Source: Galerina marginata
Lineage: Eukaryota > Basidiomycota > Agaricomycetes > Agaricales > Galerinaceae
Assembly: GCA_023014335.1 (NCBI GenBank)
Contig: JAECYW010000001.1
Location: 4,452,206 to 4,516,205 of the forward strand
Length of the DNA: 64,000 nt
Direction: 5' to 3'
This document shows, piece after piece, positions 1 to 64,000 of this stretch; positions within the stretch are counted from its first letter, which is position 1; the number at the start of each line of letters is the position of its first letter. The position numbers and the translations under genes were made by a program. The notes below the pieces were generated by a model. That model had not been told where the DNA came from and searched no databases. It saw only the letters and a program-made list of their open reading frames with translations.

Positions 1-209
1 TACTCCCATCGAAACGGACGATAAGGCCTAGGTTTCGCCTTATCAATATCGAAATCCCATAGCGGAGTAGGCGGAGCAACGCCGGATAGCTTGAAGTAGT
101 TGGGTGGTCCAGAGGTGACGTAGTGCCGAGAGACCTTGTAAATGGTCAGGCATACGAGAAATATAATAGCCAAGTAGTACAAGAGCGGCTCAAATTCAGT
201 CGTGTTCAT
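1..209 (-). CDS. DUF3445/HRQ-type membrane-anchored protein, 5' part only
   Basis: The reading frame starts at the ATG at 209 and runs off the left edge, so only about 69 residues are visible. Residues 9-27 form one hydrophobic segment (LLYYLAIIFLVCLTIYKV), followed by a proline-rich linker and the motif DIDKAKPRPYRPFRWE. That motif resembles the start of the DUF3445 (HRQ) family of fungal proteins, thought to be haem-dependent oxidative demethylase-like enzymes. An N-terminal membrane anchor is common in this family. The catalytic region lies outside the window, so function is inferred from the short conserved motif only. A different membrane-anchored enzyme with the same entry motif cannot be excluded. 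Confidence 0.6.
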   Translation of the reverse strand, partial: MNTTEFEPLLYYLAIIFLVCLTIYKVSRHYVTSGPPNYFKLSGVAPPTPLWDFDIDKAKPRPYRPFRWE

Positions 210-1157
210 GGTGAATGAGAGTGCGTGGGGTGCGAATATTTGCTACAAGCAACGGGCAGTTTCAACCACATGGTTATATTTAGACAAGGGTGAGAAGGAA
301 GGCGATTTTTCGTTGTGGGAGAACGAGCGATCCCTGTAAATGACTTCCTGGAGGCCATGTTGTGCAGCCACGGATAGGAAAAGAGCTTCGAGAGAGACAA
401 GAGCTGCTCTTTTCAGGTCCCATATTCATAGTTCACCTGAAGGATCACAGTTGTACAGCAGTTTTTGAGCGTCACGGACCTGATGGAGGAGGGCGACAGT
501 TTGAGACGATAGCTTGTGATGTTGTGGCTGTGAGGCAAATATTCAATCTCAGTGATCTAATCTAATCTTTGTCTAATCTAGAGTTATTGCGTCTTCGTTC
601 GTGAATCATCAGACTGAGAATACGATGAAGAGCACATCCGACAAGCTATTAATCCCGTTGCGGATATTCGTATCAGACAGCCTTTAGTCTGTATACCGGC
701 ACAATTCCTTCAAACCCGAGGGTATTACGAGGAATTACGAAAGGAAGTCTTCACAAACTCATGCAAGCGTTCTACAAGACAACAACGAGGAACTTGAGCG
801 GCTAACTATGCAGAAACATTTTTTCCCGTGTTTCAGAGAAGCCGTAAGCAGTTTCATGGTTACCTCCCACTGGAAGTCTCTTGTTTTTTCTCGGTCAAAC
901 AGTTCGTAAGGGCGAGATGACAACTGGAAGAATAAAATATAACAGTTTCCACTAATTAGAAGTGACCGAAAACATGTCGGCGAACTCACGCTCTCCCTTC
1001 TCTTCACACATCGGGTCGATTTACCCTTCCATGTGCGGAGGTATAAATGCTGTAGGAGTTCATAAGACCAGCAGAATTCCCGAATTCCTCTAGCCCAGTG
1101 CCTTCCATTTCAATGTTGTTGAAATTTAGGTATGTCGATTCGCTTTTATCGCTATGC
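210..1157. other. intergenic, no gene recognised
   Basis: Open frames here are short and give no recognisable protein. The stretch separates two divergently placed genes (minus-strand gene ending at 209, plus-strand gene from 1158) and should hold both promoters. I saw no convincing TATA box. Confidence 0.5.
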
Positions 1158-1654
1158 ATGTTTTCTAAATTAAACAGTAGCCTTCTCACTGCGCTCACTC
1201 CACTGGTGACCGCCCTCTCGGTTAGCGTCCCAAAAAACCACATAGCCCTTGGCGAAGCGGTCACCTTCACATGGGATTTCACTCCAAATGTTGATCCGTA
1301 CGTTTTGCCATCGCAAAAGCCGCTGTAGATTAACTTCTGACGCCATCCGATTTTAGCACAACTTTTTCTTTGGCACTCATTAACCAGGACCAAAACACGA
1401 AATATGTGCTCTCAGACAACATCGATAGCACGACTGGACAAGTTACCTTAGCGATGCTAATTTTTATTCCAGTCGGGTAAGAACCCGGAACATAATCTTG
1501 AGGATTGTTTGCTGAGACGAATTGGCGATCGTTTAGAGATAATTATATTTTCGAAGCATCACGCGTTTTCGAGACTATTGGTGTCATTCACATTGGTCCT
1601 GGAGACGCATCCTTGACCAATACTGGGGCTCCACCAACTGTACCGACTCACTAA
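1158..1654 (+). CDS. small secreted protein, three exons (125 aa)
   Basis: Exons 1158-1297, 1357-1476 and 1537-1654 join in frame to 126 codons. Introns are 59 and 60 bp, with GT-AG ends and a TTCTGAC-like branch site in the first. Residues 1-20 form a signal peptide (LLTALTPLVTALS). The mature part begins VSVPKN, then GEAVTFTW, DPTTFSLAL, and STTGQVTL, the layout of the secreted Ser/Thr-rich basidiomycete proteins with a Kre9/KNH-like beta-sandwich (VTVTW...DP..FS). The third exon contains IGVIHIGPGD and ends in PTVPTH with no GPI-type hydrophobic tail. It is probably a secreted cell-surface protein of unknown role. Signal peptide and splicing are well supported; family membership is an inference from motif layout. 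Confidence 0.7.
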
Positions 1655-2506
1655 ACTACGAACAGATGTCCAGCATTGAAATTTAATTGGATCATGCACG
1701 GCGGCTCCATTCACCCTAAATACCTTTGCATAAATAGATTGACAGTCAGCCTTGAAAAATACAGTTTACACAAGAATCGCGATAATAATAGCTTCTGCGA
1801 GCTGAATGCCGAAGAATTCAACTGGCAGGTTTGAATAAAAAATAGACGTGAAGCCGTATGAATTGCATATTTCCTATCCTTACCAAAAAGACCGAAATGG
1901 GAATGGCTCAAGTAGACGGCGGCACAAAAGAACGATGAGTAAGGAAAAAAAAATTTGGCAAAGGGGCCCTGTTTCACCATGTCCTTCACCGCTCCCTTTA
2001 AAAGCAAAAAAGAAATCGATGGTGGGACAGGCGGGACGAGGCTGTATACATACTTGAGTATATGGAAGGACACAGCACCGCATTGGTGAGAAATGCGAAG
2101 CCCGCGATGTTGAAAAAGGAGACAGAACCACAGCAAATGAACTTAGTTATATCCAGCACCGAGTAGTGAGTCTACTGATGGCGAACAGCCACTGAACTGG
2201 TTGCGATTTTTGCGTGCATCAGCATGGAAAGTTCAGTCAGTTAAATTTGGCGTGGTCGTGTCTAGTAATGCCTATTGATAAGGCTGAAAGAAAATAGCAA
2301 CGTCGAGGCTGACGTTTTCGGAAACGTTAGACACGTTTGTTCCACGTAAGTTGGCGGCATATTAGTTCTTCCACAGTCCCATAAGAAGCTGTGTCTAGTA
2401 CCTGATGTTGAATCTCCTTCTCCTTCTCGCAATTGCCAACAACTTCTCCCTGATCTCGAAAACCCGCCCCACGTTCCTCCGATAAATTTCATTCTCGCCG
2501 TAATGA
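1655..2506. other. intergenic, no gene recognised
   Basis: Frames up to 141 codons exist on the minus strand (1711-2136) but are low-complexity, have no conserved motif and show no matching splice pattern. I see nothing certain in this stretch. Confidence 0.4.
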
Positions 2507-3090
2507 ATGGCGGAATCAGCTGCTCCTCTCGATGACGCTACTCACAGAAGTAATCAATTTGAAGGGCAGGCCCACCTTCCCGCTAGAAGGACATCGACCT
2601 TGAAGAAACTCATAACTATTAGTTTTGTGTTATCCACCCTCACCATCGCTATACTTATAGCAAATTATATCCTCATCAACCATGCGCCGTTTATTCGTAC
2701 TAGGTGGGGTACTCAGCAATCGTCTAGGGCACTCGCAATAATTGTACGTACCAAGGCCAGCAGGCCAAGCACTGCCCGTAAATATTTAAATGACGAAACC
2801 TATTAGGCATTCGTAGTAATCATCGTCTCCGCCTTCAATGTTCTCGTCAAAATCCCAAACCTGCTCAACATGATCGTCGATATCGTACTCGCGGTATGCC
2901 TCATAGAATGGACGTTCGGCCTCATTGTCAGCTTCCCCAGCGGTGACTAGTGCACTCCATGGGGAAGCGGTCCGAACCAGCAACCAGATCCGAAATCAGT
3001 GAAGACTGGAAGTTGACGGTAATAATTTTGACGGGGATCGCTGCTGGCTTAGGAGGCATACTGGGGTACATTTTTTTGCTCCGCTTATAA
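2507..3090 (+). CDS. small integral membrane protein with about four helices (160 aa)
   Basis: Exons 2507-2743, 2807-2942 and 2981-3090 give 161 codons. The first intron (63 bp) has GTACGT at its start, an AAATGAC-like branch and TATTAG at its end. The second would be only 38 bp (2943-2980). Four hydrophobic segments are visible: LITISFVLSTLTIAILIANY, FVVIIVSAFNVLV, a third around IVDIVLAVCLIEWTFGLIV, and LTVIILTGIAAGLGGILGYI. The N-terminus is polar. An alternative last exon exists: a donor inside the fourth helix (near 3068) could join a frame opening at about 3153 and ending at 3285. I do not recognise the family; it is probably a small tetraspan-like membrane protein. The exon 3 boundary is the weakest point. 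Confidence 0.5.
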
Positions 3091-4373
3091 ATCATGCTGC
3101 ACGAAACGATCACTGGAAGCGTATTCACGAAAATGAGAGGATTACTTACTAGTTCTCGTTCAACAGCATCATTCGGATCAGTTTGTTGGTCCTTCGAAGT
3201 ACCGAAATCTTCAGAACCAAATTTTGGAAGATACCGGCCACCTGGTCTATTCCAACCGGGCAGATTAGCTTCCAGATCAGTCTGAAGGTTGTAGGAGAGG
3301 AAGGTGGTACAACTGGAGGCTGTGAGGGACAAAGTACCGATGCCAGTTCTGGGTCAGGACATGGGCCATTTATACCTGTAGCCAAGGGACAAATGCAATA
3401 CCCAAAAAAACTGTTCATGAGTGAATATTAAGTAAAGGGAAGGGAACGCGTCGAGTATCCAAATAAATAAGGTTTCGTAGTGCAGAAGGATCGGCCTCAC
3501 ATCTCTAAAAGGTTTTTTCCAAGAATTTGACGGTTCCGCGGACATACGACATTCAAGTACCTGGTAATACCACAATCCGGTGAGATTCATGCATTCACGT
3601 CTTTTGATAGGCAGTGATCCCAGTCCAGCGTCTAGATAAGAGGGCGCATTTACAACACATTACGATATCCAACTAAGACGAATAAATGACTGAAGCACAA
3701 GAATTCCTAGTCCGTGGTCAAAGTTTGTCAATGCGAGTAATTTTCTAGGCGTCGTTGACGACCGAGTTACAGTAACTAAATAACTGCCTGAAGTCACTGC
3801 CCTGCCTTTCAGAACGATTCAAGAACCCCGAGCTGCCAGTGCGAGTCCCAGTTTCTAAAACCGGGTTCAAGGGACCGCACGATCGACTACATAACATTCT
3901 GGCCCAATCACCGCCGAAGCTCCAGGAGCCGTCAGAGACTCAGAGGGTAGCAGGATATGAGCGTGACAGAAAGACTGTTATTTGGCTGGTTTTTGGGGCA
4001 CTGGAACCGAGAACTAGAGTCTGATAGAAAGTAAATGCAGACTCATACAGAAGATCGTACTTGCCATAGTATACTCAAGTGGTATGTAGAGGCCGGTGGA
4101 CGTGTTGGTGGGTGATCGATGATCGATGATCAGGAATAAGGCTGGCGAAAATGGGTTAGGGTTCACATGTTCACAACACGACGTTATCAACTTTGAATGT
4201 GTGTTGTAACCCACCCTCATCAGCACCCGTCGTCATCAACGCACCGGCGACCCAGATATGGAGTAAGCGGCTTTGCAGACGCTCAGACTTCTACAAAAAC
4301 CTCGCCCGAAAGAGAATTTGCGTTAGTGTACTGCCATTTCTCTGATTGCAGAAAATGATTGACGAGACATTAA
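3091..4373. other. intergenic or alternative exon region
   Basis: The frame 3153-3285 (with SFGSVCWSFE and PPGLFQPGRL) could be an alternative last exon of the membrane protein upstream. Otherwise there are only short frames of no recognisable type. Confidence 0.3.
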
Positions 4374-7115
4374 ATGCATAAAGTCTTTAGGTTAACGCCC
4401 CTGCCCTCGCTGCTCCCACCAATGCACGGGGCACAACCACCCACCCCAAACGGCGTCCACGACGACGAACTGGTTGAAGTCGACGACTGGACGCTTACCG
4501 CCGTCGTAGCCTCACCCGTCCCCGCCACCTCGTCCTCGCTGCCCATGGCCAGCACTTCCGTCCCGCCGTCAACCTCAACATCCACGCTCTCAATAACCAT
4601 CGAAGCCCTCCCCCCCTCAAAGCACACACAACCCGCTCCTGTCCTTCCAAACCCACCCCGGCGTACTGCCACCCACATACAGGCTGCACACCACCCTCCC
4701 CATCCCCGCCTCGCGGCTTATAACGCCGTTCATCACGCCGTCCTCGTCACCTCGCGGACCCGATCAACACATATGTGCATCTGGTGATGCCAAAGCCGTA
4801 TATGCATCTTGTGGGTCCGCCGTTTGAGATTGCTCGGATGGTTTGTGAGGAATGGGTGTAGGTCGAATGCAGCGCTGAGGCCGGTTTTGTGTGCGGGGGC
4901 GGGGGGGAAAGAGAACGTGAAAGAGTCGAAGAAGGTGCTCGGGACCACGAAAGCGAATTCTGGCTCGAATGGGAGGGGAAAGGAACGTGCCATCGACCAC
5001 GATGCAGACTCGTCTGGGTCTACGCTATCTTTCGTGCTCTGCGCGACCTTAAAGCAGGCGAGGAGGTCGTGCTGGGCTGGGAGTGGGACGACAGGAACGC
5101 GGTGCACAGCTTGCCTGTGCTGCTGAACACACCAGGGATGATCCCGTGAGTTTTCGCCCCTCTTTCTTTTCGTATCACACGTGTATTCACTCTCTAGTCC
5201 TCGTCCTCCTTTTACTTCAATCTCGCATCTGAATTCGTGCTCGCCCGATATTTCCTCAACGCCAACCTCAATGTCGAACTCGCATTCGCACCCACACCCC
5301 AATGGAACCTCAAACTCGAACTCAAACCCAAACTCAACATACGACCCACACCCACCCAGCCCGCAGCAAGTCCAGCGCCTTCGACACCAAATGACGAACA
5401 TTTTCATCAACGTCCACTACCTGCGCGTGCGGAGCCCGCGCGAAAGACTGCGCTCTCACCCAAATGGCTGCGTTCGTCGATGCTCAAGACGATTTCCTAG
5501 TCATGCACCCCTTTCGCAATGGACATTGGCATTGGCAGAAGAACGGGGTCGAGGAGGACTGGAGGGAGGTTAACCTTGGCCCGCTTGTAGGGAGGAAGAG
5601 GGGGGTTTAAGACGAGGGAGAGGATCCCGTTTAGTAGGCCGATGGGGGTATGGAGATGGATGTTGAGGTTGAGGCTGAGGCTGGGTCGACGGAGGGGGCG
5701 GCGCACGCGCAGGCGGGCGAGGCAAAACCGGGTCGGGCAGGAGTTAATGGACGAGTCAAGGCGAATGGTTTCGTTGTTGCTAATGGGAGGAAGACCATCC
5801 CGCCCCCGCCTGTTCCCAGCATCTTGTTTTCGGGATCGCCAACGCCTACGCCTGCGAGTCCGGACTTACGAAAGGTGGTAAAGGGAAGGAGAAAACCGCC
5901 AGGGACGATGCTGAACGAGGCGAGGATCTTGGAGGTCAGCCTACTTCAGTTAAACGTATGTCTCTTTTTCTCTTCAATCTTTTTGTTATCCTATTTTTGT
6001 CATCTTTCCACGTAAACCTCAAACTAACGACCTAAAAACGTTCTTTAGCCTACAACCCACCACCACCGTTAACGCCGGGCTCGAAAGCTCAACCCTCATC
6101 GCCCTCGTCGCTGTTGTTGCTCGCTCAAGAGCACCAGGCACAGAAATCACCCCGTCTGCCGGACCCACCAGATGGAGGTGTGGGCGGTACCGCGCACGAC
6201 ATAGAAGCACCAGAAACCGTCGTAGGCGTCGAGGACGAAGATAAGATGCCCGCGAAGGTGCGGAAGAAGTGGATTTACCGCGAGCTGGAAGCGCTGACTG
6301 CGGGGAACGGGAGAGATCCCAGTTTAAGTCCGCGATTGGGGTCTGCTTCAAGCGGTGCGGGCTCGCATGAGCTCGATGAGGTTTTTACAGGTTCTGCTGA
6401 TGGGTGGGTGGGTTTGGGCATTCGGATCGAGGACAATCTGAATTATCGAGGTACGTTTCAATATATTTCTTTCGCGAGAGTCAAGTTCGCTGATATATTT
6501 AAATTAGACGACAACGACACCCACCTGCACCTCCAATTACTGCGCGACCGCGAACGACAGCTTGAGAAGGGCATGGCCATGCCTCCCTCGGCCTTACCAG
6601 CATCAGCGTCACTCCCAGGAACGTCAACGTCGCCATCAACAACGGCCACGTCACACACAACGTCGTTCAGGACCACGAAACCTCACCAACCAACCACTTT
6701 CCCCGCAAATCCAGCTCCTCACTCCCACTCCGACACCTTCATTATCTGTACCACCATCGTTGGCTGCCTCTCAGCCGTTGTCAGCGACTGGCACGTCGCC
6801 GCTGAACTCGTTCGCGAACTTGTCGTTACTGTCGCCAGCGTTGATCTTGCAGGCTCACGCACCTCCACCACCGCCTTCTACGTCTGCCGGGGCATCTGTA
6901 TCGTCACCAGGAGCTTCAGGAGCCCCACCACCGCCAGCTCCAGTCCACGAATCCCAATCAACGAAGCACGCATCGCCTCCCTTCCCCCTCCCGCGGCCCC
7001 ATTCGTTCTCGCGACGCTAGCTCCCAGCCAGCCCGGATGCGGATTCGCAGGGAAAGTTACAACCCCAGCCGCAGCTGCACTCGTCCGAGGAGACGTGGAC
7101 GCCTATTCGTCGTGA
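4374..7115 (+). pseudogene. SET3-type SET-domain protein, frame-broken copy
   Basis: Several blocks in different plus-strand frames match one conserved basidiomycete protein. From 5' to 3': VHDDELVEVDDWTL (about 4460); YRLHTTLPIPASRLITPF (about 4680); INTYVHL and PYMHLVGPPFEIA (about 4770-4850); VRNGCRSNAALRPVLC (about 4850-4895); ALRDLKAGEEVVLGWEWDD (about 5035-5095); a Cys-rich block TTCACGARAKDCALTQMAAF (about 5415-5475); and KMPAKVRKKWIYRELEAL (about 6245-6295). These fit the SET domain and following zinc-binding region of Set3/Set4-like proteins, which act in histone-deacetylase complexes. Moving between blocks needs at least four frame changes that no GT-AG intron explains (near 4640, 4756, 4845 and 5030). 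I see no PHD finger upstream. It is a pseudogene unless the indels are assembly errors. Confidence 0.65.
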
Positions 7116-8066
7116 TGATGCTGGTTTATCGCGCAGATCCAGGAGCCCGTCTGGCTCTTCCACGTCGAGAACGCCAGAGCTCGCGTTGCAGCACCATCGT
7201 CGAGTTCAACATCGACATTGCGGCAGGTTGATGGCAAGCTCCTGTGCTGCCTGCTCAGGACAGGGAGGATGTTGAGGCTTCTGCGACGATAAGACGTGCA
7301 AGGTCGTGCGAGGGTAAGTTTCATCCAATCAACATAGATCATGCCATTTCCACTAATGTGCGGTTAGGGTTCGGCGACTCCATTTTGTGATGGTGAATTA
7401 GGTGCGGGTCATTTGAATTTCGATTCTTTTCTCCTGTACACAGACCAGTCTTTGCCCTTCTGATCAATATATTCAGTACCATTTTCGACGCGCATAAACT
7501 TAGGCGTAAATCTGAATTCCCTCTCAATCTAGGTAATGCGTTCTTTTATCTTTTTCGTAAGGCTCTGACTTCATCATGAACATAACAGCATATCTGCGAG
7601 CACGGCATCATCATCAGTAAACGAAATGTGATAATTTGATCCTTGGGTTGAAGTCTCGCGTGCGTCCCCAGACGTTATGACTTATGATGTTTATATATGG
7701 CTTTGCATTGGTGGAATGTCTCGGTAGAATTGACAGCAAGTGAACGTACTCCCGTACATAGGCCGGTAACTATTAGTCTTATTCCAATTATTATGCGTAT
7801 ATTGTTGGGCGGCGAGTGCACGGGTAATTGACGTTGTGCTTATCAATGAGTTTGATAGTTACACGGGAGTTTCTTTATTGTCTATTCTATCTGAGCTATT
7901 CCTGGGATGGGTGGTCTTCCCGTTGAAGTCATTTGTGCCCCTCGTGGCTTCCCCAACATCCTAGTAGAAGATAAGCGACATCCTCGTATCATCCGCGAAA
8001 TTTGCGTTTATCCGACGGGCTTTCAGACTCAGACCCTCTCCCTCCTGACTTTGCCTCACCTCACAG
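7116..8066. other. intergenic, no gene recognised
   Basis: This is the tail of the SET3-like locus followed by AT-richer sequence. Only short frames are present. It ends at the proposed left boundary of the large element. Confidence 0.4.
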
Positions 8067-8233
8067 CGAGACTTCAACACCCCCGCTTCCGCAAGTTCAA
8101 TTTCCACTCCCAGTTCCACCGTTCTGTTAGCCACATAACGAGAAAAGTCCAATGGGCGGTAGAAATGGGTTGAATTTGATGACTAAGGGGTGGGCCTCAG
8201 TCATACGCCTACAACGAGCCAATGTAGGATAGG
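8067..8233 (+). repeat. left terminal inverted repeat
   Basis: Read inwards it begins CGAGACTTCAACACCCCCGC and ends at AATGTAGGATAGG. Its reverse complement aligns along its whole length with 29867-30039, with scattered substitutions and a few small gaps. Similarity stops sharply at 8067 and 30039, which is why these are taken as the element ends. Both copies stay open on one strand (peptides DFSRYV and AEAGVLKSR), so the repeat may once have been coding. Confidence 0.75.
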
Positions 8234-8696
8234 GGAAACCTTGCGATTTGGCCCTGCCTCAGCTTGTATAAAAAAGAAGGTAGGGCAGTCCGAGTTGAAG
8301 TGCCGTCATCGGACTTGCCTTGCGGGCCAACGCTGCGCGTGGCATGTACGAGACCCGACTTGAAACAGTGCCAGTCTCGTGGGCTTGCACTAAAGTCAGG
8401 TGAGCCGGCAACTGGATTAATATCTCTGAATGCTATTGACAAAAGCATGGTAGATGCAATGTAGTAGTGGAATCTGGCTCGGGAAGGCCGAGCACTGATT
8501 AGATTAGATGGCATTAGTAGCACAGCTTGTCCGTCTGTAGACAGACGCGGTCAAGTGACGGAGACATCACTGCTTGCTCCAACATTGCGTGCCATCTGTT
8601 TGCGCGCCTGCTCTATGCGCCTCCGAGCCTTCCCAGATTCGAGTTGTGATAGGTCTACTTCAATGTAATTTTTTTAAGCGCCTTCACGATTTTTTG
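8234..8696. other. left-arm spacer without counterpart in right arm
   Basis: No gene was recognised. The matching position in the right arm (29475-29866) carries unrelated sequence, so one of the two arms has gained or lost DNA here. Confidence 0.4.
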
Positions 8697-9652
8697 TTAA
8701 CGGCGAGCATAAAAAGCTACAACCGGCGTTTTGCCTTCTGCTGAGGTTAACATCTGCTCTAAACTTTCCGAGAACGATTCGAGTATTGCTGGCATTCCCG
8801 AAATGCCATTGTGAAACCAAGAATTATTATTCTTGTCAACGAACCGGGCTGTGAAATGGTTGGAATTTAGATATATTATGCCCTTTGAGCTGTACTCAAT
8901 GTGACCGGGTATTATATTCAGATGGAAATCGGTTTTTATGTCATAATGCAAAGGGAAGAAAATAAAGGGGGGGCTGTTGTCAGAAAGTCTGGGAGAATTA
9001 GGAAAGACTTATGTCCTCGTACCCTACATTTATCGCATAGACATTCTTTTTTGAATCTGTTCTCCAACTGTCCTTGAATCGAGTTTGGATAGCCAGGACG
9101 TGGACGCGATAAGATAATAAAGTTCGCAAGGGTAAAGTGAGCCAAGTTGGTTGTGTTATAGCATGATTCACAGACCGTCGTGGTTATGGTTTGATTCTTT
9201 TGAGTTGGGACGTTCAATAAATGCTCAACTACGGATTGAATATCTGTGGTTTTTTTGCCCAAGGGAAAGGTTATAGAATTGTCGTTGTGGAATTTTTTTC
9301 GTAGCTTATTCCTTGTTGTATTTATGTCCGAAGCAGTACTTGAGAAAGCAGTAACTAATATTTCCATGTATTTTGACACGCCTTTCCACTCGTTCGGAAT
9401 GGTGAGTCCGTGTTCCCACCATGCGTTATAAAGTATGAATATTACCGAGTCGTAAGCACAGCTCCAGTCCACGCTGTCCCATTTTGGCCCTAATATGGTA
9501 TTTTCCTCACCTCGTTTTTCGACTGCCTTTTGATTGAAGGAATTTTGTTGAATTTTTTGCTTTTTTTGCGGATAGGCGTCCAGTCCCAGGGTGTTCTTGA
9601 TGGGTACGCCAAATCGATGGAAACAAGGACAGCCCGCTGGCCTCTTGACCAC
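8697..9652 (-). pseudogene. USP-like cysteine protease, split by one frameshift
   Basis: Two minus-strand frames, 9652-8936 and 8951-8697, form one protein of about 310 residues. The first has WDSVDWSCAYDS, where the Cys aligns with the catalytic Cys box of ubiquitin-specific (UCH-type) proteases, followed by a zinc-ribbon-like pair CESC and CDKC. The second has SKGIIYLNSNHFTARFVD, with the catalytic-His motif (HFTARF). The frames meet at a run of seven G on the plus strand (8967-8973), and a one-base change there would join them. The loss may be a real mutation or a homopolymer error. Such protease domains occur as stand-alone, repeat-associated proteins in Agaricomycetes. It lies inside the left arm and has no copy in the right arm, so it may be a cargo gene or a nested insertion. 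Confidence 0.6.
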
Positions 9653-9674
9653 GTTTTCCGTGTATCACATGATT
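9589..9674 (+). repeat. 86-bp inverted repeat, left copy
   Basis: Its reverse complement matches 29389-29474 without gaps; I count about 77 of 86 identical bases. It sits between the protease gene and the satellite, the same relative position as in the right arm. Frames are open on both strands: the minus strand gives the N-terminus of the protease frame, while the opposite strand gives GTPNRWKQGQPAG, shared with the right-arm ORF. Confidence 0.8.
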
Positions 9675-12339
9675 CGGGTGACTGGGCCGTACAAATCTTG
9701 AGTCCCCAAGGCTGTCCATTTCTTTTACAATGGAAACATACGACCGTGTTGAGCCCGGAATAGATCCCCTCTCCAAATAAGAGCGTAAAAAAGTAGGACA
9801 CAACCCTCGGAAGAAAGTGGAAACAGAAATACACGATAATTTAGACCCGAACACGGAGCAGTAATACCTGGTCTTAAGACAAGGGTGGTAAATTACCTTT
9901 TAGTCCCAGTTGAAATGGAAATTTAAGAGGGTTCTGGGGACCATTATCCGGGAAGTCGAATAATTTACGAACAATAAAGTAATACGGTACCCTTCACGTG
10001 AATTTGAGACAGAAATTCAAGACTGTTTGCTGATGGGAACATAGACGCCATACCTATTTCGGATCACACGGTAGTAAATTTCCTTTCTTACGGATTAAAA
10101 TGGGAATATAGGACCACGTCGTGCTTGGATTAATTGTCTTCTACCGATTGGAGCATAGGAAGGTAATATATAGCGCCTCAAATCAGTCTCAAATGGAAAT
10201 TCACGATGGTTTAGGTGCGGGGATAGAGGAGTAGTACCTATTCTTACTTCAACAGTTGTAGGTTACAATTTGAAATCGAATTAAACAACTGTTTGTCCCC
10301 TAGAATATAAACACCATACTAATCCCAGATCAGATGGGAGTGCAGTTCCTTTAACTGGGATTCAGAATGGAATCGTACCGCCCCCTTGATCCAAGAATGA
10401 AGTAGTTCTACTAACTAAGGCGTCGCAAGGTGGTACAGAACCTTTCTCATCAGATAAAAATGGAAATTCATGACGATTGAAACGAACAAATATCGGAGTA
10501 GTACCTATCCATTCAACAAGGGAAGTGTCTTACCCTTCATTTCAATCTGTAATGGAAATATAGGGCGGTTAGTGGACCAGTCGCGTAGCGTTCAACTGTT
10601 TGAAGAGTAGAAAGGTGCTACAGTGCCTTTCACGCGAGCTTGAAATGGAATTTCATGACCGCCTGCCCACCTGAATATAGGCGCCTTACCAATTGCGAAT
10701 CACTGAGTAGTGTATTTCCTTTCATCCGGGCGCAAAATGGAATTACATGACCGTGTCGAGCCTGAAATAAAGGCATTCTACTAATTAGAGGGTAAAGAAG
10801 GAGTACAAAACCCTTCAACTAAAGCTAAAATGGAAATTGACGACGATTTACATTTGGAAACCTCAAAGCAATTCCTATTCCTATGAAAAGGGTTGTAAAT
10901 TCCTTTTCACGTCAATTTCTGAGGCATTCAGAGGACTAGAATCGTAGAGCCCCACCAATTGAAGACTAGAAACGTGGAACAGCACCTTTCATGTCGGTTT
11001 GAAATGGAATTGCACGATAGTTTGTCCACCTGAATTTAGGCGCAGTACTAATTTTGAACGGCATGGTGGTACATTTCCTTTTACCTGGATTTGGAACAGA
11101 AACATATGACCGTGTCGTGCCAAGAATGAAGTAGTTCTACTAACTAAGGCGTCGCAAGGTCATACACAACCTTTCTTATGAAGTTAAAATGGAAATTCAC
11201 GACGATTTAAACGCAGAAATATGGGAGAGCTACCTATCCATCCGACAATGGAAGTATATTACCCTTCACTTGAATCTGGAATGGAAATATGAGGCGGTTA
11301 GTGGACCAGTCGCGTAGCGTTCAACTGTTTGAAGAGTAGAAAGGTGCTACAGTGCCTTTCACGCGAGCTTGAAATGGAATTTCATGACCGCCTGCCCACC
11401 TGAATATAGGCGCCTTACCAATTGTGAATTACTGAGTAGTGCATTTCCTTTCATCCGGGCGCAAAATGGAATTACATGACCGTGTCGAGCCTGAAATAAA
11501 TGCATTCTACTAATTAGAGGGTAAAGAAGGAGTACAAAACCCTTCAACTAAAGCCAAAATGGAAATTGACGACGATTCACATTTGGAAAAATCAACTCAA
11601 TTCCTATTCCTATGAAAAGGGTTGTAAATTCCTTTTCATGTCGATTTAAAATGGAAATTTGAGGCAGTTAGAAGACTAGAATCGTAAAGACCCGCCAATT
11701 GAAGACTAGAAATGTGAAGCCCTACTTTTCACTTAAGTTTAAATTGGAATTGCACGACAGTATATCCACAGGAATAGCCGTGCCATCCTAATTTCCAGTG
11801 AAACGGTGGTATAATTTCTTTCGGCTGGACTTAGAATGGAAATATATGACTATGTCGTGCTTGGAATAAATTTCTTTTACTAATTAGAGGCTAAAAGGGT
11901 CAGTCAAATTGGAAATTCACGACAATTTAAACAGGAAAACATCAGAGCATTACCCATGCATCCAACACGGGTAGTTTATTACCTTTCACTTCAAACTGAA
12001 ATGGAGAATCCAGTGCGGTTGGGAGACCGGAATCGTGAAAGTCAACTAATTCAAGACTAAAATGGTGGTACAGTACCTTGTACGCGAATTTTAAATGGAA
12101 TTTAAAGATGGCTCGTCTACTGGAAGATAGGCGCCGTACCAATTTCGAATCACGGGGTAATACATTTCCCATCACCTAGGCTCAGAATAGAATTATATTA
12201 ACATGCAGTGGGTAGAATAAGTCTAATTCACCAATTACCAAGTAAATAGGTAGTACACAGACCTTCGACAAAAGCTGAAATGGAAATAGACGATCCAGAA
12301 TCGTGAAGCTCGACTACTGAAGACTAGTAAATTTGAAAT

Positions 12340-12520
12340 AAATTCATTTCTTCGTGTAACGTGTTAAAAACAATTTTTGGCTATAGAATATACGAATACT
12401 AGAAAGTTTGTGTCTGAAATTTTATCTCAAAAGAACTGCTGCAGTTTCCGGGCAAGATTTTTTGCGCGCGACGCCCGGAGTAAATCGTGGGAAACAGCGT
12501 AATTTTGACGGCAACCAACG
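12340..12520. other. non-satellite interruption in left array
   Basis: About 180 bp without the satellite anchors, with a poly-T stretch and GCGCGCGACGC. Satellite resumes immediately after. It could be a small insertion; no terminal repeats were seen. Confidence 0.4.
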
Positions 12521-12879
12521 CGGGAGAATTAAACGTAGAAATATCCGAGCAGTACCTATCCATGCAACAAGGGAAGTGTATTACCCATCACTTCAATCTG
12601 GAATGGAAATATGAGACGGTTAGTGGACCAGTCCCGTGGCGTTTAACTGTTCGAAGAGTAGAAAGGTGGTACAGTGCCTTTCACGCCAGCTTGAAATGGA
12701 ATTTCACGACCGCCTGCCCACTTGAACAGACAGTTAGGAAATTAAAATTGTGAAGCCCCACTACTTTAAAGCTGGGAAGGCAATGCAGCACCTTTCACGT
12801 TAATCCAAAATCGTACTCCACCCACTAGAATATAGGCGCCGTACTAATTCTTCATCACACGATAGTTCATTCGGGCACA

Positions 12880-13425
12880 AGAAATTTGGGTGCATTTTCG
12901 TGCCATCGGACTGCGTGCGTGCGTGGTTAACATTACTTAAGATGTTTTGGAGTGCAATTGAAGTGCACCTAAAAGCTTTACAGGGTTGCCTGAGCTTCGA
13001 GGACTAGCCGCCGACTCGGATCTTTGAATTGAGAATTTCTACTCATTCTGGGAGTTTAACGCTAAACAAACATTTCTGAGTACTCGGACACACTTCTAAA
13101 ACTGCTAAATTCTGTTTCTGTACAGCTTGACCCACCCACGCAGTTTGTGCATTGACTTTTAGGGCGTAGCGCTCACTTCCGGCGGAGTTTTAATTCGCTT
13201 GGGCGTCGTGGGAAACCGACAAGGTGAGGTCTTGGTTCAACGATATGGGCGCTTGTAAGTACATCTGTGTGCCGATTTTGTGAACTTGGGTGATATGCGT
13301 GTAAATTGGCACAAAATCGCCGTGCAATTACCGTGAAATGATGCACGGTGGCTGCACGGTTGTGTTCGGTAGCGCAAGGTAAATAAACAACCGTGGTGAG
13401 CAAGGAATACACTCATTATACTAAT
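12880..13425. other. non-satellite insertion in left array
   Basis: About 545 bp of non-satellite DNA lies between satellite monomers. It contains the inner inverted repeat 13048-13207. Its edges carry a weak inverted resemblance (GCATTTTCGTGCCA near 12911 and TGGCACAAAATCGC near 13307), so a MITE-like insertion is possible but not shown. Confidence 0.4.
13048..13207 (+). repeat. inner inverted repeat, left copy
   Basis: The reverse complement of 20278-20457 matches this stretch, including a core of CGCAGTTTGTGCATT, GGCGTAGCGCTCACTT and a block with TTTCTGAGT.CTCGGAC. The pair brackets the transposase gene and the two plus-strand genes after it. Confidence 0.7.
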
Positions 13426-14032
13426 CAAACTTATCGAGGTAGTAAGTAACCTTTCACATCCAACTGAACAGGAAATTCACGATGACTTAGGCACAAAAAT
13501 AGTGGGTCAGTACTTATTCTTATGACAAGGGTAGTAAATTACCTTTCACTCAATTCGAAATGGTAATTTGAGTCGGTTAGAGGACCAACGCGGGAGAACG
13601 CAACTGATTCAAAAATGGAAAGGTGGCACAGTACCCTTCACGCAAAGTTGAAATGGAACTTTAAGTTAGCTTGCCCACTGGAATAGAGGCGCCGTACTAA
13701 TCTCGGATCACCTGGTAATACATTTCCTTTCGCCGGAATTCAGATCAGGCGCCGTACTAATTTCGGTTTAGCAAGGTCCAAAATTCCCTTTCACCTCCAT
13801 TAAAATGAGAACTTGCGACATTTCTGGCACTTGAATATCGACACCGTACTAACTTCATTACACAGGTAGTATTTTAATTAACAACGACTTTGAATTGTAC
13901 TGAAATCTACAATGTGCTACCTTTAAAATGACTTGAGACGAAAGAAAGGGACCTATAGTTTCCCGGGAGCCCTCTGCTCATTGCCTGTCATAATGAACAG
14001 TAAGAACAAGCTACACTTGTAAATTACTGAGC

Positions 14033-17000
14033 TTACTTGGAAGATTCCTTTAATATTTTTCGAATCTTCATCCGATTCCATATTGCCAGAAAGACCCTTG
14101 TATAGATAATTGCCCTATCTTCTCGCATGTACGACACCTGTTTTCGAATTCGGCTAATTCCCCCATTACCACATTCTGCTGCGCTGGTGTTAATCCTTGC
14201 AATTTTTGGATCTAAATCTCCGTAAGTCTTTATGAAGCACGATGGTCCACACTTTGTATGGCCCAAAGCGTGACAATCGTCGATGCCGAAACGTGTGTTC
14301 TTGAAGAAATCAGCTTCACGCGTCATGCAGTATGGGGCCAGTGCACAAGCGTAGTCGTACACCACCCATTGCGGAGCAACCTTCCAGTGCGTTAGCAATG
14401 CAGAAAAGACATCATTCCTGCCTTCCGCCTTAGGAATGCAGTGGAATCCGTAGGCGATGTTATGGGTACACCAACACACCATAATACCTCCAGTAAGTCG
14501 ATTCTCGCCATACTCGGAAAAATACTTTGAGCACTTTGCCCGTTGTTTCCCCCCATCAGCTTTCTGATCGTGTTTCAAGCCGGGGTATTTGGGTCGGTGA
14601 CGTATTTTTGGCATATTATAAAGGCAACCGGACTAGGCGAATTTTGTGAATATTTGAGGCTTATAAAAAGCATGGAAGCCTTACTTTTTTCCAATCTAGA
14701 TCGTTTGGGATAGGCAGATTGCACGGTGGTGGTTTATGTGTCCTGAGGGCCTGTAAGACTTCCAGGGCTCTTGACGACATCCAGTGGCAAACTCCCAATA
14801 ACGCAGAGGGGTAACAATCTGCAGCGTTGTGCGATTCTTCGTATCTGACGATGTTGAACAATGCCGGGATACATCTCAGAAGAGTCGCGTTGGCTGGTGA
14901 TGGATTTTTGATAAATTTATTTAACGCGGCTAGCGATGGTAATGGAATCATTTGCACCACGGACTCTTGAGCACTAATCTTGAAATATAAAGGATTAATG
15001 GTGCCAAATTGAATAACCCAGAATATGGACCCACCTCTTTGAAAAATGCTACGTAATCTCGCGGAGAAGCGAGCTTAGCCAGTAGTCGTTCGACGCCACA
15101 ATATTTTCCGAATAACTCGCCGAGAGATGAGCAAACATTCTGCAAACCTGAGCGCGCTGCAGGAATGGCCTCGATGCGGTCAATGACTTCACGAATAGTC
15201 CGCGATCTGGAAGCCGCTGACTGTGTTGAAACGTCCTCGAATTCTTCATCTTCTCCTGAATCGCCCGCTGTTGTGCCAATCCCCGATTCTTGTGAGAATT
15301 TCTTCTCAACCTCAGTAAGGACAAGCGACCTCCCTGTCAATACTTTCCGGACTAGCTTTCGAACATTGTTTTCCAAAAATGTCTGGCCAGAGACATACTT
15401 CGAAGGTTGAGCCACCGAGTGTTCATCGATTGTTGTCGGAGGTCTGAGTGATGTAGTCAGCTGCTTTTTGCTGTAAGCTAAGGTTACCCCGTCGAAGATT
15501 ACTGTACTGGGCTCAGGGCCGCAGGTCGGGCACTCCATGTCGTATCTGTAGTCTTGCAATTTCGCATAGAGAAACCAGGCATGGCGAAATATGTCCTCGC
15601 TAGCAAACGTGAAATCAGGGGAGAAGGTCATGTACCGACGCTCCATAACGCTGACCCAGGCCACGAACGGGGTTTCTGACGAGGTATAAGCCATCGTATA
15701 GTCGTTTAACAGATCGTGTGAGAAGAGAATCTTGTTGTTATAGTTGAAAAGTCCAATCTTCCTTCCGTCTGCGCCGATGTAGCGCTTGACACTTTTTGAA
15801 CAGGAATTATGGCAGGTTTGGACCTCAATTTCGCAGTCAAAGGGTTCGGTGAGTGTATAGACCTTGCATGGTAATCGGATGACAGCAGCATCCCCCTTCA
15901 CCCGAGAATCGCAGAGGCAACGGGCATCCAAATCTAGCTGAATAAGGTCGGGCGGGCGCCGAAGAACTGGAGGTCTCTCGTATAGAACCTCATCCCGTGG
16001 TAGGGCGGCCCAGGATGGGGGAAGTATCGGCAGATGCGAGATGCACGACTGGCCTCTTGGACTGCTTGCAATTTGAGATAGCTCTGCAAAATTTTAAATG
16101 AAATCCATCTGTATAGTGGCTAATTACACACCTTGTACGTCCTGCATATCAAAGCCCTGATTACCGTCAAGTTGACTATGCGTAGATTGCTCAAGGTAGC
16201 TTTTTGCCCGCCTACTGTGAATGCATATACCACGCCCGTCCTTCGAACAAGTCCAGTGTCCGCCACCTGATTCGCTTCCTACATGATGAACGATCACACG
16301 CGCTTTGACGCTATCCCTGCGTTGATCAGCGGAGACAGAGAATGAGTGCCGATAAACTAAATCGTCTGCCTCCCACAGAAATATTATAACTGGTTGATGT
16401 TTTTCTAACAAAGCACCTTAAGCAGACCGATCAATCCTGAAGAAATCTCTTCACACTCACTTTCTGGGCCAGTGGGAGGGGTAGGGAACTGTTGTGTTCC
16501 GTATTCATTGAGAAATTGGACATGGAAACAAAATTGAGAGAGGCGGTACTGCGGACAGAAGCATCCAACCGAGAATTCGCAGCCCACGGGGATTTTTTGA
16601 AGATGATACCACTGTCCTATCTGCTACGAGTCAGAATGAAGGTCAAGACTTAATAAATTGCTTACTTTAACGCTGCTTCTAGTCCTATCCCAGCCTTGGA
16701 CAACAAAGAGGTCCATTTCCAACTGAAAAAATCCGGCTGCGCCTGACATCACGCAATCGACGTAGTCGGCGTATTCATTGGTCGTTCCAACTTCAGTCGG
16801 TAAGCCTTCAGCTAGATCCTCACTTTCACTGGGATGTTGATCTTCTTCTTGATGATTTTCAGAAGAGACCGTCCCTGGAGAGATTTCGTTGTTCCTGCTG
16901 CTCGAGGGCACATCCAGGTGTGAGATTTTCTGCCGTTTCCACACCTTCCCTGGTTCAAACAGCCGCTGACGCTTTTGCGGACTGCCAAGGAAGTGGTCGA

Positions 17001-17118
17001 GATCTGTTACAGGTGCAAGTTGGAGCTGATCTTCGTCATCAGAGGAGGGGGCAGTAAGCCTGAAGTCGTCGTCAGAAACCATCTTTAATATTGATTCCGT
17101 GCGTCGAAAAAGTGCCAC
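14033..17118 (-). CDS. KDZ-class transposase, intact six-exon gene (937 aa)
   Basis: Exons (minus strand) 17118-16666, 16620-16461, 16404-16132, 16083-15035, 14963-14685 and 14632-14033 join without frame breaks to 938 codons. Introns are 45, 56, 48, 71 and 52 bp. A start at 17082 (MVSDDDF) is an alternative. The N-terminus is acidic with a basic patch (KRQRL, KRQKI). Residues 150-330 are Cys/His-rich (GCEFSVGCFCPQY), followed by CLCDSRV...TCHNSCSK and the family blocks IGLFNYNNKILFSHDLLNDY, SSETPF and ECPTCGPEP. The C-terminal region has GGIMVCWC, VVYDYACALAPYC (Asp831), CHALGHTKC and NTSAAECGN (Glu891), the RNase H-like core of KDZ transposases of the CxC5/CxC6 clade. It is expected to excise and integrate the element; all key motifs are present. 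Confidence 0.88.
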
Positions 17119-17411
17119 ATTTAGATATCAACGCTGAAATGAGAAGGTCAAGCTGAACCAAACATGAGCTACAAAAGGAAAAGGTGTACCAACTAGCCTA
17201 AATTGGTAAGAGGAGACCATATCCGCAATCAATCGGTAAGAATTCTTAAACTCAGAATAGTAGGGTGGCTCTTTATATTGTGAAACAATGGTAAGTGGTC
17301 ACCAATACCTCACCCCTTCGAATTTCATTAAGAATATGTTTACATAATTTTTCAGTGAACTCTAGCGGTGGCACTCCCGACTCACGGCCCACGCATTTAT
17401 CGATCCACGTC

Positions 17412-18783
17412 ATGGCGAACACGCCACGCAAGCGTAAAAAACCTCGCTGCCGGAGGTGCCCTAGTAATCCTTTGCTTTCCGAATGTGAAGTTCATGGGGG
17501 TGGAAGGGGGCGAAATGTAAAGGTGCGTCTTTCATGAGTGGATTCCTTTTGCAGTCCTAACGCGGCCTGATGTTCGAAGGTCAATGGTCAAGTTGAGAGT
17601 GTTGAAGCACTCGAGCCCGAGGCTGAAGCAAGTTCTCTTCCGAAAATCCCCAATCTGGTTTGTCTCCCAATACTATTCATCAAGGAAATCACTGACCGCG
17701 ACCTGTGGATGTGGACTTACTACAGTCTGCACTTCCTCTGCTTCAAACTCCCAACAGACCTGTGCCGCATTTAATTGACAGTCGAGGAGTCATTCCACAG
17801 TGGTATTCAAGCCCTCTGATGATGTATCCGTCTATTCGCTATCCTGCTGCCCAACCGTCTGGCTGGAACCTCCCGATGTTTTCCTCAGCATCAATACCCG
17901 CCACGGACTCAAGTCAAATTCGTACGGATCCGATTCCAGATCCGGCGTTAAGCCCGCTCTTGCCTTTCAGCCCTCTCCCTCCCTCCAGCCCGCTTCCCCC
18001 GTCCAGTCCAATCGCATCATCTAGCCCTCCAGCTGTTTTCAATTCTCTTCCACCACCTCTAACGACATCCAGTAGTATCCACGCTCAATCTTCAAAAGAT
18101 CTCCTGCCAGCACATGGAGATGTCGACAGCGATGACGAAGATCATAGTCCAGGAAAGAAGCGTGTACGGGTTTCCCTTCGAAGCGCTCCATTCGGCTTTG
18201 TTGAGGGGGTGATGAAAGGAACTCAGAAATATCGTGCGCATCCAACTTTTTCTTTCTGTGCTTAGAATTATTCTAACTGTCTTTGTAGAGGTTGCCAGAC
18301 AGAAACCCATGCGTTCAATGATACAGGAAGCGAATAAGGCCAACAAACGTTATAAACGGGAAATAGATAACATTGTCTCGCGTGTATGTTATCCTCCATT
18401 TCTTGACGACTCCTATCTAACAAAAACAGTGCGAAAGGATCGCCGAGGAAACTGGTGCATGGCTTATTTTTGGGGCCCAGCAATCCGGGTCAGGCGCATC
18501 GATTACTTACTCGTCGTCAAAGCTCCGTAAAGACGCGCTTCAAGAAACTACATCTATACTTCAGCAGTTTCAAAAGACCACAAAAGCACTCACCACCGCC
18601 AAATATAACGATGCCAAAGAGTTGGCTAAGCAGTTGCAAGAAGTACTTGCAGCGCAGGAAGCTCAGAAGCAAGAGGAACAGGCGAAGTCTTTGGAAGTTC
18701 AGAAGAAACTCTTGGAGCAGACAACTGAGTTGGCTGCCAAAGACGAATTAATAGCCAAGTATAGACTTCAGTTGGGAGAGTAG
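17412..18783 (+). CDS. transposon-borne coiled-coil protein with N-terminal Cys motif (381 aa)
   Basis: Five exons, 17412-17522, 17580-17657, 17726-18233, 18289-18383 and 18430-18783, join to 382 codons. Introns are 57, 68, 55 and 46 bp with CTAAC or CTGAC branch sites. The N-terminus is basic (TPRKRKKPRCRRC) with Cys residues spaced C-x2-C-x8-C. The middle is Pro/Ser-rich and disordered (about 65-200). A conserved block follows: MIQEANKANKRYKREID and CERIAEETGAWLIFGAQ. The last 80 residues form a Gln/Glu/Ala-rich coiled coil. It is divergent from the transposase gene across 17119-17411, so the two may share a promoter. I do not know its function; a DNA-binding or oligomerising partner of the transposase is an inference from the basic Cys motif and coiled coil. 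Confidence 0.8.
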
Positions 18784-19484
18784 TACGACACTTTAATATT
18801 ATTCTGGTCCACCAAAAATCTGAGTCACTTCACCGGGGAGTCAGTCAAGTGGCAATAAAATGCACGAGCGATAAGACCATTCATTATAACTGGTTGTGAA
18901 TTTGTGCCCAACAACGGACAGAAGGTGTTAACTAAGTAGGTACTGTAGTAGCTACCCAGACGCGAATTTCATTCAAATGGTTCCATGCCTATACAAATGC
19001 AAGTAATTAAGAAAGAGCCAGCGATAATACAGTTATAACGCTATTCAAATCTCGGTATAAAGAGGGTATGATAGCTATTTATGAATCCACGCCGGGCCAA
19101 CATGTTTTCAAATGGATGTGTTTTGGTGGCTTCCTCGACGCAAATTGCTATTAAACGTAGCATGCACTATTCAAGTCAACAGAAATGTCGCTCACCTATC
19201 GACTCAATGTGCTGAGCTGAACGAGAAAACTCTTATGTCAACTCGATCTACCTTAACCTTCTAGTAGCATTTTTAAGCAAAAAAACGGCTCTTCTGGGAC
19301 TTGGGGCTTTCATTTCCTAGGGTAGCATCCTAGTCGCATCCCCGGCGAAAATTCTGGTCGAATCCTAGTGACATCCCCTTCCTATTTGGGCATATTTCCA
19401 CGAACCAAAGGTAGCGCAGGCTAACTACTTTTCTCTTCTTACCTCACCCGGCCAAAATATTTGACCACAGACTCTTCTTCAAAC
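18784..19484. other. intergenic inside the element
   Basis: No gene was recognised. A short internal direct repeat is present near 19326-19376 (ATCCTAGT.GCATCCCC-type units). The downstream promoter should lie here. Confidence 0.4.
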
Positions 19485-20216
19485 ATGGTAAAAGGCGGGA
19501 AAGCTAAAGTAGGCCCCGATGGGAAAACCAAGCATCAACGGTACCTAGAGAAGTGCGTGTCTTCATTCACAAATTTGTATGTATCAACATTAATCGACGA
19601 CAGAAACCGCGAGAAGATATATGCGGCTAATGCATTGAGAAAACGAGAGAAAAGGAGCAGAAGGTAAAGTAAATTATCTATCAGAAAATTATACTTTTGA
19701 ACACCGCATTACAGCAAGGCAGCTGTTGCGGCCGCCCTCGCCACCTCGGACTCGGCGTCGGATTTGACGCAGCCCACATCTTCCAACTCAACCTCGGATC
19801 CTGCGACATCGCAGAGGAACTCGACCTCGCATTCTGCACCACCTCAGAAAGATAACTTATTAGAGAAATTTACGAGATTCAGAGACAACGTCGATCGCTG
19901 GGATATGCGCTGCCGCGACGTGATCAATGTCTTTGACAAGTCCTCAGATTTTTTTGTCGGCTGGTCTTCTGCCACTCCTTTCCCTCAAACTGGAGTTTTG
20001 GTCAAAATTACTAAGCTCTCGGAGGACGGACTGAAACTCCTGGATCGGGGAAGGCAACTTCTTGCTTGGCTGTCACCAGAAATAGGCACTTACATGAAGT
20101 CATGGGAGCAGGTGATGAACTTGGTAATCCAAATAGGCGGAACTCTGGTGACTATGGAACGGATCGAAGTCAGCTACAAAATTTCCGTGATGAAACGTAA
20201 TCAGAGGGGAAGATAA
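19485..20216 (+). CDS. small helical protein inside the element (209 aa)
   Basis: Exons 19485-19552, 19604-19663 and 19715-20216 join to 210 codons, with two 51-bp introns. The N-terminus is basic (MVKGGKAKVGPDGKTKHQRY, NALRKREKRSR). A Ser/Thr-rich linker follows, then a helical domain (about 85-190: LLEKFTRFRDNVDRWDMRCR, GVLVKITKLSEDGLKLLDRG, EQVMNLVIQIGGTL). The predicted helices and basic start suggest a nuclear or nucleic-acid-bound protein, but there is no recognised domain. It lies in the same direction as the coiled-coil gene upstream and just before the inner inverted repeat at 20278, so it may be the last gene of an inner block. Splicing is well supported; function is unknown. Confidence 0.7.
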
Positions 20217-20277
20217 ATGCCCAGTTGATAGTACTGTATGTACTGTACAGTTGTGATGATCAGATTGTTTTATTGCC

Positions 20278-20457
20278 ACTACGACCTCTCACAATGCCAA
20301 GACGAATTGAAACTCCACTGAAAGTGAGCGCTACGCCTTAAAAGTTAATGCACAAACTGCGTGGATGGGTCAAACGGTATGGAATTGATTTTGATTGCTT
20401 AAGAAGTTCGTCCGAGCACTCAGAAATTTTTATTTCAAGGTTAACGCCCTGGAATGA
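20278..20457 (-). repeat. inner inverted repeat, right copy
   Basis: Inverted partner of 13048-13207, sharing AAGTGAGCGCTACGCC and AATGCACAAACTGCG. With its partner it frames 13.05-20.46 kb, which holds the transposase gene and two more genes. Confidence 0.7.
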
Positions 20458-20742
20458 CCAGAAATGGCCATCAGAGTTCTCGATGACACGCATCACGCAG
20501 CGAGATGTTGGTCAGCTGAGTGACTGAGTGAGTGGTAAGACTGATCGCGGGAGACAGCAGCTAAATATAAGTAGACAGATTGATTTATGAATAGAAACCG
20601 CCGTCGCCTCTTTGACGCCCTTTCTGGATGCTGCAGAACGGCTATATCATGTCTCACCCCACCGAAATTCTTGTCTGCGCATACGTAGATGGTGTTAAAC
20701 CGGTCAGTCTGGGTTATATAATTGATTTTTGAGCCGTTCTTC

Positions 20743-21330
20743 ATGCTAGTAAAACAGGGCTTTCTACGTCTTAAAGGCCAACTTGAGGAAGGGATACTTT
20801 TTCCCTCTCGGAACCCGTGCCTGTCCCTTGGTTTGGGTATTCAGTTGGAATTGGATGGCCGTCACTCCAGGAATCGTTACATGGTCTATCGGCCTTTTGA
20901 AAGACCCCACTGGCAAATTGCCCAGCTTTTCACAGGCGAATTCGTGGAGCCGGGAACATTTCTAATTTACCGACCGTTTGGGTACCTCGACGCATACTGT
21001 GACGGTCTACCGGCACTTATATGTGAACTTCACGATTCCATCTCACGAGCCTCGCACAGTTCTATTTGTCCTCAAATCCCACCGAGGTACCGCGAGAATA
21101 CAAGACTTCCCTTACCACCCAAGTTTCCTCACGAAGACGAATTCGAAGGTGACGAAGACGATTACGATACCGAGGAGGAGTACTACGCCATGCTTAACCC
21201 GATGTCTGACGATCCCGAGGAAGAACAGGACGAGGACGAGGATGAGATACGGTTGGAGTCTAGTTGTGACGATTCGAAGAATTTGGAATCTGAAGGCGAT
21301 GAAGATGACTACGATACTAAAGACGAGTAG
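20743..21330 (+). CDS. conserved 'MVYRPFERPHW' protein with acidic tail (195 aa)
   Basis: Single exon from the ATG at 20743. The first 110 residues carry strongly patterned motifs: RLKGQLEEGILFPSRNPCL, GLGIQLELDGRHSRNRYMVY, RPFERPHWQIAQLF, TGEFVEPGTFLIYRPF and YLDAYCDGLP. I recognise this as an uncharacterised protein type recurrent in Agaricomycete genomes. The final 60 residues are a low-complexity Asp/Glu-rich tail (GDEDDYDTEE, twice), as in histone- or DNA-mimicking nuclear proteins. There is no signal peptide or membrane segment. It sits between the inner inverted repeat and the MYND gene and has the intact look of its neighbours. The biochemical role is unknown. Confidence 0.75.
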   Translation: MLVKQGFLRLKGQLEEGILFPSRNPCLSLGLGIQLELDGRHSRNRYMVYRPFERPHWQIAQLFTGEFVEPGTFLIYRPFGYLDAYCDGLPALICELHDSISRASHSSICPQIPPRYRENTRLPLPPKFPHEDEFEGDEDDYDTEEEYYAMLNPMSDDPEEEQDEDEDEIRLESSCDDSKNLESEGDEDDYDTKDE

Positions 21331-21926
21331 GAATCGAAGGATTTGGATCTATGCTAGGTTTATTCAGTGCAGACAAACCATTTAATCACTCTTTAACTTT
21401 GTAAAAGGCCAAATGAATACCGTTTTGGAAGTTTCTCACCATTTGTTTCCAAAAAACCTAAATTTGGGCGTGGTTACTATTTGGGACATCGGAGCCTTTA
21501 CGTGCTACAGATATCAGATTTACTATCGATAGCTATGGCAATCAGGGAGGTGATCAATGTTGCACATGGGTATGTATTTGCACGGATCTGCGAAAGAAAA
21601 AAGACAACAGCTGGACCACCTCAATATTTGCAGTTTTTGTAGTCAACCTGCCAAGTATCTTTTGACGTTATTACAAACCCGGATCGCCTCCAAATCAGTT
21701 TACTGAAGTTCCTGCACCGGTTAAAACTAACCACCTTTCGTCAATGAGGGCTTCATCAATGATGGCTGACATGCTGTTCGATCATTTGATGAGCCGGTGG
21801 AGTGCCTTGATCAGAGAAGAAGATGCAAAAGGCAACCAATTATGCGCAGCTGCGGGTACATGCCTCATGGGAACCATGAAAACGAAACAGGGGAAACACA
21901 AGTTTATTTTTTAATAAAATATAAGT
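21331..21926. other. intergenic between convergent genes
   Basis: 3' sides of the acidic-tail gene (plus) and the MYND gene (minus). Only short frames occur, and nothing recognised. Confidence 0.4.
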
Positions 21927-22652
21927 CTAAAGTAGAATTTCAGAGGCCAGATTCGGGAAAGCAGCGTCGAACGAATTGAGGAAGTTGATTTCTGACCGTA
22001 ATGCATCAAACTGGAGCTTGAGCGGGAGGAAAGGGGTAGAATAATCATAGAGATTGACGGGGAATGATGTGATTGTGAGGGCGGGATCGCGAATGTGATC
22101 GAACTTTGAGTACTGGAAATACATGAAAACACATGTGGGAGGGTTGCATGGGAACCATTTGTGGTAGTCCTCCTGACTGAACGCAGCGTCGACTTTTTTG
22201 ACTTCGAGTTTCTGGAATGCCAGTTTATTGTGAACGGCAGTGATCGGTGAACAGTCCCTCTCGACTAAAGAAACCTTGAAGAATTTTTTGCGCAAGCTGC
22301 TGTCGAGTGTTTCTGGTGCGTCGGACTCTATAATTGTACGGGCAATTTGAGCGAGCCTTTCTTCATGGACATTGTGCCAAGACATAGAAAGTTCGTTGTC
22401 GGGGGCCGTTTGGATTCCATTCTGACAAAAGGGTTTGTGCACCCGCCAGTTCTTCAACTGACATGATGAGTTCTTCAAACAAGCATTTTGAGATCAATCT
22501 TATCGGAAGAATGTAGTGAAACGCACGCAATAAAATACCCCCCGGCAACCGGTGCATATTCGACGGTGTCGAAGTAAAGTGCGACACGAGGCGCAGAATT
22601 GGAAATAATCTGCGTTGCGCTCCCGTCCCGGGAGAATAGAGACATTAGGCAT
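21927..22652 (-). CDS. MYND zinc-finger protein (223 aa)
   Basis: Two exons, 22652-22527 and 22472-21927, separated by a 54-bp intron. Splicing assembles the finger: FCASC and CTGCRGVFYC come from exon 1, and NSSCQLKNWRVHKPFC from exon 2. This gives the MYND zinc-coordination pattern (C-x2-C, C-x2-C, YC-x3-C, H-x3-C) at about residues 18-58. MYND fingers bind short proline-containing peptides and recruit corepressors or chromatin factors. The rest (60-223) has no SET domain or other recognised module; it contains FPCNPPTCVFMYFQYSKFD and ends LASEILL. No membrane segment was seen. It is convergent with the acidic-tail gene and divergent from the 12-exon gene. The finger is certain from sequence; a role in the element is inference. 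Confidence 0.85.
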
Positions 22653-23124
22653 CCGGATTCTGGATCAGGATCAGTGGGAATTAAAGTGCAGAAAGACAGC
22701 TGGAAGCCAACCTTTGACCTCTATGGGTAAATGAAAAAAGGGGATGAGATTATGACAGAAGTTTGTTCCTCAACGGAGGGGAGGTGGACTAGTTAAAGAC
22801 GGTCCCTTATGAGTGGTGTATATCCCCCTTTGGAATTTGATTTTAGGCGCTTCTTTTGGGTGAGCGATTGCCAGGGCATGTGTAACACTGCTTAATTAGG
22901 CAGTTGTGCAGCGTGGATGATTGCAGATCTCATGAGATCTACTCATGTTGACCACGGGGAGAAATGGTAAGCATGGATGCCATTGAGGCGTGGTTAGTTT
23001 TGTTTTGATACTTCTTGTCTCCGAAAGGTTATCCGAGTTTTTTTTCGACCACTCGAGAACTATTGTTTACCTTCGAAAGACTTTACGCCGTCAACTCACT
23101 ATAGTCCTAAACTCCTTTCTGGCA
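22653..23124. promoter_or_regulatory. divergent intergenic region (MYND gene / 12-exon gene)
   Basis: 472 bp separate the two start codons, so it should carry both promoters. No clear TATA box or repeated operator was found. A palindrome GCAGATCTCATGAGATCTAC lies near 22924. Confidence 0.4.
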
Positions 23125-25454
23125 ATGTCAACACCGGTGGAACACCTTGCTAGTGGTAAGTAGATCCAGCTCTGCACTGTACTGGCCGAAAGTCTAACCT
23201 GTCAAAGAAATTGCACTTGCAGAGGTTGAGCGAGACCGCTGCATGAAGATTTTGGAAGAGGCCGACAAAATTTATAACGAATTAGCTGGTGCTAAACCAC
23301 GCGCCAACCGCGGTAAGCATATTGATCGTCCCTTCACCAGTCAATGCCTAACAAGTATTATTCTTGGTTCCACAGGGCAAACCAAGGCAGCCTCCGACAA
23401 GAGGGTGGACGCCCTCCGCCAGTATACTTTAAGCGTTGAGCGCGTTGAAGAGCTCTTGGCTAAACAAGAGGTCAGTCTTCTACCGATTTTTATAAGTTCT
23501 ACGTTGAAGGCTGATGGCACAAATCACAGAATACTGTCCAAAAACGAGGTCTACCAGGCGGATCGACCACCACCAAGAGTTCACAAGTCGACGCTGACAC
23601 CCACGGAGAAAAGCGTACAAAGACCTCAAAGACCCAGGCGGTGAACCAGGTCCCAACTCAGGAGGAAGGTACGAAAACATATGTCACTTCTACCTCAATT
23701 CTATTCCTTCCTCACACCGTTACAGCAGGAGTCGGGAATGTTACCCCACCCGCAGGGGATGCTACGACGACTCAGAAAGAAGTCAATTGTGCGTCAAATC
23801 TCACCTCCTTACTTCTACCTCCACCTCACAATGCTACAGCGGGAGATTCCGTGTTACCGGCCGGAGGTGCTATGGAACCCCACAACCCTAAGGAGGGAGA
23901 TGCATCCACAGGTAAATATGAACATATTTCGATGTTTCAGACTGCGTCTAATTCCAAACTTCTAACCTGCTGATTCAGCGCTTACCGGCGGAACGGCTAA
24001 CGATGGTGCTTGTGGAGCAAAGGATGCCGGTAATTACTTTCGAATCTCTGCGTCACTCAGCATCTAATATACCGAGACAGAAAATGCTGCGGGAGGTGGC
24101 GGAACGGTGACTGGTCAGGTCGCTCCTGGGGAGATGAACATCGATCAAAGTACGTTGTTCTTAAATGTCAATCTAGTCAATTACTTACCAAGAACCCTTA
24201 GCCTCTAACAATGACGGAGGTCCAGCCCAAATCGCTGTGGGAGGTGGTGGAACGGCGACAGGTCAGGTCGCTCCTGGGGGGATGAATGGCGATCAAAGTA
24301 CGTTGTTTTTAAATATCAATCTAATCAACTACTCACCAAGAACCCTTAGCCTCCAACGATGATGGAAATCCAGCCCCTAAAGAAAAGAAAAAGAAGGGTG
24401 TGTTACCGTCTCTGTCGTTGTAAATGTCCTAACAACCCTCGGCTAGTCGCTAAGAATAAAGACGAGCCAGCAAAGGTTCCTTGGGAGGAATTGTCACAGG
24501 AGCAGCAGGAAAAGCTTACCGGTACGCGCCGTGTGTTCCAGACGTAACGATCTAACATACCCTACAGCGGATGGAAAGTTGGCGATAAAGGACTTCCATA
24601 AAGCCTTTGAAGCCTTTGGCTTTGATGACGCCGCAAAGCGCCTACGCCTGAGCAAGGAGGTCCTGAATCGCATCCAGACCGACCAAGCATACCTCCCAGA
24701 AGCGGCGACATCGTCAATGGAACTAGGGGAAGCAATCTTGCTTTCTAATCGTTCAAACTCACGTTGTCTCTTTCACCAGCGGAAGGATAAAAGCGGTAGC
24801 AATTACGATGGCCACAGTCAGGGGAGCGCGAAGTATTTCAAAATCCTTGGGGTCCCTGGACCACGGGTAATGAAGCTGAAGAAGTCGGATGCGAAAGAGC
24901 CAGACGAGGGTTTGTTGCACTGTGGGTGCGCCGTCGACTCCGCTCTGTGGGAGCTCATCTGGTGGAAGACTTGGTCGGTGACGTGCGACGTCGAGGGAGA
25001 ATTGGTGACTGAGTCGCTGTTGACTGATTTACCAAGTCCTCGCATGCGCTTGTTCATTATCACCGCCCTCGAGGCCCAAGGAATTCGTCTCGAAGACTTC
25101 TACACCGCTATTTCGAAGGACCAAACGGTGCGTAAGAACAAAATCGCTACGCTGAAGGATCGGCTCGTCAAATTGCTGGACAAGGTCAACGATTTGGATG
25201 GTGCCAAAGATGGAATGCAATACATCGTTGCCCGTGCGAATAGATTCAGAGATGAGGACGACGACGGTGCCGATGCCAGGAAAGAGGGAAAGGGTAAGGG
25301 CAAGAAGCGAAAAGTTGCGCAGGACGATGGAGACGATGACGACGATGGCAGCGAGACTGACGGTGATGCCAAGAAGAAGGGAAAGGCGAAGCAGAAGGCG
25401 TCAAAGAAAGAGACGAAGGGAGGCCCGAAGAAAAAGTCCAAGGTCTCGGAGTAG
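23125..25454 (+). CDS. 12-exon basic nuclear-type protein with duplicated exons (571 aa)
   Basis: Exons: 23125-23155, 23223-23312, 23376-23470, 23530-23668, 23726-23788, 23840-23911, 23979-24029, 24081-24149, 24202-24297, 24350-24397, 24447-24521 and 24568-25454, joining to 572 codons. Introns are 46-67 bp, most in phase 1. Residues 1-120 are charged (YTLSVERVEELLAKQE). Residues 120-250 are Gly/Thr-rich; exons 8 and 9 both encode GGGGT(V/A)TGQVAPG. The C-terminal exon has a compact domain (FHKAFEAFGFDDAAKRLRLS, LLHCGCAVDSALWELIWW) and a tail alternating Lys and Asp/Glu blocks (KGKGKKRKVAQDDGDDDDD), typical of nuclear proteins. It is the last gene before the right satellite arm. I do not recognise the family. 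Confidence 0.8.
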
Positions 25455-25593
25455 GGAAATCACTGGCTTAGCCTCCTTTGTACGTTCGAATATGATGGCT
25501 TTTTCCTTTTTTAACTTCAAAAGTCGGATCTGCGAGCAAACTAGGGATTTCAACTTGAAATTGACTCCAGATAGTCTGCAAGTACCATACTAC

Positions 25594-28500
25594 TACTGAA
25601 AGGTAAGTTACCACGCTTCACGCCAGGAATGGGTACCGTCCGTCTATTCCAGCAATTGAATTGTGGTGATTTTCCGTTTGCGCTGGGCGTGAAGGGTTAC
25701 ATATTACCTGATGTGGCATGAATTAGTGGACGACAGCTATTTGGGAAAAGAATCAGTCATATGTTTCTATAGTCAATGCAAGTGAACAGAAAAATACCAC
25801 CATGAAATCTGGAATAAGTACGGCGCTTATATTCCAGTTGTCAAATAGTCGCAAAATAAATAGACCCGGTGGGTACCGCACTATCCACGTAGGCTTTTTT
25901 AGATGACTGAATGAGCTGAAGGTTTCATTTCAGAATGAACTGAAAGGTAAGTCACCACGCTTTGCCCCAGGAATTGGTACCGTCCATCTATTCCAGCAAC
26001 GGAATTGTGGTGAATTTCAGTTTCAGCTGGGTGTGAAGAGTTACATATTACCTGATGTGGCATTAGTTAGTGGACGACGGCTATTTGGGAAGTCAATCAG
26101 TTCTATATTTCTATTTTGAATGCAAGTGAACGGAAAAATACCACCATGAGATCTTGAACAAGTACGGCGCTTATATTCCAGGCGCCAAATAGTCGTGAGA
26201 TTCCATCTGAGATCAATCCGGACAGTGCCGCATTACCCATGTAGGCTCCAATTGGCTGATTATCACCATCTAGATGCTCGAATGGGCTCAATGTTCCGTT
26301 TCTGAATGAACTGAGAGGTAATTCACCACGCTTCGCTGCAAGAATAGGAACTGTCCATCTATTCCAGCAACTAAATCGTGGTCAATTTCCGTTTCAGCTT
26401 TGTGTGAAAGGTAATACATTACCGGATATTGCTCTTGTTTGGAGATGGGGTATTTTTGAGGGATAAATCGGTATTACATGTCTATTGTTAATCCAGGCCA
26501 TCAGAAATACGCCACCATATACTCTTACATTGGTATGAAGCATATATCTCAGCAGCCAAAAGGTTGTGAAATTCAATTTCAAAACACCTGAACGGTACTG
26601 TTCTATCTATATAGCTCTAAATTAGCTTATTACCACCGTTCACCTTCCCGAACTGGCTAAAGGTTCCATTTCAGAATGAACTGAAAAGTAATTTACCACG
26701 CTTCGCTGCAGGAATGGGAACCGTCTGTCTATTCCAGTGACTGAATTGTAGTGAATTTCCGTTTCAGCTGGGTGTGAAAGGTTATATATTACCTGATCTG
26801 TCCATAATTAGTGGAGAAAGATTCCTTCGGAAATTTATCAGTCGTATACTTCTATTGTGAACGCAAGTGAACGGAAAAATACTACCGTGAGATCTAGAAT
26901 AAGTACGGCGCCTATTTCCCAGCAGCCAAACAGTGGTAAAATTCGATTTCAATGACGCCAGACGTGTAATGCACTACCATTGTACCCCGTAATTCGTTGA
27001 TCACCGCGATTGATGTCCCCGAACGGGCCAGGAAATTCCATTTCGGTTTCAACTGCATGGTAATCCAGCGCGTTCGTCATAGGAATAAGTACTATTTAGA
27101 TTCGTCAATTCCAGCGACTAAATCGTGGTGAATTTCAGTTTCAGTTTTGTGTGAATGGTTGTCAATCTCCATTTCAAATTACTCGAAGGGTACTGCACTA
27201 CCTTTCCTGTCTTTAATTGGTTAATCGTCCCGATTGATGTCACCAAATGCCTATTCATCTTGCGGTGAATGGTTATATATTTCTTGATCCGGCTCTAATT
27301 AGTCGACGAAGTCTAGTTTGGGCGTAAATCTGGCGTATTTGTCCATTGTGAATGCAAGTGAACGGCAAAATACCACTGTAAAATCAAGAATAAGTCTGGC
27401 GCTTATAGTCCGCCAGCTAAACAGTCATAGAATTCCATTACAAAACCCCCAAAGGGTACTGTACTACTTATCTAAGCTGTATTTAGCTTCTCCAACTCGT
27501 GAAAAGCGTCGGAATGGGCGAGAAATTCCATTTCAAATTAAACTGAAAGGTAATTCACCACCTTCGTCGAAGGATTGGGTGCTGCTCGTCTACTTCAGCA
27601 ATTATATTGTTCTGTATTTCCGTTTCAGATTGCACTGAATGGTTATATCTTGCTTGACCTGGTTCCAATTAGTAGAGGAAGGTTATTTGGGGCTCGGATC
27701 CGTCATATATTTCCATTGTGAATCCGAGTGAACGGAAGAATATCACCGGGAGACCCAGAATAAGTATGACACTTATGATCTGGTGGCCAAACAGTCGTAG
27801 AATTCTATTACGAAGATCCCCAAAGCGTACTGCACCACCCATCCAGTCTTTAATTAGCTAGCCCCCACCGTTCAGATGGCCGAACTGCTTAAAATTTCCA
27901 TTTCGGATTGAACTGAATAGTAAATTCACCACCTTCGTCGAAGGAATGGGTATTGTTTGTCCATTCCAACGATTATATCGAGGTGTATTTCTGTTTCAGA
28001 TCGCGGCGAATGGTTATGTATTTCCTGATCTATCTCTAATTAGTAGATGAAGATTATTTGGGGCATGAATCCGTCCCATTTTTCCGTTGTGAATCGAAGT
28101 GAACGGAACAATTTCACCGTGAGGTCCAAAATAAGAAGGGCGCTTATGTTCCAGTGGCAAACAGTCATAGAATTCTATTACGGAGACCCCCGAAGTGTAC
28201 TGCACCACCCAACCAGTCTTTAATTAGCTTGCATCCACCGTTCAGATGGCCAAACTGCTTGAACATTCCATTTTGGATTCAATTGAATAGTAATTCACCA
28301 CCTTCGTCGAGGGAATGGGTACCGTCTGTCCATTTCAGCAATTATATTGTGGTGTATTTCCGTTAAAGCTTGCTATAGATGGTTATATATATCTTAATTC
28401 AGTTTTAATTCGTAATGGAAGGGCAGTTAGGGCATAATTCCGTCCTATATTTCCGTTGTGAATTTGAGTGAACGGAAAAATACCACCGTGAGATCCAGAA

Positions 28501-29215
28501 TATGTACGGCGCTTATATTCCGGTCCCAGACAGTCATAGAATTCCATTACAGAACTTCCGATGGGTACTGCCCTACCCATCTACGGTATAATTAGTCAAT
28601 CCACCTTGTGCAAATCCTCGGAATGGGCAAGACATTCCATTTCAAAGTGAACTGAAATGTCATTCACCACCTTCGTCGAATGAAACGGGTACTTTTCGTC
28701 TAATTGGTCAAGTAAATCGTGTTAAATTTCCATTTCAGCTCTTCCGTCAAGGGTTATAGATCGCTTATGAATCCAGGTTAAATGAAATCCACCACCTTAT
28801 GATCTGAAATCGGTCTGGTGTTTATATTTTAGTGGTCAAATGGGCGTGAAATTCCATTTAAAATCCACCTGAACGGTTCCGTGACACTTCTTTAATTTTA
28901 AATCGTCGAGCCCCTCAATTTACATCCACTAAACTCCCAAGATTTCTACTTGGACTTGATCTGAAAGGTAATCTGCTACCCTTGTCGTAAGAATAGGTGC
29001 ACAATTCCGTTTCGGCCCAATCCTAACAGTTGTGTACTACCTTTCTAAGCTTTATTTAGTAGAAGTGGCTAGTCTGTTCCTGATACGGTCGTCAATTTCC
29101 ATTTGGAATCCAGGCAAAAAGAAATGTACCACCGTCTTTATCTGAATGTGGTGCGTGTCTTATATTTCAGTGGACGAACTGTCCTGAAATTCCGTTTGAA
29201 ATTGATACTGTGCCA
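25594..29215 (-). repeat. right-arm satellite array, inverted relative to left
   Basis: The reverse complement shows the same monomer family as the left arm (for example CAGCTGAAACGGAAATTCAC and ACCTTTCA). The block AACTGAAAGGTAAnTnACCACGCTT recurs near 25598, 25945, 26307 and 26677, giving a higher-order period of about 350-370 bp, matching the left arm. Units diverge towards 29.2 kb. No gene was found within; the many frames of 60-106 codons are repeat by-products. Confidence 0.85.
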
Positions 29216-29259
29216 TGTATTGCCTTGCTATGCTCTCGTAAATGGTAGGCAGGAACGAA

Positions 29260-29823
29260 CTATGCATAAATACGTCCAAGGCTGGCCCAATAAATTGTGT
29301 AGAAATAGAAATTCCTGACAAGTAGTACTTGCAAATGGTGTCTAGATTCCATTCCAATAAGGCGACGGATGTCAGATGATGGGTTCCCAATCATGTGATA
29401 CATGGGAACCGTGGTTGATGGGCCAGCGGGCTGACCTTGTTTCCATCGATTTGGCGTACCCGTCAAGAACACCCAGAGAACGGGCTGCTGTCCCTTTTTT
29501 TGCTTGGGCGACGAGGTTTCTGTCTTGTTTAGGTTATTGGCCACATCATTAGCTGTCCTTTTCTTCTGCTTCTGTATTTGATCCTGTTGCAGTTTTTCTG
29601 CGTAGTCAAGATGCGCTTTGTTATTCTTGTCTATAATCCAGAGTTCTGCAGGAGTTTCGGGTGAAGTTTCAAACATGTCTACTTTTATTTCGAGGGCGCG
29701 GTGCCAGGTGATGGCAAAGTCCGGGTTTTCTTTTTTCAGCGTATAGTAATTTTTTATGGTCCGGTTTCGTAGTTCGGATACGGCATTTTCATCAATAAGA
29801 CCTTCATAACGTAGCTCAGTCAT
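29260..29823 (-). CDS. uncharacterised Lys-rich ORF in right arm (187 aa)
   Basis: One frame from the ATG at 29823. Residues 1-80 look like a genuine folded segment (NAVSELRNRTIKNYYTLKKE, FAITWHRALEIKVDMFE, TPAELWIIDKNN). A Gln/Lys coil follows, then a Lys-rich linker, and then residues encoded by the 86-bp repeat (GTPNRWKQGQPAG). The last 40 residues run into satellite-flanking sequence and are doubtful. It occupies the position that in the left arm holds the spacer and protease gene, on the opposite strand relative to the arm. It may be the remnant of another element gene. No family was recognised. Confidence 0.4.
   Translation of the reverse strand: MTELRYEGLIDENAVSELRNRTIKNYYTLKKENPDFAITWHRALEIKVDMFETSPETPAELWIIDKNNKAHLDYAEKLQQDQIQKQKKRTANDVANNLNKTETSSPKQKKGQQPVLWVFLTGTPNRWKQGQPAGPSTTVPMYHMIGNPSSDIRRLIGMESRHHLQVLLVRNFYFYTIYWASLGRIYA
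29389..29474 (-). repeat. 86-bp inverted repeat, right copy
   Basis: Partner of 9589-9674 (about 77 of 86 bases equal by my count). On the plus strand the frame used by the left-arm protease contains a stop here, so only the opposite-strand frame is open. Confidence 0.8.
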
Positions 29824-29866
29824 TTTGTTGAGAATCTCTAGTTCTCGAAACTCTTGTCTTAGATAT

Positions 29867-30039
29867 CCTATCCTACATTGGCTCGTTGTAGGCGTACGAC
29901 TGAAGCACGCCCCTTCGTCATCAAATTCAACCCCTTTCTACCGCTCATCGGACTTTTCTCGTTATGTGTCTACAACAGCAGGACGGGTGGAACTGGGAGT
30001 TGAAGTTGAAGCGGCAGAAGCGGGTGTGTTGAAGTCTCG
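29867..30039 (-). repeat. right terminal inverted repeat
   Basis: Inverted partner of 8067-8233. It begins CCTATCCTACATTGGCTCG and ends GTTGAAGTCTCG at 30039. The next bases (AACAATACC) share nothing with the left flank. Confidence 0.75.
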
Positions 30040-30311
30040 AACAATACCAGCTAAGTAGCTACTAAGGGACACAGTTGAAGCACAGGTGATAATGTTTATT
30101 TGGGAAACATAAGGCCAATCTGTCCAGTCCGATCTCATAGTTCATCCGATTCCCCCCCTGACCTGTAGGAAAAGTGGGAGGTTGACAGAATGAAATTCAG
30201 AATAAGACTAAGAGGCGGACAAGGATACGTGAAGGGGTCTGATTGCGACAGACGAGAGTAAGAAGATAAGATAAGACCGGAACAGGTACGTAAAGGGGGG
30301 ATACCAAAATG

Positions 30312-31417
30312 TTACGAGAGCCAGCCAACATTCAATCCTGAGATACGATTGAAGTTCAAATTAGAGTAGCCCAAATACAGCATTTCCTGTGAGGAGCCAC
30401 TTACATCTTGCGAGATCCCTTTCTTCTCTAACATAAGCCTCAGCATTGCCAATTCGTCCTCCGCATCTTTAGCCCTAGTCTCGGCTTCTCGAGCTCTTTC
30501 CTCCGCTTCTTGTCTCCCTCGCATTTCAGCTCCGAGTTGATCTTGAATCTCTAGCTCCCTGCGCTCTTTTCCTGCAACCTTGGGTACGAATGGGTTCAAG
30601 ATCTGGGAATAGACGAGAGAGTACGCACAGCTGTCTCGAAGGCCTGTAGATCGGAATGAAAGGTGTCAAGAATGGGCTGCAGTTCTACGTCCTCAGCCTG
30701 CTGGTATAAACGGATGTAGCCCTTCCAAGTGCCGTGGCGACTCCCTTTTGCAGCTGCCTTTCGAGCGTATTTGATTTCCAGCAAATTGAGTAAAAGGCCA
30801 GAGTACCAATAACAATTTACTGAAAGTAGGCGATAATGCATCATGCTGGTATGGAGGGTCGCAGCAAGAACAGCGACCTCATACAGGAATGGGCCTGTGT
30901 TTTCCTCGAATGAAAGGTGCAGCATAGTATGCTCTCCGGAGCGTGAGGATTCTCCACAAGGTGTGACAATATCTAAGGCATCGCGTTCCTTCGGAAGGGA
31001 ATCCGAGGACGATGACTCGGAGGAATGGGGTGACGATGGTGAAGGTGAGATTGAGGGAGATCGTGCCGAAGAATGGAATCGAGGTGATATCCAGGACAAA
31101 GGTGAGTTTTTCTGGCGAGGCAGAGTTGTGTCTGACTGGGTGGTATGAGTTGGAGGAACTGGTCCGGTGGTGGTCGAGCCTGGCCGTCGCTCGAAGTATA
31201 CATAGCCCAGAACCCCATGGCGATCCTTGTGTGTGACTCTCAACGCTTCGTGCTCAGACCGGTTTTGCAGATTCTTCATAAGCTTAGCGCCTACTACTCG
31301 TAACGCCTGCATTTCTTCTTTCGTCTCATACCTAGCTTGAAGATATCGGGAATATGCCACTACCGGAATTGGGTCCGAGCTCTCGAGCTCAAAGTGAGTG
31401 GTGGTTTGGGAAGTCAT
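30312..31417 (-). CDS. basidiomycete-expanded 'NCYWY' family protein (about 359 aa)
   Basis: The best start is the ATG at 31417 (MTSQTTTHFELE). The first exon runs to 30629, and a second (30602-30312) adds a charged coiled coil (EAEERAREAETRAKDAEDEL). The conserved core is GPFLYEVAVLAATLHTSMMH, then YRLLSVNCYWYSGLLLNLLE and GTWKGYIRLYQQ. I recognise this as a large, uncharacterised Agaricomycete family whose hallmark is a short 'NxCYW' motif between two helices. A Ser/Pro-rich stretch (residues 110-160) precedes the core. The implied intron (30603-30628) is only 26 bp, below the usual minimum, so the exon junction is uncertain. The gene lies 270 bp from the proposed right end of the element and is outside it. 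Confidence 0.65.
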
Positions 31418-31763
31418 CCTGAGAATGCGAAGCAAAGGCTGGAAAAACGAAGACCACGAAAGTTTGAGTCGCATTTCAAGGAGGGGGTGCGACCAGTCTT
31501 AATGGAAAATGACAACGCCCACCACACGCCGTTGAGGCATGTTCAATCAATTACAGGCGTATTTTACACGTGACCTTGACGCACTGTGTGAACTGTAGCT
31601 TTCGCCGTTTCAAGGAATTTCCACAATCAGTCAGAATCTAACTGGGAGTTTTGCCATTCCGTGCCTCGTGCTTTCGGCACACTGCCGTTCTTTCCTCGGC
31701 CCAGGTTCATCTAAGTATACCCTGCGGACCTCAAACCCTTCTTCCAGTTCGCTCCCTGACAGC
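31418..31763. promoter_or_regulatory. divergent intergenic region
   Basis: About 350 bp between the minus-strand NCYWY-family gene and the plus-strand zinc-finger gene. No obvious TATA box was found. Confidence 0.35.
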
Positions 31764-34700
31764 ATGGAGGTCTCTCCTCCTAGGCAGCAACCTGCGACTG
31801 CCACGACAATGACGGCTGCTGAGCTGGCCTCTGCGTCTCTTAGGCCACCCACTCACCCACCCATACTAGCGCCAACTCTAATCAGACTTTAAACGCCAAC
31901 CTCGCCGCCTTGCTTGTGGATTCGTATCGCGAGGCTGACCCCTTGCGCGACCTCGCACAGATCAGGAAAAGGCAGAGCACATCCACCACGTCCTCACTCT
32001 TTAGCCAAATCCGCAAGCACCACCACACCTCCACCTTCTTCAACGGCGGGCACGACATCTGGTGGCGGCAGTGCGGGAGGCACCAACGGCGATCAGGCAT
32101 CTCCTACGACCACACAGCACGCGCAGGGGCAGCAGCTCAAGCTGGTCATCAAGAGGTACAAGGGATCACTAGCCTGCACAGAGTCCACACGCAAGGAGGC
32201 GGAGGCACGCAGGCAGCTCGCCGTCGACGGTTGGCGTGAGCTCGAGGACTACTTGGCTACGCTGAACATCCACGCGCGGGACGCACGCACCATCTTCGCC
32301 CTAACTCTTATCTCCGATTCCACCACCACGAACGGATCACCCTCTTACACCCACCCACACTACGACTCCATGGCGATGCCCACGCTGCCTCTGCGCCTCA
32401 ATCCATCTGCAGCTGCGCCTTCTCGGCACCAGACCTCGTCCTAGTCAGGCTGGACCCAAATCGAACCCCAATCCTCTTCCACCTGTCCTCGGCGCGCAGA
32501 CACCACAGATGCCTAGCATGGACAGGCTGTACAGCGCCGCCCAGCCCTCCTCCAAGCGATCCCGTGCTTCTCTCGAAGATCAACGCGGGAGGGAGACACA
32601 CACTGCGTATTCAGAGTCGGTATGTCCTTCTTTCTTCCCCATCTGTCGTTCCGATCGGAAGCTGATCGTTTCGTTGATTTCCTTTTCCAATTTGCTCGTC
32701 ATTTCTTTACTCGTACTGTGAGTTTACGTTGTTCTATTTCTTCATTTACTCTGGACTTACGCCACCTCAACTCAGGTAGTATCCTCCTATCCAACAGCAC
32801 CTACAACACCCCGATTACCGTCAACAAGTCGTAAGCTCACCTCAAGCCCTCCGTCTCCCCGACTCCCAATCCCAATCCACCCAATCCCTCTCGTCCTCCC
32901 AATCCCAACAAACCCGCATAATCGACAGGAAATACCGCTCCTCCTCATCCGCCGCCATCGGGCATGGACATACCCATTCGCACTCGCACTCGCATTCCTC
33001 AGGAGGCCTACACCACGCGCACACGCACCCCGGTCACGCGCAGGGCCACTCTCGCTCAGACAGCCACTCCAGTGCGAGCTCGATGGACGTCGACGAGATG
33101 CTCATCAAAGCTACTACCGCAGATGAGGCAGCTGCGAACGGGGGTCTACCAGGAGTGAACGGCTACCCGCATCCGCATCAGCTGTCGCAGCAGCAGTTGC
33201 AGATGATGCATCAGCAACAACAACAGCAGCAGCACCAGCTCGCAGCGGGAGGGAGGAGACGCGGGGATTCGGCGATGGGGATGGACGATTCGCCCCGTTT
33301 GTCGGTTAACACTGCTCAGCCTAACTCGGGCTCGAATCCATATCCACCTCAAAGCTACCCCGCGAACCAGTCGACGCCTCTACGCGCTCAGCCGTCTCAG
33401 TCCCCCGGGCAAGGGCAGGGGCAGGGGCAGCAGAACCACGTATACACGACGCATGTGTTCGCGCCCGTCGTTACTGGTGCACCGACGAAGAAGACCAAGT
33501 TTCCCAACTTGGTGTCGGTGTCGATGGGTGCGGGTGGTGCGGGTGCGGGTCAGCCTGGTGCGCTGAGTCCTGGTGTGTCTGGGCAGGCGGCGCAGGGTGT
33601 TGTTGCTGCGCAGAGTGTTGGTGTTTCTGGTGAGTTTTTTCTTCGATGTTTCGTTTCTTTCTTTTTTGCTTTTGTTTTTCGACTCCTTTTCTTGTTCGCG
33701 TTCGCATTTGCTTTATTTTATTTTGTATTTTCACACTTATTTTCTTTCCTGGATTTCATCCACCTTATCCTGTTTCGTTTCCTTCTTCTCTCTGCGTAAC
33801 ACTTTTACGACTTTGGGTCTAGCTCGATCCCGATTTTTATCTTTTATCTTGGTCTGCATTTTTTCGTCTTATCCTCTTGGAGTTTTAATTTGCGCTCGCC
33901 ATCGTCTCTTCTCCTTCTTCTGGTTCATATTGTATTTTTGTCTTCGCGTGGAGCGGGGGGGAGCCAGAGTGGGGAAGTAAACTTCCCCGACATGACCGCC
34001 CCACCCAGCGCCTTCTTTCGCCTTTCCTTTTCGGACACCTTCCTTGTCCACAGATCTTCCTACCCGCGTGCGCGTGCGACGTACGGCGTGCCAAGAGCGT
34101 CGGCTGTCCTGTCCGGCTCTCGGTTCTCGGGCGTCGTTCAGGCGGGGTTACCCGCCGCTTGGGTCGCTTCAGCCGCTTGATTTGACTTGTTCAGCTCATT
34201 CAGTTGTTCTTCTGATCGGGATCCGGTGTCGGGTGTCGGTTGCCTCTTTCTTCTTCCTTCTTTCGTCTTCCTCTTGTTGGTTGCGACCGTGCAGGGTGTC
34301 GTCGGCTGTTGATCCATGTCGGTTCCTACCCCGCCCCTCTTTATCCCGATTTGGATAGATGACGCGTGCGTATTTGGTTTAGACCGTTGCGTAGGGAGAG
34401 GAGCCCAGTTACGCGGCGGGGCGGCGGTGGGAGCCTAAGGGGCGCTTCTCCTTTTTCTGCGATATTCTGCTCCTGAGTGCGTTGGCTCAGGTTTCGAGCC
34501 ACTCCTTACTCCTCCGCCTATTTTTTTTCTTTCTTTTTTTTCGACTTGGTTTTTTTCGTGGTTTCTCTACGTGACACCGTGGGCGGGCTTCTTTTTCACA
34601 TCATCACTCATCACGTCCGCTGTCTCACTTTCTTTTGCTCTCATCACGTTGCATGGCGCTCGGCGTCCGACGTGAGCCGACTCTGCTCTTTCCGTTTTGC

Positions 34701-36917
34701 TCCCGTTTTCTATTTTAGACTTCTTTGATGGCGGTAATTGATCTCGAACTTGACGACCCTGATTTTGATTGTGAGCTGGTGCGTTATGCTGTTACGCGTT
34801 TGCGGGTTTGATCATTTGTTCTGTTCGTTTTGGCGCCCGCTCTCTTTGGGAAAGATGTGGTTGTATGCGCGTTTGGGTGTTCATTTATTCGTTTTCTCTG
34901 TTTATTCGAATTTTTGTTGGTCTCAAAAATTCCATGCCTCGGTTTCTTTTCTTTCCACCATTTTACTTCGTATTTTCCACGATTTTGACTTATCCTATGC
35001 CTTCATTCCATTCTCTCCGTTTCAATCAATACCCGACGCTAATAATGTTCTCCTCTCACAGGTTCTGGCCCCTCTATCGACGCCTCGACCGCCGCCGCAG
35101 CTCAGGCTGGCGCAGCTCCCGCACTAGTGCCTTTCCCCGCCACCAACGCCCAAGGCCAGCGGATCTGCCGACAGTGCGGCATCGTGGGGCGCTACAAGGA
35201 CGGCAAATGCGTCGAGAAATGGGGTCCTGGCCCGATGGGTCCTGGCACTGTGTGTGATAGGTAAGCCTTCATTGACATTTATCCTTTCCATCCTTTTGGT
35301 TCGTCTTGGGACTTAGTCTGAGTTTTTTTGGCGTTCTGTTTGGCGTCGGTGTTGTGGGGGCCGGTAGCGTCGGCTTTGACGTCGAGCCTGCTCGTTTGCA
35401 TTTTGGGCGGCTTACTTTTTCATTTCGCGTTACGGCTTGCTTTCTCGTTTGGGCTAGAGGCGGTGGTGTTTGTGCGTGCGTCGGGCATCGGGAAGGCCGC
35501 ACACCATCCTGCCTTTCACCCTTCTTGTTCTTTTACCTTCGTGCTTTCATTTCACACCTTCATCTTCGATTCTGCGCCACTAGAGGGTCGCAGGGGGTTC
35601 AGAATGCATGCATGTATGCATGCCTCCGCTGTCGGATGATCGCGTCATCTTCCCTTGTCATCCAGGATAGCATCGCCTGGCGGTGAACGCGCGGCGTGGC
35701 GCGTTCCTTGGTGTTTATTTCCCTTTTTGTTTATATTTCCGTTTTCGACATTGACACCTGGCTCGGTCGATTGTGTCTTTTTCTTTCTCCACATTCCGTC
35801 ATTCCCCGCTCTGGCCTTGGGATTGGCTGGAGTTTGACGTCCGCTCTTTCTATTCGCCGCCCCCAACAATTGCGTGATTCGTTGCCGCGGTGTTTGTTGA
35901 CTTTGACACTGCCGCCGCTCTGGATTGTACCCTGAACGCGTCACGACACCCGCCCGCCGTCTGATGGCCCACATAACCCTGTTCACTTTTATTTATCCAG
36001 CCCTTATTTTTTCTGTTGTTCTCGTTTTTAATTCTTCTTTTATTATCCGTTATGCCAGTACATACTGACGTGTTTTTTCGCGCTTAACCAGATGCAGGAA
36101 GAAGATGAAACGCGTCGAACGTCGTGGAACGCTCGAGAACCAACAGCAACAACAGATCGCGACCCTCCAAGCTCAGCAGCTCCAGCCTAGAACGACGTCT
36201 CACGCCCAACTACCCCTCTCGCAGGGATCGGACCGGTCGATCCATCGATCCGATACGGTCTTGACGCAGCAAACTTCTTTCGTGTCCTCTAGAAACGACC
36301 GAGAACGGGACAAAGAGGAATCGCTCCACCCGCTAGCCCACATGCGATCCTCGCACACCTCGACGCCCTCTTCTGGCTCCGCTAGCAAGTCGCACCGCCA
36401 GCAACCTACCCCTCCTCAGATCGCCGCGCTACGCGAGCAGCACGACGACGACGACGATATCGACGGAGACCCCGAGCAACTACCTACCTCGAACGTGGGG
36501 CGTGGTCGGGCTGCGGTGATTAAAGCCAGCAGCCGGTCCAACTCACGGAACGGGCGGGTGCGCCTGGGTGCGAGGCCGACTCCTCCTGTGGGTGAAGGCG
36601 TTAATGGCGGGCGTAACAAGCGGTCGCCGTTGGCTCCTGGTGCGCTCCGTGGTTCGATTTCCCCGCATGAGGACGAGATGGACGCGGATGCTGATGCTGA
36701 TGCGGAAGCTGAGGCGGAGGCTGAGATTTTAGGCGCCGTCGACGCTTCAGGCGATGCTGATGAGGTCGACGGTGACGGTGATGGTGATGGGGAGGGAGAT
36801 TTGGAGAACGACGCCGACGCGGAGGCTGAGCTGCTCGAGGCCGTCGACGCCGCTGAGGCGAACTCGAACAGCAGCTCGCATGGCGGTGAGAGGTCCTGGA
36901 AGTCGGAGCCAAGTTGA
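31764..36917 (+). pseudogene. GATA-like zinc-finger protein, 5' part frame-broken
   Basis: The 3' part is clean: exon 35062-35260 encodes ICRQCGIVGRYKDGKCVEKW and GPGTVCDR, and exon 36092-36917 continues CRKKMKRVERRGT. Together they form a C-x2-C...C-x2-C finger of GATA-like spacing, suggesting a DNA-binding regulator. The middle has poly-Gln (MMHQQQQQQQHQL), His/Ser repeats (GHGHTHSHSHSHSS) and GQGQGQGQ; the C-terminus has Asp-Ala, Glu-Ala and Asp-Gly repeats. Upstream, the blocks LNANLAALLVDSYREADPL, GTTSGGGSAGGTNGDQAS, LKLVIKRYKGSLACTESTRK and SAAQPSSKRSRASLEDQ lie in different frames, needing shifts near 31845, 31976-32005 and 32415. Introns of 1,432 bp (33630-35061) and 831 bp (35261-36091) are far longer than others here. 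It is either a decaying gene or an active gene with assembly indels. Confidence 0.65.
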
Positions 36918-38711
36918 ATCCTGGCGACTTGGCGAAAAATATGGGCGGGTGGTCGGCCCTGGTAATTTTGGTTGGTCGATTGGTGGACGGAAAGATCGTC
37001 TCTGATTTTCTTTCCATTCTCTTTCTTTCTTTTTTACCTGCGGTTTTTTCTTCTTCTCGTTCGTTGGATGTGCAATTTTTGTATTCCCCCATTGGTCCTT
37101 CTATCCATTTGCATGTCCTATCATCACCCAGTCTCCTCGTGCTCTCGATATCGCTGCTCTTGTTTGTAATGACATCTCGTTTTCCACTTCCCGTCCATAG
37201 CATTCGTCTCCTTCCTTCCGCTACGCTCTACACATTTCCTCTTTTTCTAAAATTTCCTGTCGTGATACCTATTCAGACGTTACCCCCTACACATTCGTCA
37301 TTTCCTCATGGTCACTCGCATTCATCGTCATTTCCTCTTTTCCGTAATTCCGCATGCAGTATAGTTCCCTCGTCGCGATCGTACATACAGGACTCCGCAT
37401 ACATTCTCACTCACACATAACATCTACTCCGCATCATGCCCTCGTTATGTCCCTTCACGAGTACCCTACATAGTCACACTTCTCTTGCTATCGGTTATGC
37501 TATCGTTTCTCAGTACCGAACATTACGGTTCGCATAATTATAAATACAATCTATTTTTTCATCTCGCAGCATGGCCGGTACAGACCTGAGTTAATTTCGA
37601 CAGAGTTCACAGCTTGGCGTATTTGATTCGTCGACGGATGGAAAGTTTGTAAGCCGGAGCCCTTGAGGAGCATCAGCTGACGCTGCGTATGTCGAAGTTC
37701 CATGGACTTCGCAAATTAAGCGAGGCAGTAATATACACGGCGCGTCTTTTGTGTGTGCATATAGCAATTCCCCACCGTTATCTGTGTTGTTGAGATGGTT
37801 CAAAGCTAGCCTGAATTATAAGCAAACCTCGCAACCCTTACCGAGCGGCTCGGATTGAAATTATCGTAAGCGCGTAATCAATTGACGTCGACGACAGGAT
37901 CATCGACCTTGTCACTGTCCAGAAAGAAACGGCTGCACGGAAAAGAGGAGGGTGTGTCAGCGCATGAGGTAGCCGCAAGGTGAGTTCAACTGTGTGACTT
38001 TCTGAGAGTCAGCCACCGAAACCTGAGGTCGCGACCCAATCAAAAGCTGTGAAGGCGACTAAAATGGGACTCGACACGCACAAAGGGGTCGGTGAACACT
38101 GGAAAAAATGATCCGACGTTGAGCACTGAAGTTAGAGCACACGAAAGGCAGGCCGCAGACGGTGGCATTACCAGTGCCAATACGGCGGAATACAAGAATA
38201 AGTACACTCACAGACCGGTCCGCGCTCCAGAGCAGGAGCAAGATACCGTAAAGCCTGAAACGGTGACTTAACTTGTTGAAACTGATGAAAGGAAGGCGGT
38301 GGTGACGCGGGCTAGAACGCCTCGGGGGCGAGTACTTCTGTGAAAAAGATCAACACTAGAAAAGTAGTTACTTATTGACGGGCTCATGAGGAAGGCGGCG
38401 CTGTGGGTGCCGAGGATCTAGTCAATTAGCACAGCGTCCGTGGGTAGACATGCTCTCGGTTTCGGAATAGATCGACTCGGCTGCCATTAATGGGGGATAA
38501 GACGTGGGGTTGTTTCGAGGTCCTGCTCCGGCGAACATGATGTATTCTTTCGTCATTGATGTTGAAGCTTGAAGGCGCAGGTGCCTCGATGTCGAGGCCA
38601 GCAAGACAATATAGAAATTTAAATTTCAGAGTTTCAGATAAGACCATTGGTCAATGCCGCAAGCTCGACGTGTCCAACAGACGCACAGAGAGTCAGCCAC
38701 GAGAACTCCAA
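36918..38711. other. 3' flank and gene-free stretch
   Basis: T/C-rich sequence follows the zinc-finger gene to about 37.4 kb. Beyond it, short frames only, with no recognised product. Confidence 0.4.
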
Positions 38712-39440
38712 TCACAATCTGATTGTGTGTAGGCTAAGACCTTTTGAGAAAGGAATTGTCGGAACGCGGCTGGTACGTATTCTGGTGCATGATGATCTCG
38801 ACAGTAGAGTCGTATGGTCAGGTTGCCTCAGAATAATAAGAGAAGTTAACCAGAAAGACATGTAGTTAAAAAGCTGGCTGCTAGAAGTGAGACCTAAGAA
38901 TACAACAGCATAGAGGATATCAGAAATAACAGCTTTATACATTCGAGTGGAAGAGGTTAGAACGAGTCCGCATCCTTGGCTTGAGCAGCCAAATCAGATT
39001 GTTTAGAATTATGATTATCAGAGGACTTCGACTAGTCTCCCGTAGGTAGCTTTTGCGAACTACCGATACTAGTTGATGAACAATTGATTACCTTCCTTGT
39101 CAGACTAATCTACAACGCGAATATGCGCCGAATTCTTGAGGTAAATTACGCCTTCTATCGAGGACTTCCCTTGTAGTGAGGTTGTCCGTAATCCAAGCTG
39201 CAAGGTAAAGGGAACGAGAAAGTGGAGATGTCTGGGAATGTAAATTCCCTTACACGCCTTTGAATTCCGCCGCCTGGAAGCCTGAAGATCGAGAAATTGA
39301 CCATGAAATAACTCCTCGGGTATTTTGGTCTGGTGGTCAAACTGGAAGTAAAGCATTATTGGAATTTCGAAGAAAGGAAGGATCCACAAACTACTAAAAT
39401 TACTAAAAATGATAATCAGAGTGACTGCGTAAACACTCAT
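38712..39440 (-). pseudogene. possible remnant of a DUF6533-like membrane protein
   Basis: Two minus-strand frames carry hydrophobic stretches: VTLIIIFSNFSSLWILPFFE (39440 side) and FLGLTSSSQLFNYMSFWLTS, preceded by MYKAVISDILYAVV (38942 side). The second resembles the 'RDSIlYFl' helix near the C-terminus of DUF6533 proteins, which also occur at 44-46 kb. The frames cannot be joined convincingly. Low confidence. Confidence 0.3.
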
Positions 39441-40649
39441 CAGTGCTTGCAGTCACGAAAACGAGAACCACGTATGTCATGAAAATAAAACGGCGAAAAA
39501 GAAAAACAATGCCAGTATTTGAAGGCTAATAACGCTGATATGTTCAGGACGGTTACCTAAGTGAGCAAACCAATTTCTACATTCAAATTGAACCGTAATA
39601 AAATTAGAGCACTGATCGTAAAAAGAGTAAGAACTCGACGATCGTCGAAAGACTGCGGAGAATGTAGCTCAGAAAGGACACAGAAATAATAGGTCAACGG
39701 TTTGGGGAAAGATTGGTTCGATGGTGAGGTGGACGCCGCGGCGTCTGATCCATGGACAAAATTACAGAAAGGGCTGATATATCGGTAGGCCTGGTTAGAA
39801 CAGTCCACAGCCCAATGCAAAGAATCGCTGGGTGGAGAGGGGGTAAATCGAGAATAAATACGTTGAAGGGTAAGGTGAAAAGAGATTACGGACCTGGACA
39901 ACTACCCCCGAGAGTGGTGACGAGCCAAAGGCCATGCAGTTTCTAAACGAGAAGAAACTGGAGATCTAGATGGGCCATGGCTACAGTCACCACGCCTTCG
40001 ACTTCAAAGATGGGTCATTATTGGGGCTGTAAGCCGGTCAAGTTCGAAGTAACATCACACTTACAATTTTGCCTGATTATGACACATCGAGAGGTGTCAA
40101 AGCGACGTGAGTCTACTTGGATGTCGGGTGAAGTGCTTAAGTACATGGGCGACTGAGCGTTATAATAGACTAACTGAAATCCGTCGACTTTCGTCCTCCT
40201 TCAAGTTCAGCGGCTGCGCAGAAGTGATATAGAATATACGTAACCAGCGCAGGAGATGTGGATGAGAACCAAATGTTATCAACTAGTCGTTCAGTGAGAC
40301 GTCGGGATGCGAAGTCAAGAATACCTGCGCCGTTCCAGAGGTTTGCATTCAGAAGTTTGCATTCATGATTCGCAGTCCGTACCATAAGAAGAGAAAACCT
40401 CGAGGAAAACGTTGTGCACGATCCCAGGTGGCAGATCCGTTGGTGGATGCAAGAATATCGCCACTATGCCGTACGTTAATGATGGAAGAATATGTTTGGC
40501 AATGTGATGCCTTCCTTCGTCCCTCTTGAGGATCCTACTCCATCGTAGAGTTGAAAGCTCGAAGTCGAGCTGGTAATGGCACTGCCAATGATCGTACATC
40601 GTACAAAGTTAGTGATCCAAGCAATGAAGAACAGAAATCGGACGTACAT
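39441..40649. other. no gene recognised
   Basis: Short frames on both strands, none with a family motif. Confidence 0.35.
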
Positions 40650-43080
40650 CGCTCGAATCCGTTAAATCTTCGATCAGTCATCATTCCTGCGTCTCAAGCC
40701 CAAATTCTACTCATAATCGGCCGAGTCAGCGCCAACTCCCACAATCGAGAACGGTGACAGCAATGACGACGTGCGTCTTCGGGATGGCAGTTAGATCCTC
40801 GATTGGAGGCGAAGCAACGATGGGGCCTTGGACTCCTGACTGAGTGAAAGAAAGAAGATATAGAAAAGGCCGTGACGGGTTGGGAAAATCTACGATCTGG
40901 CGATGATGAAAATGAGTGACGATGGTCGCGTTAATGGTTCCGGTGTGCGCCACCGCCTCCTGTAGAGACACAGTTCAGAGTGGCAATCGCGAGAGTAATG
41001 CGCCTTTTCAAGAACGAACGTACGTTGAACTCTTCGGCGCAGCCATGACGCCTATTACTCGGGAAAAAAATCGTGCGACGAAGCACTTGGAAGAGGCACG
41101 GGTGACTCGAGTAAAACCAATAATTAGGTCCTGAGGAAGATCCCTGGAGGTAGTAGAGCAAGCTAGATCAACCAGCCTGGATCATAGATACTGCAAGATT
41201 GGACTTGGCGATACTTGTATATTGCGAGTGGAACTAAAATCAGATAAAGGGGGTTAAGGACAGCGAAGAGTACTAAATTATGAATGAAAACTGACGCACC
41301 TGAGAGAACTGGCCTGGTTTTGTGCGTACAGGCGGGGCAGTGGGTCATAATCGATCGTATTATCCTCCTTGATCGTCGTCGTCGTCGTTCTCTTATCTGC
41401 CCCAGCCCCAACGCGACTACCGCCTCCTCCTTCAGCTGCTCGTCCAAATCCCTCACCGACTTTCGCAGGTCGTCCTCCAACACCCACTCCGAAACCAACA
41501 TCCAAACACAGCCTGTCAAACAGCCTTCTTCGCAATATGTTCGCTGAAGTAAATCGCAACGCATCCAAAGAGAAACACTCCAGCGATTACAACTCCACGG
41601 CGGTAGGGGCAGCGACACGCGTATGAGGTGTAGACAACTGCGGGTATAGAGATAATCGACCAAGGGGAGGTCCACGGATAGCGAATAGGATCTAGATGGC
41701 ACTAGCATTAGGAAAGAAACGTTCCACTGAGGAATGGAGCTGGAGCTAGAGCTGAAACTAACGTGGCCGCACCTGCAGCTAGGGCGAGGAGAAGAAAGGG
41801 CAGATATGTCGAGTGTGAGTCATTGCCTTGCGTTAGGTAGAGAGGGGCGAAGGAGAAATGGTTCATGGTGTCGATATCTGTCTCGGTTTGGGAGGAGTGA
41901 CGCTGTTTGACGCGCAAGCCTGGCTGGGAAGAACGATTGAAAGAAAAGACGATCAGATTTTGATCAGATTTGGAGATTTCAGACTGGAGTTTCGGTTTTC
42001 AGACCATCTGTTTTCGACTCCCGCAGGTCGTACCTCTAAAACCTCATACCCACACCCTTCCTTAGCCCGCCCAGTAGTCCTTACTCGCAATATGCCTGCT
42101 GAAGGAAACGAGAATGCATCTTGAATGCATCCGAGGTGAAATATGTAAGAGAAGAAGGCAATGGCATCCAGTCCAATCAGATACAAACATGAATTGTTGT
42201 CTTTTGAATTTTCTTTCTCCCAGTCCGTCGTCTGCCAGTGTCCGTCCCCTGCTCCTCCAGCGCTCTCAGCTCGCTCAACCTTTTATTTATCGCCTAGATG
42301 TTTGCACTACGTCCTGGATATCCTCGCTCGAAACCGTTTTCCCACCCCCAACACCAAGCAAATGCTGTGAATGGTTCGAACTTTCTGAATCCGGTGAGTG
42401 GCAGAGGGTTCTACACCTCAAATCTCTACGGTATCTGATATTCTCCTTGTTTTAGCATCTCGGATGTTTGTATACTGCGCTTGATCCGATAACGATCGTG
42501 GTATTTACACACCAAACGAACTCGGAACCCGTCCTCCAAAGTCTCAACCACGCGATTGGCCGTGTTTTCTTATAAACAGATACTTGTTAACATGGTTTTA
42601 CAGGTGTTTTGTTAAGAGAAACGCACTCACTCATGTTGTAGATCTCATTGTATTACACTTTTCCACGTCGCCTTCATGAGGTCCATTCCCGTAAGTCACC
42701 AACTTTTTTTGCGACTTTCCCCAGCGTTTATCTCACTATCCTTGACAGGTAAAAGTTGGGACAAACACCTCTTCTGCTATTTTATGATAATTCTATAGCC
42801 ACCGCGTATAAACCCCCCTGCTGGCCTCCAACGACTCTGCTACCAATCGATTATCTCGAAGCCAGCGTAAGTGGAGCTTAATTTACTTCCTTGCAACCCC
42901 GTTTTTTCTGGCGTCGCCTATGTGTGTACGGCTTACTAGCGCGATAGGACGGTGGAGGCTGGTGTCACAACAGGATCACGAGTAGAAGAAGAATAGAAGT
43001 TCGGCTTAGGGATAGAGAGCTAGACAAATGGTATCGTCATTGGGAAGTCGAAGCTGGAAACGACGCTGGTGCTGATGACT
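40650..43080 (+). repeat. subtelomeric direct duplication, copy A
   Basis: Collinear with 47840-50090 over its length. Shared landmarks include AATCGGCC.(A/C)GTTAGCGCCAAC-like sequence near 40715, AAAAGGCCG.GACGGGTTGGG near 40870, CCTACTGGG-free TM-coding sequence at 41.2-41.9 kb, and GATAGAGAGCTAGAC near 43013. The copies differ by substitutions and small indels, so the duplication is not recent. Confidence 0.8.
41163..41917 (-). pseudogene. membrane-protein family member, copy A
   Basis: Minus-strand frames in order: FSFAPLYLTQG and LPFLLLALAAGAATLVSALA (about 41860-41720, one membrane helix); then, in another frame, ISIPAVVYTSYACRC and VVIAGVFLFGCVAIYFSEHI (about 41640-41540, a second helix); a coiled coil LEDDLRKSVRDLDEQLKEEA; and THCPACTHKTRPV with SGASVFIHNLVLFAVLNPLY (about 41340-41270, a third helix). 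The order is the same in the copy at 48-49 kb, but the frames that stay open differ, so both look decayed. I do not recognise the family. It is likely a subtelomere-amplified membrane protein. Confidence 0.45.
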
Positions 43081-44353
43081 GGTACGTCGTACACAGATGC
43101 TGACCCATCCAATTAAAGACAAAAAATCGAGCATATATGGTTCGCATCCATCTAGGACAGGGCTGGATATCGAACGAGGAACTTCACTTCATGATGGATG
43201 TTGACTAAAGGATGGCGGCGGAGCGAACGATCGAGTCTCTGACTCCAAGCTGAGAGAAAGTACCGAAAGAATGCACAGTAAGGAGTTGGGGTAGATATAC
43301 GATAGCGAACACGATGGTCGATGTGTAACAAATGTCAGTCAGATAGGCACAATAATTTCTTCATTGAAGGACGAGGAAGACAGACCACATAGAGAATGAC
43401 GCTCGCCTATATACCTCTCCTTTCCTGCCTCCGAGTCGTAATGTCAAACTAGACGTTCTAGACCAACTTGAGGACCATTCATCGGCCCCCGTGAAAGCAA
43501 GGCAATGTCGGACAGGCAAGCCAAGACGAAGACAAAGCCGACGTTGAAGTCGAAGTTGCGCCTAGTGAGATAGTGCAGGATACTCGGTCCAGGATACTCA
43601 TCCTCTTTGACTCAAAGGAGGCTTTACATAAACTGGGGCGAAAGCATTAGGAAGGAGGTCAGTAATGGGTTAGCAGTGGGGAGATTTGTGACAATGGTTG
43701 AAAAGCCCGCAGAAGCCGATCCGGAGCTTATGTAATCCGGTCAACAAGTTCTTGGTACGGAACGGAACACAAACGGGACAAGACAAAAGCGCCGACAATT
43801 TAAAAAAATTGGGAAGTAATACTGACACTGCGGTAGTGGGAAAGGACGAGTGTGGCGCAGAAGTCACCTCCACTATCCACGTGTCCAGAACAGGGATATA
43901 TACCCAAATGACTAACTACACGCTTACGCTCCTTACTCAGACTGCACCCCGACAGGACCGAATTTCGGAATACGGAGACAGTTTTAATCATCCTCGAGTT
44001 AGAGGTCTTGTAGAATGCGGCCAAGGCGTGTTGCACATGATGATAAGTGTTTAACCTAAAACATTTCAAGATTAATACGGTGTTGTTGAAAGAACGTGGA
44101 CCATGGAATTATGAATGAAGGACTTGGTTTCTAATACGGGTATCAATCAGAATAATATCTTGCGCGTTGGCCCTCCTAATATTCAACACCATCCTATTCG
44201 CCAGAACAGATGGAAAGACTCCGGAAAATCCCAGAGGAATTTGCCAGAATGCCGGCTGGAAAAACAAGATTCAATATCAGCTTTTGGGGAAAAGAGAATA
44301 AATGCCAACCGGTGCCAATATCCAGAACATCATACAGGTAAAGTACGTCGCCC

Positions 44354-45801
44354 CTATTCTGTGAATAAGATTAGCCGACAGCACACAATCAGCCAAAGGT
44401 AGACGACATACGCTAGGAAGTAGCCAACGGAGTCTCGTAATAGTATTCCAAGTAATTGGAAGCCTCTCTCACTAAACGAGAGTGAGCCAGTGGAATTGAA
44501 TACCTGAAGTCCTCGACGGAGAGCTAGAAAGCACAGAATGCTTTCAAACGACAACAGCGGAATCCAGTAAATGAAAAAATGCCGTGGCAAGGGCCCCGGT
44601 GTGCAGAAATTACCTCCTAGAACGGGCAGTGTGGATGCTACATTGCATGTTAGGTATCGCTTGAGAATAGTGGCGAATATATCAATACCAGGAAATAAGG
44701 ACAAGGTCCTGCCCAAGACCCAAGCAGAAATAGCAGACGAAGCGAGGAAACAAAATGACATCAGTGTCAGAACCGTCCTGCTCAGGAGGTAAATAGCATA
44801 AATTCGCATCTGCAAGATGGCTATCCCCATCATAAGTACGTGTTTTCGGCACAGGGAAGAAATTATACAACTTTGTGACATCATAACGACAATTAAGCCA
44901 GTCCACGTCTGCCACTGGATGACGCGATAACCTTTTGGAGAATGAGTGAAAGCAAAATAAGGAAAGGGAAACCGCGCTCACAACTGAGAGAAAACGGACG
45001 GAGCTACATAAGCTCTAAAATATTACGGGTGTAGACCAAACCCACGTACAACTGCTCACAATCTGTGTTAAATACGACAGGTTTCGACAAAATGTGTTTG
45101 ATGTCGTTACCTCATCAGTGTGCGCCGGGTTAAAATATGCTGAACTAATTCAGCACCGTTCATGAGCACGATTAACAATGCTCACCATAATGATTGAATC
45201 TGCGGCAGGGGTTAGACGATTGATATGAAATGAATACACAACTCACATCGTCGTCCCAAGGATGTAATATCGACTCTGAAAGACACCTGAGCGCGATGCA
45301 TGAGAAATCGAGAATACATAAATAACTCACCATTAGAAAGATGACCTTTCCTAATGATGGTGCACTCATCTATTCCTCGGATGGTCCTACGTTAATTTAC
45401 TTGTAAACGATATTTAGGTCGAATTTATTACCCAAATCAAGTTGACCTGTTCCGATTATCATCGACTGTTGGAGACAGGAAAAAGGCTGTCATTAACGCA
45501 CCTCTTCATCAAAAGTTACCACTTGTTTGAGTGCGTTAGTTATAATCAAAGGACACAAGGGATTATCGCGCACCATGATCGAAAACAATAATACTGCTCG
45601 CAGCCACTATTAAATCATACCCAGAATAAGATTTGGCGATAATAGATATAGAGCGAATGTAAACCACCCACAGTGACAGTAGCGCGCTACCTGGATGTCA
45701 TAATAAAAGTTCAGCATGAAATTTGAATGGGAGGAAACGTCCGACATGACTTGCGTATCGGACAGTGCTTCGACGTCGTTTATAATCTGTTGCGAATACA
45801 A
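44354..45801 (-). CDS. DUF6533-type multi-helix membrane protein
   Basis: The start is taken at 45801 (QQIINDVEALSDTQVMSDVS). A second segment (about 45369-45280) gives PSLGKVIFLMVSYLCILDFS. The main exon (44884-44354) encodes GIAILQMRIYAIYLLSRTVL, FCFLASSAISAW, FFIYWIPLLSFESILCFLAL and LLRDSVGYFLAYVVYLW. The sequence of 'SLGKV.FL', 'ILQMRIYA', 'YWIP.L.FE..LC.L' and 'lIRDS..YFL' is the signature of the Agaricomycete DUF6533 family of seven-helix, receptor-like membrane proteins. Small exons between 45.4 and 45.7 kb (one likely contains TFDEEV) could not be placed exactly, so splice coordinates are approximate. It may be intact or mildly decayed. The ligand is unknown. Confidence 0.6.
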
Positions 45802-46559
45802 CAGTTACCCTCCTGGGTTAAGTGGCATCACAAGCTTAAGGGAGACCCTGTTTGGAACTATCAAAGATCCGGGAAATGAAACGAATAATCGCCAGTTTTG
45901 GTCTAGGGCTAGGCGCTGAACACTGATCCCCATCAAAAAATGACTGTTCCGAATCGCATCCTCTCGCGTAATGAATGCGGTGGAATGAAGAAATGACATA
46001 GAATTCGCTGCCCTTTCGCTCGTACTGTAGATTATATCTGGAAACAACCCAACAAATTAGGTTGAAAAAGGCCCGAAAAAATCAGTCGCCTTACCAAAGC
46101 CCATATAAGTTATTTAAGTAGCTTCGTCTAAGTGATGAGTCTGGGCAAACGTAACACAAATAGAATGATGAGTGCCGTTATTCATTAGGGCGGTGTCATT
46201 CCCAGTAAAAAGAAGGTCAGCGCAATGGAGAGGATAAAGAAGAAATGACGAAAATGGGCTAGCATGGGTATGGATAGTGGGCTGTCAAGCGGTTCTGGGC
46301 TACCGCAACTAGAACGAAAACTGAACAAGAGTCACAAGACTATGAACCAGCTCACATATTATAAGAACCATTTAGGCATAGTGCCAGTCTAGGAACCTCA
46401 TGCGCAGCCCTTCACGAAGGAGCCATCGTTTCCTAAGAAACTTCCTGCGAGTTTTACTGTTTCTGGCCGCCTCTCTTGCCTCCTGAAATGCCAGCGTTCG
46501 GCGATTTCTGTCTTGAGCCACAATCTTCCTTGAACTTGTAATTTAATACAAGCCTACCG

Positions 46560-47130
46560 GCAAAGGTCGCGTAGGCCGAGGTTGAAGCGGGGGTGGCGAT
46601 AACTGCGGGTACAGAGACGACCGAGTCCCGACGAAGGGGAGGTCCACGAACGGTAAATAGGATACAGGTCTCGCCTATGACGTGGCTAGTATTAGCTGGA
46701 AACACCGGAGTGGAGAATCGAGGTGTGGAGATGGAACTGGCGTGGCCACTCCTGCAGCTAGCAACCCGTAGAGGGAAGGAAACGGACCGTCGAAAGGCCC
46801 GCGTGTTAGAACACGAGGTTGAGGCGGACGGCTGCCCATTCTTGCCTGGCGTGCTGGCGGAACCTCGAATCATCATGCATGATTTGACCGCAACGCGGCG
46901 AAGACCCAACGGCTGCTGCGGCACCCGCATTGATTTTTGGTTGGCAGCGGAGGGATGTAGCGGCCAAGCTGATGATAACTTTCAGTACGGTGCAGTTCAA
47001 AGGGGCAGTTTACCGACATATACGGACTGGTGCAGGTTCTGGTGTCAATTTCGGTCTCGGTTTGGAAGTAGCCGCGTTGTTGACATTTGCGAGCCTGTAG
47101 TTGCAACAAGAAAGAATTGAGATGGAGTGG
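46560..47130. repeat. partial copy of the subtelomeric duplication
   Basis: It shares with copies A and B a stretch around AGGGGAGGTCCACG (near 46640) and the stretch around 'TCGGTCTCGGTTTGGGAGGAGTGA'-like sequence (near 47045-47080). The intervening sequence has diverged. The minus strand still reads CILFTVRGPPL and VPAVIATPASTSAYATFAG. Confidence 0.5.
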
Positions 47131-47839
47131 AAACTGAGTTCGCATCATCAAAGCGTTGTTCTTCTTCCTTTCTCATGTTCGATAGCTTGAGTGCGCGACC
47201 AGTACCAACGGTGCCGCCCCTCAAGTTTTCAAAACGCTTGATTGACAGGCCTGGTCTTGGCGCGGATACTAAGTATGGAATGGCGAAGCAGGACTGGGGT
47301 GCCGATCATGGGAAGACTCGAGCGTATGAGCGAGATGCACGATAGTAGAGAACTGTTGAAGAACGAGGAATTTAGCTCGGAACGAACAACGGGGACGCAC
47401 GTGCCCAATCTTGGCGTGCGTTTCCATCCCCAATAACTTGATATAGTCGTATAACGGGACTCAGGTCGTCCATGGGCGATGCCAGCGGCGGTCAAGTTCG
47501 GCTTATTCTGGGTTGAGATTGATATTGGCGTATCATATATTCGCGTACTTGGTAAAAGAGAAGAAACATACCTATTACATATATATGCAAGGCGATCCAT
47601 ATGTCAAGGCCAGAAAGGAACGAGTGTCTATCTGAGCTACGACATGAGAAGTACGAGCTATGCCTGAAAGAGAGGAAGGACTGAAAAGGAAAGACTGTCA
47701 GACTTAGATAGCATCTGCACTGGATTTGCATACCTTTCCTGACAGGAAATGTTTCCACCCTGCTCAATCTTAGGCTCCTAAGTTCCAACCGAAGTTCCAA
47801 ACGGGCACTGTCAAAGTCTCGCATATCGTCGAATGCATT

Positions 47840-50090
47840 TAATGTTAAATCCATCACCATTCCCACGTCTCAAAGCCCAACTTCGCTCTCACAATCGGCC
47901 GCGTTAGCGCCAACCCCTAGAACCGAGGATGGCGACAACGACAATGTGCATCTTCGGGATGGCAGTTTGATCCTAGATAGAGGCGAAGCAACGATCGAGC
48001 CTTGGATTCCTGACTGAGTGAAAGAAAGAAAATATAGAAAAGGCCGCGACGGGTTGGGAAAACCTACGATCTGGCGATGATGAACATGAGTGACAATGGT
48101 CGCGTTAATGGTCCGGGTGTGAGCCAGTACCTCCTGTAGAGAGGCAGATCAGAGTGGCAATAGCGAGAGTATTGCTCCTATTCAAGCACGAACATACATT
48201 GAATTCGTACGCGCAGCCATGACGGGTGTTGCTCGGGAAAAAAATCGTGCGACGAAGCACTTGGAAGGGGCACGGGTGACGCGAGTAAAGCCAATGATTA
48301 GGTTCTGAGGGAAATCCCTGGAGGTGCTAGAGCAAAGCTAATTCAACCAGCCTGGATCGCGAGCTTCAAGATACTGCAACGTAGGACTTGGCGGTACTTA
48401 CATATTGCGAGAGGAGCTAAAAGCAGATAAAGGGGGTTAGGGACCGCGAACAGTACTAAATTATGAGTGAAAACCGACGCACCTGAGATAACTGCTCTGG
48501 TTTGGTGCGTACAGGCGGGGCAGTGGGTCATTATCGATCATATTGCCTTCTTTATCGTCGTTCTCGTATCTGCCCCAGCCCCAACGTGACTACCGCCTCC
48601 TCCTTCAGCTGCTCGTCCAAAACACTCTCCGACTTTCGCAGGTTGTCCTCCAACATCCACTCCAAAATCAACGTCCAAACACAGCCTGTAAAACAGCCTT
48701 TCCTCGCAATATGTTCGCTGAAGTAAATCGCAGTGCATTGGTAGCGGCAGTGACACGGTGGGGGGGGATATATGCATCGATGTTTAGCGGGGCAGCAGCA
48801 ACAACTGCGGGGATAAAGATGATCGATGACCGACCAAGGGAGGTCCAAGGATAGCGAATAGGATCTAGATGGCACTAGCATTTGGAAAAGAAACGTTACA
48901 GTGAGGGATGGAGCTGGAGCTGAGCACTGAGCGGGAACTAACGTGGCCACACGGGTTAGAGGCGCCAAGGTCGTTGTGGTGTCGATTTCTGGCTCGATTT
49001 GGGAGGAGTGACCTTGGTTGACGCAAGCGAGCCTATAGGCTGGGAAGAACAATTGAAAGAAAAGACCGTCAGATTTCGAGAAAATTCACACTGGATTTTG
49101 AGTTTGCAGACCGTCTGTCTTCGGACTCCCACAGGTCGTACGTCTAAAACCCATACGCACACCCATCCTTAGCCCGCCCAGTAGTCCTTACTCGCAATAC
49201 GCCTGCTGAAGGAAACGAGAATGGATCTGACAGAATCCGACAACCGAGGTGAAATATGTGAGAGAAGAGGGCAATGGCATCCAGTCCAAGCAATAACAAA
49301 CATGAATTGGTTGCCTTTCCTTTCTCCGTCGTCTGTCAGTGTCCGTCGCCTCTTCCCCCTTTCTCCAGCCCTCTCAGTTCGCTCTACTCTTGATTCATCG
49401 CCTAGATAATTGCACTCCGTCCCATCTACCATTCTCGCTCGAAACCATTCTCACACCCTCAACACCAAGCAGATACTGTGAATGGATCGAACTTTCCGAC
49501 AATCCGATGAGTGGCAGAGGCTTCAAGTTTTGCATCTCAAATCTCTACGATATCTAACGTTCTCCCTTCTTTAGCATCTCTGAGCTAACAATATTCTTTA
49601 CAGATGTTTGTATACTGCGCTTGAACCGATAACGATCGTGGGATTTACACAGCGAACGTCCTTGGAACCTGCCATCCAAGTTTCAGCGACATGATTGGCC
49701 GTGTTTTCTAAAAGTAATGCGCTAACTTATGTGGTAGATCTTATTTTACTGCACCTTTCTACTTCGCCTTCAAACACGTCAAGCCAAACACCTCCTCCGG
49801 TGTTATATATCTCAGGTAATTCGACAGCCACCGCGTAGAAACCCCCCCGCGGGCCTCCGACGACTCTGCTACCAATCGGTCATCTCACAGCCAGCGGTAA
49901 CTGGAGCTTGATCTGCTTCCTTCTAACCCCATGTTTCCTGGTCTGCCTAGGTGTGTACGGTTTGCCTGCGCGAAGGACGGTGGAGCCTGGTGTCACAACC
50001 GGATCGCAAACAGGAGAAGAAGAAGAATGGAAATTTGGGTCTGGGATAGAGAGCTAGACGACTGGTATCGTCATTTAATCAATGTCCATG
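47840..50090 (+). repeat. subtelomeric direct duplication, copy B
   Basis: Direct copy of 40650-43080 at an offset of about 7.1-7.2 kb. The matching order is kept from AATCGGCCGCGTTAGCGCC (near 47895) to GATAGAGAGCTAGACGACTG (near 50045). Confidence 0.8.
48343..49052 (-). pseudogene. membrane-protein family member, copy B
   Basis: Paralogue of the locus at 41163-41917. Kept blocks are LEDNLRKSESVLDEQLKEEA, THCPACTHQTRAV and SGASVFTHNLVLFAVPNPLY. The N-terminal hydrophobic exon is altered and frames are interrupted. Decay, rather than an alternative splice form, is the simplest explanation. Confidence 0.45.
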
Positions 50091-50164
50091 ACGATCATAA
50101 CTTTGCCATTATTCCTCCCTCCATTCCTCCTGAATTGAGTCCATTGTTGACCTCAGTATCGTGA

Positions 50165-51448
50165 TCAAGCCACCTGGCGCTCTCATTTCGCCCTCCCGTC
50201 TTATGCCTTAGGCCTCAGCGTCAACTCCTCAGGCCCTCGCAGACGTTAGCAATCAGGCTGGGTTTGCGTAACAGGTGCGTACAGAGACTTTCAACAGGGC
50301 CGCTAACTCTGCCTCTCGAGTATCAATAGCTGCTCCAGTGGGTCCGCTATTCGTTAGGGACTCTTTCCCTCCGTGTTCATATTTATATGCATCGTTATCC
50401 GCTATCGAACTTTAGATCTATTGACCTCGTTAGTCTTCCATTCTGCATCAGACTTTTTCTGAAATTTGTCTGACTATTTTCCAGGGATAAAACGGGTAGC
50501 CACTAATGCCTGACTGGTGTCTGACTGTTGCCTGACCTTTTGCGCGGTTTCTTAGCATTTTATCAGTAAGTTAACAGTCACCCCAACGTAGAGAAAACAC
50601 CGCTTTAGACCAAAATCGGAACTTACACCGACTGTTGTTCGACTTCTCTGTTTGCTGAGCAGCGTGCGACATCTCTATCGCCTTGGGCAGTTGCAATGCG
50701 CTTTCTATTCTCTTCTAACGTCTCCCAATCTCCAGCCTCGCGTTCTCGGCTCGCGCATCCCAGTCCATTTCCGTGCTCATACCAAGACCTGCACATGCCG
50801 GACCGACTACTCACTATCCAGCGACGCGAATTCAAGAAGTAACCCTCACTCTGATAATCTTCGTTTTCTAGTACGCGATGGGTTCTGAAACAATGAGGTC
50901 AAAATTGGAAAAGACATTGAAGGCGTACTTAGTGGTGACCAGTGTTTCTGGTCTCGTGACAATATTCGCTGGCCTATCGAATGATCTAAATGCTGCTAGC
51001 GTTACTGTATATACTAGAATAATATGGCCAATTTAATGGCGCGCTCAGACTACAGCTGTCATTTTTTAGCTTTGTCACGGTTAGGATGGATTGGTATCCG
51101 CGTTGTAAGCGAACCAATCAGGAATGGGCGCTAGCCTCGACCCAGCGGACCAGCGCTTATCCCCTCACCTCATAAATTACTTATACCCTACAGACTATTA
51201 ATCCTAGGTAGACTAGAACACAGATCTGTGCTTCCATCTGTGGATTTGGCACGAATTCAGAATCGACATCACGTTAAAGCTACGAAGAACGGCTTTAGAA
51301 TGTTTCGAAACATGCTACTCATTAGTAGAGTATTGGCTAGTTCCGGGGAAATTGGGTGGACTTGATGGGAGAACTTCAAGTATAAATGCAGAAAGATTAC
51401 CTTTATTCCATAGTCAAATATTCCAACGACGACGACACTTCGGAAAAC
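50165..51448. other. no gene recognised
   Basis: Short frames only. Promoter sequence of the secreted-protein gene at 51449 should lie at its right end. Confidence 0.35.
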
Positions 51449-52187
51449 ATGAGGACCTGCCTGCTCCCTATTCTTCTTCTAATCGCACCCTTCGCATTCT
51501 CTAAAAAGTCTGGATTCACTCGAGACCTCGACAACGTACATGTTGTTATTGAACCTCGTCAAGACGTCAACATAATATCCATCCAAGCCCCTGACCCTTT
51601 CAAAGCAATCTCCGAATATCTCCAGAACGAGGAAAACAACAAAGTTGCACAATCAAAGGTCGAGGTCAAGGCCAATAATCCTTCACAGGTGAGTGGGGTG
51701 TTTTTTCTCGATAATTTATCTTGCTAATATTCTCGGCGGAACTACCTTTAGACAGGAATAGAGCTCTTAAGAGGGGCCTTGAACGACATTCAGGCTGACA
51801 ACGGGCGGAAGCATAATGGTTACAGTGTTATGGCCGTACGAACATTCAAAGCGCAGGCTCCAGCATGGGATGGGCTCCCTGGGCCTGATTGGGGGCATAC
51901 TTTCATGACCATGAACGGCTCTGACGGGCCAACTACGTAGGTTATAATTTCGACTTCCTCGTAACTGCGTGGCTGACAGCACCAAGATGGGATTATTATT
52001 ACTATAGGACTGGACATATTACTGTGGATACTACTGACTTCGCTCATGACGTGAGTAGTCAATAAATTGCTTGCAGAAGGTGCTTATTATCTTGCAGGTG
52101 GTTATCGTCGGCAATGCCCTTGTGGACCACAATGCTCAGTCCCCAACACTTTACACAATTTCCCTGCCTTTGGCAGTGAACACTTGA
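51449..52187 (+). CDS. secreted protein, four exons (185 aa)
   Basis: Exons 51449-51688, 51752-51936, 52008-52050 and 52098-52187 give 186 codons. Introns are 63, 71 and 47 bp. An upstream in-frame start at 51386 would put the signal peptide internally, so the ATG at 51449 is preferred: RTCLLPILLLIAPFAFS is a clear signal peptide. Mature blocks include DLDNVHVVIEPRQDVNIISI, ALNDIQADNGRKHNGYSVMA, GHTFMTMNGSDGP and HITVDTTDFAHDVVIVGNAL. It has few cysteines and no recognised domain. The sequence looks intact, unlike most loci around it. A secreted subtelomeric protein may be host- or environment-facing, but that is inference. Confidence 0.7.
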
Positions 52188-55100
52188 TTATAACTTAGAC
52201 CTAGATTTGCTTACTTCAACGGCACTGAGTCCATACGCATAACCATTTTGTCACAATTTCGCGTGTGGCAAAAATGTCGCAGCGTGCGATTTTAGGCAAA
52301 TTACGAGACCCTTTAGGGATCGTTCTTGTACCCCAGAAGCCAGTTTCGTTCCCACGATACGAGTACATTTGCCCCCGATTAGGAAGGCATGCTTGGTAAT
52401 CAGTAAGCACAGCCGCCAACTTGATGTCGCTACATAGACGAACTCACAACGAACTCACGAAGGTGGTTTGCGGTTTGCTGCTGGGCAGCCCGTGTGGGTG
52501 GTGCATGGACGGCACTGGCAGCGCACATCTCAGTCAATCATTGAATCGCCTTAAAGTTATCATCCAAGACTACGTTCAACTTCGTCTGAACTGCTTCCCA
52601 CTGTTCACATTCGCTCAGCTTCGCCTCCAAACTTCGTCTTCCTGTTGGAGTCACACAGCTGTTCAGCACACGTGTAAGCGACTAAGCGACCTTCGCCGTT
52701 GAGAAAATTGCTGTATAAAACCTGAGGGTGGATTCGCCTTTTGAGGTGGGCTAGTCAATGATCGGCGCACTGGTGAGACGCCATTCAGATTCCATGGCCT
52801 CCTCAGTATTCAAACTCTCGGGAAATATCACATACTTTCCAGCAATCGGATTCACACATGCATTATTTGTCAACGAGACACCGACGGAAAGATATTGTCA
52901 TGGTGTGTTCTTGTGGGGGGTTTCGAGTTAGAATGGCTTGACGACGACTAGAAAAGGTATGCAGCGTTCATCCATATGCATTTGATTTAACCACCTGGTC
53001 TCTACTATTTTGCGTGTTTTATCCGAGGACTTCACGCAGATTTCCGGTGCGACGTTTTGACTGATTTCGGGATAGGCGGTAGTAGGAGTATGGATACGAG
53101 AGAGACGCCGCAGACACGAGCGCGGCTTCACCATTTCGTGACCGAGCACATTGAATCAGTAGTTGCGTTTTTGCCAACTCTGCCCTGGCTTCTTGCTGGT
53201 TCTGTCTAGCATTGGCAATGCGTTCTTTGGGTCCATCGAGCGTGAGTTTTTGAACTTAGATTCACACAATTTTTGAAAAGCACTCTTTCAGTCGTTCTGA
53301 TAAAATGAATACTAATAGATCACTCTAGTATTGCGCTGCCGATTTCGTGTGTACAAGCAGGCGCTAATACTAGTCGAATTGATGTTTCGGGAGAGAACTT
53401 GCAGTGATCGCTAACCATGGGGCTCCATGATCCAGCCATTTTACTTTGACTTAAGTCGGGGTTTTGAGGTCCAACAAAAATGATAGGTAAAGGTCGAGAG
53501 TCGAGGTACAAAGTCAGGACTGAGAGCAAGGCAGTAAACGTCCGAGACGGCTCAAAAGGGAGTTCAAGAGCAAGGATTGCGAGGCGGATGTGCAAAAGGT
53601 ATGTAAAGGCAGCTGAGGACAAGGTAAAGCAAGATAAGTGATCAAAATAAAGAGGGAAAGCCGGAAATGTCATTCACTGAAGGTGGACGATAGTATAGGA
53701 GGGGTTAAATAGTGTAGAAAATGACTAAAGCGGAAGTAGTCTTAACAGGGGCGTTTTGAAAAAGGCCTCTGGTAAGGCGGTCACCGGTGAGTGGCTGTTT
53801 TTGGCACAGAATGTGAAGTAAACGGTAAAACACTGATTGTAAATTCCGGGTTCGGACCTCGGAGCGCACATAGCGCAGTGGTGCTCATCATCAGATAGGT
53901 TGAGAGGCATAAATGACGTACACAATAATCTTTTCCAAATGCGTTGTCAGCAATTAAAAGACGCTCCGAGGGGCCAACATTGTTGTCGTCCCCAATCCGG
54001 CCTTTAATTATCTACTATCTACTATACCTGTATATAACTTGGCCACCTACGAATTCGAGGAGTTAATAGATAGGCACGCGCAATGTCTGAGGTTGCGGAT
54101 GCCCGGAGGGCTGAACAGGAAGCCAATTCCTCAATACTGAATACCCCAAAAGCAGACGCTGCAGTCGCAGGAGAAGTCGACAACATGGAAACGGAAAGTG
54201 TTAGGGAGAAATATACTGCAGACCAGTGCGAAAGCGTCAGATTTCGTAGACAGGGGTTGACACATAATCAAGGCGCACTTCTTATAATCGCCCGCACATC
54301 AAGTGCGATCCTGGGGTGATGGTCATCGGCAATACCGTTGTAGTGCAAGAACTGGCCGAAGTTGAGTGTCTTGGGGAGGCAGGAAAGATGAAGAGGGCAA
54401 AAGGGACAGGGCAGGTGGTGGTCAGGAGTCAAGATCGACACTGTTGATATCTGTTGAGCTGACTGACCTGAGGCTGGCATCGGCTCGGCTTAGGTTTGGG
54501 CGGCAGAAAAAAACATGTGATTCTACATACGGAGAGCCGTTTCTGCCGCAATTATGGCCTTAGAGATGAGTATCGAATGTTAAGCAATGTAAGGCATGAT
54601 TTCGTACATGTAATTTACCTTGAATCATCCTCAATAGATAAGACAATTGTGAACCTAAGTTAGACACACCTAAGTTGTACGAATCAGTACGATTTACCCA
54701 TCCGTTCCGCAGAGTGCTATTTTGTAGAGCTGAGCAGTCGTAGTTTTTTCTTTCGCTCTGTCCTTGGCTGAGGCTGCCGAGTCAAGCACTGAAACGCACC
54801 AAAGACATCCCAGCACACCTCCCGCGGCATGTCAAATGGCCCCGCATCTCCTGTTCCACCTCCAAACTCGACGAATCAACCCCATCCCTTCGTACATCCT
54901 TCCCTCAAAAGGTCAGCCTTTCCGCTCCTGCCCCACCCGTTTTGCGATCCTCGGCTTGATATTTACTTGACAGGTGCAACCATGTCGTCGAGACTCGATG
55001 GCGCCGTATGGGCAAATCCAAGAGTGACATATGCAAGTAATTGATTTTTTAAAGCTCAAAAACTCACGTACCTCGTAACTAGCACTAGGAGCACCTTCTC

Positions 55101-55719
55101 CATTCGCAAGCCGGAACACCAGTAACCCATCGATGGTTTTTCAAATCAAAAGGAAAGCGGTCAACCTAAAGTCCGATCGTCAATGCAGTCGGCGCTAACA
55201 ACCTATCCCAATATATGTGAGGGCTTCAATGACTTGGAAGTTGGCCCTGGTTAAAAGTGTTCTCTTTCTCTATAAAAACCGAACATTTTACATTTTATCA
55301 TCATTAGCCACGCGCTCAAGCTCCAGACTTGCCGTTCCCACCTAGGGTCTCGTACATGCCGCGCGCAGCGTTGGCCCACACCGCCAGTTTGTATCGTAGC
55401 TCCCTTCCCGTTGACCAGCATTATATAAAACTTGCTATATATGTAGTATATATCCGTCCAAACCTATGTACCAAAAATTATACCGCCGGACTGCGTTGAA
55501 AGTGGTAATACCAGCTCCCGCGCTGGTTGACTGTCAAAGTTAGGCGGTTTCCCACGACTTCCTCCTGCCGTCGTGCACAAAAAACCTTGCGCGGAAACGG
55601 CAGCAACGCTTTGGGGATAAAAGTTCAGAGAGAAATTTGCTAATATTCGTATATTCCATAGTGGAAAATTATTTTTGACACATTAAACGAAGAAATGAAT
55701 GATCCTCAAGATGAGTATG
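52188..55719. other. gene-poor stretch
   Basis: No recognised product. A 78-codon frame at 54083-54319 (SEVADARRAEQEANSSILN) has ordinary composition but no family or splice support. A short AT-rich tract TATCTACTATCTACTATACC lies near 54008. Confidence 0.35.
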
Positions 55720-56397
55720 TTCCATGGAACGGTTTGCCGCATAAGTATTATCATCCCACCCACCCGCCGTCATCGGCCGTATAAATATTACCGTCGTCGT
55801 TGAGTTATTTCCTTGTGAGATTCACTCTACACAGCGTTTCCTTACTTCTCTCAACGACTATATAGGACACACCTATTCTTTTTGAATAGAATGCAAAGGT
55901 ACTTAAGCTGCGTGGTCCGATTTCAGGCCTGAGCAGCTGAGTGTTACGGATCTGAAGTGGGGTGACAGCAGGAGACACGGCGCTCTGATATCCCCACTCC
56001 ACCTCCGACCATAACTCGGATTATGGACTTCGAATTATGGAGCTCTGTTGACTTGCATTTCGATGTGGGTTGTAATTTGATACGCTAACGACGCACTGGC
56101 TGTGTGCACTATTTGACGCCCATTAAGTTGAGTTGTTTACTATTTTTGCAGTTATTTTCTCTTGTTTTAGTTCTTCAGTAATTGCAAAAATCGAACTTCG
56201 ATTGGTCTCGCCCCTCCTTTAACCTGCAGACTCCCAGCTGCTCAAATTCAAATTCAAATTCGGTCCAACGTTTGATAGACATCATCTTTTGGATTCATTA
56301 AATACTGCCGTTGAACTTGATCGCAGTACGTTGGCAGCACTGGTAATTATAGAACGACATATACCTACGGCATCTGCGCCCCTAGCCTCTGCTCCAG

Positions 56398-56406
56398 TAG
56401 TATAAA
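56398..56406 (+). promoter_or_regulatory. TATA box, copy 1
   Basis: GTATAAAGC about 65-70 bp before the ATG at 56470. The same element at the same distance occurs in the paralogue at 60749. Confidence 0.65.
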
Positions 56407-56469
56407 GCAACGTCTTTTGTCTTTCCCAGAATCTCCACAAGTCACCCCGAAAGTTCGAAAAAGCTCGCG

Positions 56470-57086
56470 ATGTTCATCTCTCTAAACGCTCTACCCGTCC
56501 TTACCGTCTCTCTTCTTGCTCTTTTCCAAGGGGTGCAGTCAAGTGCTGTTCCTATTGAGGCCAGAACCCGTATAAATTTCTCCTCATCACCTGTCTCATA
56601 ATTCGCTTTCTAAATCGTCTCTCTGTTTCTTTCAGCCCAAGCCTCCACCTGTGTTAGTGTGTATAATTGTCCATTGACACCAGCCATCTGCGCTCCCGGA
56701 TACCACCGTAAGCACCATTCATTACGGCCCTAATGATATCATTTCTAACAATATCGATAGTTGGATTCGCAACCGGAGCGTGTTGCGAGTCCTGTGTTAA
56801 ATGTCCTATCTTGTTCTGTCCAGCTGTACGAGACTGCGCTGCTGGCTACAAAGGTACGCGTCATTCATTTCACGCCCGAAAACTCTGGTTCTAACGGTTT
56901 GACATCTCAACAGTCGGAATCGCGCCCAATGCATGCTGCCCATCCTGCATCCCTGTGGGTAGTTCCTCGTCGTCAAACTTATTGACCCTAACTCTAAATT
57001 TCGACTCCCCTCCCACTCCACGCTCTACTTACAGGTTTAGGTCGTTCCTAGAGCTAACTCCTTGTGAAGACATGGATATAGGTTAG
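56470..57086 (+). CDS. small secreted Cys-rich protein with two GACC/NACC repeats (145 aa)
   Basis: Exons 56470-56569, 56636-56707, 56761-56853 and 56914-57086 join to 146 codons; introns are 66, 53 and 60 bp. Residues 1-25 are a signal peptide (LPVLTVSLLALFQGVQSSA). The mature protein has two related Cys modules: CPLTPAICAPGYHLGFATGA-CCESC and CPAVRDCAAGYKVGIAPNAC-CPSC, each split by an intron at the same place after the 'GY' motif. Compared with its paralogue, it has one extra codon in exon 3 and a C-terminal extension of about 38 residues, because the paralogue's stop codon is absent. Probably a secreted disulphide-rich effector- or antimicrobial-type protein; function unknown. Confidence 0.75.
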
Positions 57087-57599
57087 AAAACTCAATAGGC
57101 GTGTACACTTTCCGTCGTTCGAAAATGGGTTGATTTCGACGATTGACAAGTGAAGTCATCTAAATTTCATTTTTCGATCGTTCTCATAGTTCCAGTAAAA
57201 CTAAGCAAGTACTCTACATGAAGCAGTTGAAGGTAACCGCCGGTTGTAAATACCTTCTTTCTCTCCCTCGTATTAACGACAGTCCCGCCTACGGAAGAAA
57301 ACAAAGACGGTAGACGGGTGCTCAGACTTGAGGTTTTTAACCTACCACGCGTTTCGGAGGTCGGACAAATCCCCCCGAGAAAGTCATCATGCAGAGCTGG
57401 GACGATTCATTCGAGGTCGTAGGGCCGAACCAGATAGCCAACGCGTTCCAGATCCAGACTGGAAGTTGAAAACTGAGTACCGAACACTTGGATAAGTAGT
57501 GTTCTGGCCTCGCGTAGAAAATCCAAAAAGGTCAGAACAGTATACTCATTTCAAAAGAAAAACCAAATCTCAGAGCCAGACCACGGATTGATAGGTTGA

Positions 57600-58620
57600 C
57601 AGTGGAGCTTAGACTGGAGAATGCGATGAAAAATTAGACTCCAGGCTGAAAGAAAGAAGAAAACTCTGCGGCGAGTCGGGAAAATCTGCGATCATTGGTC
57701 AAGGTCGACAAATGTCAATCAGTTTGGTAGGATAAGCCTTCTTTTTCATCAATTAACGAGGAAGGCTGCGCTATCGCCTCCCAGAAATCCAAATCAGCAT
57801 GGCGGTGATGACTGGGTTACACTGCTTGAGGAATAAACGTACGTAGAATAGAAAATGGAGCGTTTCAGGCCACGCCCAAGGGGAGCGAGCTCGAGGCACG
57901 CTCGCAAAGACCAAGTCTGTAGCCGCAAGCCATTATGCCTGTTTCTTAGTACAGTATTACGGGCGAGAAGCACTAAGGATGGTCTGTGGAGTTGCTAAAG
58001 CATCGGTATTTCAGTCAAAATTGTGACGTTCAACGTTCTGCTAGGTTGAACTTGCCGGTGCTCACCTATTGCGACGAGGGCGAATGGAAATCGATTCTCC
58101 TATCCGCCCCCGTTTACATCATAAGTTCCTCCTCCTCCTCCTCCTCCTCCTCCTTGTCCCAATCCGTCTTCCACTTTCGTAGGCCGTGCTCACAACACCC
58201 ATAGCCCCACCCGCGTCCTTCGAAAACCCTTACTCGCGATATTGCCCGCTGACGCAGATCAGAATGCATCCAAGGCAAAATAGTGACCCCAGGTTCGGCA
58301 GTAGTAGCGTCGGTGGAAGCAGCACCTGTTTGGGTGTGGGTCTGACGCCAGTACTAGAAAAGGTCGCGTTGAGACGCGTTGAAGCGGAGGCAGCGACAAC
58401 GCGGGGGGTAAAAGAACGAGTGAGGAATGGAAGGTCCACAGATAGCGAATAGGATCCAGGCTTCAGTATGACACTGGCATTTGGAAAGAAACGATGCCGC
58501 GGGGAAGAGAGCTGGATCTGGAAGTGGTCGGTCTCGGTTTGGGAGGAGTGATGTTGGTCAACACGGGAAAGCCTAACTGGGAAGAACGCAGACGAAGTGA
58601 ACTGAGTACCGAGCTCACAT
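57600..58620. repeat. diverged copy of the subtelomeric membrane-protein duplication
   Basis: Related to copies A and B: GACTCCA.GCTGA.AGAAAG near 57637; the CGTAGGCCGTGCTC...ACTCGCGATAT stretch near 58180-58240; and GGTCTCGGTTTGGGAGGAG near 58528. On the minus strand it keeps LGCILICVSGQY and LRKWKTDWDK. A (TCC)9 microsatellite at 58128-58154 expands the acidic coil on the minus strand. Confidence 0.55.
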
Positions 58621-59028
58621 CAGCAGAGGGTGGCTGGCATCGTCATCGTCATGTCGCTCGGCCCTCTTCTTTCCTCGTGTTTATTACGTTCTTCTTCATC
58701 CGTGCTTGATATGTTAACTACGCCGCCTGTACCAGCCCTTCCTGTTCTCAAAAATGCTCTTGTAACGGATCTTACACGTCGAACTGTTGACGAGCAGGCC
58801 CAGCCTTGTCGGTACAAGAGAGCGAAGCACGACTAAGGAGCTGATGGCGACTGCTGGAGTCCAGCAGCTGGACACACGATAGTATAGCACTTCTGGAGAA
58901 AGAGTCATCAGCTCGGATGAAGGAAAGGGAAGGACGACGGGACGCACGCAAGTCCTTTACCGTGGCTAAACGTTAGTTTAAACGCTAAACACGGTGTGCA
59001 AGCATGAGCTACTGAATGAGTGACAAGG

Positions 59029-59110
59029 ATCTGGACGAGAAAAGACGTTCAGACTTCGAGAACATTCATATCTGGACGAGAAAAGACGTTCAGACTTCGA
59101 GAACATTCAT
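59029..59110 (+). repeat. tandem duplication of a 41-bp unit
   Basis: Two identical adjacent copies of ATCTGGACGAGAAAAGACGT... followed by the start of a third (ATCTGGA). The identity indicates a recent event. Confidence 0.85.
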
Positions 59111-60748
59111 ATCTGGATTTACAGACCTTTCCTGATGGAAAACGATTACATTCTACTCAATTTCAAACTTCTAACAGGGAGGCTCTGTCTCGTATATCGT
59201 CCAACTCTCTGAAAATATAGGCAAGGAGGTCAAACTTGGTCGTGATTCTGTTCAGAGCTTCAGACTGATCCGATTTGCAACCGATTTGGATCCGATGGAT
59301 GACGTTGTATTTGTGCATGTTATAAATCGGCTCTGTCGCCCGGCACTGCGGCATTGACAAAGTAGATAATTCGTAATAATAGCCGCTCGGCCGGACGAGG
59401 ATGATGAAAAGGCGCGCAAGTCCATAATCACACACGGTCAAATAGTACTACGTTTTTGTGGTGCGACATTGGTATTGTACTTGGTTAATTATATTCTAGC
59501 GGTTCGTTGATGCCGTGTCTCGTACTTCGTTTCCTTTAGTCAAAGCTGTCCTTCTTATTTCCTAGGAAATTAAACAATAGCGCTTCGTAAGGAATATATT
59601 CTACTTCTAACCACAATATTGCACCGGAACTGCTTACATTATGCCCAAAATGCAGAGCTGGCCCAAGGGCCGTCCGTTCAGTGTTTCATCTACTTCCAAT
59701 TACCTCCTTTGAGAAATCCAGTACGTATCCGCCACTAAGCCGACTTGCGTATTTTCGTCTCTACCTAACTTTGGATCTCTTTAAATATATCTGCTCTAGC
59801 CCAGGTGCGCTGCGGCTCTCGTATCCGCCATATTTATCACCAGTTATTTCAAAAGTCTTCGGCGCTAGCGCCGAACAAATTCTCAAGGCCCGAAAGTACG
59901 TAGTAGTAAAGGTCGCATTAGTAGGAGTAAATTTACACACCACGGTCCAGTAGTTGAACTTGAGCTACAATTCCTGTAAGCAAGGTAAGGCTACAAATGT
60001 GTTGAAAGCAAAACGGTCGGACCCTGATATCACGGAATACGATGGGTATCATCGTCCACAATTTTATCGGCACCCCTCCCGCCATTATCGGTCGTACAAT
60101 ATTGTCCTCGCCGTCCCCATCCGCTAAACGTAACGTTGGCCTCTTGATTAACCGCACTTCCTTTCTCTTCCCACAGCCAATTATATTTTACGGCAAACAA
60201 CGTTTTTCCGTAAGCCTCAATGACTATCTGGGGCAATAATACTAACACTGAAACAGTGAACTTTTTTCATTTGAAAAGAATGCCGTCGTACACAAAATAC
60301 GGAATCCGGGTCTAGCAATGGAGCAGCTCAATGTTAAGGATCCGAAGTGGAGTGACGAAAGGGACACACGGCGTACTGATACCTTTACTCCACCTCCGAC
60401 GATAGCTCTTATTATGTACATTGAAATTATGGAGCTCTTTCGACTTGTAATTTTGGTCAATATGCAGCAGCGGCGCGTTGGCTGGGCGCATTAATTTGGC
60501 GCCCGTTAAGTTGCATTGAGTTGATTTGCCTATTTCTACGGTTATTTCTCTGTCCGGTGCACTGAAAATTTGAACTTCGATTGATCAAATTCAAGTTCAA
60601 ATTCAATCATGCCAACCGTACAAGTTACAACGATGTCTGATAGACATCATCTTTCGGATTCTTTTCATATTCCCGTCCAACTTGATCGCAGAATTATTAA
60701 TAGTAAGTATGGAATGTTATTTACGGCACCTGTGCCTCCAGTCTCGAC

Positions 60749-60756
60749 TATAAAGC
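60749..60756 (+). promoter_or_regulatory. TATA box, copy 2
   Basis: TATAAAGC about 65 bp before the ATG at 60814, matching the paralogue's TATA box in sequence and distance. Confidence 0.65.
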
Positions 60757-60813
60757 AATGCTTTTATCGTTCCAAAAATCTCTCATTCACTTCAAGAGTT
60801 CGAAAATCTCGCG

Positions 60814-61305
60814 ATGTTCATCTCCCTCACCACTTTACCTGTCCTTGCCATCTCTCTCCTTGGTTTTTTCCAAAGGGTTGAGGCAAGTGCTGTTCCGGTT
60901 GAGGCAAGAGCCCGTATGAATTTCTTATTGGTTTTCTGTCTCATAATTCCTCTAAATGATCTATACCAGCTCAAGACACCATATGTCATGGTGTGATTAA
61001 TTGCCCGTTGATACCAGCCACCTGCCCCGCAGGGTACCACCGTACGCATTAATTATTGCGCCTCTAACGATCTAATCATTAACAATACAAATAGTTGGAT
61101 TCGCACCCGGAGCATGTTGTGAGTCCTGTGTCAAGTGTATGCAGCTTTGCCCAGCTGTACCGGTCTGCGCTACTGGTTTCAAAGGTATGCGTCATTCAAA
61201 TTACATGCCCGAGAAATCCAGTTCTAACGGTTTGACATCTTAACAGTTGGAATCGCGCCCAATGAATGCTGCCCATCCTGCATCGCTGTGCGTGGTTCCT
61301 CGTAG
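60814..61305 (+). CDS. small secreted Cys-rich protein, paralogue (106 aa)
   Basis: Exons 60814-60913, 60970-61041, 61095-61184 and 61247-61305 join to 107 codons; introns are 56, 53 and 62 bp. A signal peptide (LPVLAISLLGFFQRVEASA) precedes two Cys modules, CPLIPATCPAGYHLGFAPGA-CCESC and CPAVPVCATGFKVGIAPNEC-CPSC, ending GSS at a TAG. All Cys positions of the first paralogue are kept. The first-exon frame also runs on past the donor, which hides the gene from single-frame reading. The pair arose by the local duplication that also copied their promoters. Confidence 0.78.
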
Positions 61306-61690
61306 TTTAACCTCTTGACTCCGACTTTAATTTGACACCCTTCCCACTCTACGGTTTACCTACAGGTCTAGGTCGGTCCTAGTATTGGGATATTGCTAGC
61401 TCAATAGGCGTGTATACGTTCCGAAGAAGGGTAGATTTTGACGTTTGACGAGCGCAATTATCTATATCTCTTTTTTTGATCGTGCTTGCAGCTCATGTTC
61501 CAATGAAAGTGTTCATTCAATCCAGTACATGAAGCGGCGAGAATTTTCCCAAGCTAGTAAACTCTTTATTTCTCTCCTTCGGAGAAACGATTGTCTCGTC
61601 TAAGGCAAAGTAGACGGGCTCCTCGGATATGACGTTTTAAGTTTCTACGCATCGTGGAATTGGGACAAACCCATCCGAAGAAAGTATATT

Positions 61691-63937
61691 TAACACTGTA
61701 AGCTCATCGGTGATCATGTCACATAGAGACGATAAGTATTGCCGTCGATACGCAGAAAGAGCGCATAAGGTAACTGCAGCAGAGATAGGGTATGGAGACT
61801 GACAATGCACGTAGCGAAAGCAGAGCATTCCGAGAGCATCCTAAAAATCTAAGACCCGTTCAGTGATAAATTTATGTGAGGAAAGGTACGCTGAAAACCC
61901 CGTTATTGGCTGAAGCTTCTCTAAGAACCGCCGGGGTCAAACGTCAGCTAGAAAGGTCTTAACATTGAAAGAAACCGGCGCTTGATCTTCAGTTTTCTGA
62001 ATCCAAATGTCGCTAAGTAGACCATGAGTACGGAAATCAAGCCGTCGAAAAGAGAGTCCTGTGACGTATCCCGAATCAAAAGAAGCCGCTAGAAGGAAGA
62101 TGGGACGAAAAATCATCTCAATCTTGAGCGTGTATCAATGACGCAGTCGAGGGTAGGCAACTGCGAACAGAATCGTATAAAGAACGGCTGGGAAAATGGT
62201 GGTAGTATCCGACACCTCGTCAACGTGTACGTCGAGCTCCTGCCTCCAGAAAAGCAGATCCTGATTGGATGTTAGAGACTAAGCACTTGGAAAACGTCGT
62301 GGACTCATGTACACCGGTTCCACTCTGAAATTTTAGCCAATGCAGACCGATTTGAGAAGCAAAACCAAATTCCAGAGCGAGATCGATTGATTCGTAGGAA
62401 CGACGGGTCCAAAATCAGCTGCTCTTGAAACTGAAGGTTTCAAAGTCAAGGAAACGATCCCCAAGGTAAAAAACCAGGAAGAAGGGTCTCAGTATCAAAG
62501 TAAAACAGTGTATAGCAGGGAGAGAAGGCCTGCGAGATAGACGTGAACTCCGAAGTTGCATCACTGCTTCAGCGGAAAATAAGACAGGATTAAAGAACTG
62601 GCGTATGCAGGTCCAATCTACTGGGGCCAGTCATCGCGCAACATGGGTTAGAAGACCAGGCTGGCCAATTATATAAGTATAACGGCCATTGACGAAGCAA
62701 GGAGAAAGTCAAATTTCACAACCTCTCCAAAAGCGGAGATTCGATATCGGCTGACAAAGCACTGATATTGACTTTTAAGGCGACAACGCTGCTCCCTCCC
62801 CGACGGTCTTTCCCTCAAGTACACCATTGACGACGAGGTCGACGACTTTGACACCGTGGCTGCCCCTTCCTTCAAGGCCTCATTACACAGTTCATGTCTA
62901 TCGACGCGCTTTTAACTTGCCACCGCCCATACCCGCCCGCGCGCTTGGACTTAAAAGATGAGCCGTCCGTCGACAGTTACCCGGAGCCCGATGTCTTCAA
63001 CATTTGGACGAAAGTGCTAGTACTGCTCGCGTACTACTGAGGTCCTCCCACTTGATCCTCGTCTCGGACTTGACGGCAGCTGAACCCCGACGCGGATAGC
63101 TTAGCAAGTCGTTGACGATGAGGTACGTCTATATTCTTGTTGATGAAAGTTTTTCATTGCTGATGTTTACGATTTTAGCCGGTACTCAGACTGTCGACGG
63201 TACGAAAAGGAGGTCTTGCAGACAAGGCTGCCTGGGAGGTCAGTAATCATGACGAAATGTCATTGTACGTTTCTTGAACCTCCCCCTTATCCGTTCTAGG
63301 TGCACTCATTTTACTTCCAAAGTACTTTGGATCGATATCGTGTCATATCTCTATCAACACCCACACCGCCGTCGTACTAGTGACGCAAGTAGTTAGTTTC
63401 TGTCTGGTATGTCTCAAATGTTCATCTCTTCTCCCTTCTTTCTCTCTATATCGTCTCTAAACCTCCTTTCTTCAATACTGGCAACTGAACCTCAATGCCT
63501 TTCCGCTTCGTCGAAATTACCAGGCTACCAACATCACCTCCATCTCTAAACCACCAGCTGCTGAACGAGCCAAAGATGGAGAACCTGCACGGGTACCACC
63601 TTGGAATCATTACGGACGATTCTGCTTTGGCACGCGATACATATGTTAACCCGAAGTTCACTTCTCCTCATGCTTTGGTCGGACCCACCTGAACTCCACC
63701 ACATCGAGGACACGGTCAGCGTCATCCCAGGACTCTTACCGAACGACCATACCGCGTGATACCCCTCCGCATAAGGAAGATTGGATGACTCCGCCCCACC
63801 TCCTAAACTTCTCTTCAGGTCCAACGTTCTTCGTTAGTGCCTCGGTTATAGTCACAACTACTGTCACCGCAACTGCTAGGCCTTCGTTTTCTGATACCTG
63901 GTCCGCCGCCGTCATCGTCTGTTCGAATCAGTTCTGG
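61691..63937. other. subtelomeric sequence without recognised gene
   Basis: Short frames only. The 62.3-62.5 kb part weakly resembles 57.5-57.7 kb. No subtelomeric helicase gene was found between here and the telomere. Confidence 0.4.
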
Positions 63938-64000
63938 TTAGGGTTAGGGTTAGGGTTAGGGTTAGGGTTAGGGTTAGGGTTAGGGTTAGGGTTAGGGTTA
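63938..64000 (+). repeat. telomere repeat (TTAGGG)n
   Basis: Ten perfect TTAGGG units plus TTA run to the window end, in the orientation of a right chromosome end (G-rich strand reaching 3'). Confidence 0.98.

Follow-up and report, generated by a model that had tools for sequence, protein, structure and literature searches.

Structure of the locus

The window, that is, the whole 64-kb stretch of DNA analysed here, comprises the final 64 kb of contig C1 (69-Mb genome, 43 contigs) and terminates in (GGTTAG)n. It contains a mobile element of 19,926 bp (about 20 kb) at 9569-29494, formed by terminal inverted repeats (TIRs), two inverted satellite arms, a KDZ-type transposase and a group of accessory genes, and inserted into an older unit. 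The features are as follows.

8067-9560, no strand: left part of the older unit, not of the element; outer inverted ends, split open reading frame (ORF)
9561-9568, no strand: left target-site duplication TTTTTTTG, perfect 8-bp direct repeat with 29495-29502
9569-9673, plus: left TIR, tip CGGATAGGCGTCC at 9569 (alignment to the right TIR; genome places of the block)
9672-13943, plus: left array of ~31-bp dyad units (array-model occupancy, spectrum, models); segments 9672-12361, 12482-12803 and 13303-13943, edges uncertain by ~60 bp
14033-17082, minus: predicted KDZ transposase of CxC4 type, 930 aa; six exons, 17082-16666, 16620-16461, 16404-16132, 16083-15035, 14978-14685 and 14632-14033
17696-18783, plus: accessory gene j (ORFs 17696-18265, 18216-18530 and 18421-18783)
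18490-25540, no strand: module common to the window and C39 (~98%), coding and non-coding DNA
19425-21330, plus: accessory ORFs k/l (19425-20216) and m (20722-21330), present in C39, C40, C43 and C15
21927-22720, minus: accessory gene n, conserved ORF
23198-23973, plus: ORFs p and q, open frames conserved in C39 (comparison with C39 alone)
24447-25454, plus: accessory gene r, conserved ORF with a lysine- and acid-rich tail
25540-29406, minus: right array of ~31-bp dyad units, inverted (array-model occupancy, spectrum, models)
29390-29494, minus: right TIR, tip GGGACAGCAGCCC read inward (alignment to the left TIR; genome places of the block)
29495-29502, no strand: right target-site duplication TTTTTTTG, perfect 8-bp direct repeat with 9561-9568
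29503-30039, no strand: right part of the older unit, not of the element; with the left part it makes one 355-aa minus-strand frame

Ends of the element and the older unit

Homology to the other copies defines the ends. On the left it breaks off at 9563-9570, where a query of 8067-9700, with 40 of its 115 candidates scored, picks up the C39 copy no further out than 9564, and on the right at 29494 on C40, C39, C43 and C15 as well as in a 35-bp piece on C13. The outer inverted pair, taken in the original prediction as the ends of an element of ~22 kb at 8067-30039, therefore lies outside the element, which measures 19.9 kb. Its extreme ends are CGGATAG on the left and CTGTCCC on the right (at 29494), within imperfect TIRs of ~105 bp. 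The inner inverted block had been recognised correctly and is found at 9570-9677 and 29386-29493 (83%). The terminal block is present in nine places of the whole genome, seven of them outside the window, corresponding to both ends of four copies and to one end on C40.

The three complete copies besides the window element are located on C39, C43 and C15. All four carry a perfect 8-bp target duplication directly outside their ends, and the four sequences are different: TTTTTTTG in the window, GACTTTGG in C39, GTCATGTT in C43 and AGCAGATA in C15. A single KDZ-class mobile element with satellite arms, as first proposed, is in this way supported by the ends and duplications of every complete copy. 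The second copies and empty site that had been sought were also found, the latter as a paralogous site on C20, the only empty site in the one genome searched. For neither flank (5600-8066 and 29200-32500) does this genome offer a near-identical second locus that could be an allelic empty site; the best foreign matches are 81% on the left and 93% on the right, this last being the element's own end on C40. The outer sequence is absent from the ~3 kb examined on each side of the C39 copy, and Rfam gave nothing at the gathering score over 8000-30100.

The outer pair (8067-8233 and 29867-30039, 86% identical) evidently bounds an older unit of about 2 kb into whose ORF the KDZ element was inserted. 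When the flanks are rejoined with a single copy of the duplication they give a unit of 2,039 bp with inverted ends of ~170 bp and a 355-aa open frame on the minus strand. The C20 relative spans the junction (327 aa aligned, 57%, E 7e-124), with a 6-residue gap adjoining it. The frame has 74 places in the genome, many within open frames of 2,000-2,940 aa, and reaches no Pfam family at the cut-off; no target duplication of the older unit is visible outside 8067 and 30039. The tip CGAGACTTCAACAC occurs at 8067 and, as its reverse complement, at 30026; the genome search suggested for it returned this inverted match and no other exact place in the 69 Mb. The nested inverted pairs do exist, but they belong to two nested things and not to one structure, the nested look being due to the splitting of the older unit by the element.

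Transposase

The 930-aa transposase is a model, predicted by scanning for splice sites with the conservation seen in C39 and C43 as a guide. Its CxC4 domain scores 143.9 bits against a Pfam cut-off of 26.9 (E 3e-42), and the KDZ profile matches weakly (15.6 bits, under the 26.6-bit cut-off; 19.4 bits for the exon alone). With this domain and a KDZ catalytic segment present, the assignment to the KDZ class holds. The closest of 114 related proteins are two from Agrocybe (54% and 51%), which makes an agaricomycete a probable host. D481, D824 and E884 are invariant in the 19 sequences aligned (the query and 18 of the 114 relatives), two of which carry both Pfam domains, and these residues probably constitute the catalytic D-D-E, an assignment made here from the alignment. 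The dN/dS against C39 is 0.11. As in KDZ elements of the Zisupton and KDZ1 type, the element combines D-D-E and a cysteine cluster with TIRs and an 8-bp target duplication. No tyrosine recombinase was identified by Pfam among 17 ORFs inside the element and the spliced transposase, a scan that short exons may escape.

Accessory genes

The genes j, l, m, n and r keep the same order and orientation in all four complete copies. Identity to the window is known in detail for r (98% in C39 and C40, 61% in C43 and C15; dN/dS against C39 0.10) and the j ORF at 18421-18783 (98% in C39, 92% in C40, 82% in C43 and C15). ORFs k/l and m are perhaps a single gene, since on C40 both lie within one 602-aa open frame. 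The product of n presents a Cys/His pattern, presumably MYND-like as judged by eye, without a Pfam match. For r and m no homologues were found among public proteins at E<=0.001, in a search that needs shared words and with provisional gene models. The five intact genes described besides the transposase are confirmed as groups of conserved ORFs; as finished genes they are not, their exon models being incomplete.

A concatenated query of j, k, l, m, n and r has at least 52 places in the genome (50 of 96 candidates scored), 39 of which lie within 25 kb of a transposase place, a zone that covers 1.6% of the genome. Conversely, 17 of the 22 transposase places have at least one accessory gene nearby. 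These places cannot be counted as independent, since seven pairs of them show 99.1-100% identity over the sequence compared. Distant loci, with transposases 34-44% identical, contain one to three accessory genes each, mostly j or r. Two of them, C40:1772588 and C39:3659598, a near-identical pair, repeat the order j, l, r together with the divergent orientation; other distant loci are arranged differently, for instance with j downstream on the same strand. Among the remaining 13 accessory places, five are the C40 copy and five are lone matches of n, so this gene may belong to a wider family. As their neighbourhood shows, the accessory genes are a recurring core accompanying the transposase. Their description as cargo, in the sense of captured passengers, is not supported, since they are also found beside other KDZ transposases in this genome.

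Satellite arms

The predicted inverted arms were recovered at ~9.68-13.9 and 25.6-29.2 kb, with pieces 55-74% alike; on either side they extend from the TIR to the genes. Cyclic 31-state models trained separately on five arms all align to one degenerate unit, ACCaTTT-N9-aAAtGGT, whose half-sites are mutual reverse complements. From the length of arrays read end to end, about 120 units per arm are estimated. The models match 450-bp windows only at 9601-13950 and 25451-29350, with no such match in 32-64 kb; a finer 124-bp scan of 8-31 kb turned up three weak spots, each 126-135 bp long, around 17.1, 19.1-19.3 and 25.1 kb. Fetched loci free of any overlap with family members likewise gave no match.

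The primary sequence varies from arm to arm. TRF reported periods of 370 bp in the window right arm, 369-370 in C39 left, 338 in C39 right and 123-124/247 in C43 left, and no long array in the window left arm. BLAST found no array similarity between the left and right arms of C39, or between C43 left and the other arms; between the right arms of C39 and the window the match is confined to the TIR and to ~60 bp bordering the genes. In C43 and C15 the left arm matches its own right arm, inverted, at 63-77%.

The base period is common to all of them. Spectral analysis of the five arms gave 30.3, 30.8, 30.7, 30.6 and 31.0 bp, the ~31-bp peak reaching 18-54 times the median power (at most 4.5 times in three controls) and ranking second, not first, in C39 right and C43 left. 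All five also have a harmonic at 10.24-10.28 bp within their ten strongest peaks; since a 31-bp period itself yields a harmonic of 10.3 bp, helical phasing is not independent evidence. A scan of model periods, which carried no penalty for model size, was best at 30 in the window left arm, at 31 in three arms and at 40 in C43 left (506, against 480-490 at 31-32).

Arms without BLAST similarity are recognised by each other's models with z of 17.8-31.2 against dinucleotide shuffles, while 30 control scores in the same test range from -1.6 to 2.8. The absolute log-odds are negative in 9 of these 14 comparisons and positive in 5, so the arms share a genuine array signal whose strength in any one unit is low. 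Paired half-sites in exact form are uncommon, with 0-3 for each arm, strand and pattern. Column-permuted models, in which the period is kept, reached the real score in 0 of 300 trials in all 50 comparisons, and block-permuted models reached it once in 300 in two of the 50. Each model correlates with its own reverse complement at 0.37-0.65 (five arms), a value attained by 2 of 500 permutations for C39 left, where the dyad is weak, and by none for the other four.

Where they can be aligned, the left arms of the window and C39 are 80.7% identical, and their divergence is 15.8-15.9% in half-site columns against 22.1-22.3% at other positions. When the register is taken from the right-arm model, which was trained on other bases, Fisher's test gives p 7e-5, and the true register comes first of 31; with the register of the arms' own models it ranks second. 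This gap may stem from mutation bias by base. Information content roughly doubles in the half-sites of each of the five arms (rank 1-3 of 31), with a mask that comes from the same models. Around 18 more distant KDZ transposases no arrays were detected in the 1.5 kb flanking the matched exon on either side, the best z being 2.4, a value reached by 3 of 200 permuted models.

Copies and exchange of modules

Around the transposase, a single base in 4062 separates the C43 and C15 copies (99.975% identity), and they occupy different sites, which indicates recent movement. They measure ~18.9 and ~20.5 kb respectively, and the C15 left arm has extra array relative to its near-identical counterpart. 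The C40 copy has accessory genes; neither the CxC4 exon nor the catalytic transposase segment was found near them, and the copy is accordingly truncated or non-autonomous.

Mosaicism is seen between the window and C39 copies and also in the C40 copy. In 250-bp bins the window and C39 are 78-92% identical at 14.0-17.5 kb, 83% at 18.25-18.5 kb and 96.4-99.6% at 18.5-25.5 kb, coding and non-coding DNA included; the right arm falls to 44-54% and the TIR stands at 71%. The comparison leaves out 649 C39 bases at ~17.6-18.2 kb, so the left switch of identity near 18.5 kb is within read sequence. The dS against C39 is 0.553 for the transposase and 0.050 for the accessory ORFs, an 11-fold difference. 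On C40, r and j are 98% and 92% identical to the window and l, m and n 70-73%. A 7-kb centre of ~98% between a transposase region of ~85% and right arms that cannot be aligned indicates that modules have been exchanged between elements.

Interpretation

The element is best explained, with a probability of roughly 65%, as a recently mobile KDZ transposon of ~20 kb whose arms are putative protein-binding arrays. The element inserts with 8-bp duplications, as the four copies show, and the transposase would cleave at the TIRs, a chemistry suggested by its D-D-E residues. Half-sites alternate every ~15-16 bp and units recur every ~three helical turns. A dimeric element protein would most likely bind the arrays along one face of the DNA; candidate binders are the cysteine-cluster region of the transposase and the proteins j and r. 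Bound arrays would gather two ends separated by 20 kb, as TNPA does at CACTA subterminal repeats. The role of binding arrays originally suggested for the arms is plausible on these sequence grounds, unit, period and dyad being common to arms that BLAST finds unrelated. The arrays change quickly in sequence and length with period and dyad preserved, and whole modules are exchanged by recombination between elements. A more specific proposal, tentative and held at less than even odds, is a multi-protein KDZ system: a dimer encoded by the element would coat both ~4-kb arrays of helically spaced dyad sites and so draw together ends 20 kb apart, site number, spacing and dyad would be selected, the sequence itself homogenised or replaced, protein and arrays would co-evolve, and arms and gene cores would be traded.

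It is possible, if rather unlikely, that the arms are a passive satellite, tandem repeats grown by unequal exchange whose common period and dyad reflect ancestry without function. The units are degenerate, and array length and sequence vary between copies, even between C43 and C15, in keeping with such an origin; yet half-site columns diverge less than spacers between the window and C39, half-site information is higher in every arm (with the mask noted above), and period and dyad persist where alignment fails. An improbable alternative is a chromatin role without any part in transposition: a host factor would be bound by the arrays, or nucleosomes or silencing would be set by them at the borders of the element. 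Their position between TIRs and genes would suit it, and the data do not show which protein reads them; array conservation is, however, tied to this transposon family, and the array model has no match elsewhere in the window or in non-family fetched loci, two observations that are compatible with a host factor too. Finally, both a single 22-kb element that ends at 8067 and 30039 and a subtelomere of palindromic structure can practically be dismissed despite the likeness of the outer pair and the telomere repeats that terminate the window: the ORF is split exactly at the inner duplication, where homology to the copies ends, the exact outer tip is nowhere else in the genome, the outer sequence is not beside the fetched ends of other copies, no duplication is visible outside it, and the C43 and C15 copies are situated at least 0.39 Mb from contig ends.

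For the KDZ transposon with putative binding arrays, exact ends, target duplications and a gene core recurring with divergent KDZ transposases are now defined. The candidate cis-acting array unit is short enough for a direct binding test. The 11-fold dS difference between neighbouring modules is evidence of exchange between elements, and the arms are a case of satellite DNA with fast sequence change in which period and dyad are kept.

Comparison with known systems

KDZ elements are common in mushrooms and little described. Starships are giant ascomycete elements with a tyrosine recombinase and variable cargo; the present element is likewise a large fungal element with several genes and differs in having TIRs and 8-bp duplications, a transposase of D-D-E type and accessory genes that recur. 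In the literature searched, as far as the available portions of the texts go, there is no KDZ element with subterminal arrays or with this gene core; supplements and the founding KDZ paper, reportedly Iyer et al. 2014, were outside that scope.

The following comparisons refer to the accessible parts of each source. The Cryptococcus elements KDZ1, KDZ2 and KDZ3 measure 9.2-11 kb and have TIRs and 4-8-bp duplications (PMC12810828). They and Zisupton (PMC12730594) share with the present element a KDZ-type transposase with a cysteine cluster and TIRs, and KDZ1 and Zisupton also the 8-bp target duplications (PMC12810828, PMC12730594). For these elements 9.2-11 kb, TIRs of 139-241 bp and CxC1 are given, whereas here there are ~19-21 kb and CxC4; kilobase dyad arrays and a multi-gene core also set this element apart from KDZ1-3 and Zisupton, for which those parts of the papers make no mention of tandem or subterminal arrays (PMC12810828, PMC12730594). 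Kyakuja belongs to the KDZ superfamily and occurs in Agaricomycetes too, with 7-bp duplications, CA..TG ends and no TIRs (PMC12730594), in contrast to the 8-bp duplication, CGGATAG and CTGTCCC ends and TIRs found here.

The soybean CACTA/En-Spm element Tgmt* is similar in size (20.5 kb), with subterminal regions of 159 and 732 bp, and this group has family-specific subterminal repeats read by an element protein, TNPA in maize (PMC2613891). It differs in its 3-bp duplications, CACTA ends, unrelated transposase and subterminal regions (PMC2613891) much shorter than the ~4-kb arms of this element, which has neither CACTA ends nor a 3-bp duplication. Galileo and other Foldback-like elements resemble it in their long, internally repetitive inverted ends, variable repeat number and chimeric copies (PMC3573991; PMC4079207), and secondary binding sites have been proposed for the Galileo repeats (PMC3573991). 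Galileo, however, has a P-superfamily transposase and Tetris is non-autonomous, and Foldback-like repeats are of ~210-220 bp and without a gene core, whereas the units here are of ~31 bp and accompany one (PMC3573991; PMC4079207).

Repeats involving the element

Three repeats were identified with at least one copy in the element:
12342-12526 and 55515-55700, inverted repeat of 185 bp, 82% identity
13035-13213 and 20287-20465, ~180-bp inverted repeat, 77% identity
24082-24376, tandem duplication of 148 bp within the gene core, 87% identity

The first copy of the 185-bp repeat is located at the break of the left array, where it is probably a later insertion. The ~180-bp inverted repeat and the 148-bp duplication were both found in the C39 copy too.

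The interrupted older unit

The ORF of the older unit (window 8936-9568 and 29503-29937; C20:376472-377086 in its relative on contig C20) is similar to the tail of reported open frames, the longest of which has 2,940 aa. In the relative on C20, a 'QGKTR...YTALSR' stretch has a helicase-like appearance; a Pfam search gave no match. The older unit also comprises a dispersed repeat (8459-8646), which accounts for about 34 of the 42 matches that a genome search with 8067-9700 gave (40 of 115 candidates scored); among the matches listed, several formed pairs of like orientation with a spacing of about 2 kb. Eleven bases of the unit's tip, TTGAAGTCTCG, have an extra occurrence at window 7648, about 420 bp outside the left end.

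Related loci elsewhere in the genome

Transposase loci with 99.1-100% identity were identified on different contigs, being C39:3329670 and C41:2810752 plus five other pairs, besides that of C43 and C15. These may be recent copies or alleles in a two-nucleus assembly. The left array of the C43 copy (L083) is adjoined by a block of about 630 bp (L083:1870-2501), which recurs on C8, C41 and C4 with 81-84% identity and has weaker matches elsewhere; on C8 and C41, other KDZ transposases lie at a distance of about 4 kb from it.

The telomeric side

The window is assigned to a subtelomere because the contig ends in (GGTTAG)10.8 (63936-64000), a repeat located 34 kb from the element. Two long direct repeat pairs were identified between the element and the telomere:
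40643-43041 and 47820-50075, 74% identity
55881-57384 and 60270-61685, 69% identity
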